A program made the position numbers and the translations under genes. Shown in pieces: positions 1 through 64,000 of a stretch of 64,000 nt of DNA (positions are counted from its first letter, which is position 1; each line of letters opens with the position of its first letter). Under the pieces are notes generated by a model. That model was given only the letters and a program-made list of their open reading frames with translations. It had not been told where the DNA came from and searched no databases. The DNA is from Acanthococcus lagerstroemiae (lineage: Eukaryota; Arthropoda; Insecta; Hemiptera; Eriococcidae), in NCBI GenBank assembly GCA_031841125.1, contig CM063109.1, positions 6,486,321 to 6,550,320 on the forward strand. The letters run 5' to 3'.

Positions 1-626
1 GGATCACCGAACAGTTTTCTAGTATGGATAAGAATCACGAATGCCAAAACATGACACTCACTTCACATGGGTAGCTAAAAAATGAAATACAGTGCTAGAT
101 AGCTCTCTTTGTATTGGTCATTAAAGAACTATATGAGCGTCGTTCTGTTTCTTATGTAATCCTCTGGTTCTTTATCCTGTTCTTTGTTCTTGTTAATTTG
201 AATACCAAAAATGTTTTGTCACTTTAATTCTTCATTAAAAATGTAAAAAACCAAACAATTCTACCAATAATTCGATTTTTTACATGTTTCTGAACTTTGA
301 ATTCAATTTTTGACGAATTATTGAAAAGTGACCTATCAGTTTCTGACATTGAAGCGCAAAATTAATCATCGACTTCGATACCTACAATTGAAATAATTCT
401 AATGAAAGAATTGCTACCCAGGACTTCGTATCAACATTTATAGTAATTGGTGATGTGTTCTGTTTGAGATTTGTTGGGAAGTGATTTATCCATTATTTTC
501 GATATCGCACATCTGTTCCTAACTCTTTTACCAATTTATTAGTCGAACAAATAGGTACTTGTGATTTTATATGATTGTTTTTCACATGGACATATGTTAT
601 CTTGTGTTACTTCTTTATTTACTATA
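1..626. other. AT-rich intergenic sequence
   Basis: AT-rich sequence in which I see no exon, RNA gene or clear repeat. It ends in TTTACTATA at the left boundary of the 8.2 kb element that starts at 627. Confidence 0.5.
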
Positions 627-870
627 CCCGATGCGCAAAATCCCGCTAGTTACCCGGATGTTATAGGGGAACCAAGGGTAACTAACAGGTTTCTAGGTAA
701 TCTGAGGGTAACCGAGGGTTGAATTGGGTAAGTTTTCCGCGGGTAGCTAAAGGGGGACCAAGAGTAACTGATGGGTTTCTGGGTAACTTGAGGGTAATCT
801 TAGTGTAACCGAGGGTTGTAAATGGGTAAGTTTTCCGCGGATAACTAGAAAGTAACCCCGTTGAACATTT
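627..870 (+). repeat. Subterminal GGGTAAC repeat array
   Basis: GGGTAAC/GGTAACT motifs recur about ten times in 240 bp, interspersed with GTTTTCCGCGG blocks that occur twice about 100 bp apart. The same motif set fills the small derivative at 27,320-27,538. Subterminal clusters like this are often transposase-binding sites, but that is inference here. The right end of the large element lacks the array. Confidence 0.6.
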
Positions 871-2311
871 TGCTACTACAAAAATGAGAAATGTAGTGGC
901 AAACCCGCAGCGCAGAAGAGTAACTTGCCACTACGAATACATGGTATTTTTTGGTTCTGCCACTGCTCGCGGACTACGCAAAACAGTAAACTTGCGCTTC
1001 CTTGAAGGTCGGTGCGTTGGGGCTGAACTGTGACTATGCGCTTCCTCTACCACTACCAGATTCGTATATTCCTGATACACTACCGTTTTACGTGTATGTA
1101 AGGACTGCGTTGAACAGTAGAGTTGCGTGTACAAGACAATCATTGTACAATAGTTATGCGCTTGCTTTACTACTGCAAATAGGCGTACGTTTCTCATATA
1201 CCACAGCTCTCCGCTCACGTAAAGCCTACGTAACATATTTTTCCGCGTATGCGTCAAGCATATTCTCCACGTATGCGTGCGTAAAGAATACGTAAAGCAT
1301 ATGTAGAACATAATACACAATTGGAAAATATTTTAAAATCTGCACAGGTTCATTTTGTGCATAAAACCATATCCTGATGTTACATAAAATACAAACAATT
1401 CTGAAAATATAATGTAATAATTATGTCATACATACTACAGTAAAATATTCAAACATCAATTTTTATGAGTCTTCTCCTTTTGAGGGAGCCGAGATGCTTG
1501 TCTTCTTTCAGTGAGGACGTCTCTACCTCGTTAATTTCCTCCTCACTTTCTCGCCACGTTCTCTTTCATACCTTATTTTGTACACCCTTCTATTTATGAT
1601 CCATTCCTGAATCGTATGTAAGGCCTGGGCTTCATTGCGCGGGACCAGATTCGCTTGTTCTGAAAGAAAAAGGTGCAGTTTTCAAAATAACTGTTGAACG
1701 ATTTTTGTTTCAAGAAAATATACAAAACTAACAACTGATTGTCCACAGAAAAACAAAGACTACTGTTTTTTGTTGTTTTTTTGCATTCAAGTTGCTTATG
1801 TAGATTCCATATAACTTTGACGAACTTGACAGTCTACACAAACAACTAACAACTGCACCTCAAAAACCAGCACAGACTTTGTTTTTCTGTGAGCAATCAA
1901 CTTGGCGATTACCTACTAAAATGTTAAAAGGAATGGGGGGTAACCGCCAAATTACAAATGACTCTGCTCTCCTAAACAGCTCTTAAAAATTTTTTTTTTT
2001 TGGTGCAGTATCAAGGACGCAACTAGGGTGTTTTTTGAACGGGATGCCGATTAAAAATTTTCCGACGAATATTTTTCATTTCTTGGTTCAGCATTCGTCA
2101 AATTTCGCATTTGCTGATTGCCGATTGGCCGAATCTGAATTCTATATGACTTTGGAATTTACCGAAAATTTACCGAACTTGTCGATTATTGGGAGGGGGG
2201 GGGGACAAGCATATTTGAGAAAATGACAAATGACCTTCCTTGGATTTTCTGAAAGTGGCAACCCTGATAAATCATCAAGTAGGTAGTTCAATAGTATTAA
2301 AACAAACTTAC
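871..2311. other. Interior of the 8.2 kb element, non-coding
   Basis: From about 890 to 1,320 there are short scattered repeats (ACTAC, TACGTAA, CTTGCGC) resembling those near the right end of the element (8,560-8,780). At about 1,440-1,662 on the minus strand a stretch follows a good acceptor (TTTCTTTCAG) and stays open for about 40 codons. It could be a terminal exon, but I cannot link it in frame to the exon at 2,312. The remainder is AT-rich with homopolymers. Confidence 0.3.
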
Positions 2312-2449
2312 CAAGTTGAGGTCTTGGTCTGCGAATCAACACGTTCATAATGATCATCGGCATATTTTTTCCTTTTAAGGTTACGTTCTTCAAGAAGTTC
2401 TGACTGTTTCTTACTTTTCATTTTTGAAGGCGGTTTTTCTGTTGATGAA
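2312..2449 (-). pseudogene. Candidate internal exon of the element's gene
   Basis: On the minus strand a CCTAG acceptor opens a 45-codon frame that ends at a strong donor, G|GTAAGTTTG. The peptide is rich in Lys and Glu (for example SKKQSELLEERNLKRKKYAD), reads like a coiled or charged linker and has no stop. I recognise no domain. It lies on the same strand as the better-supported exons at 7,851-8,262 and inside the same TIR element, so it may belong to the same gene. The long distance and the MITEs in between make that uncertain. An isolated chance exon cannot be excluded. Confidence 0.35.
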
Positions 2450-2660
2450 CTAGGTATCACTCATTGCTTTCCAAGTACTAACAATAATTTATCTGCAATA
2501 CAGAAGTAAACGCTAACGAATTCGATTTTGTAACATATCTGCCAACAATAATTGTTCCATCAAAATATAATCATTACACACGCCTGCTTGTGGTGGTCCA
2601 TCTTAAGAGATTAATGAAACATTCAGTTACATTCATTTCCATCCCCCTCGGCACTGATGC

Positions 2661-2902
2661 CAGAGACGAAACTTGACTTTCAGTTGGGGGGGGGGGGGCG
2701 GTAAAGAAGGAATATTTGCCTACAAACATTTTTTTAAACTGAAACTTTGCCGATTTTTCATCAAAATATTTTTTAATTGAAAAAATAAAAATAAATAAAC
2801 AAACGTTCTAAGAAAATGAAAAATTCAAATGAACAGTATCAAAATTTGCCGAGTTTCATATTGTTGGGAGTGTTTCCCCCTCCACCCATAGATTCGTTTC
2901 TG
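2661..2902 (-). mobile_element. MITE, family CAGRGRCGAAAC (inverted copy)
   Basis: Starts CAGAGACGAAAC and ends GTTTCTG. Aligned in reverse it matches the copies at 4,341-4,614 and 7,210-7,434, including the shared segment GGCAAATTTTGAAACTGTTC in diverged form. The CAGGGGCG-type terminus is typical of hAT-derived MITEs. No convincing 8-bp target duplication remains. Confidence 0.6.
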
Positions 2903-2936
2903 CAAATACAGATTGGAACCTTATCCTTCAAGTTCT

Positions 2937-3258
2937 CACATTTGCGCACAAGAGCATACCCTAGTCTGGGAGGGTAAGGTGGAACGATGTTAGATATACT
3001 TGAGAGGAACACACACTTCCTTTACACATTAAGGTGGTCGTTATTTACTCTTGGAGATCTTTTTTTTTTTAATTTTCTCTGATTCGTCTCCTAAACTGAT
3101 CCCAATAAAATCAAAAAAAAAAAAAAAAAAAAAAAAAAAAGCCTACGAAGTTTCAGGTCGATTGGATTAGGGGAATCCGTGCCACAAGTTCCCTTTCATT
3201 GTTATGGGAAAAACACATATGGGGTTTTGACTTTTGTTCCAGACCAAATTTCCCTCCT
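2937..3258 (+). repeat. Left arm of a 2.3 kb inverted repeat
   Basis: This ~320-bp stretch recurs inverted at 4,958-5,270. Shared landmarks are the ACATTTGC..CAAGAGCATACCCTAG end, CTCTCAAGTAT..CCTAACAT, GAGACGAATCAGA and the CACGGATTC/GTGCCACAAG block. It contains an A-tract of about 27 near 3,113-3,140. Confidence 0.65.
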
Positions 3259-3261
3259 GGG

Positions 3262-3850
3262 ACATTCATCAAAAATGTTGATATTTCAGGTATGTTTTTT
3301 CATGAAGGAAAGTAGGGGATATTTGAACTTTTTTTGATGGGAGTTGTTAAGAGGCGTTTTGTATAACATATTGGTAACATAATGAATTCCATGCCAAAGG
3401 ACACATAATAAAATACATACCGAAAGAGAATACCGAACAAAAAATGTTCTGCCGTCGAGTAGTAGATTCCAAAACAAAGAATTATATGGAGAGTTGATAA
3501 AGGCATTCTAACCCATCCATTAGATGTAATTATTTTTGGATGATGAACGTCTATCGTTGCATAAAGATGATCATGCCGAAAGACAATTTTTTTCAATTCT
3601 TAATTTTAGACAATAATACGCAAATGCAGGAGTCTCGTCACAAAAAAAAACAACGGGATTTGGTTTGCGGACTGTATTGCTCTGATAAGAATACCTATAC
3701 AATTTGACCATTAATTGCGACGGAAAATATTGGAGCTTTTGTTTTGTAATTGGTTGAAAAAGAGTCATGCCGATGGACAAAAAACCGAGGGACAATTTTC
3801 AAAGCTGGCCATACTGACTCCCACCTATGGGAGTGTTTCAACCTCCCACA
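3262..3850 (+). repeat. Truncated copy of the 966-bp TIR element
   Basis: About 590 bp align in direct orientation with 20,723-21,315. Shared features are CAAAAATGTTGATATTTCAGG at the start, the ATTATATGGAGAGTTGATAA segment, and the CTGGCCATACTGACTCCCAC end. The right terminal inverted repeat is missing. A stop-containing pseudo-frame in it should not be read as a gene. Confidence 0.65.
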
Positions 3851-3864
3851 CCCCTATAGTTTCG

Positions 3865-3972
3865 CCCCTGACTGGTGCGATGCCTGAAAGGGTAGTTTCC
3901 GGTGCTGGGGGTGCGGTGTCATAGGGGCCACTTTGGCAATTGTGCATCGCCATACGTCTCACCACACCACAT
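3865..3972 (+). repeat. SINE-like repeat, copy 1
   Basis: GC-rich segment ending in GGCCACTTTGGCAATTGTGC and ATCGCCATACGTCTCACC. It matches copies at 12,565-12,653 and 25,100-25,273 (inverted). Its last ~40 bp match the 3' end of the R1-like LINE at 63,105-63,145. A LINE-dependent SINE or a LINE 3' fragment are both possible. Confidence 0.5.
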
Positions 3973-4340
3973 TCATTTCCATAATACATATGGAATCAAC
4001 AGATAAGCGGGGGTTCTGTGGCCTGTGGTTCAAATTTTGTTGTAATAATCGAATTAGGCCATTCAAAAGAAAAGAGAACGAACAAAATACAGCGCACAGG
4101 ACAATGTTTAGAACCACCAGTACAAAATGGCATCTTACAAGATCAGTAAAATTCACCAAAACTATAAATTTTCATAAGCTTTGTGTGAGGTTCTTACAGA
4201 GAGACCTAACATATTGGAGAAGAATAAGCAGTGTTATATCGGATGAAACTCAGAAAGTACACCTAAAGTCACCAATCCTCATTCCAGTCTTTTTCAAAAA
4301 AGAAAGTAAAAATTCGCTGAGTAGTGTAATATATACCACG

Positions 4341-4614
4341 CAGGGGCGAAACTATATGGAGGTGTGGGTGTTGAACCCCCCCCCCAATAATGTTGCAGTC
4401 GGCAAACTTGGAAACTATTCATTTGAATTTTTCATTTTTGAGGAATGTGTGTTTGTTTGTTTGTGTTTTTTTGAATTAAAAAATATTTCGATTAAAAAAT
4501 TGGCATGTTTATAATTTTTTAAACATTTTGTCAGCGAATTTTTAGTTAAAAAAATATTTGTCGGCAAATTTTTCTTCTCCACCTTTTCAAACTGAAAGTC
4601 AAATTTCGTTTCTG
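4341..4614 (+). mobile_element. MITE, family CAGRGRCGAAAC
   Basis: Complete 274-bp copy from CAGGGGCGAAACTAT to the TTTCGTTTCTG end. It has imperfect ~12-bp inverted termini and an interior run of AT-rich GGCAAATTTT motifs. Flanks do not show a clean target duplication (ATACCACG and AAAATGGA), so it is probably old. Confidence 0.6.
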
Positions 4615-4957
4615 AAAATGGAGTACCCTGGACTCCTGTCAGAGACTAGTCAGACAAGAGTCGAAGGTAGGTTTCAAGCTGAGTATCGAACGTTATCTGA
4701 ACGGTTGAAACAAAGCTGAAACATGGAAGACATTTCGAAAATTTGAAAGTCGATAGCAAACGTTGAATTTCGAATTTCAGTTACTATTCTGTTTTTACTA
4801 GATTCTCTGTTAGACCTAGAGCCTAAAATTTGAGAAAGTTGAACATTTTATTAAATTCCAAAAGTTGAAAGCAGGAGACTTATTTTCCAGCGTCACAAGA
4901 TGAATCCGATAGCAAATGTTCTATTGTTCAATTTACGGGCTTTGGTCCTGGTGAATA

Positions 4958-5270
4958 GAGGAGGGAAATTTAGTCTGAAACAAAAGTCGAAACAACATGT
5001 GTTTTTCCCATAAAAACGAAAGGGAGCTTGTGGCACGGATTCCTCCCCATCCGATTAACCTGAAACTTTGTAGTTTTTTGTTGTTTTTTTTAATCTATTG
5101 GAACCAACTTAGGAGACGAATCAGAAGAAAGTCATTCAGAAAAAAATATCACTAAGCGTAAATAACGACCATCTTAATGTGTAAAGGAAGTTGCGTGTTC
5201 CTCTCAAGTATTCCTAACATCCTTCCAGCTTACCTTCCCAGATTAGGGTACGCTCATTTGAGCAAATGTA
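4958..5270 (-). repeat. Right arm of the 2.3 kb inverted repeat
   Basis: Inverted counterpart of 2,937-3,258, diverged by substitutions and short indels. Between the arms lie the truncated 966-bp-type copy, the SINE-like copy and the 4,341 MITE. Confidence 0.65.
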
Positions 5271-5639
5271 AGTGATTGGGGGATGAAAAATTGAAAATGA
5301 ATAAAGTGGGATTTATTTTACGTACATTTTTGGGGTTGGTAAAAAAAATTAGCATATTGTGGCCAGTCAGGTAAATCCGGCCTTGTTAGTGAATAAAAAC
5401 ACTAACCGTTAATTTGTATACAAACTGTAAAATGATAATCCCCACACCCATTTTTATTCCAAAGTCCGATCGACGTGGGACAAACTGGGGTCTTCAAAAG
5501 GCAAGTAGAGACGTTGAATTGAGGAATGCATTCATTCTCATTTTCCTATTTTTTCTTTTTCGCGAAGAATGAAGATGAGCCCATTCTGAATGGGAAAAGA
5601 ATGAAAGTGTTTTCCCTTAATTCGGCATCTCTGACGGCA

Positions 5640-6060
5640 AGGTCTCGTTTCTTTTTCGAGGGGGGAAAAAAATCGCTCCCATTAAGCAAGACCAGAGCTA
5701 AACTTGAAATTTTTTATGGAAAGATCACTAAAATAGGAGTTTTTGGGTCGTTGATTTCGAAAATTTCACCAGAATATTTTTCTTTCAACCCGGAATTGAC
5801 TGTTAGAGTTTTCTATTCTTGGAAAATTGAGTAACGAATCAAAATACGAGCAGTTTTTCGCATCGCTGAATTCGAAAGCTTCTATGAGCTTTCTTATTAA
5901 ACTGCGATTTGGGCCCCAAAATTCAAAAGTAATTTCTAGGAAATCGAATAAAATATTAGAATCTTCTGGGTTGCTGAATTTGAAAATTTCATCAGACTCC
6001 TCTTGGATTCCCGATTTACGCTTCAAAGGCCAAAACTGATCTCCAGAAGAGATTAAAATT
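5640..6060. repeat. Degenerate satellite-like monomers
   Basis: Loose monomers of about 130 bp recur, each with the pattern TTGGGTCGTTGATTTCGAAA, then TTTCACCAGA, then GGGCCCCAAAATTCAAA, then a GGAAATCGAATAAAATATT block. The same pattern reappears at 23,760-24,380. Open frames through this stretch come from the repeat and are not genes. Confidence 0.45.
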
Positions 6061-6970
6061 GACTTCCCGGTAAACGAATCAAATATCGAAATTGGGAAGG
6101 GGAGAGGAGAGGTCGCCTAATTTGGGAATTCCATCAACGCGATAAATTTTAGATATTGACTCTAGGGTAGGTCCCAAACACCAAAATGAGAGTCGAAATT
6201 GAACGAACTTGATTTAATCTTTCAACATTTTCATAACCATCAAATTACCAAAATTTAAAATGGAGGAAAAATTTCAAAATTTATCCAAGTATGAGTTATT
6301 ATAAGGGGAACATTTCAGTCTTTAATAATCAAAAAACTATGAAATCGAACCAAAATTAGGAATTACAATAATCGCTGTTTCAATCGATTACTTGGGTTTT
6401 CAATGCCAATTAATTTTTGTCAATCTTTGGACTTCAAATGTTGGCTGGTAAAGATGCAAGCTTCAATGAATTTTTTCTTCAACATTACGCGCAAAAATTG
6501 CTTAACCTAAGAATGATGAAGTCCAATCAAAGGTCCCAGGGTCATTACTAAATTTGTAACAGCCTCCCTCCCCCCACCTCAAACAAGAAAATGGAAATAA
6601 AACAACTTTCACTTCGATAGTACAATCATTTTTTATAAAATCATATATGCTGTTTGTGAAAATTCGGATTTGACGATTTAACCCTTTCTCAAGAGATTAG
6701 GATGTTTGTAATGATGAAAATGAATCAGCAATTTTTAGCATTTTCAAAAACAGTCTGTTAATTTGAATTTAAGATCGTAAGAACTCTCCACTTCAATAGT
6801 CTACTCGATTTGTAAAAACTAATTAGTGCTCGTCCATTTCGATTTATGGGGTCTCTTAAGCTTGAATCAGATTCAAAATTTAGCGCATGTTCCAATTCAA
6901 CTACCCTTAAGGTCAGTAATTAATGTCGATAGTCTATCCACTTTGGGATCCCATTCTGAGTTCTGGAGTC
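6061..6970. other. AT-rich interior of the 8.2 kb element
   Basis: No exon, RNA or repeat structure that I can support. Contains only homopolymer runs and AT-rich filler. Confidence 0.4.
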
Positions 6971-7209
6971 CAGGGACGTACCGAAGAGTTTTTCTTGATG
7001 GGGGGGGGGGGATAGAAATTGTGAAAGTCCCAACTGACTCAACTCAAAATTCCCAAGTATCAATGCAAAAGAAGAAAAACCTTTTGACTTGTTGGATTTT
7101 CCCAACCTCTCAACTCAATTCCCAAATATCAAAGCAAAAAAAAAAAACTCGCCTGACTGCAATGATAAATTTTCCCGCTGCCCCCTGCCCCCTTATCGGT
7201 ACGTCCGTG
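6971..7209 (+). mobile_element. MITE with CAGGGACGTACCGA termini
   Basis: Left end CAGGGACGTACCGA pairs with right end TCGGTACGTCCGTG, a 14-bp inverted terminus with one mismatch. It has replaced the left end of another MITE whose body continues to 7,434, so it looks nested. A G-run of 12 follows the left terminus, as in other hAT-like MITEs of this window. Confidence 0.55.
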
Positions 7210-7434
7210 CCTCCAATAATTTGGCAGTTGGCAAATTTTGAAACTGTTCATTTGAATTTTTAATTTTCTAAGAACGTTGGTTCGTTTTTTTGTTTATTTT
7301 TTTTTTTTCAATTAAAAATATTTTAACTAAAAAATCGGCAAATTTAAAAAAATTTTATTTTTAGTTAAAGTAAAAAATGTTTGTCTGCAAATTTTCCTTC
7401 TCCCCCCCCCCAACTGAAAGTCGTTTCGTCTCTG
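7210..7434 (+). mobile_element. MITE, family CAGRGRCGAAAC (left end lost)
   Basis: Begins in the middle of the family consensus (CAATAATTTGGCAGTTGGCA) and ends with the family terminus GTTTCGTCTCTG. The left end was replaced by the 6,971-7,209 MITE. Confidence 0.55.
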
Positions 7435-7850
7435 CATACCAGAGCACAGTGAGAAACAAACATACGAAGGAAGAATTTCCAATGTTAATATCTTGAAAGG
7501 TGAATCTTCAATGTAAGATACAAACAGGGCTTTTAAAACTATTTGCGCGCTGTAACCTTTACTCAAAATTAGATTCAGCTGTAACTTACCAGTCTGGAAG
7601 GCGATACAGTGGAATGAAACTTTTGTCCACCTCAATTGTCTGTCACCTTCGACAATATAGCTTCCGCGATTTGTGGTTTACAGGATCATCTCCAACAGTG
7701 ATTCGATACCGCTGTGTTCACTGTATTATTTGATTCCTCCTCCTCAGCTTCAACACCGCTGTATATCTAATTCAATTATACAGAAACAGATCAGCTAGAA
7801 GTATTATTGTCACTCGGTGTTTGTTCATGAAAATATCAACAGGTGCTCAC

Positions 7851-8262
7851 CAAAGAGGAAATAGAATTAACGTTTTGTTCGTCCTCGTTATCACGGAATG
7901 CTGTCGTTATAATATCTTCTTGGATTTCTTCTCATCCCTCCATGTTCATAAGTAAATTGTTTTTCACTCACCTCATCGATTTCTTTTACTTGAAGATTGC
8001 TCGTCGTCGGCTGCTCCTTCCTTTCCGGAATGTTATGCTATAATATAACCAAATGTCCTCAAATTGGTACTTGTCTCACGAATACACATGTAAGTGCCGG
8101 TATTATACATGAAAATAAACTTTGGAAGTTTTCTAATAGGGTGATGAGAATCGCTTAAGATAGGATCCAGCAACTTACCAGTAAAGATCGAGTAGTCCGT
8201 TTAATAAATTTTCCACTTCTGGGATCGTAATACAATTCTTCTCTTCTCGTCTCTTGGTCCAT
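7851..8262 (-). pseudogene. Remnant of a spliced gene carried by the 8.2 kb element
   Basis: Three consecutive minus-strand exons can be read. Exon 1 (8,262-8,179, 28 codons) starts MDQETRREELYYDPRSGKF and ends CTG|GTAAGT in phase 0. Exon 2 (8,037-7,972, 22 codons) follows a TATTATAG acceptor and ends GAG|GTGAGT. Exon 3 (7,930-7,851) follows TGAG, is acidic (FRDNEDEQN) and ends TTG|GTGAGC. The exon 2 to 3 junction only keeps frame if a weaker donor 4 bp downstream is used. Further downstream (7,780-7,590) an acidic stretch EAEEEE follows an ATACAG acceptor but soon meets stops. I recognise no domain and no transposase motif. The position inside TIRs suggests the element's own gene, now decayed. 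A host gene fragment is possible. Confidence 0.45.
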
Positions 8263-8800
8263 TTTTTTCTACCATCCATCTCTGCAATGGAGCACCAAGA
8301 ATTACCAACATATATGCCGCGTACCATAAATCGAAAAATGCCAAACAATAATAACACGTAACTGAGATTAACTTACCTATTCACAAATAATTAATTTGTA
8401 GTTTCAGAGAAATGACACAAGACGAACGTTATACATTAATCGTGCCGACCTGCCGAACTGATCGTTATTTTTAAAAGTTGTAAACACAAACAGAAACGAC
8501 AAATCTTTTAACTTTACACGGCAGGTGGCAGCTGTGTAGGCGTTGAATCGGGATTCACGGGTACTGTACGCTCATAAGCGCAAATTATGAAATTTACATT
8601 CGTTTTACGGATACGTAGAACTGTGGTATTACAACTACGAAAATTAGTTCGCGGACCTTACCACTACTCCTGCATAATATTTTCGTATAATTTGTACATG
8701 TAGTAGTTCAGTGGACTTGCGCATATTCACGCCAGCTCTGCGCCGACGTAAAACAGTTTTGGTAATGAAAAATGTTCAACGGGACTGACTGCGCATCGGG

Positions 8801-11344
8801 TAAGAGGAATTTTTTTTTTGTATTTTACGTGGAATAAATTTGTATTCAGTGTTGCTGCTTCAGTTTATTTATTAGAGAATCATGAATTACAGTTTTATCA
8901 CAGAATGTTAAATGTACCTGCGTAATTATCGAGCAGCCCCGCTGTGTAACCCTTTTCCGAAAGGTAGGGATTTTGTGGTAGAAGAGCTCCTTGAGAATAG
9001 CACATATTCGATTTCGGTACACTGATAATCAATCTTTCCTCTCACTAGACATACTAAACGGAGGGCCTGCCTGAAATCCGAAAAATCGTTGGACAGATGT
9101 GTTACCCAAAGTTCAGTCAGCATATAAGAGATGACTGAGCGCTAGACAGACGTGGGAATGAAGCGAGGCGTACAACAGTGAGCAAAAGGCTGACAAGAAT
9201 GAAGCCAGGGCAGGGCCGGTTTTAAGTATTTTGCCGCCCTGTGCTGCAGTATTTCTGCCGCCTTATTTTTTACATCCCCTCGTAAATGTTTGTTTTGGAT
9301 CGCAAATTTTGCCGCTCTGGCTGCAGCCCAGTCAGCCCGTATTGTACAACCAGCATTGAGCAAGGAAGTCGGAATGCCAAGTATCTAAACACAGAACCAA
9401 GCAGGAAGCCAACTCTTTGGCTCCACTTGTACCCACGTATTTAGCAGCTAGCCTTAGTTTTCCTAAATGATCAAGCTCATTCTTTTAAAAAATTTGTGAG
9501 TGCGCAAAAAGCAAAACAGATCAAAATGAACAACGTGTGATGTCTCATTTGACTTTTTACGGGTCTGTATCGACGATATCTTAACAGTGTTGTGGAGGGT
9601 GTTTACGTTAATATAAATCAGTCGGGAATTGAAAATGGATTGACTGAAACATGGGTTCTGCTAATATATTATAATGGATTCTGTCTGATAACCCATCCAC
9701 ATTCCACACTCGATCGATGCAGTTCATTATGCGGATTGAGAGTGAAATTTTCAACGCGTGAATGTATCCTTGACAAACTGACAAACGTTACAATTTGGCA
9801 GATTTTCACACTTGAACGTATATAGATATTCATTTCTCGAATAGCCATAGTATATATCTAGGTAGTGTGTAGGATTAAAAATATCCGAAAGTTTTCATCG
9901 TTAACATAAATAAATGCGGGTTACCAGAGTCGAATCTATAACTAAATGTAAACTGCTATCGAACATGAACAAGCCACTGGACGTACGAAAATAATTAGCT
10001 TCGATTGCGATTTTCATTCGTTCATTTAGTTCGCATTTGCCATTCCATACTCCAGGTCTGCGAGGTGGCAGTTCTATGTAGGTACCGGATCGCCAGTTCT
10101 GAGAACCGCAGTTTTGGCATATTGGCAGACCATAACGTAAGTAATGTGTTCATGTATTTGTCAACGTTTTTTTAATATTAGTCAGCTTGTTTTTTTCTTC
10201 ATTTCTGAAGGGAGTAGGTATAAATAAGAGAATTCCTATATCGAAGTGGCTTCATGCGTGTATTGAACTCATTCATCATCCTCTCTGTCTTCGGTTGTAC
10301 ACTTTTACTTGGGGTCTCGTGTAATTATGCTGTAAAAAATTAGGGGTTATAGTTTTGTTCCTTCTGTAAAGCTCATTTTCCCTCTCCTTTCGAACAAAGA
10401 AATAAATCAGTACAAAAGCACTGCTTGTTAGCTACTATTTGAAGGATACTCGGGGGCTTCGCCCCTTGGCCGCTTTGCGGCCTAATTTGAAGGATATATA
10501 CCTAAAAGACAGCACATAGCTCTATAACTGCTTCGTATTTTTAAGTAATAAAAACGAGCAATCTGGAAGCGAATGTTTGTAAAGAGATTGCGAGTTTTGC
10601 TCTTCGGTTCCTTCTACAAACATAACGCATAAGCACAAATAGCCGACCTAGAGAGGGGGAGAGGATTGGCAAGTTTTAAAATAATGATTTTAAAATGTTG
10701 CTCACATAATTTTGCTGTTTTTTCAGGGGGGGGGGGGTGGTGCTTTCAGAGTAGGAGTTATAAGCTCCTTATTTTCGCTTGTGCTATAATGTCAATCGCT
10801 CTCAATGGTGATGTTGACCGCTCTACAGTACGACACTAATCGAGAACAAATTGAATCACAACCATATGGCCCTCAATCCGATATGAGTTTAGAACATTAA
10901 AAAATACGAAATGTGTTGAAACAAAAGGCGGTGTCCGATTTATGCGAACGTCCAAGGAAGCTCATAATACATGCTGAGTTGAAAGAAGGTAATATAGTGA
11001 CCTGCTGGACACTTCCGACATGTTATGTTTCCAGAAGGCCATCTACGCCAGCCGAAGACGTGACCACCAAAACCGACTAAAATTGATGGGTTATCTCGAT
11101 TCGACTGATGTGCGGACACAGGGTGGAGAGCCTTTTCTACTTTGCAACGACTGTACTCGTAATATCGTAATACTTACATGAGTGAAGAAGCAAAATTTCC
11201 TTCCTCTGTATGGGCGGACATGACGAACAACGCAACACAAAATGGACTGGGACTCAATCGGGACACAGCTTCGGACTCAACCATCAGGAGACACATTGGG
11301 ACTCGATCGGATTATACGTTCTATGTATAAACTAAATTTCCACC
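8801..11344. other. Non-coding stretch with MITE fragments
   Basis: AT-rich DNA to the right of the 8.2 kb element. A hAT-like MITE end (CAGGGCCGGTTTTAAG) lies near 9,208, followed by Gly/Cys-rich frames that come from the repeat (CCGCC, GCTGCAG). A 36-bp GC-rich insertion flanked by 12-bp direct repeats is at 10,437-10,496. I see no supportable exon. Confidence 0.45.
10437..10496. repeat. 36-bp double hairpin with 12-bp flanking repeats
   Basis: ATTTGAAGGATA occurs at 10,437-10,448 and again at 10,485-10,496. The 36 bases between consist of two adjacent GC-rich hairpins, GGGGCTTCGCCCC and GGCCGCTTTGCGGCC, in an otherwise AT-rich region. Confidence 0.7.
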
Positions 11345-11450
11345 CTCTTTGGGACTTAATCGGGCGATCACTGTTACCCTCGGTTACCCTCAGATTACCC
11401 TTGTGCCCCTATAGTTATCCCGGGTAACTTGCGGGATTTTGCGCATCGGA
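11345..11450 (-). mobile_element. Fragment of the CCCGATGCGCA element family
   Basis: Read on the minus strand it starts CCGATGCGCAAAATCCCGCA, then AGTTACCCGGGATAACTAT, followed by GGGTAA repeats. This matches the left end of the 627-8,800 element and the 27,320 derivative. The other end is not recognisable. Confidence 0.6.
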
Positions 11451-12028
11451 AAGTAGATTGCTGAATCACTCAGTAAAACTTATGTGTTACGATTTGCGTA
11501 GATGACCTTTGGGTAATTTTTCAGGCATGCTTATCTGTGTATTCTATTATTACGGTAGATAATATGAAAAAACTGCTTTTAAACAGCGAAGACGCGCAAA
11601 AACAAAGCTAAGGAAAATAACAGCACCGTGCAAATTTGGAATTTTACCGTACTGTAATAAATATTGACACTATGTATTAGTAAAACGCCATTTTACGTGG
11701 AGGTACATTGTTATTTATAGGTAACGTTCATAAATCATATTCATTTCACGTGTGGTCGAGTAATTTTAATTTTTCGCGTATCTCGTCAATGTTGTGCGGT
11801 AAGTAAGCTCGAATAGAAGAAATTTATATTGTAAAATCCTGTGAATCTAACTACTTTGAATTCCCGATATTTTATATACCGAAAATATTAGACAATTTTT
11901 GTCGCGCTATATCTTGTCTCCCTGTAGACATAATCGCTTCAATTCAGGTAGGTAATAAGGGTACCCACGGAATTAGCTTCATTTTGAACTTTGAAGAACT
12001 TGGAACACTTTTCTTAGCGTGTAATAAA

Positions 12029-12238
12029 ATGTATAACCTTCAATTATATTGCTGTATCGTGATCATTTTCCTTGCATCTGGTTTCGTGGAGTGTTGCGGT
12101 ATTAAGGATGTTCTGAAGTACCGCCTGCAGAGGGAAGTTAATACCTTGCTGAACCAAGCCGAAAAAAGTACTTTTTCGAGTATTCTTTCCGAATACTGCG
12201 TAAGGCCGAATATAGCTCACCGTTTTATCTTAGAATAA
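12029..12238 (+). CDS. Possible small secreted protein (69 aa)
   Basis: An ATG-initiated 69-codon frame. Residues 2-22 (YNLQLYCCIVIIFLASGFVE) look like a cleavable signal peptide: a short polar start, a hydrophobic core, then CCG. The remainder is a soluble, Cys-poor segment ending RFILE. I recognise no family. The frame could equally be a chance ORF or the 5' part of a longer spliced gene. A TM-type exon follows 60 bp downstream on the same strand. Confidence 0.25.
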   Translation: MYNLQLYCCIVIIFLASGFVECCGIKDVLKYRLQREVNTLLNQAEKSTFSSILSEYCVRPNIAHRFILE

Positions 12239-12300
12239 TTGACATACTTACGGTTTTAATATTTTTGGCAGGGTGTTGTGTGAACACGTGAAGATCGAAA

Positions 12301-12396
12301 ATGGAACTGAGAAAAGTGATCATCGGCGGTTCTTGCGTCACCGTTCTAGTGATCGTCATTATCGCGGTTATTGTAATCATGAACCAACATGGGCAG
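12301..12396 (+). CDS. Candidate first coding exon with a membrane anchor
   Basis: ATG opens a 32-codon frame (MELRKVIIGGSCVTVLVIVI...). It has two basic residues and then a ~22-residue hydrophobic helix, as in type II signal anchors, and ends in HGQ at a canonical donor CAG|GTCAGT. A TTGGCAG acceptor at 12,265-12,271 would place the preceding ~30 bp in a 5' UTR. No downstream exon can be found: the next 160 bp hold a U6 pseudogene and a SINE-like repeat. It may be an orphaned exon or chance. Confidence 0.3.
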
Positions 12397-12429
12397 GTCA
12401 GTTGAATTTTACCATTTTATCGACAGAGA

Positions 12430-12551
12430 GTGCTTGCCAAGTTCGTCCGAATAAAGTCTAGATAAAATCTAAAACTGAGACGATACAGAAAAGATTAGTA
12501 TGGCCCCTGCGCAAGGATGACACGCTAAATCGTAAAGCGTTTCACATTCTT
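12430..12551 (+). pseudogene. U6 snRNA pseudogene
   Basis: Positions ~12,469-12,551 match the conserved U6 core almost base for base: CTAAAACTGAGACGATACAG, AAGATTAGTATGGCCCCTGC, GCAAGGATGACACGC and the CGTAAAGCGTTTCACATTCTT end. The catalytic ACAGAGA box reads ACAGAAA. The 5' part keeps GTGCTTGCC but lacks the TTCGGCAG loop and has extra bases before CTAAAA. There is no run of T after the 3' end; a SINE/LINE-like tail starts 13 bp later. I read it as a retro-pseudogene, probably chimeric. Confidence 0.8.
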
Positions 12552-12564
12552 GTCCCCCTCCTCA

Positions 12565-12653
12565 CTGACACGATACTCGAAAGGGTAGCCGGGACCAGGA
12601 GTGCGGTGTTTGGGAGCCACTTTGACATGCGTGCATCGTCATACGCTCCACCA
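12565..12653 (+). repeat. SINE-like repeat, copy 2, fused to the U6 pseudogene
   Basis: GATACTCGAAAGGGTAG leads into a GAGCCACTTTGACATGCGTG and CATCGTCATACGCTCCACC end. This is the same tail as copies at 3,865 and 25,100 and the R1-like LINE end at 63,105. Confidence 0.55.
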
Positions 12654-13673
12654 ATGGGTACCTATATATTCAACCCTGTCGAGAGGGAGGGGGAAGGGGG
12701 AAATACCCCGAGCCCGGACTTTCAGGAGGGCCCAACATTTGAAAAAAGAACTGAATTTCAACGCTTACGGCTACATCATGCTGTACATCACATCAGCAAT
12801 CACTCCTTATATCATATGAAAGAAATCTCTTATCCCGTAGCTTATGATTTTTTCCCATCTGACAAAAGAAAGAATGAACTGGAAGGAGGGGGGCCGGTGA
12901 AAATTCCCCCGGGCCCTCTTTTTCTCTCTACGGGACTGCATGCCTATATTGCAATGATAAGATGGCTTGACCGTATGCCTGATTTTGACGGAATGCCTCT
13001 CTTGAAACAACGGTTTCTGGACACAAAATTTCGGCTGGATCCAGTTTACGGTTCTAAAAGGGCATGCATTTATCGGCACGAGAAAAAAAAGCAAGCCCGT
13101 CAGCATTACAGCACTCATCTCGGGAGAAGAAATGTAGAACGAACCCAAAGAGTTACACGATTATCCAATATAATGAACGAAAAATAAAAGGAAAGTATAC
13201 GTCAGCAGTATAAGAAATTTGGCTCCATCAAAGTGCCCTCCACCTCTTTTTGCTTTTCCCCAGAATTATAACTCAATCTTCCTCGCCTGCCTCCTCCCGT
13301 TAGTATATGACCCCTATCTGAGTTATTTTCACTTTTTTGAACTCCCTCGACTTTAAGGATGCCTTATCATCCTCAGGTCTGCCATTTACTTAATCACTTT
13401 TTCCTCAAGTGCCCATTTCCAGTGGCCCTCCTCAAGTTTCACTCAAGTGTTTCCAGAAATGAGCTAAAGTTTTACCAATTTGTAGGCATCTAGGAATCAA
13501 ATTTCCATTACGTCAACGTGCAATGTGTATCGCTTTTTAATATTTTTCGTTGTTCAATTTATTTAATAATTGGCTCAGGCCCGTAGCCAGCCATCAGCGG
13601 TAAGGTATGCTGACTGAATACCAGCGGGGGCTTGAGGATACACATAGTATATAAAGTGGAAATTTCTACGAGG
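12654..13673. other. Non-coding stretch
   Basis: Contains long frames without stops (to about 13,187), but their composition is mixed with homopolymers (GGGGGAAGGGGG, CCCCCGGGCCC) and there are no domain signatures or splice signals. The rest is C/T-rich and AT-rich DNA. At 13,580-13,670 a GCCCGTAGCCAGCC motif resembles a hAT MITE terminus. Confidence 0.4.
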
Positions 13674-13953
13674 CAGTGGTGTAGCAAAAGGGTTGCTAGG
13701 GCGAAGGGGGCGAATGCCCCCAAGGCACCTGAAATTGAATGTAAAATATGCAGAAATGAGCGAAGTTATTGCCTTTAAAAACACGTTTTCTCGAAAAATT
13801 TTCGCTCGAGCAGTAATTTTACCTTCATTTTTATAAAATAGTCTCCTAATATCGGAAATTTTAAAAAAATACCTCAATTTTCGACTTTTTCTCCTTTAAA
13901 AATCTTACTTTGCCCCCCCCCTCCCGCTACGGGCAATTCTGGCTACGCCACTG
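13674..13953 (+). mobile_element. hAT-like MITE (280 bp)
   Basis: Starts CAGTGGTGTAGCA and ends GGCTACGCCACTG, matching 11 of 13 inverted positions. It has the typical GGGGGCGAATGCCCCC stem near one end and GCCCCCCCCTCCCGC near the other. The 8-bp flanks differ (CTACGAGG and ACTGAACT), so the duplication is lost. Confidence 0.6.
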
Positions 13954-14963
13954 ACTGAACTTTTGGTCTCCCAATTCATAGTAAAAACTGGTGATGATTC
14001 AACTTACCAACCACCCACTGAAAAAAACAATATATCGCGTGGAAAATGATTAACACTTTTACGACGATCCAATTTTCGAACTTCTGAAAGCAAAAAAATT
14101 ATATTTCTGTGGACTTTTATCGAGTTATCAGTTCTCAAACAGCCATTCAGGCATTTAGGCATTGATATTCAATGTGAATTGGATCGAGCCTACCGCTGTG
14201 TTTGTAAATTATAAAGAATGACAAACACACAATTCGTTTATCTTTCGAAGCAAAATCAGCGTTGACAAGTTTATAAACATTAAAATGTTGTAGAAAGGAA
14301 AACTAGCGAGAAAAATATAAGGAATTCGTTAATTTTACTCACGAAATTTTGCCAGGGGGACTCCGGAAGCACCCCCTAGCACCCCTTTGGCTAAGGGCCT
14401 GAATTGACCTAACAATTTTTCCTACTTGAATAGAAATAATCGTGCATTCATTTTTTCTATGGTTCATTACTTCTTTTTTCGAATAATTCAATTTTAAATC
14501 ATTACACCCTCTCCCCCTGGTTCGTACACTCTATTTTATCGGGCGATCAAATGACACCTTTTAGTTTTTCAGAAATAGCATCATAATATCCTTACCTAAC
14601 CAACATTAAAGAAGCAACTGAACCGTACGACCTCCTTATAAATATTTGGGAACCCACGCTTCATGTCCCTGAATGAAAAGAGGTCCGCTAAAGGGGAAAA
14701 TTAACTTAGGAAAAGTCCAAAGATGCCACGTACCATAAATCAAAGTAACCGCATGGTGGTACGTCCAAGTTTGTTCCAAGTTCACTTCACTGAAATTCAT
14801 AAAAGAAAATAATACCTAGTAATAAAGTGCGGTGCAATGGAGATACTCGACGGTAATTAACATGAAAGCCAGTGGCTCTTACTTCGCGATACGTTTCCCA
14901 TTCATAAGCGATCAAAAAATAAAAGATACCTTCAAATATGGGTTCGAATTCAACAATTAAATT
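13954..14963. other. AT-rich non-coding stretch
   Basis: No exon or repeat that I can support. A short GGGGGACTCCGGAAGCACCCCC motif lies near 14,355. Confidence 0.4.
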
Positions 14964-15077
14964 TTATAATCGACTGCAGTGAGTGATCTGCGAAGCGAGC
15001 GATGAATCCAGATCCACGAAGTGGCCACTGCGACAAATCTTCCAGCAACTCGGCGACAGATGAAGTGCAGAATCGAG
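14964..15077 (-). CDS. Candidate terminal exon, unknown protein
   Basis: On the minus strand a strong acceptor TTATTTTTCAG opens 37 codons (LDSALHLSPSCWKICRSGHF...) ending at TAA. GC content is higher than in surrounding DNA. It lies 330 bp downstream of a longer broken minus-strand frame (15,826-15,404), and the two may belong to one gene or one old element. No domain is recognised. Confidence 0.25.
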   Translation of the reverse strand, partial: LDSALHLSPSCWKICRSGHFVDLDSSLASQITHCSRL

Positions 15078-15403
15078 CTGAAAAATAATACACAGCACAG
15101 TAATTTGTCCCAAAACTCCAATTGGAATTTAATGTGAATCGCCCTCATGACGTTTCTATCACGTGGGAGACTCATATCCCATGTTTGTAAGCGGCTCACC
15201 CAGCTAAAACAAAATTTCAAGCATTTTGGTATGATTCCTCCGATGAAAAGCTCCCACGAAAGATGTTCCCAGGGGAAATTCAATTTTGCCCACTTGATTC
15301 GAAAAAGGTTATGAAATACGAGATCTAAACTAGGGGAGCTAGGCTTACAAAAGAAAACTAATAACGTTCGAAAATTCTTCGACTGAGGTACGAAATCTTT
15401 ACA

Positions 15404-15826
15404 TTACAAAAATGACCAAATGAAAAACGTAATGCTTAGCCGAATGCTGAGTAGGTCCTGCAGCCATTGGCAGCGAATTCGGTGATGGTCTCGCGACATT
15501 GGCTTCGTGATCGGCTTGCCTCGTGGCAGCATGGCCTCTACCAAATCGCGCCATAGATCGGTCTGGACTCGGAGATCCTGGAACTGGAGACGACTTCTCG
15601 ACTCGGTATGGAGACCCAGATCTTCGTGGTTGACCGAAAAAACTCGAATTTGGTACTGCTGGACAAGACCTAAGCGTGCCTTCTCATCTCACCATGTGGT
15701 CAGATCAGCAAGCGGATCCGAAGAACAAGGCTGTGGCGTTTCAGTTCTGTCACTTGCGGCAATAGAATACTTCAAACGATCGAAAATGCCGTCGAATTTA
15801 GAATTTTCAGCACCGGATAAACGAAC
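15404..15826 (-). pseudogene. Broken 141-codon frame, unknown
   Basis: Minus-strand frame of about 140 codons interrupted by a single TGA near position 46 (after DLTTW). The second half is rich in Arg, Gln and Leu (QQYQIRVFSVNHEDLGL, then RSRLQFQDLRVQTDLWRD). GC content near 50% stands out from the AT-rich flanks. The TGA sits in GGTGAGAT, which would also serve as a splice donor. A retroelement gag-like fragment or a diverged host exon are both possible. A TATAAAG motif lies upstream on the same strand (15,886-15,880). Function unknown. Confidence 0.3.
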
Positions 15827-16504
15827 TTAACTCCAAGTGACTCGTTCTCAAACCGAATGAGAACACACGATGTACGAGATCTTTATAAGTGCGAAAAATG
15901 CAGCGAAATTCATAACCGTGACTTGACACATAGTAGCTCACGAACCGAATGAACCGCGTTGCAATTGCAGTTTAGTGCATCGCTTCGCTTATCTGTATTA
16001 CTCCGCAAACAACGTCTTCTGACTTTTATTATACCATCTCTTCACCCCGTACTACTTATTTGCAGAATAGTAACAGCTCGAGAGATAGAAAGAGACGTCG
16101 ATTTTTGATTGGTATTACATAGTTCCCAGCACAGCCATTCCTTTCAAAAGAAAGCCTGTGGACGGTGATTTACCATAAGACCGCCGTGCTTATCCCAAGG
16201 TTTGCCTGTCCAAGCTGAATTTTGAATACGATTTTGATATCTTCATAGCACTGTACGGGATTCTCGGTGATTGATCCGGCTTAAGCATGTAGCTGCTGGC
16301 CTCTCAATCACCGTTACATCCGATTTGCCGATACAGGCTAAAGGTCTATCCACAATGCGTCTACATTCTAACGCTTATCGAGAAATCGTTTCCATTCCAA
16401 AAACGTCACCATGCAGTTCGGATTCTAAACAAATGTCGAAAATGTCCGACAGCATCGTGATATACATACGAAAACCATCGTTCCTTCAAGTCCCAAGCTT
16501 CTAG
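15827..16504. other. Non-coding stretch
   Basis: Contains a TATA-like motif on the minus strand at about 15,880 and otherwise mixed-composition DNA without a supportable gene. Confidence 0.35.
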
Positions 16505-17481
16505 ACTAAATAAAAAACATAAAAAAAAAAATCAGAAGAGAGCAAAGGAAAATTCTGTTAGGTGTTATATCGGCATACAGAACTGTGTCATACACAGCAA
16601 CTAATGTAATTGCAGGGATACTACCAACTGACTTGCAGTTACAAAAAAGTAATGAAATTAAAATCATCAAACTATCCGGCAATAGTGAAAAACAAAAGAA
16701 AGAAACATCAACAAAATCAAAACTAAATACAACAACCAATGGCAAACTGAATACAATACAGAAACGACAGGAAGAAGAACTTTCAGTCTGATCCCTAAAA
16801 TTGAAGACAGACTTAACAATAAAACACTAAAACCCAACTACCACCTAACTCAATTCTTAACTGGTCACGGTAACTTTGGCGAATATCTCAAAAAATATAA
16901 TATAACAGATACAGACACGTGCGTAAATTGCAAAAAAGAAATAACAGACAGCCCTGATCATACATATTTAAACTGTTCAGCCTTCAAACAAATCAGAATC
17001 AAATACAAAATAGAAGACTCAAATCAAAACTGGTTTCTAGATAATAAAAAAACATTAAATACCATCAACTATGTCCATGAAATAATGAAGAACAAAGAGA
17101 ATTAGTTTTATAGGTATTGTTAAGATTATTCAACAAAATTGTGACGACCTGATTGACCACACATTCTTAAAATGTTCAACTTTCAAACAAATCCGGGCCT
17201 AATATATTACAATGAATCTAATCAAAATTGGTTCACAGACAAAAAAACACACAAAAAACAATCAATTATGTTAACAAAATCATGAATAATAAAGAGAAGT
17301 TATACATAACAAGGTACAACAGATACAGTTAAAATTTAAGTTATAAACTACCTACGTGTAAATAAAATTGTAATGACCTGCGGAGCGCCGATAAGCTCAA
17401 GAAGCAAAAGCGGTCCCCAGGTCAGTATAGTATATGTACTATAAAGCATTTTGTTTTATTAAAAAAAAAAAAAAAAAAAAG
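16505..17481 (+). mobile_element. 5'-truncated R1/Jockey-type LINE with poly(A)
   Basis: 3' part of a non-LTR retrotransposon. The C-terminal reverse-transcriptase tail reads ILLGVISAYRTVSYTATNVI and then AGILPTDLQLQ, the usual block after the RT domain in R1/Jockey-like elements. After a frame break it resumes with YHLTQFLTGHGNFGEYL and a C-x2-C-x8-H-x4-C zinc-finger-like motif (TCVNCKKEITDSPDHTYLNC), ending at 17,106. Positions 17,150-17,300 hold a second, diverged copy of the last ~150 bp of coding sequence. The element ends in A20 at 17,461-17,481. It is 5' truncated and carries at least one frameshift, so it is dead. Confidence 0.8.
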
Positions 17482-18791
17482 TTCGAAACTATTCAAAAAA
17501 ATTGGCCCTTCATTTTATCATGCTACAGTGTATTTCTCATCGACACAGTTTTTTCCCGTTTTATTGACCTATCTCATCGCTATTTACAATGACATATTGA
17601 AGCAAATTTTGTGTGTGGGGGGAGGAGGCCTAATTCTACCAATTTAATTCAAATTTTGCCAAGTGAGAAGTCACATCATCACGCAGTTGGCCATGTTGTC
17701 GAAAATTTCTTACAATTCCGATTTCAACTACGTTCACATTTTCTTCACTCCGCTAAAGATTATGTCAAGCTAGATTTGGACATTACGAACATCTGCGAGC
17801 GAATACGAAAAAACGTACATATGCCGAACGTGAAAAACGAACATGATGGAATTCTGCCAAATTACGGAAAGTTTTAAAATTAAATTGACTGGCGCAAAAA
17901 AAAAGTCATTACGTTTGAATTTTTTTTCTACTATCGGTCTCATTTTGCTACTCGAACGTAAATACGTAAATTTTGCTAAATTTGCCGACTCGAAGATTTT
18001 TGGGAAGTACCTTTTCCAGTGGCGAAACTATAGGGGGTATGGGGGGTTGAAACCCCCTCCCCCAATCATTTGGCAGTCGGCAAATTTTAAGACTGTTCAT
18101 TTGATGTACCTCCAATATTTTGACGAAGAAACACATTTCAGCTTCTCTAGTGATATATAGACACCATATTGTTTACATTTTCTCTTGTTACGAGGTATGA
18201 AGAAGTCTCAAGATGAAATTTGGGAAGTACTGCAGTTGCTCAAACCATTATGTTGTACCATGTTTGTTGGTAGCAGTGCAACAGTTCTGAATTAATTTTT
18301 CCTCAAAAATAATTTTTTATACTGAATTGACTCATCATAACGTTCACATCTTCAAGGTTTGTGTAGAGATGATCTATGGGTCAGTGATAATTCTGTTCAT
18401 GGAAGAACGTTGCTTATTTTTTATCTTTCAAGAGGGTGGGTGGGGGTGAGACTTTTCAGAACATATATAAGACGTACAAGAGCAGATCCAACGCCAGCAA
18501 TTTTATATGGGCTAGATTTTCTGGTTTTGATCTTCAAAAAATACTATGAGAAATATACATTCGCGAGCGGAGTAAATGGAATTTTTTATTTTTTCAGGAA
18601 AATTGTTGATGGAAAAAGTCTATTTTGAACAATAAGGTGGGAGTATTATGCTCTAAATTCCCCTGAAACTGACTGTACTAGGGAGATTTTTCTGTTTGAT
18701 CACAAATGGGTAGTCTTGCAGCAAACGCCGAAAAATTATTGTGGAATCAGTTTAACAGGATGCTTACAAAAGGGACCAATTTTGGTAATAA
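17482..18791. other. Non-coding stretch with MITE end at 18,017-18,110
   Basis: A CAGTGGCGAAACTATAGGGG terminus at 18,017, followed by AATCATTTGGCAGTCGGCAAA, is the 5' end of the CAGRGRCGAAAC MITE family and breaks off near 18,110. The remainder is AT-rich without supportable exons. Confidence 0.5.
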
Positions 18792-19101
18792 CAGCCTGTA
18801 TTCCCTTGCTGGCATCACGTTCCTCGTACCAGCCGGCGAGCACTACGCTCTGCTAGTGCATCATCTTGCAGACGAGTCTGCAATCACGGAAGAGCATTTT
18901 CATGTCTGCTTCGCGGAGTGCGCCGACATGAGAATGCCCTCGTCCGCTACGCTGCGCAGAGCACGTTGCGTTCCATACTTTTTGGCGCGCTCAGTTTTTG
19001 GACGCTCGATGACAATCTCATGTCGGCGCAGTCGGCGACGCAGACATGAAAATGCTCTCCCGTGGTTGCAGAACGTGATTCTAACAAAGGAATACAGGCT
19101 G
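18792..19101. repeat. Imperfect ~310-bp palindrome
   Basis: CAGCCTGTATTCCCTTG at the left pairs with CAAAGGAATACAGGCTG at the right. Inside, ATCACGTTC pairs with GAACGTGAT, and GAGCATTTTCATGTCTGC pairs with GCAGACATGAAAATGCTC. The left arm has ~50 extra bp (GTACCAGCCGGCGAGC...). The loop is GC-rich with repeated GCGC/CGCC. It may be an inverted-duplication MITE. Confidence 0.6.
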
Positions 19102-19887
19102 ATACAAGGAGTGTGGTACTCGCTACTCGCAGGCGAGTGAAGTGTTGAGTCAGTCCAGTATTTCCAGATTATTTCATTCTTCCTCAAATGTAATGTGTAA
19201 GGCGGGTAAAACGTCACACTTAAAATTAACGTTTTTCCAGTTTGTGTGCCAAAGTAAAGACATGAAAATGTCAAAATGACTAAAAATGTCTAATTTTTCA
19301 TGAAAATTTCTTTTTTGATCCTACATTTTTTCCCCTTTCGTCACAGAAAATATTTCTCAAGGGCATAAGTTTATCCCTTTCTTATCCTTTTTCTATCTGC
19401 GAGGTACATCAGGGGCAGAACGTGCTAAACTAAAAGAAACTAATTTTTCGGAAAATAAATTCCAAAGCTGAGATTTTAAATATTTTCGATGACTTTTTGT
19501 GACTGATTAAGAGATTTAACAAACTGACCCTGACAACTTCATTATTACAAAAATACATATCTCCTCCTGGTTTGAATAAAAACATCATTATAAAAATCAG
19601 TTTCACAAAATGAACTATACCAAGCCACGTTTCCCGATGTTTTTGCACATAACACGTTTCTCCCCCCGTTTTTGTTAGAAATTTGAAGAAAGGGAAAACA
19701 ATATAAAGTTGGTTACTTTGACTTTAAATTCACATGGGTGTCAAAAATGAAATTTTCAATGAACATCGTTGTTGTCCTTCGCAAATTCCATACAAATCAA
19801 GTACAATATTCAGATCTTTTCGTGAAAAGTAATTGATTGGGAATATATACACGTAGTCCACAATCTTGGCATAATTCTCATTCAGAG
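19102..19887. other. AT-rich non-coding stretch
   Basis: Nothing supportable. GTGTGCCAAAGTAAAGACATGAAAATGTC near 19,240 recurs near 24,895, so it is a small dispersed repeat. Confidence 0.4.
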
Positions 19888-20172
19888 CAGTGGCGGATCT
19901 ATAGGGGGAGGGTGGTTGGGGATTCGAATACCCCCTTCGGGCCGAAGAAGAAAAAAAACCGGTTGAGTTTTGAGTTTTTCTCCTATTTTTGAGTAGCTGC
20001 AGCACTACAGTCTACAATGTTCATTTTGAAACAATTTAATCACATTATGAAACTTGTCTTCAGAAATTATTTTAAATGATATCCATATCGGTTTTTTAGG
20101 GGGCGGAGGTGGAAAAAGTTTTATTTTCAAAGCACTCCCCCCCCCCTTGGAAAATTTCTAGATCCGCCACTG
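19888..20172 (+). mobile_element. hAT-type MITE with intact 8-bp duplication
   Basis: 285-bp element with perfect 14-bp inverted termini, CAGTGGCGGATCTA and TAGATCCGCCACTG, flanked on both sides by ATTCAGAG (19,880-19,887 and 20,173-20,180). The 8-bp duplication and CAGTGGCG terminus identify it as hAT-derived. It has no coding capacity. Confidence 0.9.
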
Positions 20173-20709
20173 ATTCAGAGTTCAAAAAGGTTTTGCAGTA
20201 AAATGGAAAACTTTTTGTTTTCCAAATCATTCGGCTTCTTTCAAACTGCTTTATTGCGGCTGAAGGGCGCTTCGAGGTGGATTCTTCAGTATTACGTACT
20301 AAGGAGATATCAGTGTTGTCAGGCAAAATCTACTAAAAAATTGTCGAGAGTGCTCTTAAAGTGATTTTGTAGTTTAAAGGACCATCATGGATGTTTGCAA
20401 AGACGACGAAAATTACCTAATTCTATTTTCATAGACCGCGAACTAAATCTCTGAAATATTTGAAATAATTCCTCTCGTCGTACACAATCCAAAAAGCACG
20501 AAATTCTTGACATACCTTCTCTCTCTTCATCTGCAATTAATTGAAAAAATTTTTAATTAATGCAAAAAATTGTAGTTTTCTTTTGTGCGAACGTCATATT
20601 GATTTAATTTTAATTATGATTTTTCTTGGCGATCGATGCCATTATTATAACTGCAAAATTTCACAATTTCATCCACCAGGCTCGTCGAAACGTCGGTAGC
20701 TCGATACCT
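20173..20709. other. AT-rich non-coding stretch
   Basis: I see nothing supportable in it. Confidence 0.4.
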
Positions 20710-21675
20710 GAGTCATTCTTCAAAAATGTTGATATTTCAGGTATGTTTTTTCATGGAGGAAACTAGGGGATATTTGAAATTTTGGATGGGAGTCGTTAAC
20801 AGGCATTCTGTATAACATATTGGTAAGACTGGGCCGACAGTGACGGGATTCTGTATTTTAGCATGGCAATCAAAATGATGAATGCCATGCCGAAGGACAC
20901 ATTAAAATGTCCATGCCGGAAGACAATAGCAAACAAAAAGTGTTCTACCGTCGATTATTATATTCCAAAACAAAAAATTATATGGAGAGTTGATAAAGGC
21001 ATTCCAACCCATTAATTAGATGTAATTATTTTTGTATGATGAACGTCTATCGTTGCATAAAGATTACCATGCCGAAAGACACTTTTTTATTAATTCTTAA
21101 TTTTAGACAATAATACAGCGAATGCACGAGTCTCGTTACAAGAAAACTGGGATTTGATATGCGGGCTGTATTGCTCTGGTAATAATATACAGTTTGACCA
21201 TTAACTGCGACGAAAATATATTGGAACTCTTGTTTGGTGATTTGTTAAAAAAGAGCCATGCCGATGTACAAAAATCGAGGGACAATCTTCAAAGCTGGCC
21301 ATACTGACTCCCACGGGTGAAGATGCGATTTCAATGTTACCTTGTGATTTCTTCATCCCCCATTTAAAGTAGCTCTACGTTTTCAGTTTATTCTAATATA
21401 CAGCCTGAACATTTAGAAAAGAATAAATAATAATAACAATAATAATAATTGTTCAAGGGACAGTCATGCCAACGGACACTTTAGCATATTTAGCGCAATT
21501 TTGACCCATTAAAAGTGGATGAAATTTTCTCCTGAAAGCTTGAAAATGTAGAATTAAGTCATATCTATCAACGAAAAAAAAAAAAAAAAAAAAAAAAATC
21601 CGTATCATTAATAGCTTGTTAGCTTGTGAGATAACTGCTGGGGACTGAAATATCAACATTTTCGAAGAATAACTC
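20710..21675 (+). mobile_element. 966-bp non-autonomous element with 30-bp termini
   Basis: The left end GAGTCATTCTTCAAAAATGT continuing into TGATATTTCA matches the reverse complement of the right end with two differences over 30 bp. The interior contains the ~590 bp also present at 3,262-3,850, a (TAA)n stretch near 21,425 and an A-run near 21,573. No coding potential; the family is unknown. Confidence 0.6.
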
Positions 21676-23282
21676 ACCTATCTATAAAATTGACAATAAA
21701 TTTTTATGTAGGTACTTCGAGAAATGAATGTTTATTCCCAAAGCAATATCAATAAAACTTCATCACAGACGTATATCTAAAATGAACTTTTTTGGGTGGA
21801 GGATAATAAAATTTCGAGTACTAGACACTGATCGTGAGCAGAACGAACAAAATGCTTTTAAGAATTATCAATAAATATGCAATTGAAATATTTTTTGACA
21901 TTACGAGAGGTGGGAAGAAGCACAGGTCTCTGTGCGTTCCTTCATACCGCTGCTTATGTTTCACATCATTAATGCCAGCTACAATCCATTTCCATTTATG
22001 ACAAAAATTGTGTTTATGAAGCGATTGTCTGTGGACCACACATCTCTCGGTTCTGTCATGCCAATTAAAAAAGTAGGCTAACATACCTACGTGTGTTATT
22101 ATAGGATAAGTTAGTTGCTTATTCGATTAAAGGTGATGATTTATTTCGAGACACCCTGTGAATGTAATATAGATGAAAAAAGAGTCGTATCAGCGATCTC
22201 ATTTAATTTTTTGCATCTCGATGTACGAGCAAGTCGGCACATATTCATACATGTCCCTCATCAAGTCACTCCATTTAATTTTATTCCTGTTGACATTCCA
22301 TTTAATTTTATTCCTGAATTTTTTTTTTAATCCATTGAAGGGCGTGTTTAGTTGGTTTTCCTCGCAAGCTCTACCTACTTCTAGTCGATGAAAATTAAAT
22401 TTTCTATTATATACCCCACTGATATGGATTACGTCACGCGGACATGACTCGAATTTAAGTGACATTTGTTGTCTGATAAATAGACTGACTCGATAGGCAC
22501 TCGCGTTGTATTAATATTACGACAAATTTCGTATACCCCAAAAACCAGGCTTCAATATTTTTCCGATACTAAAATTTTAACTTAATTCTTTGAAAATCAT
22601 TACTTTTTCTTTCGTTGTGAATATTAGATTTATGTAAAACTACACAGTGCTCCAGTATATCATCAAATTACTGCGAGAATTTAACGCTGTTAGTATTTTT
22701 GGAAATAATTAAGAATTCTGTACATTTTTTTACTTTTGTATTACATTTTTTTCTTCTACGAATTTTTCGGCAAATTATGTCGCTGCAGTTGAATCGCTAA
22801 TAAACTATGAGACTGTGTTTTTTTGCTAGCCCGAACGACTTCGTATTCAGTAACAAAAAATGACTAACGTGCAGGTATGTTTCACATATACGTGTTAAAG
22901 TTTAGCTTCTCCTCGATTTAAATGTGTGTTTAAAGATTATAACGGCCGGTTGGTGGAGGAATGGCGACTTTCTTCGCCCTTGACTATTTTCCTATAAATA
23001 GTTTGCACTTGGACGCTGTTAAGCAAAAAACACCCAAGCGACAAAATCTGTTTTTTGAGAAAACGTAACATTAAGAGCTAATAAATAATGCCGGCTTATG
23101 GACATAGCGTTTACTGATAAGCTTTTTTTTAACGCGGATACACATTTTTGCATCGGGGGCCTAATTTTAAAAAATCCTACTTTTTACACGCTCTTTCCAA
23201 GATACTAAGAACTCATTTTGTCAACAAATGTCGCTTGAGCTCTTTTTGCTCAACAGCATCCACTTCAAAGTAGAATATAAAT
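21676..23282. other. AT-rich non-coding stretch
   Basis: No supportable exon. A short duplication of CATTTAATTTTATTCCTG occurs at 22,271-22,318. Confidence 0.4.
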
Positions 23283-23510
23283 GAAGGGTAAAGAATGAAA
23301 CTCACATTTGCCATTTTACTTCAAGGGCGTAAATAGGTAAAATACTGCACACGGGTGCAGGAATATTTTTACTGCGCCTGTGAACGTGGAGTATGTTATA
23401 CATATCGCACATTCACAGACGTAGCAAAGATATTCCTGCACTCGTGTACAGAATTTTACCTATTTATGCCCTTGAAGTAAAATGGCAAATGTTTGGATTC
23501 TTTACCCTTC
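23283..23510. mobile_element. Hairpin MITE (228 bp), arms ~105 bp
   Basis: Almost the whole element is one inverted repeat. GAAGGGTAAAGAATG, CATTTGCCATTTTACTTCAA and GTGCAGGAATAT on the left recur inverted on the right. The flanks carry AAAT on both sides (23,279-23,282 and 23,511-23,514), a possible 4-bp target duplication. Transcription would give a long stem-loop. Confidence 0.75.
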
Positions 23511-24419
23511 AAATTATCTAGAACTACCTAATAACTACTTGCTGCGCTTACATCTGTAGAATGTACTCGAAATTTTGGAAACAGTCGCATACCTCGCAGT
23601 TTTTGTTCAGATGAACTAGTTATTTTTGGAAAAACGGTCTTTCGTATTTCCATCTCCACAGATGATACATGTATAAAAATAGCCCAACTTTTTTTGACTC
23701 CATCTTTTAAATAATCAAGGAGGAGGAGGGGTTAAATTGAGCTTAATACGACTTTAGTTTCGTCCTTCAAAATTAGAAAATGAGATTCTAATCCAATTTT
23801 TATTATATTTTAATTAATATGAACAGGGGTTTAGCTCGAATTTGATTTTAAAATTTCTATTCTGGGGTAGTAGGATTTTGAAGCATCATCTCTCTGCAGG
23901 ACCGATGGTATATAAAAAATGTCTGATGAAATGCCCAATTCCATCTTCATTTTTGACCGTGAAGTCGAATCAAGGAGCAACGAAAGCAGAATTCCAATTT
24001 GGTGATGTCTTGCTTTATTTTGAGAGGAAAACATTTTTATTTTTAACATTCTGAAAGGGAGGGCTGGAACGTTCAGCCGACTTTGAATTTTTAAATGAAA
24101 ACGCACCAAACAAATATCGAGATAGAAGTTTTCTTGGGTCGCTGATTTCAAGTATCTAGTCAGGTTTTTGATTCGATCCCGTTGGGACCCCAAAATTCAA
24201 AGCTCACTCGTGAGATGGGTAAAATTAACTTTTCTTGAAAAATCAAACAAAGTATTGGAAAGACGGATTTTTCGAGGTTGCTGATTTTGAAAATTTCATT
24301 AGCCTTTTGATTCTGTTCAAATTTAACCCAACTTGCACGTTTCAACCGAAAAATTTGAATTTTGACAGCCAAATTGGAGTCAGATTAAAAATTATCATCA
24401 TGAAGTAGCTAAATCATAT
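23511..24419. repeat. Non-coding, with degenerate satellite monomers from 23,760
   Basis: From about 23,760 to 24,380 the ~130-bp pattern seen at 5,640-6,060 recurs: CTTGGGTCGCTGATTTCAAG, GGGACCCCAAAATTCAAA, GAAAAATCAAACAAAGTATT. Divergence between monomers is high. Confidence 0.45.
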
Positions 24420-24935
24420 GGACTGGCTTCGTGTCGGGGTCATGGAAATTTCTATTAACAACATGGCTGCAGACTGCAGTCAGGCCGCAACAATACGGCT
24501 GCACACTGTAGTCGCGCAGGATGCAGAAAATGTCAACCACTGAATTCGTGTCGGGGGAGCGTTGCGGTTTTCGCTCAAGTATACCTGTGGCTGGAAGAAA
24601 ATGGAAATGTCAACCACTGAACTGATTTGTCACCATGGAGAGCTAAAAAACTGTGAGATGAACTGAGTTGGAAATGAAAAGAGAAAAGAAGAACTGTAGT
24701 CGCGCAGGACACAGTAAAGATCAAGATCAATGAGCACATTGTTGGAGTTACAAGTTTCGCTCAAGTATACTCTTGGCTGGAAGAAAAAAATAAATTTCTA
24801 TGGAAATGTCAACCACTGAATTCGTGTCCTCGATCAGCTGTTTTTTTTCGCGACGCTCCAAAGTAACGCTCAAAAAGTAAAGATATTTAGTTGATGTGCC
24901 AAAGCAAAGACATGAAAATGTCAAAATTTGATACA
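24420..24935. repeat. Shuffled local repeat modules
   Basis: Three modules recur two or three times: GGAAATGTCAACCACTGAA, CTGTAGTCGCGCAGGA and CGCTCAAGTATAC with TGGCTGGAAGAAAA. The order varies, suggesting local duplication and rearrangement. Confidence 0.55.
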
Positions 24936-25082
24936 ACTTTCATCTTGATACTTTATTCAATCTTTCAAAAAAAAGAGTCAACTTTGCTAATTTCATAATT
25001 GAAATGTGATTTTGGGTCAAGAAATCAGAGCCGAATCGAAAGTTCAATTGGATATTCAAAATCAGCGATCCAAAAAAACCTT

Positions 25083-25290
25083 ATTCCAACCTAATATGGT
25101 GTGTTGGGACGTATGGCGATGCACGCATGCCAAAGTGGCCCCTAAGATACCGGACTCCCAGCTCCGGAAACTACCCTTTAGAGTATCGCATCAGTGGCCG
25201 GAGGGACGCTTTGAGACCGGCCCGAGCCCTCATTTCGCCGTGCTGCTTCTGGTGCACGCGTCCTGCAAGGGCCATTCCAACCTAATGTGG
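25083..25290 (-). mobile_element. SINE-like insertion with 17-bp target duplication
   Basis: ATTCCAACCTAATATGG (25,083-25,099) and ATTCCAACCTAATGTGG (25,274-25,290) flank a 174-bp GC-rich insert. Read on the minus strand the insert ends GGCCACTTTGGCATGCGTGC and ATCGCCATACGTC, the tail shared with copies at 3,865 and 12,565 and with the R1-like LINE end at 63,105. Long variable duplications are typical of LINE-mediated retroposition. No clear pol III A/B boxes are visible, so the 5' body is unidentified. Confidence 0.6.
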
Positions 25291-25589
25291 CCAGGTTCCT
25301 AATATGGCCATCAGCCAATTGCCGGGATCCGAGGCACGAACCAATCACTTTTAACACCGACTATGATGGGTAGATTGCTCAAGTATAACCTACGGTGCAG
25401 CCAGATTAAAAAAAAAAAATATCAGATCCTGGTAATTGGCTGGTGGTCATATTAGGAACCTGGCCTTAATAGGACACCTTAGCTTACTTTGTCTGATATG
25501 TTCTCGTTTGAAGAACCGAATAAGTTGGTTGTACGCTTAACCCTTTTTTTTTTTGAGAAAGAGAGAGAAAGAATATTTTTCATTCAAAA
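25291..25589. other. Non-coding
   Basis: Contains CCAGGTTCCTAATATGG and its inverted partner near 25,450 (CATATTAGGAACCTGG), a ~150-bp spaced inverted pair. Nothing else supportable. Confidence 0.35.
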
Positions 25590-26020
25590 AGAAACTAGAC
25601 ATTATGGTCAGAATGTGGTACAGACATGATATGAAAGTCACGTTGTCATATCATGGTCAGAATATATGGTAGATGCATGAGATGGAAGCTATATGGTTAT
25701 ATTATGGTTGGAATATGGTAAGGATATGAGATGAAAGTCATGTTAAGAAAGATGGTGATAGGTGGTGGAAGTTCGATGGAATGTGAATGGCAACTAAATG
25801 GAGACACTTTAGAATACTTGTGAATGCATTCGACACGCCAGTCATATCATGGTTAGAATAAGGTCTAGAGACATGAGATAGACGTCGTGTGGTACAAAGA
25901 TGATGATGTGACAAAAGTTGGATGGAATGCGAATGGAAATTACATGGAGAAACGATGGGAAAGTTGTGGAAGAGTTCGGTATGGTCGTATATCATGATCA
26001 GAATATAGTAGAATATGCAA
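25590..26020 (+). repeat. Degenerate ~62-bp tandem repeat
   Basis: Repeats of the type ATCATGGTCAGAATATGGTA followed by ATGAGATGAAAGTCATGT recur about six times, with insertions such as GTTCGATGGAATGTGAATGG (twice, ~180 bp apart). Confidence 0.6.
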
Positions 26021-26518
26021 ATCTCTAAGTAATTGTTTACAAAAGTTTCACAATTTCATTCTATGCGACATGTTTAATTTGAGTTTTCGGTGCGATGATT
26101 CTTTCTAAAACGAATTTTGTTCACGTATTATTGACTCCGAAATTGAATGAATTTATGCGTTTAATTTATACACATTTGAATGCACTTAATAATGTCTGCA
26201 GCCAACAGTCATCTCATTCGTTTGTGCAAGACCATGTTTTTGATTCTCAATCAACAGAATTTTATAATAATTTATTGGTATCAGCAAATCAGTAATTAGA
26301 TCCTACTAATCCAATTCGCCGAATTCTATATGAATTAATCGAAGCCGAAATATTTGGCTAATTAAGTTGAACACACTTTGATTTTCACTGAGAAACATAT
26401 GATTATTCGTATCTTCTAGGTTATAAGGATAACGAATCTGCATGTTTTGTTCAGTGTGTGTTTCTGTCAATCTAGTGGTTTGCTTTTTCCTAACTCGACA
26501 TGTAATTTATTGTTCTTA

Positions 26519-26525
26519 TATAAAA
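26519..26525 (+). promoter_or_regulatory. TATA box of the regucalcin-like gene
   Basis: TATAAAA lies 78 bp upstream of the start codon on the coding strand. With the usual spacing, transcription would begin near 26,550, leaving a short 5' UTR of about 50 bases. Confidence 0.55.
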
Positions 26526-26596
26526 GCTAAATGCAGTATACGTAAATTGTTGTTTATTGTTCTTGATTACACAGAAGCCTACGAGGTCTAGGTATC

Positions 26597-29034
26597 ATGA
26601 GTTTCGTAAGTACAAATTATGAGAGAGGAGGAGAGGGCAATTTTCATTCTATAATTTGGAAATTATAGACCAGAACATCCTGTATCAGTCAAAATGATAT
26701 GATAATTTAGTGAGGCATAAACCGATAAAAGAACCGCCGGATCGCGCGTAATTGTTGTTTTATTAATTATTTTTAAACTGGGGGCAGAGTTTATTATACC
26801 TATACTCGTGGCTTTGGAAATTTCCATTAACCAGAAGGAAATTGATCGCTTTTTGATATCTTATTTTTCCAGTAGTTTTATAATTTCATCATCCTTTTCT
26901 TTGAACAGTTTGAGTCAGTCATGAATAATATTCTTTTTTATAAAATTGCGTTGTAGATTTCGCCATCTAGTGAACCTATTCCGAAGCTCGGTCCTATCGA
27001 ATTACCTAAGGCTCCTCACTGGGATGCGGAGAGGCTGAGCATTTATTTCGTCGATGTTTACCAATCGACCGTGCACCGGTATGAACCTGCAACTAATGTT
27101 CATAAAGTTGCCAAAGTCGGTGAGTTCATTGAGATTTTCTCGTATATCATGAACAAATGAAATAGGTTCGTTTGGCCTTCAGTAGGCCAACATGATCAGC
27201 ATCTTGCAGCTATTTTATAGCGAACCGCCGCAATCTCCTGCTGTCCGTAAGGCTGGCAGACAGAATGAAAGAAGAACAGACTGTTGGTCAGTCAAACAGA
27301 TCAATCATACAGACAGACACCCGATGCGCAAAATCCCACAAGTTACCCGGGTGACTAAAGGGGAACAAGGGTAACTACTGGGGAACGTGGGTAATCTGAG
27401 GGTAACAAATGGGTCCGTTTTCCGCCGCAGGTAACTAGAGGGTAACTAACTGCGTAGTATCCCAACAGTTACCCGGGTAACTACAGGGGGACAAGGGTGA
27501 TCTGAGGGTAACTAGAGGGTAACTGATTGCGCATCGGGCAGTCGACTAGTGTGGGGACTGGGTGACTAGGAGGTAATATCCCCTACTATAATATTTAATT
27601 TAACTATTAATTCACTTTCCAATAAACCTACGTATCATTTATTATTGAACTGTAACCCCCAAGCTTCGTTTTAAAACTCAAATAAAATAATCAACCAACT
27701 ACAGGAACGGAACCAATGGCCTTCATCATACCAATCAAGGGCAGTACAAACCAGTTTATTGTCAGTTATGGATCCATGCTGGCCACTATTACATGGGATG
27801 GAAATTCGGATAAAGTTAATGACTACAAGGAGTGGGCTCCTATTGGAAATGATGTGTATCGGGCAAATGAAGGCAAAGTCAGTCCAACCGGTGCCTTGCT
27901 CGTCGGTAATATCCTCATTTACCCTTGCAGTATTATGATATTTAAGATGGAGGTGCCAAATTTGGCCAAAGGTCCTAACGTGGCCACTTGCAAATTAATG
28001 CGAAAAAATTGTGGAAAAGAAAGGAATGATTGGTAGACAATTCTGGATATGGTAGCTCTCTATTCCATCAGTGTTGTACTACTCCTCTTTTTCAAGATTT
28101 CTTGTGACGCACTTGGGCCCTGTGACAACATTTGGCGCCTTTACCCTAATTTATCTTTACTGGCTGTACTAGGGATTTACAAATTGCGGCTTCAATAATG
28201 TGATTATGATTTCGCAGGTGGCCATAGTCCTTTCCTACGAGGAGATGTTGTGATGAACCAGGCTGCACTGTATGCCTTCTACCCCAATAAAACGTCGAAA
28301 GTACTGCTGAATAATGTGACCGTAGCTAATGGCATGGGTTGGAGTAAGGATGGCAAGACATTTTTCTTCATCGATTCCTTGGGATACACGGTCGAGTCGT
28401 TTTCGTACAACCTGCAGAATGACTCTTTGAGTACGTCAATACTATTTTAATTCAATTACTGCGTCACTCTATTGCACCTGAATGGCTCATTTCTTCGTGT
28501 ACGGTTAAGGTAATCGAACGCTGCTGTGCGATTTCCGAAAAGAAAACATACCGGGGGTACCAGATGGCATGGCAGTCGATGCCGACGACAAATTGTGGGT
28601 CACTTCATTCAACGGGCATCAGGTAAGAGGTAAACTAAGCGTAGTACCTACCTGTATTAGCTTTCGTATCAGGTCCTTTTTCTTGAACCAGTTAGAAAAG
28701 ATCATGGGCATGCAGGATCATTTTGTTGGACTATGTATTTATATGTCCCGAAAATTTAGGGCTCTTTCGTGCATCTACTAACTACTTTTACTCTTTTCAG
28801 GTCGTTCATATAGATCCAGTTAGCCGTTCAATCATCGAGAAAATTGAATTAGACACGTTGAAAATAACTTCGGCTGTATTTGCTGGACCTTCATTAAATG
28901 ATTTTTACATCACTTCGGGGAATTATCAGATGACTGACGAGGAGAAGAAGAAATACCCGCATGCCGGTTACATTTACGAGGCTAAGAATTTCAAAGTTTC
29001 AGGCCGTCAAGGAGTTCCCTTCAGTCTGCAGTAG
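26597..29034 (+). CDS. Regucalcin/SMP-30-like protein, complete, six exons
   Basis: Exons 26,597-26,605, 26,957-27,119, 27,705-27,905, 28,218-28,430, 28,510-28,622 and 28,801-29,034 join in frame through GT-AG introns to 310 aa, the normal size for the SMP-30/gluconolactonase/luciferin-regenerating family. These are six-bladed beta-propellers that bind a divalent metal and hydrolyse sugar lactones. Family hallmarks are APHWDAERLSIYFVDV (exon 2), NEGKVSPTGALLVG (exon 3), VANGMGWSKDGKTFFFIDS with the metal-site Asn and Asp (exon 4) and NIPGVPDGMAVDADDKLWV (exon 5). The conserved GEGPHWD reads PKAPHWD, so the metal-binding Glu is Lys. This predicts altered or lost metal-dependent catalysis. No signal peptide is seen, so it is probably cytosolic. 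Intron 2 holds a 219-bp MITE. A paralog with intact GEGPHWD starts at 61,764. Confidence 0.9.
27320..27538 (+). mobile_element. 219-bp derivative of the CCCGATGCGCA family
   Basis: Lies in intron 2 of the regucalcin-like gene. It starts CCCGATGCGCAAAATCCCAC and ends TTGCGCATCGGG, is flanked by CA on both sides, and is packed with GGGTAAC motifs in two diverged ~110-bp halves. It looks like a non-autonomous derivative of the 627-8,800 element. Confidence 0.8.
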
Positions 29035-29057
29035 TTAACCAAATCGAAGTTTCAAAT

Positions 29058-29063
29058 AATAAA
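29058..29063 (+). terminator. Poly(A) signal AATAAA
   Basis: AATAAA 24 bp after the regucalcin-like stop codon, the first such signal in the 3' UTR. Confidence 0.6.
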
Positions 29064-32000
29064 AATAACCACTTGTCAGAGTTGGTTGCGACGATCATCA
29101 GCCATAGAGTTCCAGGATCCGGATTTTTGATGATATATGAAACAATGGCAGACTGTCGGTTATTTGAGAAGCGAAGACGACCACGAATACACTTATTTTG
29201 TTAACGTGCTAGTATTGAAAAATCAGCTTGTGTTACTGTTATAAAAGTAGTCTGAATTCTTTGTTAATTTTGTTGTATAAAATTCCTTTTTGAATTTATG
29301 ACTATTCTCATTTGATGAATACTTTCAACTGATCTCATTCATGGTAAAAGTTATTTCAAAATAGCGCTTTGCCCAGTAGGCTCCAGCTAAGCCTTGGGTA
29401 CTGTGTTTTCCTTGTGTACACATGCATATCGTCCTACTCACGAGAAACTTCATTTAAGAATACGAAAACCGATTTCGATCATCATTAGTTTTGATTTTGA
29501 AAAGTGTGTGACACCGACTACGGATAGAATACCTCGAAATGCAATAGAATATTTTATTCTTTGTGCTTGAAAAATTAAAGTTTATGTGAAGCATAGAAGG
29601 CTTGGAAAAAAATGTCAGTATTGAGTATGTGTATCCCCTATCCCCTCCCCATGTACCCCTCCCCAGTTAAAAAAAAAGCTTGAAGAATTGCAGTTCTGAA
29701 AAAAGAATGATGTACAACATCCAGGATTCATTGACAGTGATGATATTATTTATTTCGACATTTAATTTGTCATGCTGTATTGTGTATTGAAGTAATTACC
29801 TCTATTTTCCTAAAATTTCTAACCACACTGGCAACGTTCATCAGCGGTACTAAAAATTCCACAAAAATGACCCCCCCCCCCCAATAAAAAAAGGGAAAAG
29901 AAGAAGAAAACTGAGACCTAGCTAAGCCACTGGCTATAACATGCAGATAATCCAGTCAAGATGAAACACCTCATTCTGCTCCCTTGGTTATGGAACGATT
30001 GTGCCGCCCATGTCGTAAGTTAATCCATAGTCGTGTAACGCCTCCCCCCCCCCCGCCCCCATATAAATGATTGCTGGCGAAATTGTGCCAAAAAGCAAAA
30101 GCAAATTATCTTCTTTATTATTTAACTTTATTCATAAATGCAAATAACAGTTTAACGTTGCGTTGTATCAATCATCTCATTTTTTTCTTCCCTCTCTCCT
30201 GAAATGCCCAGCGGTAAACAGGAACAAAAAAATCAAAATTTATCGTTCCTACTTGAAGACTCATCAGGTGTATCAGGTGTATGAGAAATCCACACCGGTA
30301 CAGAACCATCATACTCACATCTTTTTGAGCAAAACATAATTGGATTATTAGATTGAAATTTTAAAAATCTATAATTCATAATTATCTTAATAAGAAAAAT
30401 AAGAAAAGCCAACTGTCGTCTGTCAAAACCAAAACTGGTCCCAGAAGCGAACCACCTATCTGAATCCGCTTTCGAGCTGATTCAGAATCAATTTTTCTCA
30501 GACCCGAAGTTGTTAGATCTCTTTGGTCTGCTGAAGATAGTCTTATGACCATTCCATTTAAAACGCACTACCGTGCAATCTTCAGTACGGCAATTTCACC
30601 CATCAACATGTATGGAGTTTTTCAGCCCTCATGATTGAAGGGGCAAAGATATGATTTATTGAAGTTATAATTACCGCTACCTGATAAAACTGGAAAATTT
30701 CTACCAACAAACTGAGACAAATAAAAATGGGCGTTTTGCGCCAACAAAACATGGATTTCTTCTAGTGTCGGTTTTCAAAAAAATGAACCCATCTGGGGTA
30801 TTGTTGGGAAGATATGATCAAATAATTTTTTTATTTTCTTCAAATAAATTTTGGAAAAAGCTAGAATAAGGATTCTTTCTCAAAATTGGTAAATTATAAG
30901 GGGAGAGCCTTCTGCAACATATAGTATGCGTGGATGCTCGCGAAATATCTTTGTAACAGAAGAAAACATTTTTAATTTGAAAAAGAAGCATATGGTCATT
31001 TTTCATTAGGGTAGGTAATTCTCCGAAAAATGGACAATTCATGTAAATGGACTGTAACTCTGTCACTTATGATCAGAATGCTATGAGCAATATGTCAAAA
31101 TTGAGGAAATATACTCTTCTGATGGAGACAGTGGTAAAAGCTCTCCCTAGTTCAGCAGAACATCCTTAGAAAATCGAAAATGCACCTGAAATGTCCATCA
31201 ACGTGGGTGTCAACCTGGTCTAGTTCCGTTTTTTTTTTTTTTTTTGCTCGCTGGAAGGGTTTAATACATAATTTTCAGGAACTACTGTTTCCCATTGTTG
31301 AAGAGGTACGTTGAGGCAACACGGTATAGGTCTTACAATCTTTTTCTAACCAAGTTAAGCAACCTTTAGAATGCCTCAAAGTTGTGTCTAGAGATATGTC
31401 CTTCAACGTGGATAATTTTCAAACCTCTCTGTAGGGTTCCACTATAAGCATCCGGAGAATCACCCATTAATATTAGGTTTTGGATGTTTAAAAAAATGAA
31501 TTATCAATAGAACCCCGCGATTTGCCAAAAAGAAAAAAGAAAAAAAAGAGAAGCATGATGTAGTATTTTACTCTAAAGAAAAGTTGAAGCTGTTTCAAGA
31601 ATTTTCCAAAACACTGGCAAGTCTTTACATTTTTCACTTTTAATTTTGTCAACAGTTGTAGCATACTTCCAAATTGTTTTTCTTTACAATCATACTCAGT
31701 TTTTGGTGCAACACGTAAGGGGTTCTATTGATCGAAATCATGTTTATAAAAATGTAAAACATAATAATAACACTACACAACAATTTGAAATTTTTCAAAA
31801 AACAATGGCATGAGAATACATGATTCGATATGTATTTTCAACGAGGAATTCAATGCCGATGTTAATTTTTTGATTACAGTTCATGGATTTTTCCTATCAT
31901 GCAAATTTTAGTATCATCAAGATGATACTACTGATCGAACAACTATACGCGTTCAGTATTGTTATCAGTATCAGTGTAGCTATTCGTGCCCGACAAAAAG

Positions 32001-34061
32001 GAACCCAAACCGGAGTCAACTTTAGCGTGTCTTATTCGTAACCAGCATATGTATATAAAGTACCTATACCTGTTTACTATACATAAATTTAAGATTATAA
32101 TCCTTCTAGGATATTAAAAATCTTTAATATTGAAAAAAAAAAAAAAAAAAAAAGGAATAAAATGTGAAAATTTTAATAAAATTTTAATTTTGAATATGGA
32201 GAACGAGAGGTTCTCGAGAAAAATAGATAACGCCATTATATTCAGCATTCAAAATACAGCTAAGATCACATCATCTCATCCCATTGTTTTTTATGCTGTT
32301 GTGCAGTGTAATGAAAAACAACCATAATTTTTTTTCAAATTCAAGTGGGTTTGGAATCTATGAAAAAAATGACACACACCGCCCAATTCTTGTCCGTCTC
32401 CATGCGTTTCGAGACTAGACCAAGTGTGACCACGGCAGGCATACGGAACATTTTTGTGTACCTTCTTGCCGTTCTGCGAGCCACATGCTAGGCAATGTCA
32501 TCAGCGGTCTTCAGTAGCCCAATAACTCGTCTCAGTGCCTGTTTAAACATTGTTAGTTGACAGTTCCAACATCTTCTGTAAACATTTGTCACAACAGAAC
32601 CCAAAAAAAGAGAATTAAAAAATTTTTACAACTTTTAAATTTCTCACTTGCGTTACTTTTGGGTCACCCTGTATAATTGACCACGTCTAATTCAACAACG
32701 TGAAGTTCTTGAAAACGGATAACTTGTTCCGCGACTTTGTGACCTTATCTTATCGTTCTTATACTGACTGAATTAGTTATGTACTAGCCGGATTTATCGC
32801 TTCTTTTCCACAAAAAAAGTTGCTGATGTCGTGGGCACTAATCAGTCGCCAACAAACAGAGCAGCACGTTTGAATTAAGTTCGAAATAATTACTTGTCAA
32901 AGTACATCAGTGAGTTGGAATTCATCTTAACGTAATCAGTCGCGAACAAGAAAGTAAAGAAGTAAGTTTGAATTCACTTTCAAATTTATACATTTTTTGT
33001 TCATTTTTCAGCTTAAATTCTGAATACCCACGTCAGGCTTGTATAGCGTCGGGAGCAGATGGCAAAGGGAAACATTGCCTCCCTTAACCAACGGTTGATT
33101 GCCCTTTCAGGCAGAAAGTCCAATCTTTTTTTTACTTTTTTGCGGGATTCTGGCTGTGAAAATTGCAATTATACTCCACGTTACCTTTTCTAGAAAAGTA
33201 ATTAACCCCCTGAAGAAGTGGTCAGGCTACGACTTACAATCTTCTTACGTATGTATCTTCCTATGTTGTAGAAACCAGGGTTTACAAGTTTGGATGGTAT
33301 ACGCTATTACAGCATGTTTCAATGCAAAAAAAAAAAAAAAGAAAAAAAAGACCGTCTCCTGCAGGAATTTCTGAATTTAGTGACAATCTCATGTTTAGGC
33401 TTCTTAGAAATACCTGCGCTCATAAGCGACAAAACTTTGCAACGGCCGGTGAGAAAAGCCAGTATTTTCATTTTATTGTATAAAGTGGGAGGTACTTAAG
33501 GATTCCTTAGAAGTTATTTCAAAATCATGTCACATTTTAATGAATGCCAATGCTTTCCCTCCATTCCTCATATAAAAAAATGTATAACCAGCATTCAAAA
33601 CCATTTAAAAGCAGTGGCGTAGTTATGGGGGAGTATTTCTCCCGCTCCCCCTTGAGATTTTTAGAATTTTTTTCTGTTCATTAAACTAGGAATAGAAATT
33701 TTGCATAATTGTGCAGACATAAGGTATACGCTAATTTACGTGTTTTTTCCTGAGTACTTTACGAGATGACGCTGGAAAGGCGAGGCACAGGACAGATTGT
33801 TTTGTCGTAATCTACATGCCTGCGGATTTTTTGGAAATTGTGTACGAGAGAAGAGAAATGTTTAGCCCGGACCGCATCGAAGGCATTCGAAATCACAGAA
33901 AACGAAAGCGTGTATAAAAAAAGCGCGTGTATTGGTCGATAGTCAAAACAGATGTTTATGCGAGTGCTAAACATGAACTGCGTCTGTACTGCTGAACTGC
34001 AACTAGACTCTAACTAAACTAATGTCCTGCCTGGCCGATCGAGGAAAGAAAAAAAAGGACA
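29064..34061. other. 5 kb non-coding stretch
   Basis: AT-rich DNA with homopolymers (C13 near 29,868, C12 near 30,043, T18 near 31,230, A20 near 32,132, A14 near 33,326). A hAT MITE end CAGTGGCGTAGTTATGGGGG lies at 33,612. Short open frames are not supported by motifs or splice sites. No gene seen. Confidence 0.45.
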
Positions 34062-35260
34062 ATGAGTAAAAGAATAACGCGTTTACGCCTTCAGTTTGAT
34101 ACTGCCAGGCACTCAGCAATTTTACAAAATCGGAAAATGTTATCGATCATTTTGATGGGAAGACAGAAACTTGCTTGTCGTAGTCATCGTTATTTTAGTC
34201 TGATATCATTGAAAACTCTGAAAAAACATGTTGAAAATTTTCGGCCATTGTTACATTTTCGTGTGGAGTCGAGAGATAATATTTTACGAGACCACTTGTT
34301 TCGTACTCAAAGCGCTACAAAAACTCGATACTGTAGTCCACAGATAAAAAATGAAATTATGGAAATATGCAGAGAAATAATTTTCAACGAAATTGTTTCA
34401 AAAATTAATGAAGCTTGAAATTTTAGTATCTCAGCTGACGAAATAACTGACGGTGGGATCGAGCAAATTTCGTTATGCGCCCGGTATACCGAAAAATGTG
34501 AGTCTGGTATCTCCTCGAGAGAAGATTTTTAAACTATCATACCAGTAAAAGGTATTACGGGTCTCGGACTGTCGACGAATTCAGTTGAAACATGCAAGAA
34601 GTTAAAGTTGTATTTAAATTTTCTTAGAGGACAAAGATATGACGGGGCGGCCTGCATGAGTGATGAACTTCAAGGTTGTACATGGTACCAGAACAGTATC
34701 TTCAGGCATTATATATCATGTTCACTGCGCTAGTCATTTTGTTAAATTTAGCTGTGGCTGATACGTGTTGCGTGCCAAATATTCGAAAAAGTATACAAGC
34801 ATGATTCAAGAAATAATAAAATCTTTTAGACTATCCAATAAACGAGGAAGCATTTTGGAAGATGCATATTAGGTACACGAATTGAATGGTGAAATAAAAA
34901 AATAACGTTTAATGAGATTGCGTGAAGCACGGTGTAGACCGAGATAATTAGGTTTATGGAATTTTTTTCATCCAACTTTTCTGCTCTGATTCAACAAAAG
35001 GAGAGGATCACGAAAATTCCGAGGAAGCGTTTACACAAGTTTTCAAGAACAGTGTATCTACTTTCACTGTTTCTTTAGTAATCATTGACGAAATCTTTTC
35101 GTTTATGACTCAGCTGCCATCTTATTTAGGTACAAAAAATCGTCGACCTTGCATCTGCAATGAAGATGATAGAGTTGATGTAAATATTATACAGTACGGA
35201 GTACGAACAGGTATATTTGACCAAATTATCACATTTTGCGAGTGAGTTTTAAAAGAATGT
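34062..35260 (+). pseudogene. Decayed hAT-type (DUF4371/ZMYM-like) transposase
   Basis: A frame from 34,062 resembles the N-terminal half of DUF4371/ZMYM1-like hAT transposases: NEIMEICREIIFNEIVSKI, then a TGA, then ISADEITDGGIEQISLCARY, the first catalytic-Asp block (ADET/TD in the family). After a frameshift comes GLGLSTNSVETCKKLKLYL and then LRGQRYDGAACMSDELQG, the second block (GQxYDGAxxMSG). Further on NLAVADTCCVPNIRK and LREARCRPR appear in other frames, so the domain order is correct. At least four stops or shifts make it non-functional. It stops just before the left LTR of gypsy element 1. Confidence 0.75.
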
Positions 35261-35534
35261 GACTTTCATAGGATTTAAAATTAGGTACTTAAACATGTCT
35301 TCTCCTTTTATTGGAAAAACTGAAGTGCATTAATTTTCTATTCCAAACAGAGCAACAGAGATGACCTCCTCGTCAAGTTCTTGTATCTCCGTTCCCTTCA
35401 ATATTGTTGTGGCCTATCCTTAATGTACATACCTATATGTATAATTCTTTTTTATTTTTTTCAAGCATCTCTTTGCGAAAATAAAGAATCGTTTTGGTAC
35501 CACTCAAGTCCTAAAATCGACTTTGAATTATATG

Positions 35535-35809
35535 TCTAAGACGAAATTATCTTTCGAAAACTTTATTCGTAAACGATGCAAAATAATACAGAGAATCGAA
35601 AACGAAAGTCGAATTACAGGCGTAAAGAACAGCACGAAATGTGTAACGCATGATCGAAAAGAAGTATGGATACTAAATTGATATTATAGATGGCGAGGGA
35701 ACTGAGAAAGACAGATACACCAGGTGAAAACGTGCGTAGCTGATAAGCAGGATTGAACATGATTAGTGAGAGAGTGTGAGTCGGGCGGAGTAACGGTTTT
35801 CGCATTACA
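35535..35809 (-). repeat. 3' LTR of gypsy element 1
   Basis: 275 bp. Read on the minus strand it begins TGTAATGCG. The purine-rich tract GGGTAGGGGG lies directly upstream of it (plus strand 35,810-35,820), as expected for second-strand priming. It contains AATAAA (in CGAATAAAG) near its end. Confidence 0.9.
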
Positions 35810-35922
35810 TCCCCCTACCCAAGATGGAAATGGAAGAGGAAATTTTTTTTTTTTTTTTTGGAGAAAGAGAAAAAGAAAGGGGGGGGGGCGATACAAAATA
35901 CTTAAAACACGAATTATTTGTA

Positions 35923-38900
35923 TTAATTACATTGAAAAATCTTAGAGATATGATATAAACGTATTGATACAGTATTGTTATGGCTAACATTGACTTCGTA
36001 TATTGAATCAGACAATTTCCGATGAATCTTAAATGGACCTAGTCTTACAGGGTCCAACTTATCCCTATTTAATTTGTTTCCGTTGGCGATAAAAACTAAG
36101 TCTCCTGCTGAAAAGGTAACATTAGTGCGATTGTAATCTAGACGTTGCTTATTACGATTATGCGATAGTAATAATGAATTTTCGAAGGCAAATTTCAAAT
36201 CAGCAGGGTAAGAATCGGGAGAAAGAGAGTCCAAAGGAGAAATCAGTTCGCGCTGACCCATCAGGAGGTGCACTGGCGAGAAGCCGGTGGCCGAGTGAAT
36301 TGTAGAGTTATATTCTTTTACGCACTTGTGCGCAATCGAAGACCATGACTTAGAATCGGTTGATTCATTAACACGACAACGAATACGATTAATAAGGCTC
36401 TGATTCAACCGTTCATTCAAACCATTGGACTCGGGATGGTCCACAGCAGTGAAAAGATGTTGGATATTTTCACTTTTTGTGAATTTTTCAAATTCTTTTG
36501 AAGCCAGACCACCGTACTGGTCTGTTAAAAGAGTTTCGATGGGGTGGGCTCTTAGAGCGAGTTTCAAAAGACGAATGAACTAAGAACTTGTTTGGTTCGA
36601 TGAAGGGAGAATATACGCAAAACGCGTGAAATGGTCCACCAGGAGATGGAGGTATCGTTTCGTCGAGCGACGTCCGCCGAGACCACCAATTGTATCGAGG
36701 GACATTAGTTCAAAAGGTCGAGAAGCAGGACCAAGGTGTCCTAGGAGACCTGTTAGATTGCGACGACGGGTTTTATTACAAAGACATACTTTGCAAGAGG
36801 AGGTAAAATCACATATCTTACGATACATGTCATAAAAGTGATAGTGATTCTTAATTGTTTGATAAATGTGATGTGAGCCGATATGACCGTAATGCAAATG
36901 TACGCGTTCAATTAATTTAAGACCACTTTTATTATCAAGGAGAATTTTCATCCTTGCTTCGATCTTTCGTGTGAGAACACCATTTGTAAGAACAGCGTTT
37001 GGACACAGAGGGAGCCGAGATTGAGATTCAATGATCTCCGAAGTCGTGAGAAAATTAACATGAGATATATTGGTAGGAGATAAGGTAGGTATGTCGTCGG
37101 CTTCAAGTACCGGATTGCGGGATAGGCAGTCTGCTTCGGCATTTGCAGCGCCGGGTCGGTATATAATATTGAAGTCGAATTGGAGAAGGAAATTTGCAAT
37201 GTCGCCTAGATCTTCGTCTGGTCGGGACTTGAGATTTAGATTTGCCAGGGGTTTGTGGTCTGTTACCACTAAAAACCGTCGGCCTAATAACCAAAATCGC
37301 CAATGTTTGATTGCTTCATGGATTGCATAAGTTTCAATGTATATCGCCTTTTTGCGTTTTTGTGTGTCATTCAATTTCTTAGAAAAGAATGCTACCGGTT
37401 TCTCAAGACCATCGGGTTGAAGTTGCTTGAGGATTGCTCCGATGCCTTCACTACTTGCATCAGTGTAAATTGTTATCGGGAGATTTTGATCGAAGATGGC
37501 CAAAATCGGGGCTGAAGTTAGATAGTCCTTAAGGCGTTTGAATGTTTGTTGGCATTCGTGATTCCACTCAAAAGGGATATCTTTTCGTAGGAGGCGATGG
37601 AAAACATTAAGTAAGTTTGCTGCATTTGGAATAAATTTGTGGTAAAAATTAATTTTACCAAGAAATTGGCGTATGTGTTTACGAGTTGTAGGAACAGGAA
37701 ATTTGCGAATGGCAACAAGATTGTCGGAAAGAGGTCGAACTGAATTTTTTGTAATCACATGGCCCAGATATTTCACCATGTGGGTGGCGAAGTTACACTT
37801 AACCAGTTTCAACTTGAAATTTTCTGCGATAATTGCTTGGAGAACTAGTTCGATATGCTGTAGGTGTTCGGTAAAGGATCTGGAGAATATAAGGATGTCG
37901 TCAATGTAATTACAACAAAAGTTGCTCAAATTTTGACGACGTATAATGCCAGATAGGACTCGCTGAAAAATAGCGGGGGATGTCCGCAGACCGAATGGTA
38001 AAACACGCCACTGATAGTGCCCCTGCTGAGTGACGAATGCGGTTTTGTACCGGTCTTTGGTTCTTACCGGTATAGACCAAAAAGCAGAGTTTATGTCGAA
38101 GGTAGTGAAATATTCGCAATCTCGAGTACGGATGACCATGTCATCAATCAGGGGAAAAGGTTGGCTCTCAGGAATTACAAGTCTATTAAGATCTCTGAAG
38201 TCAATGCACATGCGGACTTTCTTTTTCTCTGAGCCATCCCCAACTCGTTTATATGCCATTGTGACGGGTGAAGCAAAAGGCGAGGTTGATTCTTCAATCA
38301 TACTGTGATGTAAAAGTTCAGCAACTTGGCGTTCTATTTCCGCCTGATCGGCATAGCTGCAGCGATATGGTTTTTTTGCTACATCTTTATTGTCGATGAG
38401 TTTAATATGTGCTTCATGTTCAGAGACCGAGCCGACATCAAACTGATCTTTAGCAAAGATCGTACTGTACTTGTCAATGAGGAAAAAGATTGCGGAACGT
38501 TGTTCCGGGGTTAAATGGGAAATTTTGGCCTCAAATTGCTCCACTGGTATAGCCTCATTCCAGTTAATTAGATTTTCGGATGTGGAAATGAAGGAGGATG
38601 GTGTAGGATCAGAGAAAGGAGCTTGAGAAATATTGAGGAATTCATCCTGCCTGAGGCGAAATTTCTTAATTGTATCTAATCCGATAAGTATGTCATATTT
38701 AAATGTAGGTTTATTAACAACCCAAACTATAGTGGGTGAGGTGACAGTGAAAATCTTAAGAGTAATCATAGCTATACCTATAAATTGATCCTCTCCGCTC
38801 ATTGTCCGAAAAACAGAAGGTTTATTAAGAAATTGAATATTCTTGAAGTTACGTAAAACATGTAATGGCATAATAGTGGTGTTTGATCCCGGATCGTAAA

Positions 38901-38967
38901 GACCTGTGCCTTGTTTATCATTAATGAATACCTTCTGAGATATGAGCGGAGGCTAATTTAGTTTTTT
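35923..38967 (-). pseudogene. pol of gypsy element 1 (protease-RT-RNase H-integrase)
   Basis: Reads in one frame from the frameshift site at 38,967 to the end at 35,923, broken by TAG at 38,953-38,955 and TAG at 36,580-36,582. Protease motif DPGS lies near the start. The reverse transcriptase has RMCIDFRDLNRL, LPFGLRTSPAIFQR and the catalytic YIDDILIFS. RNase H has TDASSEGIGAIL and VTDHKPL. Integrase has an HHCC finger (HYGHIGSHH...CKVCLCNK), the first Asp in SLDTIGG, the second in LTDQYGG and Glu in NERLNQS, then a GPFKI-like C-terminal motif. It is about 60% similar by eye to element 2. The second stop separates the first and second integrase Asp, so the copy is inactive. Confidence 0.9.
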
Positions 38968-39159
38968 GAGTCGATCTCATTGTTGAAAAGATTCTCTAAT
39001 TCTGTGTTATTCGTAAGCCTAAAATTAGACGACGGATGTTCTCTCGTTGTGGGAGTCGAGGAAAAATTTTTATTGGAGCTAGAGTTTGGATTTGAATTGG
39101 GATTAGGACGATATTGTTTCGTCTTGCACTCGGATTCCGGGTCCTTTCGTAGGTGCATT
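38958..39159 (-). pseudogene. gag C-terminus of element 1 (downstream piece)
   Basis: Continues the gag frame after the 20.66 kb block: HLRKDPESECKTKQ supplies the last Cys of the zinc knuckle, then an Asn/Ser-rich tail ending DSKN and TAA. The last sense codons form the heptamer A_AAA_AAC at 38,967-38,961, a -1 frameshift site leading into pol. Confidence 0.85.
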
Positions 39160-40320
39160 TCGCCAGCCCCCCCAGGGTGGAGTTGGGGGTTGAAAATTTG
39201 CCCATCGTTTGTGCTTCGTTTGTGCTTCTTTGTGCTTCAACTTTCGTCGTTTGTGCTCCCCTCATTCAAAAGATATTAAAAAAACAAAAAGGGGGGGCTG
39301 GTGAAATGAGAGCCCCCCCAGGGTGGAGTTAGGGGTTGAAATTTTGTTCATCGTTTGTGCTTCGTTTGTGCTTCTTTGTGCTTCAAATTTCGTCGTTTGT
39401 GCTTCCCCCATTTCAAAGATATTCAAAAAATGAAAAGGGGGGCTGGCGAAATGAGAGCCCCCCAGGGTGGAGTTAGGGGTTGAAAATTTGTTCATCGATT
39501 GTGCTTCGTTTGTGCTTCTTTGTGCTTCAACTTTCGTCGTTTGTGCTCCCCTCATTCCGAGGATATTCAAAAAATAAAAAGGGGGGGCTGGCGAAATGAT
39601 TTCAACAAAGCTTGTTCTTAGTAAGGTGGAGACCTGAAAAATTGCCCATCGTTTGTGCTTCGTTTGTGCTTCTTTGTGCTTCAACTTTCGTCGTTTGTGC
39701 TCCCCCCATTCAAAAGATATTAAAAAAATAAAAGGGGGGCTGGTGAAATGAGAGCCCCCCAGGGTGGAGTTAGGGGTTGAAATTTTGTTCAACGTTTGTG
39801 CTTCATTTGTGCTTCATTTGTGCTTCTTTGTGCTTCAACTTTCATCGTTTGTGCTCCCCTCATCCCGAAGATATTCAAAAAATGAAAAGGGGGGCTGGCG
39901 AAATGATTTCAACGAAGCTTGTTCTTAGTAAGGTGGAGACCTGAAATTTTGCTCATCGTTTGTGCTTCGTTTGTGCTTCTTTGTGCTTCAACTTTTGTCG
40001 TTTGTGCTCCCCCCATTCAAAAGATATTAAAAAAACAAAAGGGGGCTGGTGAAATGAGAGCCCCCAGGGTGGAGTTAGGGGTTGAAATTTTGTTCATCGT
40101 TTGTGCGTCATTTGTGCTTCTTTGTGCTTCAACTTTCATCGTTTGTGCTCCCCTCATTCTGAAGATATTTAAAAAATGAAAAGGGGGGCTGTGGAAATGA
40201 TTTCAACAAAGCTTGTTCTTAGTAAGGTGGAGACCTGAAAATTTGCCCATCGTTTGTGCTTCGTTTGTGCTTCTTTGTGCTTCTTTGTGCTTCAACTTTC
40301 GTCGGTTGTGCTTGCTTCCT
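39160..40320 (+). repeat. Left arm: eight ~148-bp units, order A'-A-A-B-A-B-A-B
   Basis: Each unit shares TCGTTTGTGCTTC, TTTGTGCTTCAACTTTCGTC, an AAGATATTnAAAAA stretch and GGGGGGCTGG. Type A continues AGAGCCCCCCAGGGTGGAGT, type B ATTTCAACAAAGCTTGTTCT. Unit boundaries (GCGAAATG/GTGAAATG) fall near 39,301, 39,446, 39,591, 39,743, 39,897, 40,045 and 40,190. Long open frames here on both strands are by-products of the repeat. Confidence 0.9.
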
Positions 40321-40768
40321 CCTGGAAGTATTACATTAATAAATAAGAGGCAAGATAAAAATGAGTTATACCAAAAGGTATTAGGTGCAATCCTTGGTGG
40401 GAATGGGAATGGGGAGAAATGTAATTGTTTGTACGTCCTTGGACCTGATTTATACTTTCACCCTATTAATCACCACCCCCCCCCCCCTAGGTATTGACTA
40501 ATCAGGTAGGTAGATATAATCTTATCTTACTATATTATAAAATCGTAAGTTTCATAGACGCTCTATATGCGCATGTGCATGAACGACTCCTCCAGCTCGA
40601 GGGAAGAAGTCGTGTTTTACGTCACGTTCGTTCTCGAATCTCGATGTTCTACATAACACAAAGATGAAAAATAATGTCGCTCCGAACCAGTCCCTTCTAG
40701 GTACTTCACCGCTCACAAAAAATGTGTTGTTTAAAATTCGGAATTCTGCTTCATTATACCGTTTTGGC
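40321..40768 (+). repeat. Left arm: unique segment mirrored at 57,790-58,974
   Basis: GCTTCCTCCTGGAAGTATTA, the CTAGGTATTGACTAATCAGG stretch and the ATGCGCATGTGCATGAACGA region all recur inverted in the right arm. In the right arm a ~740-bp insert (58,015-58,755) splits the segment. Confidence 0.85.
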
Positions 40769-41640
40769 ATTCATCAATTTTAATAAGGCCTTTGATTCCA
40801 TTTATCAGTCACCGTAGCGCCTGGAATGCTCTAGCATCGCAAGGAGTTCCCGCAAAATATTATTAGAAAATTTATACCAAAACTCGGTAGCATATATTTC
40901 ACTGGACAAAAAAGGGGGATATATTTAAGGTGGGTAGGGGAGTCACATTCATCGATTTTAATAAGGCCTTTGATTTCATTTATCAGTCACTGTAGCGCCT
41001 GGAATGCTCTAGCATCGCAAGGAGTTCCCGAAAATATTATTAGAAAATTTATACCAAAACTCGGTAGCATATATTTCACTGGACAAAAAAGGGGGATATA
41101 TTTAAGGTGGGTAGGGGAGTCAAACAGGGAGATCCAGTGTCACAAAACATCTTTAATGCTGTACTGTGGAGGATCTTTTCAGAAAATTGGACTGGGATAG
41201 TTACGGGCTGAAGATAGATGGCGTGCAGATTAATAATCTCAGATTTGCCGATGACATCGTATTAATAGGTAAAAACAGTAAAGAAATAAATATAATGATA
41301 GAAGATTTGGCACAACAAGGGGCTAATGTAGGATTATCAATCAACCTGGGGAAATCCAAAATTATGACGAAAGATGGGAAAAAGGACAAATAGCTTTGAT
41401 CCAGCGCAGCAGAACTCGAGATGGTCGATGAATACAAGTACTTAGGACAAACTGTATCTTTCAAAAACAGAAGTAATAAGGAAATTAAAATTTGTATAAA
41501 TAACTCATGGAAAGCATGTTGGGAGACGACTTCAAGGAGCTGGGGAGAAGATGGATAAGATTGGCGAGAGACCGTGACATATGGAGAAAGATGGTGGAAA
41601 CCTATGCCCTCAAATGGGCAGGATAACTGGCATGGCCCAC
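40769..41640 (+). pseudogene. RTE-like LINE fragment with a 179-bp tandem duplication
   Basis: The RT palm reads IDFNKAF at the start, then KQGDPVS, then LRFADDIVLIG with the catalytic FADD at ~41,245. It ends with LGRRWIRLARDRDIW and ETYALKWAG, the usual C-terminus of RTE-like RTs. The first 175 bp are duplicated in tandem (40,769-40,943 and 40,948-41,122). About 300 bp of the region between are missing compared with the right-arm copy. Several stops; inactive. Confidence 0.8.
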
Positions 41641-41649
41641 CTATCCAAG

Positions 41650-41676
41650 GTTACATTATTATTATTATTGTCATTA

Positions 41677-41769
<93 letters not shown>

Positions 41770-41770
41770 T
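41650..41770 (+). repeat. (ATT)n tail of the left LINE fragment
   Basis: About 40 ATT/TTA triplets following the LINE C-terminus. Such short tandem tails are typical of RTE-type LINE ends. The right-arm copy has the complementary (TAA)n at 56,670-56,690, much shorter. The poly-Ile and poly-Leu frames through it are not proteins. Confidence 0.85.
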
Positions 41771-41861
41771 GACTACACCTATGCTGTCATTTTTGGTGAC
41801 TGTTTATTTTTTAATTGAAATCTTATGTGGGTCCACAGGGTATGTTTGCCGTAGGGGAAGA

Positions 41862-42095
41862 GGCTCAAGGTAATAGGTCCACTTTCATTGAGTAGACCGT
41901 AAAGAAACACATGTATGTGCTTTGTAATACAGTATAACAGAAAGATGTGCGCACTGAGACGAAATTAGGGGGCCCACAGTGTACCAAAGAACATTCAGAT
42001 GTAAATAGCCATCTTGTGGATGCCCCGTGTAATGAAAGCGAGGCCTCATTCAGAAAATAAATGTTTGTGTACGAAACCATAATACATTGCAAAGG
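41862..42095 (+). repeat. Inner inverted repeat, left copy
   Basis: GAGGCTCAAGGTAATAGGTC through CATTGCAAAGGA matches the reverse complement of 53,567-53,805 at roughly 85% by eye. Shared landmarks include ATGTATGTGCTTTGTAATAC and GGATGCCCCGTGTAATGAAA. Confidence 0.8.
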
Positions 42096-42119
42096 AATAG
42101 CTCATTTCAGCAATTTTAA

Positions 42120-45100
42120 ACATGTAACTAAAAAACGGAAGGTGCTCTCCACCCTAACACCGAAAATCTAATTCTCGATTTTTCGGCCTTGAAGAATATT
42201 TTTGATGACCTCTGTTAATTTTTGCAATTGGAATCTTTCGTGGGTCCAATTCCAGAAGTCTAATTCTCGAATTTGTGAACCTCTTAATTTGTTGATCGAA
42301 GTAATTTGTGGAACCTGGGGTAGACCTCCACCCTAACTCCAAAAATATAACATTCGATTCTTCAAACTTCTAAATTATTTTGTGAATCCGAGGAATGGAA
42401 CCCCACCCCCAACCCCGAAAATCGAATCCTCAATTTTTTGGCCTTTAGAAATCTTTTTAGTGACCTTTTCCGTTTTTCAGTTGTAATCATTTGTGGGGTC
42501 TAATGGTTGAGTCCCGATGAGCTGACCCCGCCCTCAACTCTGCAAATCAAACTCTCGATATTTCTGACGTGAAAAATGATTTTCGATTGTTGAAGTCTGT
42601 TGTGGTTCCGAGGGGTGGACCATCACCTCAACTCCGGAAGTCTAATTATCGATTTTTCAGGCTTGAACACTAATTTTCCGCGAACCCCTTATTTTGTTGA
42701 TCGAAGTATTTTGTGGATTCGACATGTGGACCCTCAACCTCAACTCCGAAAATCAAATTCTCGAATCTTCGGACTTCAATATTCATTTTTTGTGAACCTT
42801 TAATTTTTTTGAATAAAATCTATTGTGGACTTGAGGGGTGAAGCCCGTCCTGAACTCTGAAAATCTAATTCTCGATTCTTCAAATTTCTGAATTATTTTA
42901 CGCAAGCCTCCCCTTTTTTCAACTGATACATTTTCTACATGGGAAAAGTAGAGTCGCGCCCCCAACACCAAAAGAGTATATTTTCGAGTTTTCGTTGGTG
43001 AACTTTTTATTTATTTATTTATTGAAATACTTCGTGGATCCGTGGGGTAGACTATACCCCACCTCCGGAAATCAAATTCTCGATTATAGATGTTGAAAAA
43101 CAATTTTCCATAAACCCCTTATTTTTAATCGAGATCTTTTGTGGATCAAGGAATAACTCTCCCACCCACGACGAAAATAAAAAAAAAACTCGATTTTTCA
43201 GCTTCTCAAAGTTATTCTTGGAGAACGACTTATTTTTTAAATTCAAATAATACGTTAATCCTCTTCTAATAATTTACGTTTGTTTTAATAATAGTTTGAT
43301 TATAGCAGCAAGGCAATAACACTCTCAGTAAATAAAAATAATAATATAATATTGTGGACTCGATGGACTGTCTCCGCCCCCAACTCCGGAAATTGAATTC
43401 TTTATTTTATCGGCTTAAGAAATAATTTTCCGTGAGTCCATGCTTATTTCTTTTTTCGCAGTATTTTGTGGACCCGAGGACGAGTGATCCGCCGCCCACA
43501 ACTTCGAAAATCTAATTCTTGATTTTTCGATCGTCAGAAATATTTTTGGTGACCATTTTTGTATTTCAATTGGAATCGTTTATGGGGCCGAGGGGTCGAC
43601 CACACCCCCAACTTTGGAAGTCCAATTCTCGAATATTCAGGCTTTATAAATAATTTTCCGCGAACCTCTCATTTTGTTGATCGAAGCTTTTTGTGGATCA
43701 GACGGGTGTCCCCTCCCCATCACCAACCCCCAATCACAACAATATTATTTGCGATATTTTGACCTTTAAAAGTACGTATTGTTGCTATAATTTATTTTTC
43801 GGTCGAAATCTAATGTGGATTTGAGAGGTTAAACGCATCCCGAATTCCTGGAAATCTACCTCTCGATGCTTCAAACTTTGCAATTGTTTTTAACTTCTTT
43901 TTGCGATTGATACATTCTGTAGACTTAAAAAGTAGACCCCCCGTCCAAACCCTGAAAGTGTAATTATTGATTTTTCGGCCTTTAAAAAATTACTTTCGAT
44001 GAACTGTTCATGTTTTTTATAGGACCAAAGGATTGACACTGCTCCCAACTCCGGAAGTCTAATTCTTGATTCTTCAGTCTTCAACAATAGTTTTCTTTGG
44101 ACCCTTTACTTTGTTAATCGATATATTATATGGATCAGAGGGGAAGATTCCTCGCCCCCAACTCCGGTCATGAAATTCTTGTTTGGTAGGTATTGAAAGC
44201 TGATTTTCCATAACCCTTCTATTGTTCGATCGAAATCATATGTAGACCCAAGGGATAGACCCCCCCCCCCCGTTGCCTGCTAAAATATAAATCTCGATTT
44301 TCCGGGCTTTCAGATTTATTCTTGATGAAATTTTTATTTTTTCGATTCAAATCTATTGTGGTCCCGATGTGTTGACCCCACCTCCAACTCTGGAAATCAA
44401 ATTCTCGATTTTTCTGACGTGAAAGATAATTTTCGGCGATCCCCTTATTTTTCTGATCGAAGTCTTTGTTGGACCCGAGGAGTGGAATCCCACCCCAATT
44501 CCGAAAATCTAATTTTCGATTTTTTGCCCTTTAAAAATATTTTTCGCCTCTGGAAGTCTACTTCTCGATTTTTAAGTCTTGAACAATAATGTTCCGTGAA
44601 CCTCTGTTTCGTTGGTCGAAGTATTTTGTGGATCTGATAGGTAAACCTACACCCGCAACTCCGAAAGTCTAATTTTCGATTTTGAATTATTAAATATTTA
44701 TTTTTGTTTTTTTGATAAAATCTATTGCGGACTTGAGAGGTGGAGCCCATTCTGAACTCCGGAAATCTAATTCTCGATTTTTCAACGTCTGAATTATCTT
44801 TCTTAAACCTGCTCTCATTTCGATTGCCACATTTTGTAGACTCGAAAGGTGGATTCTTGCCCTCAACAATTCTTGATTTTTCGGCCTTTAAAATTATTTT
44901 TGATGAACTCTTCATTTCTCCGAGGGGTTGACCACACTCCCAACTTTGGACATTTGTCTCGATTTTTCAGGCTTGAACGACGATTGTCTGTGAACCTCTT
45001 GTTTTGTTAATCGAAGTGTTTTGTGGATCTGAGTTGTAAACCCTCACCCTAACCCCAGAAATCTAATTCTCGATTTTCAGCCTCTCAAATTTATTCCTGG

Positions 45101-46480
45101 TGATTGTTTATTTTTTCAATTGAAATCTTATGTGAGACCGAAGAGTTGACCCCACCCCAGACTTGGAAATTAAAATCTCGATTTTTCAGGCTTAAAAATC
45201 ATTTTTTGCTAAACTTATATTTATGTTGGATCAAAGTCTTTTATGGATCCAAGGGGTGGACCCCCACTTACACGCCGAAAATCTACAGGCTTGAAAAATT
45301 GTTTTCCGTAAAACCATAGTTGTTGCATTAAGCCTCCTGTGGACTCGAAGGGTGGTGCCCCCACCCACAAGTCCGAACATTCTAATTCACGAATTTTCGG
45401 CCTATAAAAATATTTTTGGTAACCTTTTTATTTTTTCAATTCGTAGATTTTTGGAGGCTGAGGAGTGCACCCCGCTCCCAATTCTGTAAGTGTAATTCAT
45501 GATTTTCTGTCTTGAACAATACTTTTCCGCGAACCCCTTATTTTGTCGATCTAACTACTTTGTGCATCTAAGGGGTGGACCCCACTCCCAACTCCGAAAA
45601 TCAAATTCTCGATTTTTTAGACTTGAAAAATAATTCTCCTTGAAACTCTTTTGTTCTGATCGGAAGTGTTTTGTGGACCCGAGGAGTAGAATTCTCAATT
45701 TTTCGGTCTTTAAAAATATTTTTGGAGACCTTTTTATTTTTTCAATTGGGATCTTTCGTGCAGCCGTTTATCTACTTTAAACATTATTTTTCGATAAATG
45801 TGACCGTCCAAATTAAAAGGGCACGTCGGTCCAAAACATTAATTTTACAGGAGACACTTAAAGATTCAAACGGGAATCTCGAGAACGCGATAGCCTATAG
45901 ACGTCCACTCTTGCGCTTTATCACTTTTGCTTTTTCGAGTTCAGAGACTCACAGTGTTAAACAGTACTCTTTGACCTACCAAAATCGAGCATAATCTCAA
46001 AGTCGATTTTTTTGGACCGAAGTGCCCTTTCAGTATGGACAGTCACAATTTTTTTTTTCATCTAATTGTTTTGGTGATCCGATGGTGGACCCCCGCCTCA
46101 GGCGTTGAAAATTTAATTCTCGATTCTTCAGAATTTAATGCTTATTCTTCGAGTAGTTTTTATTCTCACGATCTGAATCTTTTGTGGACTCGAGTGGTGA
46201 CCCATCTTTTTCCCGGTTGTTCGAATTTTGAAACTTATGTTTCATAAACTTGATTATTTGTTTCGATCGGTAGTTTTGTGAAGCCAAGAGATAGATTGTC
46301 GCCTCAGCTTTGAAAATTTAACTATCGATTTTTCGGATCTGGTTGAACTTTTTATTTTTCCTATTTCATCTTTCATGAGTTGGAGGGGTGTCCCCACCTC
46401 CAACTTCGAAAATCTGTTTTTCAATTTTCGAGACTTTATTGGTGACCCTCTGTGAATTGAAATCTCATGTGGATAAGTAA
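42120..46480 (+). repeat. 4.3 kb satellite of ~110-bp units
   Basis: About 39 diverged monomers share the order AACTCCGAAAATCTAATTCT, CGATTTTTCGGCCTT, AATTTTCCGTGAACCCCTTA, TTTTGTTGATCGAAGT, TTTTGTGGATCCGAGGGGTG, GACCCCACCCC. Spacing of the GAGGGGTGGAC block is 100-115 bp. The array is interrupted near 43,240-43,345 by an AT-rich insert and at 45,799-46,047 by a MITE. Frames through it have no stops for up to 156 codons but reflect the monomer. Confidence 0.85.
45799..46047 (+). mobile_element. MITE with ~38-bp inverted termini
   Basis: TGTGACCGTCCAAATTAAAA and then GGGCACGTCGGTCCAAAA on the left match the right end inverted with about six differences over 38 bp. It lies inside the ~110-bp satellite and breaks its phase. 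No clear target duplication. It may be Tc1/mariner-like, which is inference. Confidence 0.65.
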
Positions 46481-46489
46481 TTGAGCATC

Positions 46490-47381
46490 CCGGCGCAGTG
46501 AGTCCAGTATGAAAATCACAGGAAGGGTAAAGGGAGAAGAAGGCGGATTATCCCAGTCAGAAAGGAAGAGGACGCACGCCAGAAACTAAAATCAGTGCAA
46601 GAGGAAATGAAAGTCGAGGAAAATTTTTACGACAGTATGGATCAAGCTTTAAAAAACACGGTTGAAGAGTTTGGAGTGACGAGGGTTAAAGAGAAAACCA
46701 GGGATAAGCTTTCAAAATAGACTCTCGAATCAGGAAGAATAACCTTTGGAAAAATAGAAATAAAACACCATTGGACAAACCTGAGCGAACTAAAATACAA
46801 AAATTGGTGAAGAAAAATGTTAGAGAACATATTAAGAAATATGATTAGGAAAAAATTCCAGATATTTTGGAAGAAAGTTGGTCCACCAAAAAAGTTAGGC
46901 TCGAACTCGATGGCGGGAGAGACGTTATGCTGAAGCTAAAAGATCAGACAGGAAAAGTGACTAAGAATCAAGAACAAATTCTAGAGGCAGCAACAATTTT
47001 TTACGAGGACTTATACCGCGAGCAAAACGAGCTCATGAAAATAGCAAAAACTGGAGGGTGAAAGGAGGAAGAAATCCCGGAAATAATGGAGAGAGAAGTG
47101 GAATACGTACTAAATATGTAGACTGAAAAATGACATAGCCCCAGGACCGGATGGAATTACGAACGAAATGCTGAAAAGGCTTGACGATCAGAGAGTGTCA
47201 CACCAGGTTAAAATATTTAACAAAATCGGAATTATGAAAACATGACCAAAACAGTGGAACTTGGCCAAAATAATATTATTACACAAACAAGGAGGGAGGA
47301 ACTCATTGAAAATTACAGGCCAATATGCTTAACATCGAACATCTTTAAAGCACGTATGGCAGTCTTAAAAAGACGTATGTA
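46490..47381 (+). pseudogene. RTE-like LINE, 5' piece, interrupted by gypsy element 2
   Basis: Fragments in several frames: VMLKLKDQTGKVTKNQEQIL with EAATIFYEDLYRE upstream of the RT domain, then KNDIAPGPDGITNEMLK, the RT block following the thumb-side linker, then NLAKIILLHKQGGR and ENYRPICLTSNIFK, the canonical RPIsL block. The frame breaks exactly at RRMY, where the TGTA duplication of gypsy element 2 lies. It continues at 52,460. Multiple frameshifts predate or accompany decay. Confidence 0.8.
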
Positions 47382-47757
47382 TATAAGATCCGTAGGATCT
47401 CACTCGCGAAGAGCAAACGACGACAATCGTAAGAATGCATTTATTTTACAAAAACCAAACGAATTCGAAAACGAAGTCGTCGGGTGGAAACGTACAACAT
47501 TACATCGAGTGCAACATTACATCGAATGCCCGAAAACTGCATAATGGCAAAGTGTAAGCTTAGGCGAGAAAATTGGAATAATGAAATATGAAACGCGTGC
47601 TACGTTGCAACGTCATGTACACTGCTGAAATTGCTATTCTATTCGTGCCAGTGTGTGAGCGAGTGTACGGCAACACGAGAGCCAGCTAGGACAGGAAGAG
47701 CGGATAAATGTAGGGACAGGAAAAGACAAGATTACGAGAGAAGAGAGGAATCTTACA
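47382..47757 (-). repeat. 3' LTR of gypsy element 2
   Basis: Minus-strand start TGTAAGATTCC, end GGATCTTATA. The polypurine tract lies directly upstream of it (plus strand 47,758-47,772, CCCCCCTCCCCTC). No TG...CA symmetry; the TGTAA start is shared with element 1. Confidence 0.93.
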
Positions 47758-47799
47758 TCCCCCCTCCCCTCTCATTTAGGAGCGAAGAAAGCTCTTCAA

Positions 47800-50700
47800 C
47801 TAGGAAGTGACGGAGAAGGAGTTTGCTGGAGAAGGTAGCAGCTTACTGGCATGGTACAAGCGTTTTCCTAGCGGGCCGTTACTTACGGTGACTTCAAACA
47901 CGTTGTTTGAAACTTTACGAGTGATTCTGTGCGGGCCGATACGCAAGCTGTCGAGTTTGTTACGATTTAGTTTACTTCCATTGTCGAAGTAAACAATGTC
48001 TCCAACAGCAAAAGTTATGTCAGATTTACTCCGATCGTACAGTTCTTTGTTCCTTAGGTGGTATTTCATAGAATTATTATAAGCTAACTTTTGGTCTTCG
48101 ACAATATTGTTTGATGGGGAGAGGATGTCGGGGACAACTTTGATGGGAATGCCGGATAACAGGTACGAAGGAGGAAAACGTGTAACGGAATGTGGAGAGT
48201 CCTTATATTGGCGAACGCATTCGCTTGCAATCGCCGACCAACTCTTATGCAAGGGAGTGTTTTTGTCGTGCTTTACGCATCGTATGCGGTTAACCAACGT
48301 CTGATTAAGGCGTTCATTCAATCTGTTGGAGAACGCGCTGTCGACCGCCGTAAAAACGTGACGAATTCCTGAATGGGAGCAATATGATTCAAACTCATCA
48401 GAAGATAGTCCGCCATATTGATCGGTGAGAAGAATACCAATCTGGTTGTTCTTCTGCACTGAATCAACAAGTCTTGACAATATCTTTGCTGATTGTCCGT
48501 TGGAGCAGGAAATATAGGCGTAACGAGTAAAGTGATCAACAAGGATGTGCATATAACGTACAGAAGAACTGCCTGTGCCAAAACCACCAACGGTGTCTAA
48601 TGACATTACCTCAAACGGGGCGGACGCGGGTCCTAACATGCCCATTCGAGCGCTGCGCTGCGAGCGACGAGATTTATTCATTACACATACGGTACAAGAT
48701 GTACAGAATTTACGAATAAGCGAGTACATTTTCGGGAAGGTAAAATATCTCTTTACAATTGATATTACATGACTCGACCCTATGTGGCCGTATTTTGAGT
48801 GAACAATACGAATCAAGCTTATTCCTACTTGCGAGTCAAGTACAATTTTATCGGTACCATTAATGTTACGTACAATTACACCTTGTTTGGTCGAGTCCAA
48901 ACTTGACTTTACAATGTTCCGTTGCCCGTGCTTGATTTCGCCGAGGGAAAGAAAATTGAATGTCGGTAGCATCGGTTTGACAGGAGAGTTTTCGGGTTGG
49001 GGTTTGAGGACTGGGTTGCAGGAGAGACAATCGGCCTCGTGGTTTGATGTTCCAGGACGGTAAAGGATGGTGAAGTCGAACTGAAGGAGTTCGTTGGCAA
49101 GATCGCCAAGTTCCTCATCCGTTCGAGCTTTCAGATTCAGACCTTCGAGAGGTTTATGATCGGTGATAACTGTGAAATGGCGCCCGATTAGCCAAAAACG
49201 CCAGTAACGGTTTGCTTCGCGAACAGCGATACTTTCGATATAAATTGCCTTTTTCTTCTTTTGCGATTCTGACAGCTTTTTCGAGAAGTAGGCGACTGGT
49301 TTTTCAGTACCGTCCGACTGCGTCTGTTTTAGCACGGCGCCGATACCTATTCCGCTGGCATCAGTGTAAATAGTGACCGGCCCCGCACTATCAAAAACTG
49401 CCAGAACAGGAGCGGAAGTTAAAATTTTCTTTATTCTGTCGAAACTATTCTGACATGCGGCCGTCCAGGAAAAGGGTGTGTTTTTTCGGAGAAGGTTGTG
49501 GAAGGGTTCGAGAATGGAAACAGAATCTGGAATGAACTTTCGGTAGAAATTTACCTTGCCGAGAAATTGACGGATGTTTTTCCTGGAGGATGGAGTTGGG
49601 AATTCATTGATAGCTACTAGGTTATCCTGGAGAGGTTTGACGGTGTTGGGTCCCAGGATGTGACCCAAGTACTGGATTGAGGAAGCGGCAAAAGTGCACT
49701 TTTTGAAATTGAGGTGGAAACCCTCTTTAAAGACGGCGGTAATTACTTGGTGCACGTGTACGACGTGTTCCTCAAACGTACGAGAGAATATCAAAATGTC
49801 ATCAAGGTAGTTTGTAGCAAACTTTAATAACTTATATTCTTTAATGATACCCGACAGAATGCGCTGAAAGACGGCTGGGGCAGTCTTGAGTCCGAATGCC
49901 ATACGGCGCCACTCATAGTGTCCGTGCCGGGTAACAAAGGCCGATTTGGGTCTATCTTCCTCACAGATTGGGATAGACCAAAATGCCGCATTGATATCCA
50001 GCGCCGAAAACCATGAGCAACCTTGCGTCTGTGTCAGAATTTCATCAATTAGTGGGAAAGGCTGGCTTTCCGGGGTAATTAATTTATTCAGGTCGCGATA
50101 ATCAATGCACATGCGGGTTTTCTTTTTGGATCCCGTCAAGCCGTCTTTCTTAAACTGCATTGTGACGGGCGATGCAAAAGGTGATTTTGATTCTGTAATC
50201 ATGCCATGCTTTAAGAGCTCATTACATTGCCGTTCGATTTTGGCTTGGTCATCAAAGGAGCAGCGGTAAGGTTTTTTTGCTACATAAACATTCTTAGTAA
50301 GGTTGATGGAACAGTCATACTTTGTTACGTTGCCAACATCAAATGGATGTTTGGCAAAGACGTGAGAGTTCTCGTAAATAAGATGGCAAATCGAATTCTT
50401 TACATTACCTTTAAGGTGCGAGACTTTATCAAGAAACAGTTCCTTACTGAAGAAATTGCTCCATACCGAAGTGTTGTTAATTGCAACTGTCGGCGGAACT
50501 TTCATACGGGGAGCTAGAGGAGCTTGCGTAAGCTTGAGCTCATGGTCAAGAGCCAAACGGAATAGAGGTATAAGATCAAGAGCAATCAAAAAATCGAAGT
50601 GAAATGCGCTTGAATCCAGGACGTACAGGAGTACTCTTTTGCTAATGTTCAGAATTTTTATGTCAAGCACTGTGACACCCGCAATAAGGCCCGGTTCGTT

Positions 50701-50868
50701 TGTAGTGTTATACGTTGATTGATTCGGCACAAAGATATGGTTTTTTATCTTACCTAGTGTGCTGAGTGAAATGATTGACGCGTTCGTGCCGGGGTCGTAC
50801 AACCCTTTGCCAATGTGGCCACCAAATTCAACGTTAACAGTTACAAACGCGGGCCTTATTCGTTTTTT
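47800..50868 (-). CDS. pol polyprotein of gypsy element 2
   Basis: About 1,020 codons without a stop in the -1 frame relative to gag, entered at the heptamer at 50,868-50,862. Counting from the Leu before YDPGT (50,802): protease DPGT at 3-6 (the family norm is DSG or DTG), RT with RMCIDYRDLNKL near 230 and MAFGLKTAPAVFQR near 301, catalytic YLDDILIFS at 332. RNase H has TDASGIGIGAVLKQ near 480 and ITDHKPL. The integrase HHCC finger has HSKYGH (668-673) and CTSCTVC (700-706). The catalytic triad is Asp735, Asp794 and Glu830, the last two 35 residues apart as in DD35E. A GPHRI-type C-terminal motif follows; there is no chromodomain or env. All key residues are present, so the enzyme set looks functional. 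Confidence 0.93.
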   Translation of the reverse strand, partial: KKRIRPAFVTVNVEFGGHIGKGLYDPGTNASIISLSTLGKIKNHIFVPNQSTYNTTNEPGLIAGVTVLDIKILNISKRVLLYVLDSSAFHFDFLIALDLIPLFRLALDHELKLTQAPLAPRMKVPPTVAINNTSVWSNFFSKELFLDKVSHLKGNVKNSICHLIYENSHVFAKHPFDVGNVTKYDCSINLTKNVYVAKKPYRCSFDDQAKIERQCNELLKHGMITESKSPFASPVTMQFKKDGLTGSKKKTRMCIDYRDLNKLITPESQPFPLIDEILTQTQGCSWFSALDINAAFWSIPICEEDRPKSAFVTRHGHYEWRRMAFGLKTAPAVFQRILSGIIKEYKLLKFATNYLDDILIFSRTFEEHVVHVHQVITAVFKEGFHLNFKKCTFAASSIQYLGHILGPNTVKPLQDNLVAINEFPTPSSRKNIRQFLGKVNFYRKFIPDSVSILEPFHNLLRKNTPFSWTAACQNSFDRIKKILTSAPVLAVFDSAGPVTIYTDASGIGIGAVLKQTQSDGTEKPVAYFSKKLSESQKKKKAIYIESIAVREANRYWRFWLIGRHFTVITDHKPLEGLNLKARTDEELGDLANELLQFDFTILYRPGTSNHEADCLSCNPVLKPQPENSPVKPMLPTFNFLSLGEIKHGQRNIVKSSLDSTKQGVIVRNINGTDKIVLDSQVGISLIRIVHSKYGHIGSSHVISIVKRYFTFPKMYSLIRKFCTSCTVCVMNKSRRSQRSARMGMLGPASAPFEVMSLDTVGGFGTGSSSVRYMHILVDHFTRYAYISCSNGQSAKILSRLVDSVQKNNQIGILLTDQYGGLSSDEFESYCSHSGIRHVFTAVDSAFSNRLNERLNQTLVNRIRCVKHDKNTPLHKSWSAIASECVRQYKDSPHSVTRFPPSYLLSGIPIKVVPDILSPSNNIVEDQKLAYNNSMKYHLRNKELYDRSKSDITFAVGDIVYFDNGSKLNRNKLDSLRIGPHRITRKVSNNVFEVTVSNGPLGKRLYHASKLLPSPANSFSVTS

Positions 50869-51986
50869 TGAATTTGCTGTATTTCGTCTTGTAGGTCCTG
50901 GAGGTCAAATGAGTGCACGCCTTTTGGGGCCAGAGAATTTACATTGCTACTATTTGAAGTCCTGAACTTCGCGTCGCGCGCTTTTGTCAAACAGTCTTTC
51001 TCAAAATGAAAGCGTTCAAATCCCTTCCGTTTACAGTACGGACATGGGGTTTTTGAATGGGGCGTAGAGCCAGACTGCGATGAAGAAGACGGAGCAGACA
51101 AAGCGGCCGGGGTACGGATATTCTCGAAGGAATTGATAGTAGCAAGAAGCTTACCAAGCGATGACATCTCTGACCAGTTTATACGATCTTGGTAATGGCG
51201 AGGCAGACCCATGGCCAGATGAGCCATTTTATCAAAGTCCAACATTTTGGGGTGGAATGCGGCAAGCAGACTAAGCTTCCGTTGAGCGTAATCGGAGATG
51301 GAGCCAGAGACGTACTTGTAATAGAATGCTGAATGGACGGCGGCTAATCCTCGAGTTCCAAAGTGTTCGAGGAACGTCTCTCTCCAGAGGGACCATGCTG
51401 TCGAGTCTGAGGTCAGGCGAGTGGTAGTGTACCACTCTTGTGCGCTATCCTCCAGAAAGAGATGGATTGCCTCCCATAAACGGTCCTCCTCAATTAGCAG
51501 ACAGCGACACTCGGCCTCAAACATCTCAATCCATGCGTTTGCGTTTGAGCAGGAGCCTTTTGAGCCGAACTTTGGGATAACAGCATCCTTGACGATGGAA
51601 ACAAGTGAGCGGGCCTTTGGGGGCGAGTCTTGGTTTGCAGTGACGGGAGTGGTTGCGACGGAAGGGGTATCAGCGGCCTCACTGAGGAGAGTCCCGTTAA
51701 AAACGGGGTTCTCATCCACATCGAAGTATGTTGCAAGGAGAGCGTCTGTGAGCATGGTTTTAAATGACTTCGTTGCCCAGCGAGGAGCCAATCCTTTCTT
51801 CGCCATCTTTGCAATGGGAAGAGTCATTAGAGCATCGTGAAGACGGAGGTCACGGAGTTCCGGAGGGAACTCGTAGATGGTATTATCATCCAAAAGATGG
51901 ATCGACACCAGATTCTGTACAGTGGTGCGCGGATCGGCGGCCGAAGGCTCTGCACGCATTGTGAACTTCACTCGAATGGAAGACAT
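50856..51986 (-). CDS. gag of gypsy element 2 (376 aa)
   Basis: Starts at ATG (MSSIRVKFTMRAEPSAADPR) ~100 bp after the 5' LTR. It has a capsid-like helical core (SNANAWIEMFEAECRCLL, ALFLEDSAQEW-type segment, ETFLEHFGTRGL) and a CCHC-like knuckle C-PYC-KRKGFERFHFEKDC near residue 315. It ends QQIQKNE-TAA. The last codons contain A_AAA_AAC (50,868-50,862), so a -1 ribosomal shift would yield Gag-Pol. It aligns along its length with the broken gag of element 1. Confidence 0.9.
   Translation of the reverse strand: MSSIRVKFTMRAEPSAADPRTTVQNLVSIHLLDDNTIYEFPPELRDLRLHDALMTLPIAKMAKKGLAPRWATKSFKTMLTDALLATYFDVDENPVFNGTLLSEAADTPSVATTPVTANQDSPPKARSLVSIVKDAVIPKFGSKGSCSNANAWIEMFEAECRCLLIEEDRLWEAIHLFLEDSAQEWYTTTRLTSDSTAWSLWRETFLEHFGTRGLAAVHSAFYYKYVSGSISDYAQRKLSLLAAFHPKMLDFDKMAHLAMGLPRHYQDRINWSEMSSLGKLLATINSFENIRTPAALSAPSSSSQSGSTPHSKTPCPYCKRKGFERFHFEKDCLTKARDAKFRTSNSSNVNSLAPKGVHSFDLQDLQDEIQQIQKNE
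50862..50868 (-). promoter_or_regulatory. -1 frameshift heptamer A_AAA_AAC (element 2)
   Basis: In gag frame the codons are CAA AAA AAC GAA TAA. Sliding back one base at A_AAA_AAC enters the pol frame, which is open from this point. The heptamer is one of the strongest eukaryotic -1 slippery sites. I did not establish a downstream stem-loop. Confidence 0.8.
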
Positions 51987-52072
51987 AGTTGAAAAACTGA
52001 AGAACGTGTAAAAACGGCGCGGAAAGCGGAAATGACGTGTAAAAACGGCGCGAAAAGCGGAGATGACGAAAA

Positions 52073-52083
52073 GTTTTCGAATT
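52073..52083 (-). promoter_or_regulatory. Putative self-priming site of element 2
   Basis: The 11 bases adjoining the 5' LTR (AATTCGAAAAC on the minus strand) are the exact complement of GTTTTCGAATT inside the LTR (52,174-52,164), 80 bases upstream of the LTR end. No tRNA-like TGG start is present at the usual primer site. Element 1 has a 10-base equivalent. Confidence 0.55.
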
Positions 52084-52459
52084 TATAAGATCCGTAGGAT
52101 CTCACTCGCGAAGAGCAAACGACGACAATCGTAAGAATGCATTTATTTTACAAAAACCAAACGAATTCGAAAACGAAGTCGTCGGGTGGAAACGTACAAC
52201 ATTACATCGAGTGCAACATTACATCGAATGCCCGAAAACTGCATAATGGCAAAGTGTAAGCTTAGGCGAGAAAATCGGAATAATGAAATATGAAACGCGT
52301 GCTACGTTGCAACGTCATGTACACTGCTGAAATTGCTATTCTATTCGTGCCAGTGTGTGAGCGAGTGTACGGCAACACGAGAGCCAGCTAGGACAGGAAG
52401 AGCGGATAAATGTAGGGACAGGAAAAGACAAGATTACGAGAGAAGAGAGGAATCTTACA
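52084..52459 (-). repeat. 5' LTR of gypsy element 2
   Basis: Identical to the 3' LTR except for one C/T difference. On the minus strand a AATAAA (AAAATAAATGC) lies 10-20 bases after the self-complementary GTTTTCGAATT, compatible with a short R region. Confidence 0.93.
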
Positions 52460-53545
52460 TGTATAACTATCTGGATTCAAATCATCCGGGGAGTGAACAG
52501 GCGAGATTCAGAAAAGGCTTCTCAACTGTAAAGAATATTTTCGTTGTGAGCCAAATTATTGAAAAAACACACGAATATGATGTAGAAATTGAAATATTTT
52601 GCATAGGCTTTCATGAGACAGTTGATTCAGTGGATCATAAGTATATGTTAAAAGTACTGGAAAATAAGGGAATTGAAAGTGGGTTTATTAAAGTCATATA
52701 CAGAATTACTATGCAAATTCAAGTGCAAGAGCTAGCCTTAAAAGCAAAGGGAGGGAATTCAAAATTGGGAGCGGAGTTCAGCAAGGGGATACCTTGTCGC
52801 CAAACCTCTTCAACTGCATTTTGGAAGATGTATTTCGCAATCTGAAGTGGAAAAAAAGGGGACTAAAAATAAATGGAGAATTTCTAAGTAATTTAAGGTA
52901 CGCAAACTATATTATCTTATTTACAGAAAATAGTAAGGAGTTGAAGAAAATGGCAGAAAAGCTATTGAGGGAATGCAAAAAAAGCTGGCCTCAAACTGAA
53001 TGGTAGCAAATCAAAAATAATCGGAAGAGTGGAAAGAAAAAATCTAATAATCGATGAGCAAGAGATAGAAGAGGTAACAGAATCGAATATCTGTGGGACA
53101 GATTATTAGTTTCGAAGAAAGAGATAAAGGAATTATGAGGGCGTATTAAACAGGGGTGGAACAACCTCTGGGCATTAAAATGTATTTTTTGCCGGAATTT
53201 CAACACCTTCCTCAAAATGGAAACACTAAATAGCTCAACGGTACCAGCCCTCAAGTATGGAGTACAAACCTGGTCCCTTACAGGAGACAAATCGTGAAGC
53301 TACAAATTACGTTCAGATCTATGTTGAGGAAACTTCCAGGACTACGATGGGTAGACAAAATCTCAAATGAAAAACTGTACGAAATGGCTGGAGGCGAGGA
53401 TATAGGATATAATGTCGAACAATTTAAGTGGAAATATGTGGGGCATCTGGCGAGGGCAGATAGCAACAAATAGGGAGTAAAAGTACTCAACTATGGATAC
53501 GCTGCAAAGAAAAAGAACGATAGGTAGGCCAGTAACTTGAAAACC
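52460..53545 (+). pseudogene. RTE-like LINE, 3' piece after gypsy element 2
   Basis: Resumes YNYLDSN, then ARFRKGFSTVKNIFVVSQII (RT fingers), a palm block FHETVDSVDHKYML, GIPCRQTSSTAFWKM in place of GxxQGdxLSP, LRYANYIILF in place of the FADD motif and the ALKYGVQTWSLT thumb block. A frame-shifted C-terminal region (GGEDIGYNVEQFKWKYVGHL) follows. The catalytic YxDD/FADD aspartates are mutated to AN, so the LINE was dead. It ends near 53,545 before the inner inverted repeat. Confidence 0.75.
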
Positions 53546-53566
53546 TGCTGAAATCAACTACTCCTT

Positions 53567-53805
53567 TGCAATGCATTATGGTTTCAAACACAAATATTTA
53601 TTTTCTGAATGAAGCCTCGCTTTCATTACACGGGGCATCCAGAAGATGCTACTTACATCTGAAGGTTCTTTGGTACACTGTGAGCCTCCTAATTTTGTCA
53701 CAGTGCATACATCTTTATGTTTGTACTGTATTACAAAGCACATACATGTATTTTTTACAGTCTACTCAATGAAAGTGGACCTATCACCTTGAGCCTCTTC
53801 CAGGG
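53567..53805 (-). repeat. Inner inverted repeat, right copy
   Basis: Reverse complement of 41,862-42,095. Together they enclose the satellite, the broken LINE and gypsy element 2. Confidence 0.8.
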
Positions 53806-54149
53806 GCGGATAAGTCATAGGGCGATTCGGGCAAATGCCCGGTGCGCCGCCGCCTGCATTTATAAAATACTTACAAAAATGAAATAAGCGTATGTTGCGA
53901 CGACAGTCGAAAAACGTGCGGCGGCGCTGATCAATTTAGAGAGAAATAATGAGATTGAAAAATTTTAATGGGCAGACACATTTTGCGCCGTTTGTCGACC
54001 AAACGTGTGCGTGTGTGTGAGTACCTCCGCCCATTTTTGGGCATACGCCTCCACGTAGCTTTTCCAATTTTTTTTATCCTGCGCTTATCTTTGCCACCCA
54101 GGGCCCCAGTTCTCTGACGAGAACGTGGAACTGAAAGACGGAAGCTATT
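53806..54149. other. Non-coding, with a hAT-like MITE end
   Basis: Starts with CAGGGGCGGATAAGTCATAG followed by GGGCAAATGCCCGG, the usual 5' end of a hAT-like MITE. The right end is not recognisable; at ~54,120 the satellite copy begins. Confidence 0.4.
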
Positions 54150-54880
54150 GTGGACTTGAGGGGTGAAGCCCGCCCTGAACTCTGGAAATCTAATTCTCGA
54201 TTCTTCAAATTTCTGAATTCTTTTACGTAAACCTCCCCTTTTTTCAACTGCTACATTTTGTACACTGGAAACGTGGACTCGCGCCCCCAACACCAAAAGA
54301 GTATACTTTCGAGTTTTTGTTGGTGAACTTTATTTTTCTTGATTGAAATAATTTGTGATTCCGAGGGGTTGACCGCACCCCAACTCCGATAATCAGATTC
54401 TTGATTGTAGATGTTGAAAAACAATTTTCCATAAGCCCCTTATTTTTAATCGAGATCTTTTGTGGATCAAGTAATAACTCTCCCACCTACGACGAAAATC
54501 TAAAACTCGATTTTCCAGCATCTCAATGTTATTCTTGGTGAACGTCTTACTTTTTCAATTTAAATAATACATTAACCCTCTTCTAATAATTTACGTTTGT
54601 TTTAATAATAGTTAGATTATAGCAGCAAAAGGCAATAACACTCTCAGTAAATAAAAATAATAATATAATATTGTGAACCCGATGGATTGTCTCCACCCCA
54701 ATTCCGCAAATCTAATTCTCGATCTTTCAGCCTCTCAAGATTATTCATGGTTAATTTTTTTCGATTCTGATCTATTGTGGATCTGTTGGGTTGACCCCGA
54801 CCCCAACTTCGGAAATTGAATTCTCCATTTGGTCGGCTTAAGAAATAATTTTCCGTGAGCCCCTGTTTATTTTTTTGTTC
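54150..54880 (+). repeat. Direct duplicate of satellite segment 42,830-43,440
   Basis: Same monomer order as 42,830-43,440, including the unusual AT-rich insert with TAATTTACGTTTGTTTTAAT and the CTCTCAGTAAATAAAAATAA block. It is on the same strand as the main array although it lies in the mirrored half of the block. Confidence 0.85.
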
Positions 54881-55254
54881 GAAGTCTTTTAAAGAGTCAT
54901 AAGGTATATCAGAACAGTGAAATTTGTAGCCGTAATAGTATTTAACTCACAAATCATTGATTTATGTAGTATTTTTATGTTCTTGAATTTCTCTCTAGGG
55001 ACCATAACTAGAAATTTCAGAAGGGAACGTATACTCAGAAGTCCGAAAAATCGTAAAAAATGGTTACTCGATCGATAATGAATTAAAATGGAGTAAAGCC
55101 TAAACAAAATTCAATTTTTTGCATGTAATAGGGTATATTTTCTATATTGTTTTTCATATGTAAAGTAGATAAACTGACTTCTGAATAATATTAATACATT
55201 TGTTATGACATAACCTGTCATATTTAAAATCCATAACTAGAACTGCGCATGTAG
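54881..55254. other. AT-rich non-coding stretch
   Basis: I see nothing supportable in it. Confidence 0.4.
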
Positions 55255-55980
55255 AAAAATGAAGTTTCCCGCTCAAGAACCCTTCCCCTCAAGACCCCCT
55301 CCACGGGACAAGAACCTTCCGCACCATGGCCTTCATTCGCCTTCCCGGCCGCCTCTCTCACCAAGAACTTCCTCCTCCACCAGGACCCTTTCCTCAATAT
55401 TACCCCCTCCCCACTCGGGGTCTTTACGCTCCTCTACAGTCACCTCCACCATCGTGGTTTTCCTCCCCTTTAGGAGCTGCCTCCTCTACCATGAGAGTAC
55501 CTCTTACATCCCCGGGCCTTTATCTACCGAAATTTTACTGCCCCTCTAGGATCCTCACCCACCACTACTTCCTCCTTCCTCAATTGCCACCCTCTCCTAC
55601 TTAGGATTTCCTCCACCACAAGGACCTCGCACCCACCACTACTTCCTGTGCTTCATCTCCTTTCAGAGCCCCTGTCCTCACTATGGCCCTCCAACCCCCT
55701 TGAAGATCCCTGACCACACCCAGGAGCTCTCACAACCATGACCACTCCTCCCCCGAGAGCCCTTCCCCCTCAAGACCCTACCCCGCCACCAACCCCTCCT
55801 GCACAACGGCCATTTCTCTCCGAGGTCCCCTCTCTCACCAAGGACTTTCTCCTCCACCAGGTCCTCTTACTCCCACCCCACCCAGAGACTTCATCTCCGT
55901 CCACAGCCCACGTCCCCACAGGGGCCCTCTTTCCCCTTTAGGAGCTGCCTTCTCAACCATGAGCCCCCTCCTGAGGGTCG
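55255..55980 (+). repeat. Pyrimidine-rich degenerate repeat
   Basis: About 725 bp that are strongly C/T-rich on the plus strand (CCTCCTCCACCAGGACCC, CCCTCAAGACCCT, TTTCCCCTTTAGGAGCTGCC recurring). Loose repetition with period about 30-70 bp. Pro/Ser/Leu-rich frames in all three phases result from composition, not from a gene. Confidence 0.55.
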
Positions 55981-56039
55981 GCTACCCCTGGAAAATTGAG
56001 CAATCAAGGGGTAGGGTAGGCAACCTGCAGCGACTTGTG

Positions 56040-56640
56040 ATCTTGAAAATTATGAGTAATTATGTCATTTTATGTCTTTTTATGTCGGTTATGTCTTACA
56101 ACTTGGAGATCTTATATGTCAGAACAGATTATGTCCTTAAAAGTAGCTGATCTGCCCCTGCAATTTTTCGGGTTCTTAAGTAGGCAACCCGCAGTGTGTT
56201 TTTTTTTCTCCCGGAGGCAGTGGCGGTGGCGGATTTTACTTTTTTCGTATCTTTTATGTTAGAACAGATTATGTCCTTAAAAGTAGCTGATCTGCCCCTG
56301 CAATTTTTCTGGTTCTTGAGATAGAGAGATGTCTTTTTTTATGTCTTATCATGTCGGTTACGTATGTCTTAAAACTTGGAGATCTTTTATGTTAGAACAG
56401 ATTATGTCCTTAAAAGTAGCTGATCTGCCCCTGCAATTTTTCTGGTTCTTGAGATAGAGAGATGTCTTTTTTTATGTCTTATTATGTCGGTTACGTATGT
56501 CTTAAAACTTGGAGATCTTTTATGTTAGAATAGATTATGTCCTTGAAAGTAGCTGATCTGCCCCTGCAATTTTTCAGAATTTTAGATAGTCAACCCGCAG
56601 TGCGTTTTCTTCCCATGGAGGCGGCGGCGGCGGCGGTGGC
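56040..56640 (+). repeat. Tandem ~134-bp repeat, about four units
   Basis: AGAACAGATTATGTCCTTAA and AAGTAGCTGATCTGCCCCTG recur at ~56,113, 56,258, 56,394 and 56,528. Intervening parts are TTTTTATGTCTTATnATGTCGG and AACTTGGAGATCTTnTATGT. Two units carry a (GGC)n/(GGT)n cluster (56,215 and 56,618). Confidence 0.8.
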
Positions 56641-56699
56641 GGCGAATTTTACTTTTTTAGTATATAGAGAGATAATAATAATAATAAATAAAAAAACTA

Positions 56700-57790
56700 G
56701 GGTTTTGGGTAGGTGAGCCATGCCAGTTACCCCGCCCATGTGAGGGCATAGGTTTCCACCATCTCTCTCCATATGTCACGGTCTCTCGCCAATCTTATCC
56801 ATCTTCTCCCAAGCTCCTTAAAGTCGTCTCTCCAGCGTAGCATCCGTCGTCCCCTTGCACGTTTATGGGCATATGGGGTCCAGTCGGTTGCAGTCTTATG
56901 CCATTTGAAGTTCTTTTCCATCATCAGGTGCCTCGCGTATTTCAATTTTAATTTTCTGATCATGTAGCCAATATCCTTTACATTAATTCTTTCTTTGATG
57001 TCCAGAAACTTATTTTTGTCTTTAAGTTTGATTTTTAGGATGCTCCTAAACATTGAATTTGGCATAACTTTTAACTTCTTTAAATGTCTTCTAGCTATTG
57101 GCCACATCTGGGCCCCATGTGTTGCCACTGGGAGCACACAAGTACTTACGATTCTTACTTTTGTTTTAATTTTCATGTTGCTTTTAAAAATATGTTTTGT
57201 GCCCAACATGCTTTCCATGAGTTATTTATACAAATTTTAATTTCCTTATTACTTCTGTTTTTGAAAGATACAGTTTGTCCTAAGTACTTGTATTCATCGA
57301 CCATCTCGAGTTCTGCTGCGCTGGATCAAAGCTATTTGTCCTTTTTCCCATCTTTCGTCATAATTTTGGATTTCCCCAGGTTGATTGATAATCCTACATT
57401 AGCCCCTTGTTGTGCCAAATCTTCTATCATTATATTTACCTCTTCACTGTTTTTACCTATTGATACGATGTCATCGGCAAATCTGAGATTATTAATCTGC
57501 ACCCCATCTATCTTCAGCCCGTAATTATGCTACTCCAATTTTCTGAAAAGATCCTCCAGTACGGCATTAAAGATGTTTGGTGACACTGGATCTCCCTGTT
57601 TGACTCCCCTACCCACCTTAAATGTATACCATTTTTTGTCCAGTGAAATATACGCTACCGAGTTTTGGTATAAATTTTCTAGTATGGTTATTGTATTTTC
57701 GGGAACTCCTTTTGCGATGCTAGAGCATTCCAGGCGCTACGGTGACTGATATAGGGAATCAAAGGCCTTATTAAAATCGATGAATGCCGA
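56700..57790 (-). pseudogene. RTE-like LINE fragment, right-arm copy
   Basis: Mirror of the left-arm fragment and more complete. On the minus strand: FIDFNKAFDSLYQS near 57,780, GDPVSPNIFNAVLEDLFRKL, LRFADDIVSIG, then an uninterrupted C-terminal 163 codons (57,218-56,727) with VRIVSTCVLPVATHGAQMWP, a KYARHLMMEKNFKWHKTATD stretch and the WRDDFKELGRRW...ETYALTWAG end. It is followed by (TAA)n at 56,670-56,690. A stop separates the palm from the C-terminus. Confidence 0.8.
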
Positions 57791-58014
57791 AACGGTATAA
57801 TGAAGCAGAATTCCGAATTTTAAACAATACATTTTTTTTGAGCGGATGAAGTATAGAAGGAACTGGTTCGGAGCGACGTTATTTTTCATCTTTGTGTTAT
57901 GTAGAACATCGAGATTCGAGAAGGAACGCGATGTAAAACACGACTTCTTTCCTCGAGCTGGAGGAGTCATTCATGCACATGCGCATATAGAGAGTCGAAG
58001 TAACTTACAATTTT
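57791..58014 (-). repeat. Right arm: unique segment, inner part
   Basis: Reverse complement of 40,553-40,775 with scattered differences and small indels (for example GAGCGGATGAAGTATAGAAGG against a shorter left-arm version). Confidence 0.8.
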
Positions 58015-58755
58015 AATCAAAACAAATTTTTGATGAGAAATCATTTATAGGTACATTGGAATACCTAATCGAATTAAATTTTCAATATGATTTGATATAC
58101 CAATTCATATGAGAACCAATATCGACACATATACTTAATTTCTCTTCTGGGGTACCCCAGTATCAAAACAACGAAAAAATTTAAAGCAAGTATGCCAAGG
58201 ATCTGTCAAAAATTTTGTTGTTACTTGATTATAATATTTAGCGATGTCGCTCGTCAGGCCTGATGTGATAGGCACGAAAATTAAATACATAAATATAAAA
58301 ATACATCTAACTTCTTAACCTTCTAAGGTTCTTATGGTTTGTAAGCACGTTGGTAAATACCTATGAGCGAGGATGACGAGGGGGGAAGAATAAGTAATAA
58401 GTTTATATAAATGCCCGAGAAGTATGGTACTGTAGGACAGGCTATTATTCAAATATGAAGAAGAAATTAGAAAAAAGTGAAAACGTAGCCCGCTGGCTAC
58501 ATACTTCAGGATTGTACATACGAAGTTTCAAAGAAATAAATTGAAAATTGTAGGAGAAAACAGGTGGCGCGTAATGGTAGTCCGCTGACATTTTCACCAA
58601 AAAAGATACCTGATTGCAAAATACATTTCCAAATCAATGGAGAAGTTTCAAACAGTTGTTTTGAACGTATAATATTTATAATAAGTTTTATTTAAATGAA
58701 ACTTCGTTTTTCTTTATTTTTTTGAAAATTTTATATGAAAAATATCAGGAATTTG
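58015..58755. other. ~740-bp insert present only in the right arm
   Basis: Splits the mirrored segment at a position where the left arm has only ~25 bp (ATAATCTTATCTTACTATAT). AT-rich, no recognisable gene, termini or target duplication. It could be an insertion in the right arm or a deletion in the left. Confidence 0.6.
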
Positions 58756-58974
58756 GATTGAAAATTTATATTATATTATATCTACCTAACTGATTAGTCA
58801 ATACCTAGGGGGGCGGGGCGGTGATTAATAGGGTGAAAGTATAAATCAGGTCCAAGGACGTGCAAACAATTACATTTCTCCCCATTCCCATTCCCACCAA
58901 GGATTACACCTAATACCTTTTGGTATAACTCATTTCTATCTTGCCTCTTGTTTATTAATGTAATACTTCCAGGA
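58756..58974 (-). repeat. Right arm: unique segment, outer part
   Basis: Reverse complement of 40,321-40,530, including ACCTAGGGGGG next to GATTAATAGGGTGAAAGT. Confidence 0.85.
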
Positions 58975-59820
58975 GGAAGCAAGCACAAACGACGAAAGTT
59001 GAAGCACAAAGAAGCACAAACGAAGCACAAACGATGAGCAAATTTTCAGGTCTCCACCTTACTAAGAACAAGCTTTGTTGAAATCATTTCGCCAGCCCCC
59101 CTTTTCATTTTTTGAATATCTTCGGGATGAGGGGAGCACAAACGATGAAAGTTGAAGCACAAAGAAGCACAAATGAAGCACAAACGTTGAACAAAATTTC
59201 AACCCCTAACTCCACCCTGGGGGCTCTCATTTCACCAGCCCCCCTTTTATTTTTTTAATATCTTTTGAATGGGGGGAGCACAAACGACGAAAGTTGAAGC
59301 ACAAAGAAGCACAAACGAAGCACAAACGATGGGCAATTTTTCAGGTCTCCACCTTACTAAGAACAAGCTTTGTTGAAATCATTTCGCCAGCCCCCCCTTT
59401 TTATTTTTTGAATATCCTCGGAATGAGGGGAGCACAAACGACGAAAGTTGAAGCACAAAGAAGCACAAACAAAGCACAATCGATGAACAAATTTTCAACC
59501 CCTAACTCCACCCTGGGGGGGCTCTCATTTCGCCAGCCCCCCCTTTTCATTTTTTGAATATCTTTGGAATGGGGGAAGCACAAACGACGAAATTTGAAGC
59601 ACAAAGAAGCACAAACGAAGAACAAAATTTCAACCCCCAACTCCACTCTGGGGGGGCTCTCATTTCACCAGCCCCCCCCCTTTTTGTTTTTTTAATATCT
59701 TTTGAATGAGGGGAGCACAAACGACGAAAGTTGAAGCACAAAGAAGCACAAACGAAGCACAAACGATGGGCAAATTTTCAACCCCCAACTCCACCCTGGG
59801 GGGGCTGGCGAAATGCACCT
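58975..59820 (-). repeat. Right arm: six ~148-bp units, order A'-A-A-B-A-B from outside
   Basis: Mirrors the left arm unit by unit but lacks the last A-B pair. The outermost unit ends GGGGGGGCTGGCGA, followed by AATGCACCT, an inverted copy of the 9 bases at the left junction (AGGTGCATT). Confidence 0.9.
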
Positions 59821-60860
59821 TGCATTCGTCCGGGTTTCCCGATTGACTCGCAATGTGTACAGGGTTTGTGATTAGGATTTCGATTTCGGTTTGAGTTCGT
59901 ATTTGTGCGGAACGAGGATGATGTTAAAGAGGATGGAGTTTTAGACGAACGAGAGACTACACGGTCGATTTGATTTACTTTACTAATTAAATCGTTGGTG
60001 GTTTTAATCTTATCACGTTCAAAATATGAATGCCATTCATAAGGAATGCCGGCAACAACAATCATAATACGTGAGAGTTCGGGTAAATCAGGATCGCAGT
60101 CTGCTAGTAAGCTAAGTTTCTTAATAACGTACTCACTGATCGAACCTCGTAAATATTTGTAATTTATGGCATACGACGAGTCTGACCAGCCTCGGGTTGC
60201 AAAATAATCGAGAAAGGATTTCTTCCAAATATCCCATGTTGCGGTGCCGTGAAGCGTCCAAGCCATGTTGAACCAATCCAGCGCGATACCGTCGGTAAAT
60301 AGACGAAGTACTTCACAATTTCTTTCGGTTGGGATGTCTAGACGCAGACATTCTTGTTCCAGATTTCCAAGCCATGTCTTAGGATTTGGAGTGGAACCAT
60401 TAAATCTTTGAATTATGGCGTCCTTCATGATCGATTGGAGAGGTTTCTGTTTAGTTGGTGCGGGATCAGGAGTGAGGAGTGATTGTAGATTCATTATTTG
60501 AAGATTTCTCTTCCAGGTACTCGCCAGCGAAGCAAGCGTTTCCGTCAGCGTCAAAATATACGTTTTTGAGCTCTCCCGGCAAGGTGACGAAAACTTTTCG
60601 GTATTGATTTCGGTTTTTGATCGCTTTACTTGCTCCATTTATAGGTGAGAGTTTAGTGAGCTCCGAATGACATCGTTGCAGTGGTTGAAGCGTAGGAGGA
60701 AAAAGGAAGACTTCCTTGCAGTTGTCCTTCTGCATACTCTGTACCATATGGATTGTAGATTTAGATAGTTATTAGGATCCGGACCGGCGGTGATGCAAAA
60801 TCGTACGCGAATCACGGACGTGTCGATCGTTGCGGAAGCATTTTTGTCGCAAAGAGACAT
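59821..60860 (-). pseudogene. gag N-terminal part of gypsy element 1
   Basis: Homologous to element 2 gag but in three frame segments: ~60,860-60,740 (VIRVRFCITAGPDPNNYL), ~60,740-60,490 (FPPTLQPLQRCHSELTKL, VYFDADGNACFAGEYLEEK) and ~60,500-59,821 (PLQSIMKDAIIQRFNG, capsid-like SFLDYFATRGWSDS, knuckle start CTHC). Two frameshifts separate them. The knuckle is cut by the 20.66 kb block after GKPGRM and resumes at 39,159. Not functional. Confidence 0.88.
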
Positions 60861-60891
60861 TGTTCATTGGATTCTTTACACTCGTAAAAGG

Positions 60892-60903
60892 AAGTTTTCG
60901 ATT
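60892..60903 (-). promoter_or_regulatory. Putative self-priming site of element 1
   Basis: AATCGAAAACTT directly adjoins the 5' LTR on the minus strand. Its TCGAAAACTT is the exact complement of AAGTTTTCGA inside the LTR (60,932-60,923). Same position and nearly the same sequence as in element 2. Confidence 0.5.
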
Positions 60904-61188
60904 TCTAAGACGAAATTATCTTTCGAAAACTTTATTCGTAAACGATGCAAAATAATACAGAGAATCGAAAACGAAAGTCGAATTACAGGCGTAAAGAACG
61001 TGGGACGTAAGCACGAAATGTGTAACGCATGATCGAAAAGAAGTATCGATACTAAATTGATATTATAGATGGCGAGGGAACTGAGAAAGACAGATACACC
61101 AGGTGAAAACGTGCGTAGCTGATAAGCAGGATTGAACATGATTAGTGAGAGAGTGTGAGTCGGGCGGAGTAACGGTTTTCGCATTACA
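60904..61188 (-). repeat. 5' LTR of gypsy element 1
   Basis: 285 bp; matches the 3' LTR except for one substitution (GTATCGA versus GTATGGA) and a 10-bp stretch GTGGGACGTA absent from the left copy. Confidence 0.92.
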
Positions 61189-61192
61189 TATG

Positions 61193-61762
61193 TAATATAT
61201 AATACCTATTTTATTTTTACCGCCGAACAACTCAGCCATTTATTTTACGATTAAGTGGCACTACAGTTGGAATTACTTCAATATTTATTTTAAAAATATG
61301 ATGGGAAATGACTGTCGTCCACTTAAATTTCAAAGTCGAAGATTTGTTTCGTCTGGTGATGATGAGTTTAAGTGATACATAATCTGCGGTACCTATAAGC
61401 CTCAGTATCGTCTGTACACTATATATAAGAAGCCCCATTTCCTACAATTGGCGAAGAAACTTGAAATAAAAAACAATATTTTCTAAGTAATTATTTAAAA
61501 GCAAAAGAAAAACAAATTTTCGTCAATTGTAACAGATACTTCTTTAAGTAAATTTATTTTCATTTCTGTCAATTCAGTCATACTTATTAAACTTGTATGA
61601 GTCAGTTTTAGATTACCATAATCTCTACTGAAATGGCTCTAGTTACAAAAGTTGTACTATTAGGATGACTATCCTAGGGGCTTTGAGCTCAATCCCCAAA
61701 AGTAGGAAGAAGCCCGCTGAATTACTTTTTTTGTTATAACGAAGTTCGTTCAATTTTTCAGC
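61193..61762. other. Non-coding, upstream of the second regucalcin-like gene
   Basis: AT-rich. The minus strand of this stretch shows no gene. The TTTTTCAG acceptor at 61,755-61,762 implies a 5' UTR intron, so the promoter of the downstream gene may lie further left, possibly on the other side of gypsy element 1. Confidence 0.4.
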
Positions 61763-61763
61763 C

Positions 61764-61923
61764 ATGTCGGTGAAAATCGAACAAATATCGACGAATCAGC
61801 TAGATCTTGGCGAAGGACCTCATTGGGATGCGAAAACTAGAAAGCTATACTTCGTTGATATCCTTTGCAATTCTATACATCAGTACGATCCCGAAAGCAA
61901 CAAACATACATGGGCTAGAGTTG
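61764..61923 (+). CDS. Regucalcin/SMP-30-like paralog, first coding exon only
   Basis: ATG two bases after an acceptor (CAATTTTTCAG) opens 53 codons starting MSVKIEQISTNQ, then LDLGEGPHWDAKTRKLYFVD, IHQYDPESNKHTWARV, ending in phase 1 at G|GTTAGT. The length, phase and position of the exon end match exon 2 of the gene at 26,597. The metal-binding Glu of GEGPHWD is present, unlike in that gene. I found no second exon in the remaining 2 kb: either the intron is long or the gene is broken. The R1-like LINE at 63,105-64,000 lies in this intron or beyond it. Confidence 0.8.
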
Positions 61924-63104
61924 GTTAGTATTGAGTTGAGTAAAATTTGCTTGAGTTGTACCTGGTACCTACATATGTATTCATATCTACCTACCAACTC
62001 ATCCATAGGCTATGTATTGAATGTTAAATTCCGCATTATATCAAGACATAGAGAAGTCCGGATTATCTGCATTTGTCAAAAATAAGAAACAACTGTCTTA
62101 AGAAAGGACATAGACGGAGTACAACATACTCAGATGTAGCAAAAAGCAGTGTGTCGGCCTCTTGTTTGTTCATTTATTTACGAGTATATACGTGGAAATA
62201 TGGATAATGTGAGTCAATATAACACTAATGGCTGCTGATTACATTAGTAATTAGACGAGTTAGTTGTGTAGCTTGATCAATTTAATCATATCTAGCTTTG
62301 TTAGTACATATGTGCATATATATTATACTTAACTGCTGATATTCCGCGGTGTCGTTGAACACATCTCTGCGTGTAAGGTAAAAGGTCATTTTTTATTCTG
62401 GACAGAGCACAAAATACTAGTTAAATACTTGTAGGTAAGCTAGTAGATACATAACTCAAATCGTGAGTAATGACACGTGATAAACAAAAGTACCTAAGTT
62501 GCTGTTTCTAATGCCGTTGGTGTGCTAGTGTTATCGGCAGCACTCTACTTGCAGTTAGGAATGACCTTGTGTTTATGCTACCTGTCTTTCTGATGGGACG
62601 AGTCGCAACAGTAAGGATAATTTTAGAGCATTCAACTTCATCAGCACTCAATAACTGAAAATTGCTGTTCAGTTCAGTGTTAGAAATGTTTAAAAATGGC
62701 AGTGAAAAACTGCCCAAGTGGTGGTGAGTAACAGCCCTTACGAGTGATTATGTGTTTGGACAACCGCTGTATAACAGACTGAGGTGAGCTAAGCATTTCC
62801 AGGAAACCCAAATGGCTGTATTTTAGAAGTTTTGTTCTTATTTTAAAACAGGATGTGCCATTTATTTTTCTTCTCCTCAGTACAAAAATCACATTTACAA
62901 ATTTCTAAGCCTGCTAGTAGTGGATTCTGCTGATTGTTAACATTAATGATATAATGATAAATCGCATTAAATTATCGAATAGACATTTTCATTGAAGCAA
63001 ATAGACATCAGAACGGGAGAGGGTGAAAGCCCCCTCAGATCATTCTTATCTCTCCCCTCCTATTTTCGCTAATGGTCCAATGGTCATTATCATCATCACC
63101 TGGT
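61924..63104. other. Probable intron of the second regucalcin-like gene
   Basis: No sequence resembling the next family block (SFIIP...ITWDG) is present. AT-rich without other supportable features. Confidence 0.4.
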
Positions 63105-64000
63105 GGAGCGTATGGCGATGCACGTATGCCAAAGGGCAACCCAGAATTGAAATGCACCACAGATAGACGCGCTACCTTCATTCACCCTCATACCTCCTCA
63201 TCTTGGTACATGTGGTGACGGCGAGGTGAGCCCTGCTGGGGGTCCATAGCAGCTCTAGTTCGGGTGTGGGTCGAGCCTTGTCCGTCGGCTCTCTGCCTCG
63301 ACCACTCTGTCGGTATCTTCTTCTTCATTATGGCCGAGACGAAGGCCAACACCAGTTCCAGCCGCTTCCACTCTTCGAACTTTCTGGAACGAAGGTGTTC
63401 GGCCGTGAGCCGGCTGATCACTCGCTCGTGTTGCAGCTAGGATCGATCGCTGTTGCCGTCCCGCGCGCTTTCTAGCTCCCAGGCCTCACATTCAAGCCGG
63501 ATGTGCCGGAGGTTGTCCTCTGCTCTTCGGTTACAGTACGTGCACACGGGACTCGACGTTATCGCCTCCGATGTGAGTACGTGCTTAAACACCTGCTGCC
63601 GCTCAGGACTTGGGTCAGGTAGAAGTTCAGCTCATCATAGAACCAGTCTGCCCACTGATCGAGGTCGCATTTTAGCGCTCGGGTCCACTCGCCCTTGGTT
63701 GACTGAGCGAGTGCGTCCTTCCGTTTACGAAGCGTAAGCCCGGTGTACACGATCAATTATATTGATGAAAAGTGCCAATAGAATTGAAGGCGTATGCGTA
63801 AGTTACCAATTAATTGAGCTCATGTCAATCAAAATTCTATTGAAATAGAATTTTGACGAAAAATTGTCAATTATATTGACGTCAATATAATTGGTCGTGT
63901 ACACCGGGCTGTAGACTGCTGGATGTCCAGCTTGACCCGAAGTGTCTCCCGTTCGGTCTTCACTCTCTTCTTTGCACCGTATACCTGCACTATTTTGCCG
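63105..64000 (-). mobile_element. R1-like LINE 3' end (continues beyond the window)
   Basis: On the minus strand the C-terminal RT tail reads LRKRKDALAQSTKGEWTRAL, DELNFYLTQVLSG, a zinc-finger-like C-TYC-NRRAEDNLRH-IRLE-C (63,550-63,490), and after one TAG, HERVISRLTAEHLRSRKFEE with a highly charged end (stop at 63,188). Its ~80-bp 3' UTR ends CTTTGGCATACGTGCATCGC and CATACGCTCCACC at 63,105, identical in kind to the SINE-like tails elsewhere. GC content is much higher than in the flanks. One frame break near 63,590 and one TAG are seen. Confidence 0.75.
63737..63910. mobile_element. 174-bp MITE inserted in the R1-like LINE
   Basis: Perfect AGCCCGGTGTACACGA start and its complement at the end, followed inward by CAATTATATTGA on both sides. 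GTA flanks both ends (63,734-63,736 and 63,911-63,913). Removing it with one GTA restores the LINE frame (QQSTLRKRKD). The interior is AT-rich with further inverted motifs (AATTTTGA/TCAAAATT). Confidence 0.8.

Follow-up and report, generated by a model that had tools for sequence, protein, structure and literature searches.

The window analysed here, a 64,000-nucleotide stretch of the Acanthococcus lagerstroemiae genome, contains a gypsy element whose gag gene is interrupted by a 20.7-kb block. The host element encodes RVT_1, RNase H and integrase zinc domains and lies between target-site duplications TATG (35531-35534 and 61189-61192); its two LTRs differ by one substitution and one 10-bp indel in an alignment of approximately 270 bp. 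The features of the locus, and three related units elsewhere in the genome, are as follows.

35535-61188, minus strand: host gypsy element, LTRs at about 35535-35809 and 60904-61188, gag interrupted by the block
39142-39150, plus strand: left copy of the target duplication, TCCTTTCGT, with two changes relative to the 9-mer of the empty sites
59821-59829, plus strand: right copy of the target duplication, TGCATTCGT, identical to the 9-mer of the empty sites
39151-59820, no strand: foldback unit, 20,670 bp, with inverted termini AGGTGCATTTCGCCAGCC and exact inverted ends of 147 bp
39151-41686, plus strand: left arm, in which a tandem array (39151-40312) is followed by mirrored unique DNA ending near 40520 and by a mirrored LINE fragment (40538-41686)
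56672-59820, minus strand: right arm, consisting of a mirrored LINE fragment (56672-58015), mirrored unique DNA and a tandem array (58982-59820)
42150-46220, no strand: degenerate satellite, direct repeats of 60-90% identity
45571-55259, no strand: core stretch of satellite and LINE, a partial match to a second foldback family (L091)
47382-52459, minus strand: core gypsy-type LTR retrotransposon, target-site duplication TGTA at 47378-47381 and 52460-52463
55276-56674, no strand: middle domain of 133-bp repeats, parts of which also lie beside an exact terminus at C1:57749441 (L078)
C1:83743326-83755091: sister unit of 11.8 kb, aligned with the window unit on both sides
C15:375709-390582 and C5:64292631-64307397: the other two sister units

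Comparison of the window with itself demonstrated that the ends of the block form an exact inverted repeat, which starts at 39151 and continues for 147 bp at 100% identity. A preliminary description of this DNA had placed the left boundary at 39160; because the repeat begins at 39151, AGGTGCATT is part of the element. The arms measure approximately 2.5 and 3.1 kb and have the long inverted ends made of tandem sub-repeats (spacing 141-163 bp) that characterize foldback elements; the mirrored unique DNA and mirrored LINE fragment reported earlier were also seen in the repeat comparison. The left-arm LINE fragment (40538-41686) contains a 177-bp tandem duplication, and the right-arm segment at 58016-58774 has no counterpart on the left. 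The inner LINE parts of the two arms differ by 21 substitutions in 575 positions and 15 in 228, and adjoin 220 bp that are identical between the arms. Over the outer 820 bp the arms differ at only 6 of 822 positions (0.7%), and the earlier claim that the arms are more diverged than the host LTRs therefore holds for the inner arms but not for the outer ones.

The uninterrupted gag copies in the genome served to define the insertion site. A search with gag returned 13 matches, one being the window itself. Three uninterrupted copies from the same genome (L010, L011, L012) hold a single TGCATTCGT between the two flanks, in support of an insertion of the block into gypsy gag; a fourth (L013, 93%) lacked the exact probe word and was left out of the alignment, and the remaining eight miss the site. 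When duplication lengths of 2 to 14 were scanned, k=9 alone stood out. The target duplication is thus about 9 bp by the three empty sites, its two copies in the window being 7/9 identical, and not the 6-bp TGCATT proposed previously. The 9-bp model yields a zinc knuckle of the form C-x2-C-x9-H-x4-C, a spacing found in all five homologues that reach the knuckle (P0001-P0004 and P0007, from seven homologues found). Exact restoration of the knuckle frame had been claimed for the 6-bp model; the frame is indeed open across that join, but 12 bp too many remain after the cut (3 from the end and 9 from the duplication), which amount to four additional knuckle codons.

The core contains a satellite, a LINE and an LTR retrotransposon, as originally described, with an RVT_1 domain in the LINE at 52692-53003. 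Three segments (45571-46220, 46877-47383 and 52459-55259) match the middle of the second foldback family, represented by a complete element at C5:56591405-56598012, at 95.9-97.1%. The core without the LTR retrotransposon measures 9.9 kb, of which approximately 4 kb matches the middle of that family. The LTRs of the core gypsy element, 377 bp in length, have 1 difference. Its insertion site is empty in the two sister copies in which that site is present (L109 and L110), and the element is therefore a later arrival, private to the window copy among the copies checked. The unit that entered gag is more likely to have been about 15.6 kb, without the complete LTR retrotransposon that had been thought to be on board.

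We also examined the end sequence elsewhere in the genome. With up to 2 mismatches it occurs at 244+236 places, the reversed pattern at 0+0. From the matches listed (those at the head of two lists, 100 out of 166 and 100 out of 480 places), 28 candidate pairs were picked by eye, and 19 of these 28 had flanking 9-mers matching at 6/9 or better (nine at 9/9, five at 8/9, three at 7/9, two at 6/9). The pair at C2:58467550-58469111 was dropped due to flanks that are mirrored over about 229 bp, leaving 18. Direct 9-mers at 6/9 or better thus flank 18 of the 28 pairs among the matches listed, compared to 28 of 756 re-pairings (of the 28 candidates including the dropped pair, which brings the former count to 19); the best-matching length from k=5 to 10 in those 18 pairs is k=9. 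They span 1.3-24.2 kb, with members as short as 1.3-3.2 kb, showing the common ends and variable middles of a foldback family. Eight of the 28 pairs, among the matches listed, sit within longer palindromes. The AGGTGCATG type makes up 61 of 84 listed one-mismatch end sequences (counted by eye). In all seven AGGTGCATG pairs examined the flanks are mirrored rather than direct, indicating that the motif is internal to a larger palindrome rather than terminal; in one pair with long flanks (L060/L061) the inverted repeat continues outward for about 730 bp. Neither C1:57706750-57749441 nor the inner C3 alternative was a pair. Searches of viral_contigs and genome_contigs with the arm pattern gave 0 matches each.

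Three sister units of 11.8, 14.8 and 14.9 kb are 96-100% identical to the window unit in the arms and core parts compared. Each carries its own 9-mers, and two of the three are oppositely oriented. The right part of the C1 sister differs from the window unit by 22 substitutions in 5,690 columns. At 34 of the 36 sites that differ in the two LINE parts, and at 3 of 4 in the unique part, this sister keeps the left/right arm difference of the window unit; in the outer array the two units have just 2 of 6 arm differences in common. A search with the core piece 54500-55240 gave 41 rows among the matches listed (40 of 855 candidates scored): four at 99-100%, 36 at 97% and one at 83%. Among these listed matches, the four rows at 99-100% all fall within the four exact-terminus units larger than 10 kb. 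In each of the 14.8 and 14.9 kb sisters we read about 700 bp of LINE core, a small part of the interior. Shared arms and core, separate 9-mers and the two reversed orientations indicate that the palindrome is likely older than its entry into gag, as had been suspected, and that a unit measuring about 15 kb was what spread. Together with the three gag copies that lack the block, the sister units suggest that the unit likely entered gag as one piece. Both checks named at the outset, empty gag sites and another arm-bounded unit, were thus borne out.

Among 17 ORF products of the block (15 of 57 ORFs of at least 70 aa plus two core gypsy ORFs), the domain scan found retroelement domains and one sub-threshold match, and no transposase. 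The MULE domain PF10551 is abundant in the genome, with at least 150 matches (150 scored of 773 candidates). Of those 150 listed, 97 were checked and 0 fell in any of the 28 intervals, so that no autonomous partner was found there by this means. Polinton/Maverick elements, which reach about 20 kb, have a 6-bp duplication and encode polymerase B and integrase; the duplication here is 9 bp, polymerase B is absent from the 17 ORF products, and the only integrase domains in them are those of the core gypsy element. Assignment to Galileo and the P superfamily was likewise rejected, as the duplication is 9 bp, not 7, and the P transposase domain is absent from the same 17 products.

We consider it very probable that the block is a foldback-type DNA transposon, apparently a non-autonomous one. 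An AGGTGC-type foldback element may have gained the middle of an AGGTCC-type element, by insertion or ectopic exchange, and the resulting chimera of the two types would then have spread. One cut-and-paste event likely brought the composite of about 15.6 kb into gypsy gag, between 9-bp target copies, the predicted catalyst being a transposase of MULE/Foldback type supplied by another part of the genome. The arms likely exchange sequence by conversion, such that outer arrays stay alike and inner parts keep older differences. The core gypsy element would have inserted later into the window copy.

Other origins of the structure were weighed against the same data. A shorter relative, such as the 11.8-kb C1-like form, could have entered gag and had its core swapped afterwards by ectopic gene conversion. 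Galileo copies with their own ends and a foreign middle are ascribed to exchange in the report on that element (PMC3573991), and arm conversion is suggested here by the outer arrays and by the 220 identical bp near diverged LINE parts. The swap is nevertheless unlikely, given that two further sisters have the LINE core where read, and that the window unit and the AGGTCC-type element are continuous across 54142. The C1 form passes from satellite like that of window 44361-44810 directly into window 54142 onward, and this junction, set against the unbroken sequence of the other two, makes it look like a deletion between satellite repeats. Accretion of the core in place, after a small foldback element had entered gag, would accord with the short members of the family and with the copy-specific, later insertion of the core gypsy element; it is very improbable in view of the core piece present at 99-100% in three other arm-bounded units (among the matches listed), the LINE core in two sisters and the arm differences shared with the C1 unit.

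Two almost identical arms separated by 20 kb carry a well-known risk of collapse or misjoining, and an assembly artefact fusing two foldback copies was considered for this reason. The window contains no N, the flanking 9-mers match the empty site (one identically, the other at 7/9), and the same structure occurs at other loci with different flanks, making an artefact extremely unlikely. The unit as first delimited, 39160-59820 with a 6-bp TGCATT duplication and a young LTR retrotransposon already aboard, accounts for TGCATT at 39154 and 59821 and for the open frame after its cut. This version is almost certainly incorrect: the inverted repeat reaches 39151, AGGTGCATT lies within the common end of other units, the empty sites have TGCATTCGT with no AGG, the cut adds four codons, and the retrotransposon is missing from both sisters that hold its site.

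Several findings tell against the preferred reading, transposition of a foldback unit: the window duplication matches at only 7 of 9, most of the listed one-mismatch ends are of the AGGTGCATG type, few arm differences of the outer array recur in the C1 unit, the 17 ORF products gave no transposase, and none of the 97 MULE matches checked falls in the 28 intervals. Across four units the duplications mismatch at 7 of 36 positions although divergence in the parts compared is only about 1%, and this exceeds the expectation for the apparent age of the units. For the window insertion, where empty sites are known, the left 9-mer contains two new bases next to a flank unchanged over 42 bases or more. 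It is possible, although we hold this only tentatively, that the two-family foldback chimera is a mobile unit of about 15 kb in its own right that makes faulty target duplications at birth. If so, very long palindromes would integrate with error-prone gap repair. The set of insertions allows integration errors to be measured. The empty sites, the sister units in both orientations and the common arm asymmetry provide fairly direct evidence for transposition of a whole palindrome of about 15 kb in an animal genome, and the case shows the carriage of satellites, LINEs and other elements within foldback arms.

The block belongs, as a large and chimeric example, to a known kind of element that includes FB, Galileo and the Ising TE. 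FB of Drosophila and Tetris of D. virilis have the same long, internally repetitive inverted arms and variable noncoding middle, Tetris with 8-10 bp duplications (PMC4079207). The likeness is structural. The block is much larger (20.7 kb), and its 2.5-3.1 kb arms include mirrored non-repeat DNA and a LINE fragment. Tm1 Mutator/Foldback elements of Meloidogyne share the composite inverted ends with tandem motifs and have mostly 9-bp target duplications, one copy with a nested insertion; the complete example is 1,080 bp, and giant chimeras are not described in the parts of that report covered (PMC3169594). Galileo of Drosophila has foldback-like arms, which lengthen through recruitment and tandem expansion; some of its chimeras join the ends of one subfamily to the middle of a second, and others have non-matching flanks. 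It differs in belonging to the P superfamily, in its 7-bp duplications and in its longest arms of 1.26 kb (PMC3573991). Rehavkus/MULE elements resemble the block in their 9-bp duplication, arthropod hosts and, for Rehavkus, minisatellite near or in the ends. Complete arthropod MULEs of 1.9-10.0 kb (Rehavkus-1_TC, 9.5 kb) carry a transposase (PMC6446971, PMC13359780, PMC10218199), whereas none was found in the 17 ORF products scanned here. In the Ising TE of D. melanogaster, large DNA is likewise mobilized by foldback ends, with hundreds of kb between foldback transposons (PMC6431247), whereas the window element is one arm-bounded unit of approximately 12-21 kb at four loci. Two independent foldback transposons flank the cargo in the Ising type; in the window unit each end is one arm of a single palindrome.

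The 658-Mb assembly comprises 438 contigs; the window sits in contig 4, contains no N, and holds a minus-strand gypsy element whose gag gene is split by a palindromic block of 20,670 bp. The two LTRs of this host element differ by one substitution and one 10-bp indel.

Host element and related units discussed in the text (duplications as identical bases of nine)
~35535-35809 and ~60904-61188: LTRs of host gypsy element; target duplication TATG; gag split by the block
C1:83743326-83755091: sister unit, 11,766 bp; matches window 39151-44542 and 54142-59820
C5:56591405-56598012: complete unit with AGGTCC-type ends, 6.6 kb; 9/9 duplication
C3:23324308-23348488 (L084, L085): AGGTCC-type foldback unit, 24.2 kb; 9/9 duplication
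C2:12486161-12509824 (L079, L080): AGGTCC-type foldback unit, 23.7 kb; 8/9 duplication

The outermost 147 bp of the arms are fully complementary, starting at 39151 and ending at 59820. Because this exact inverted repeat takes in AGGTGCATT, the left end is at 39151, not at 39160 as in the preliminary description. The block is then flanked by the 9-mers TCCTTTCGT and TGCATTCGT, identical at 7/9 positions, in place of the 6-bp TGCATT repeat proposed earlier. Among duplication lengths from 2 to 14, none but 9 matches comparably, and random draws of host 9-mer pairs reached at least 7/9 in 396 of 200,000 cases. Three genomic copies (L010, L011, L012) contain the uninterrupted gag site with a single TGCATTCGT, indicating that the original 9-mer is the one on the right, with two changes in the left copy. 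The 9-bp model also gives the C-x2-C-x9-H-x4-C zinc-knuckle spacing found in all five knuckle-reaching gag homologues (seven were found), whereas the earlier cut leaves four codons too many in the knuckle; the genomic empty sites decide between the two. The block is a real and apparently recent insertion, likely of a whole unit, and the inserted element is a large foldback of chimeric make-up; the kind of element is already known, and its size and composition are unusual.

The arms are built of tandem units (spacing 141-163 bp), unique DNA and a LINE fragment, the last two mirrored between the arms. On the left, a stretch of 177 bp is duplicated in tandem and about 370 bp of the LINE are missing; the right-arm segment 58016-58774 is without a left-arm counterpart. 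In the sister unit on C1, some 9 kb of the window unit is replaced by about 0.4 kb of satellite resembling window 44361-44810. This sister has the same left/right state at 34 of 36 sites that differ between the window arms in two LINE parts, and at 3/4 sites in the unique part; these common differences indicate that the unequal-armed palindrome is likely older than both insertions. In the outer array the sister shares only 2/6 arm differences, its own arms being equal at the other four; the outer arrays appear to have been evened out, probably through conversion.

Among the 41 matches listed for a 741-bp core piece (scoring covered 40 of 855 candidates), four are at 99-100% identity, 36 at 97% and one at 83%. 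The four lie inside all four exact-terminus units larger than 10 kb: the window unit, the C1 sister, C15:375709-390582 and C5:64292631-64307397. The latter two are in opposite orientation by the core piece, with agreeing arm matches of 96.2-97.5% over about 1.5 kb per end. At the exact site of the LTR retrotransposon at 47382-52459, formerly counted as part of the moved unit, both are empty, with one TGTA each; this young element is therefore a later arrival in the window copy. Minus the LTR element, the window unit measures 15,588 bp, near the 14,874 and 14,767 bp of these sisters.

The complete AGGTCC-end unit on C5 matches the core at 45571-46220, 46877-47383 and 52459-55259 with 95.9-97.1% identity, in sum some 4 kb of a core that measures 9.9 kb once the gypsy is subtracted. 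By this match, part of the core is middle sequence from a second foldback family. The middle could have entered by insertion with arm loss, or by exchange of the kind described for Galileo (PMC3573991). A 258-bp inverted repeat, 90% identical, flanks the core (41856-42112 and 53546-53801) and is also matched in the complete C5 unit.

Genome-wide, the 20-base end occurs at 244+236 places with at most two mismatches, and its reversed pattern at none. Twelve of its 16 exact matches form six outward pairs. The AGGTGCATG type, counted by eye, makes up 61 of 84 one-mismatch places among the matches listed. Flanks were mirrored in 7/7 AGGTGCATG-type pairs examined, so not every match to the end sequence is a terminus: in these pairs the motif is interior to a longer palindrome. 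Such palindromes form a related set (7/28 pairs); at L060/L061 (C1:13850368, C1:13860480) mirrored sequence extends about 730 bp past the motif. Among 28 candidate pairs picked by eye from the matches listed, 19 had 9-mers with at least six identical positions: nine pairs were 9/9, five were 8/9, three were 7/9 and two were 6/9. Re-pairing the left and right flanks gave matches this good in 28/756 cases. C2:58467550 was removed for its mirrored flanks, leaving 18; two further candidates were rejected as not being pairs. Units with a perfect duplication are as long as 15.2 kb (C1:46815560) and 24.2 kb (C3:23324308); the latter has an extra terminus-like motif within its right end.

Imperfect 9-mers also occur in the sister units. 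Mismatches in the four composite units number 2, 2, 2 and 1 of 9, with fewer than one in 36 expected at the 0.4-1.2% divergence of the parts compared. Exchange between copies could produce unequal flanks, for which Galileo chimeras offer an analogy. In the window copy, two bases of 39142-39150 depart from the 9-mer of the empty sites and the neighbouring flank is unchanged, the next difference to the left lying 43, 90 or 188 bp off depending on the empty-site copy. These two changes beside an unchanged flank suggest errors that arose at insertion, empty sites being known for the window copy alone of the four units.

A MULE/Foldback-type transposase is compatible with the 9-base duplications and with the long, repetitive inverted ends, by comparison with Tm1 (PMC3169594), Tetris (PMC4079207) and a MULE table (PMC6446971). 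Such a predicted enzyme would have acted in trans, by cut-and-paste. MULE domains are abundant in the genome (at least 150 among the matches listed); 97 of these 150 were compared with the 28 candidate intervals, and none falls within one. A domain scan of 17 ORF products from the block returned retroelement domains alone above threshold, and no transposase.

Elsewhere in the window, diverged repeats of about 80% identity lie in the first third (2935-3258 with 4959-5272, inverted; 3256-3824 with 20707-21314). An open frame at the right edge, 61764-61926, resembles the first coding exon of a gene related to regucalcin/SMP-30.
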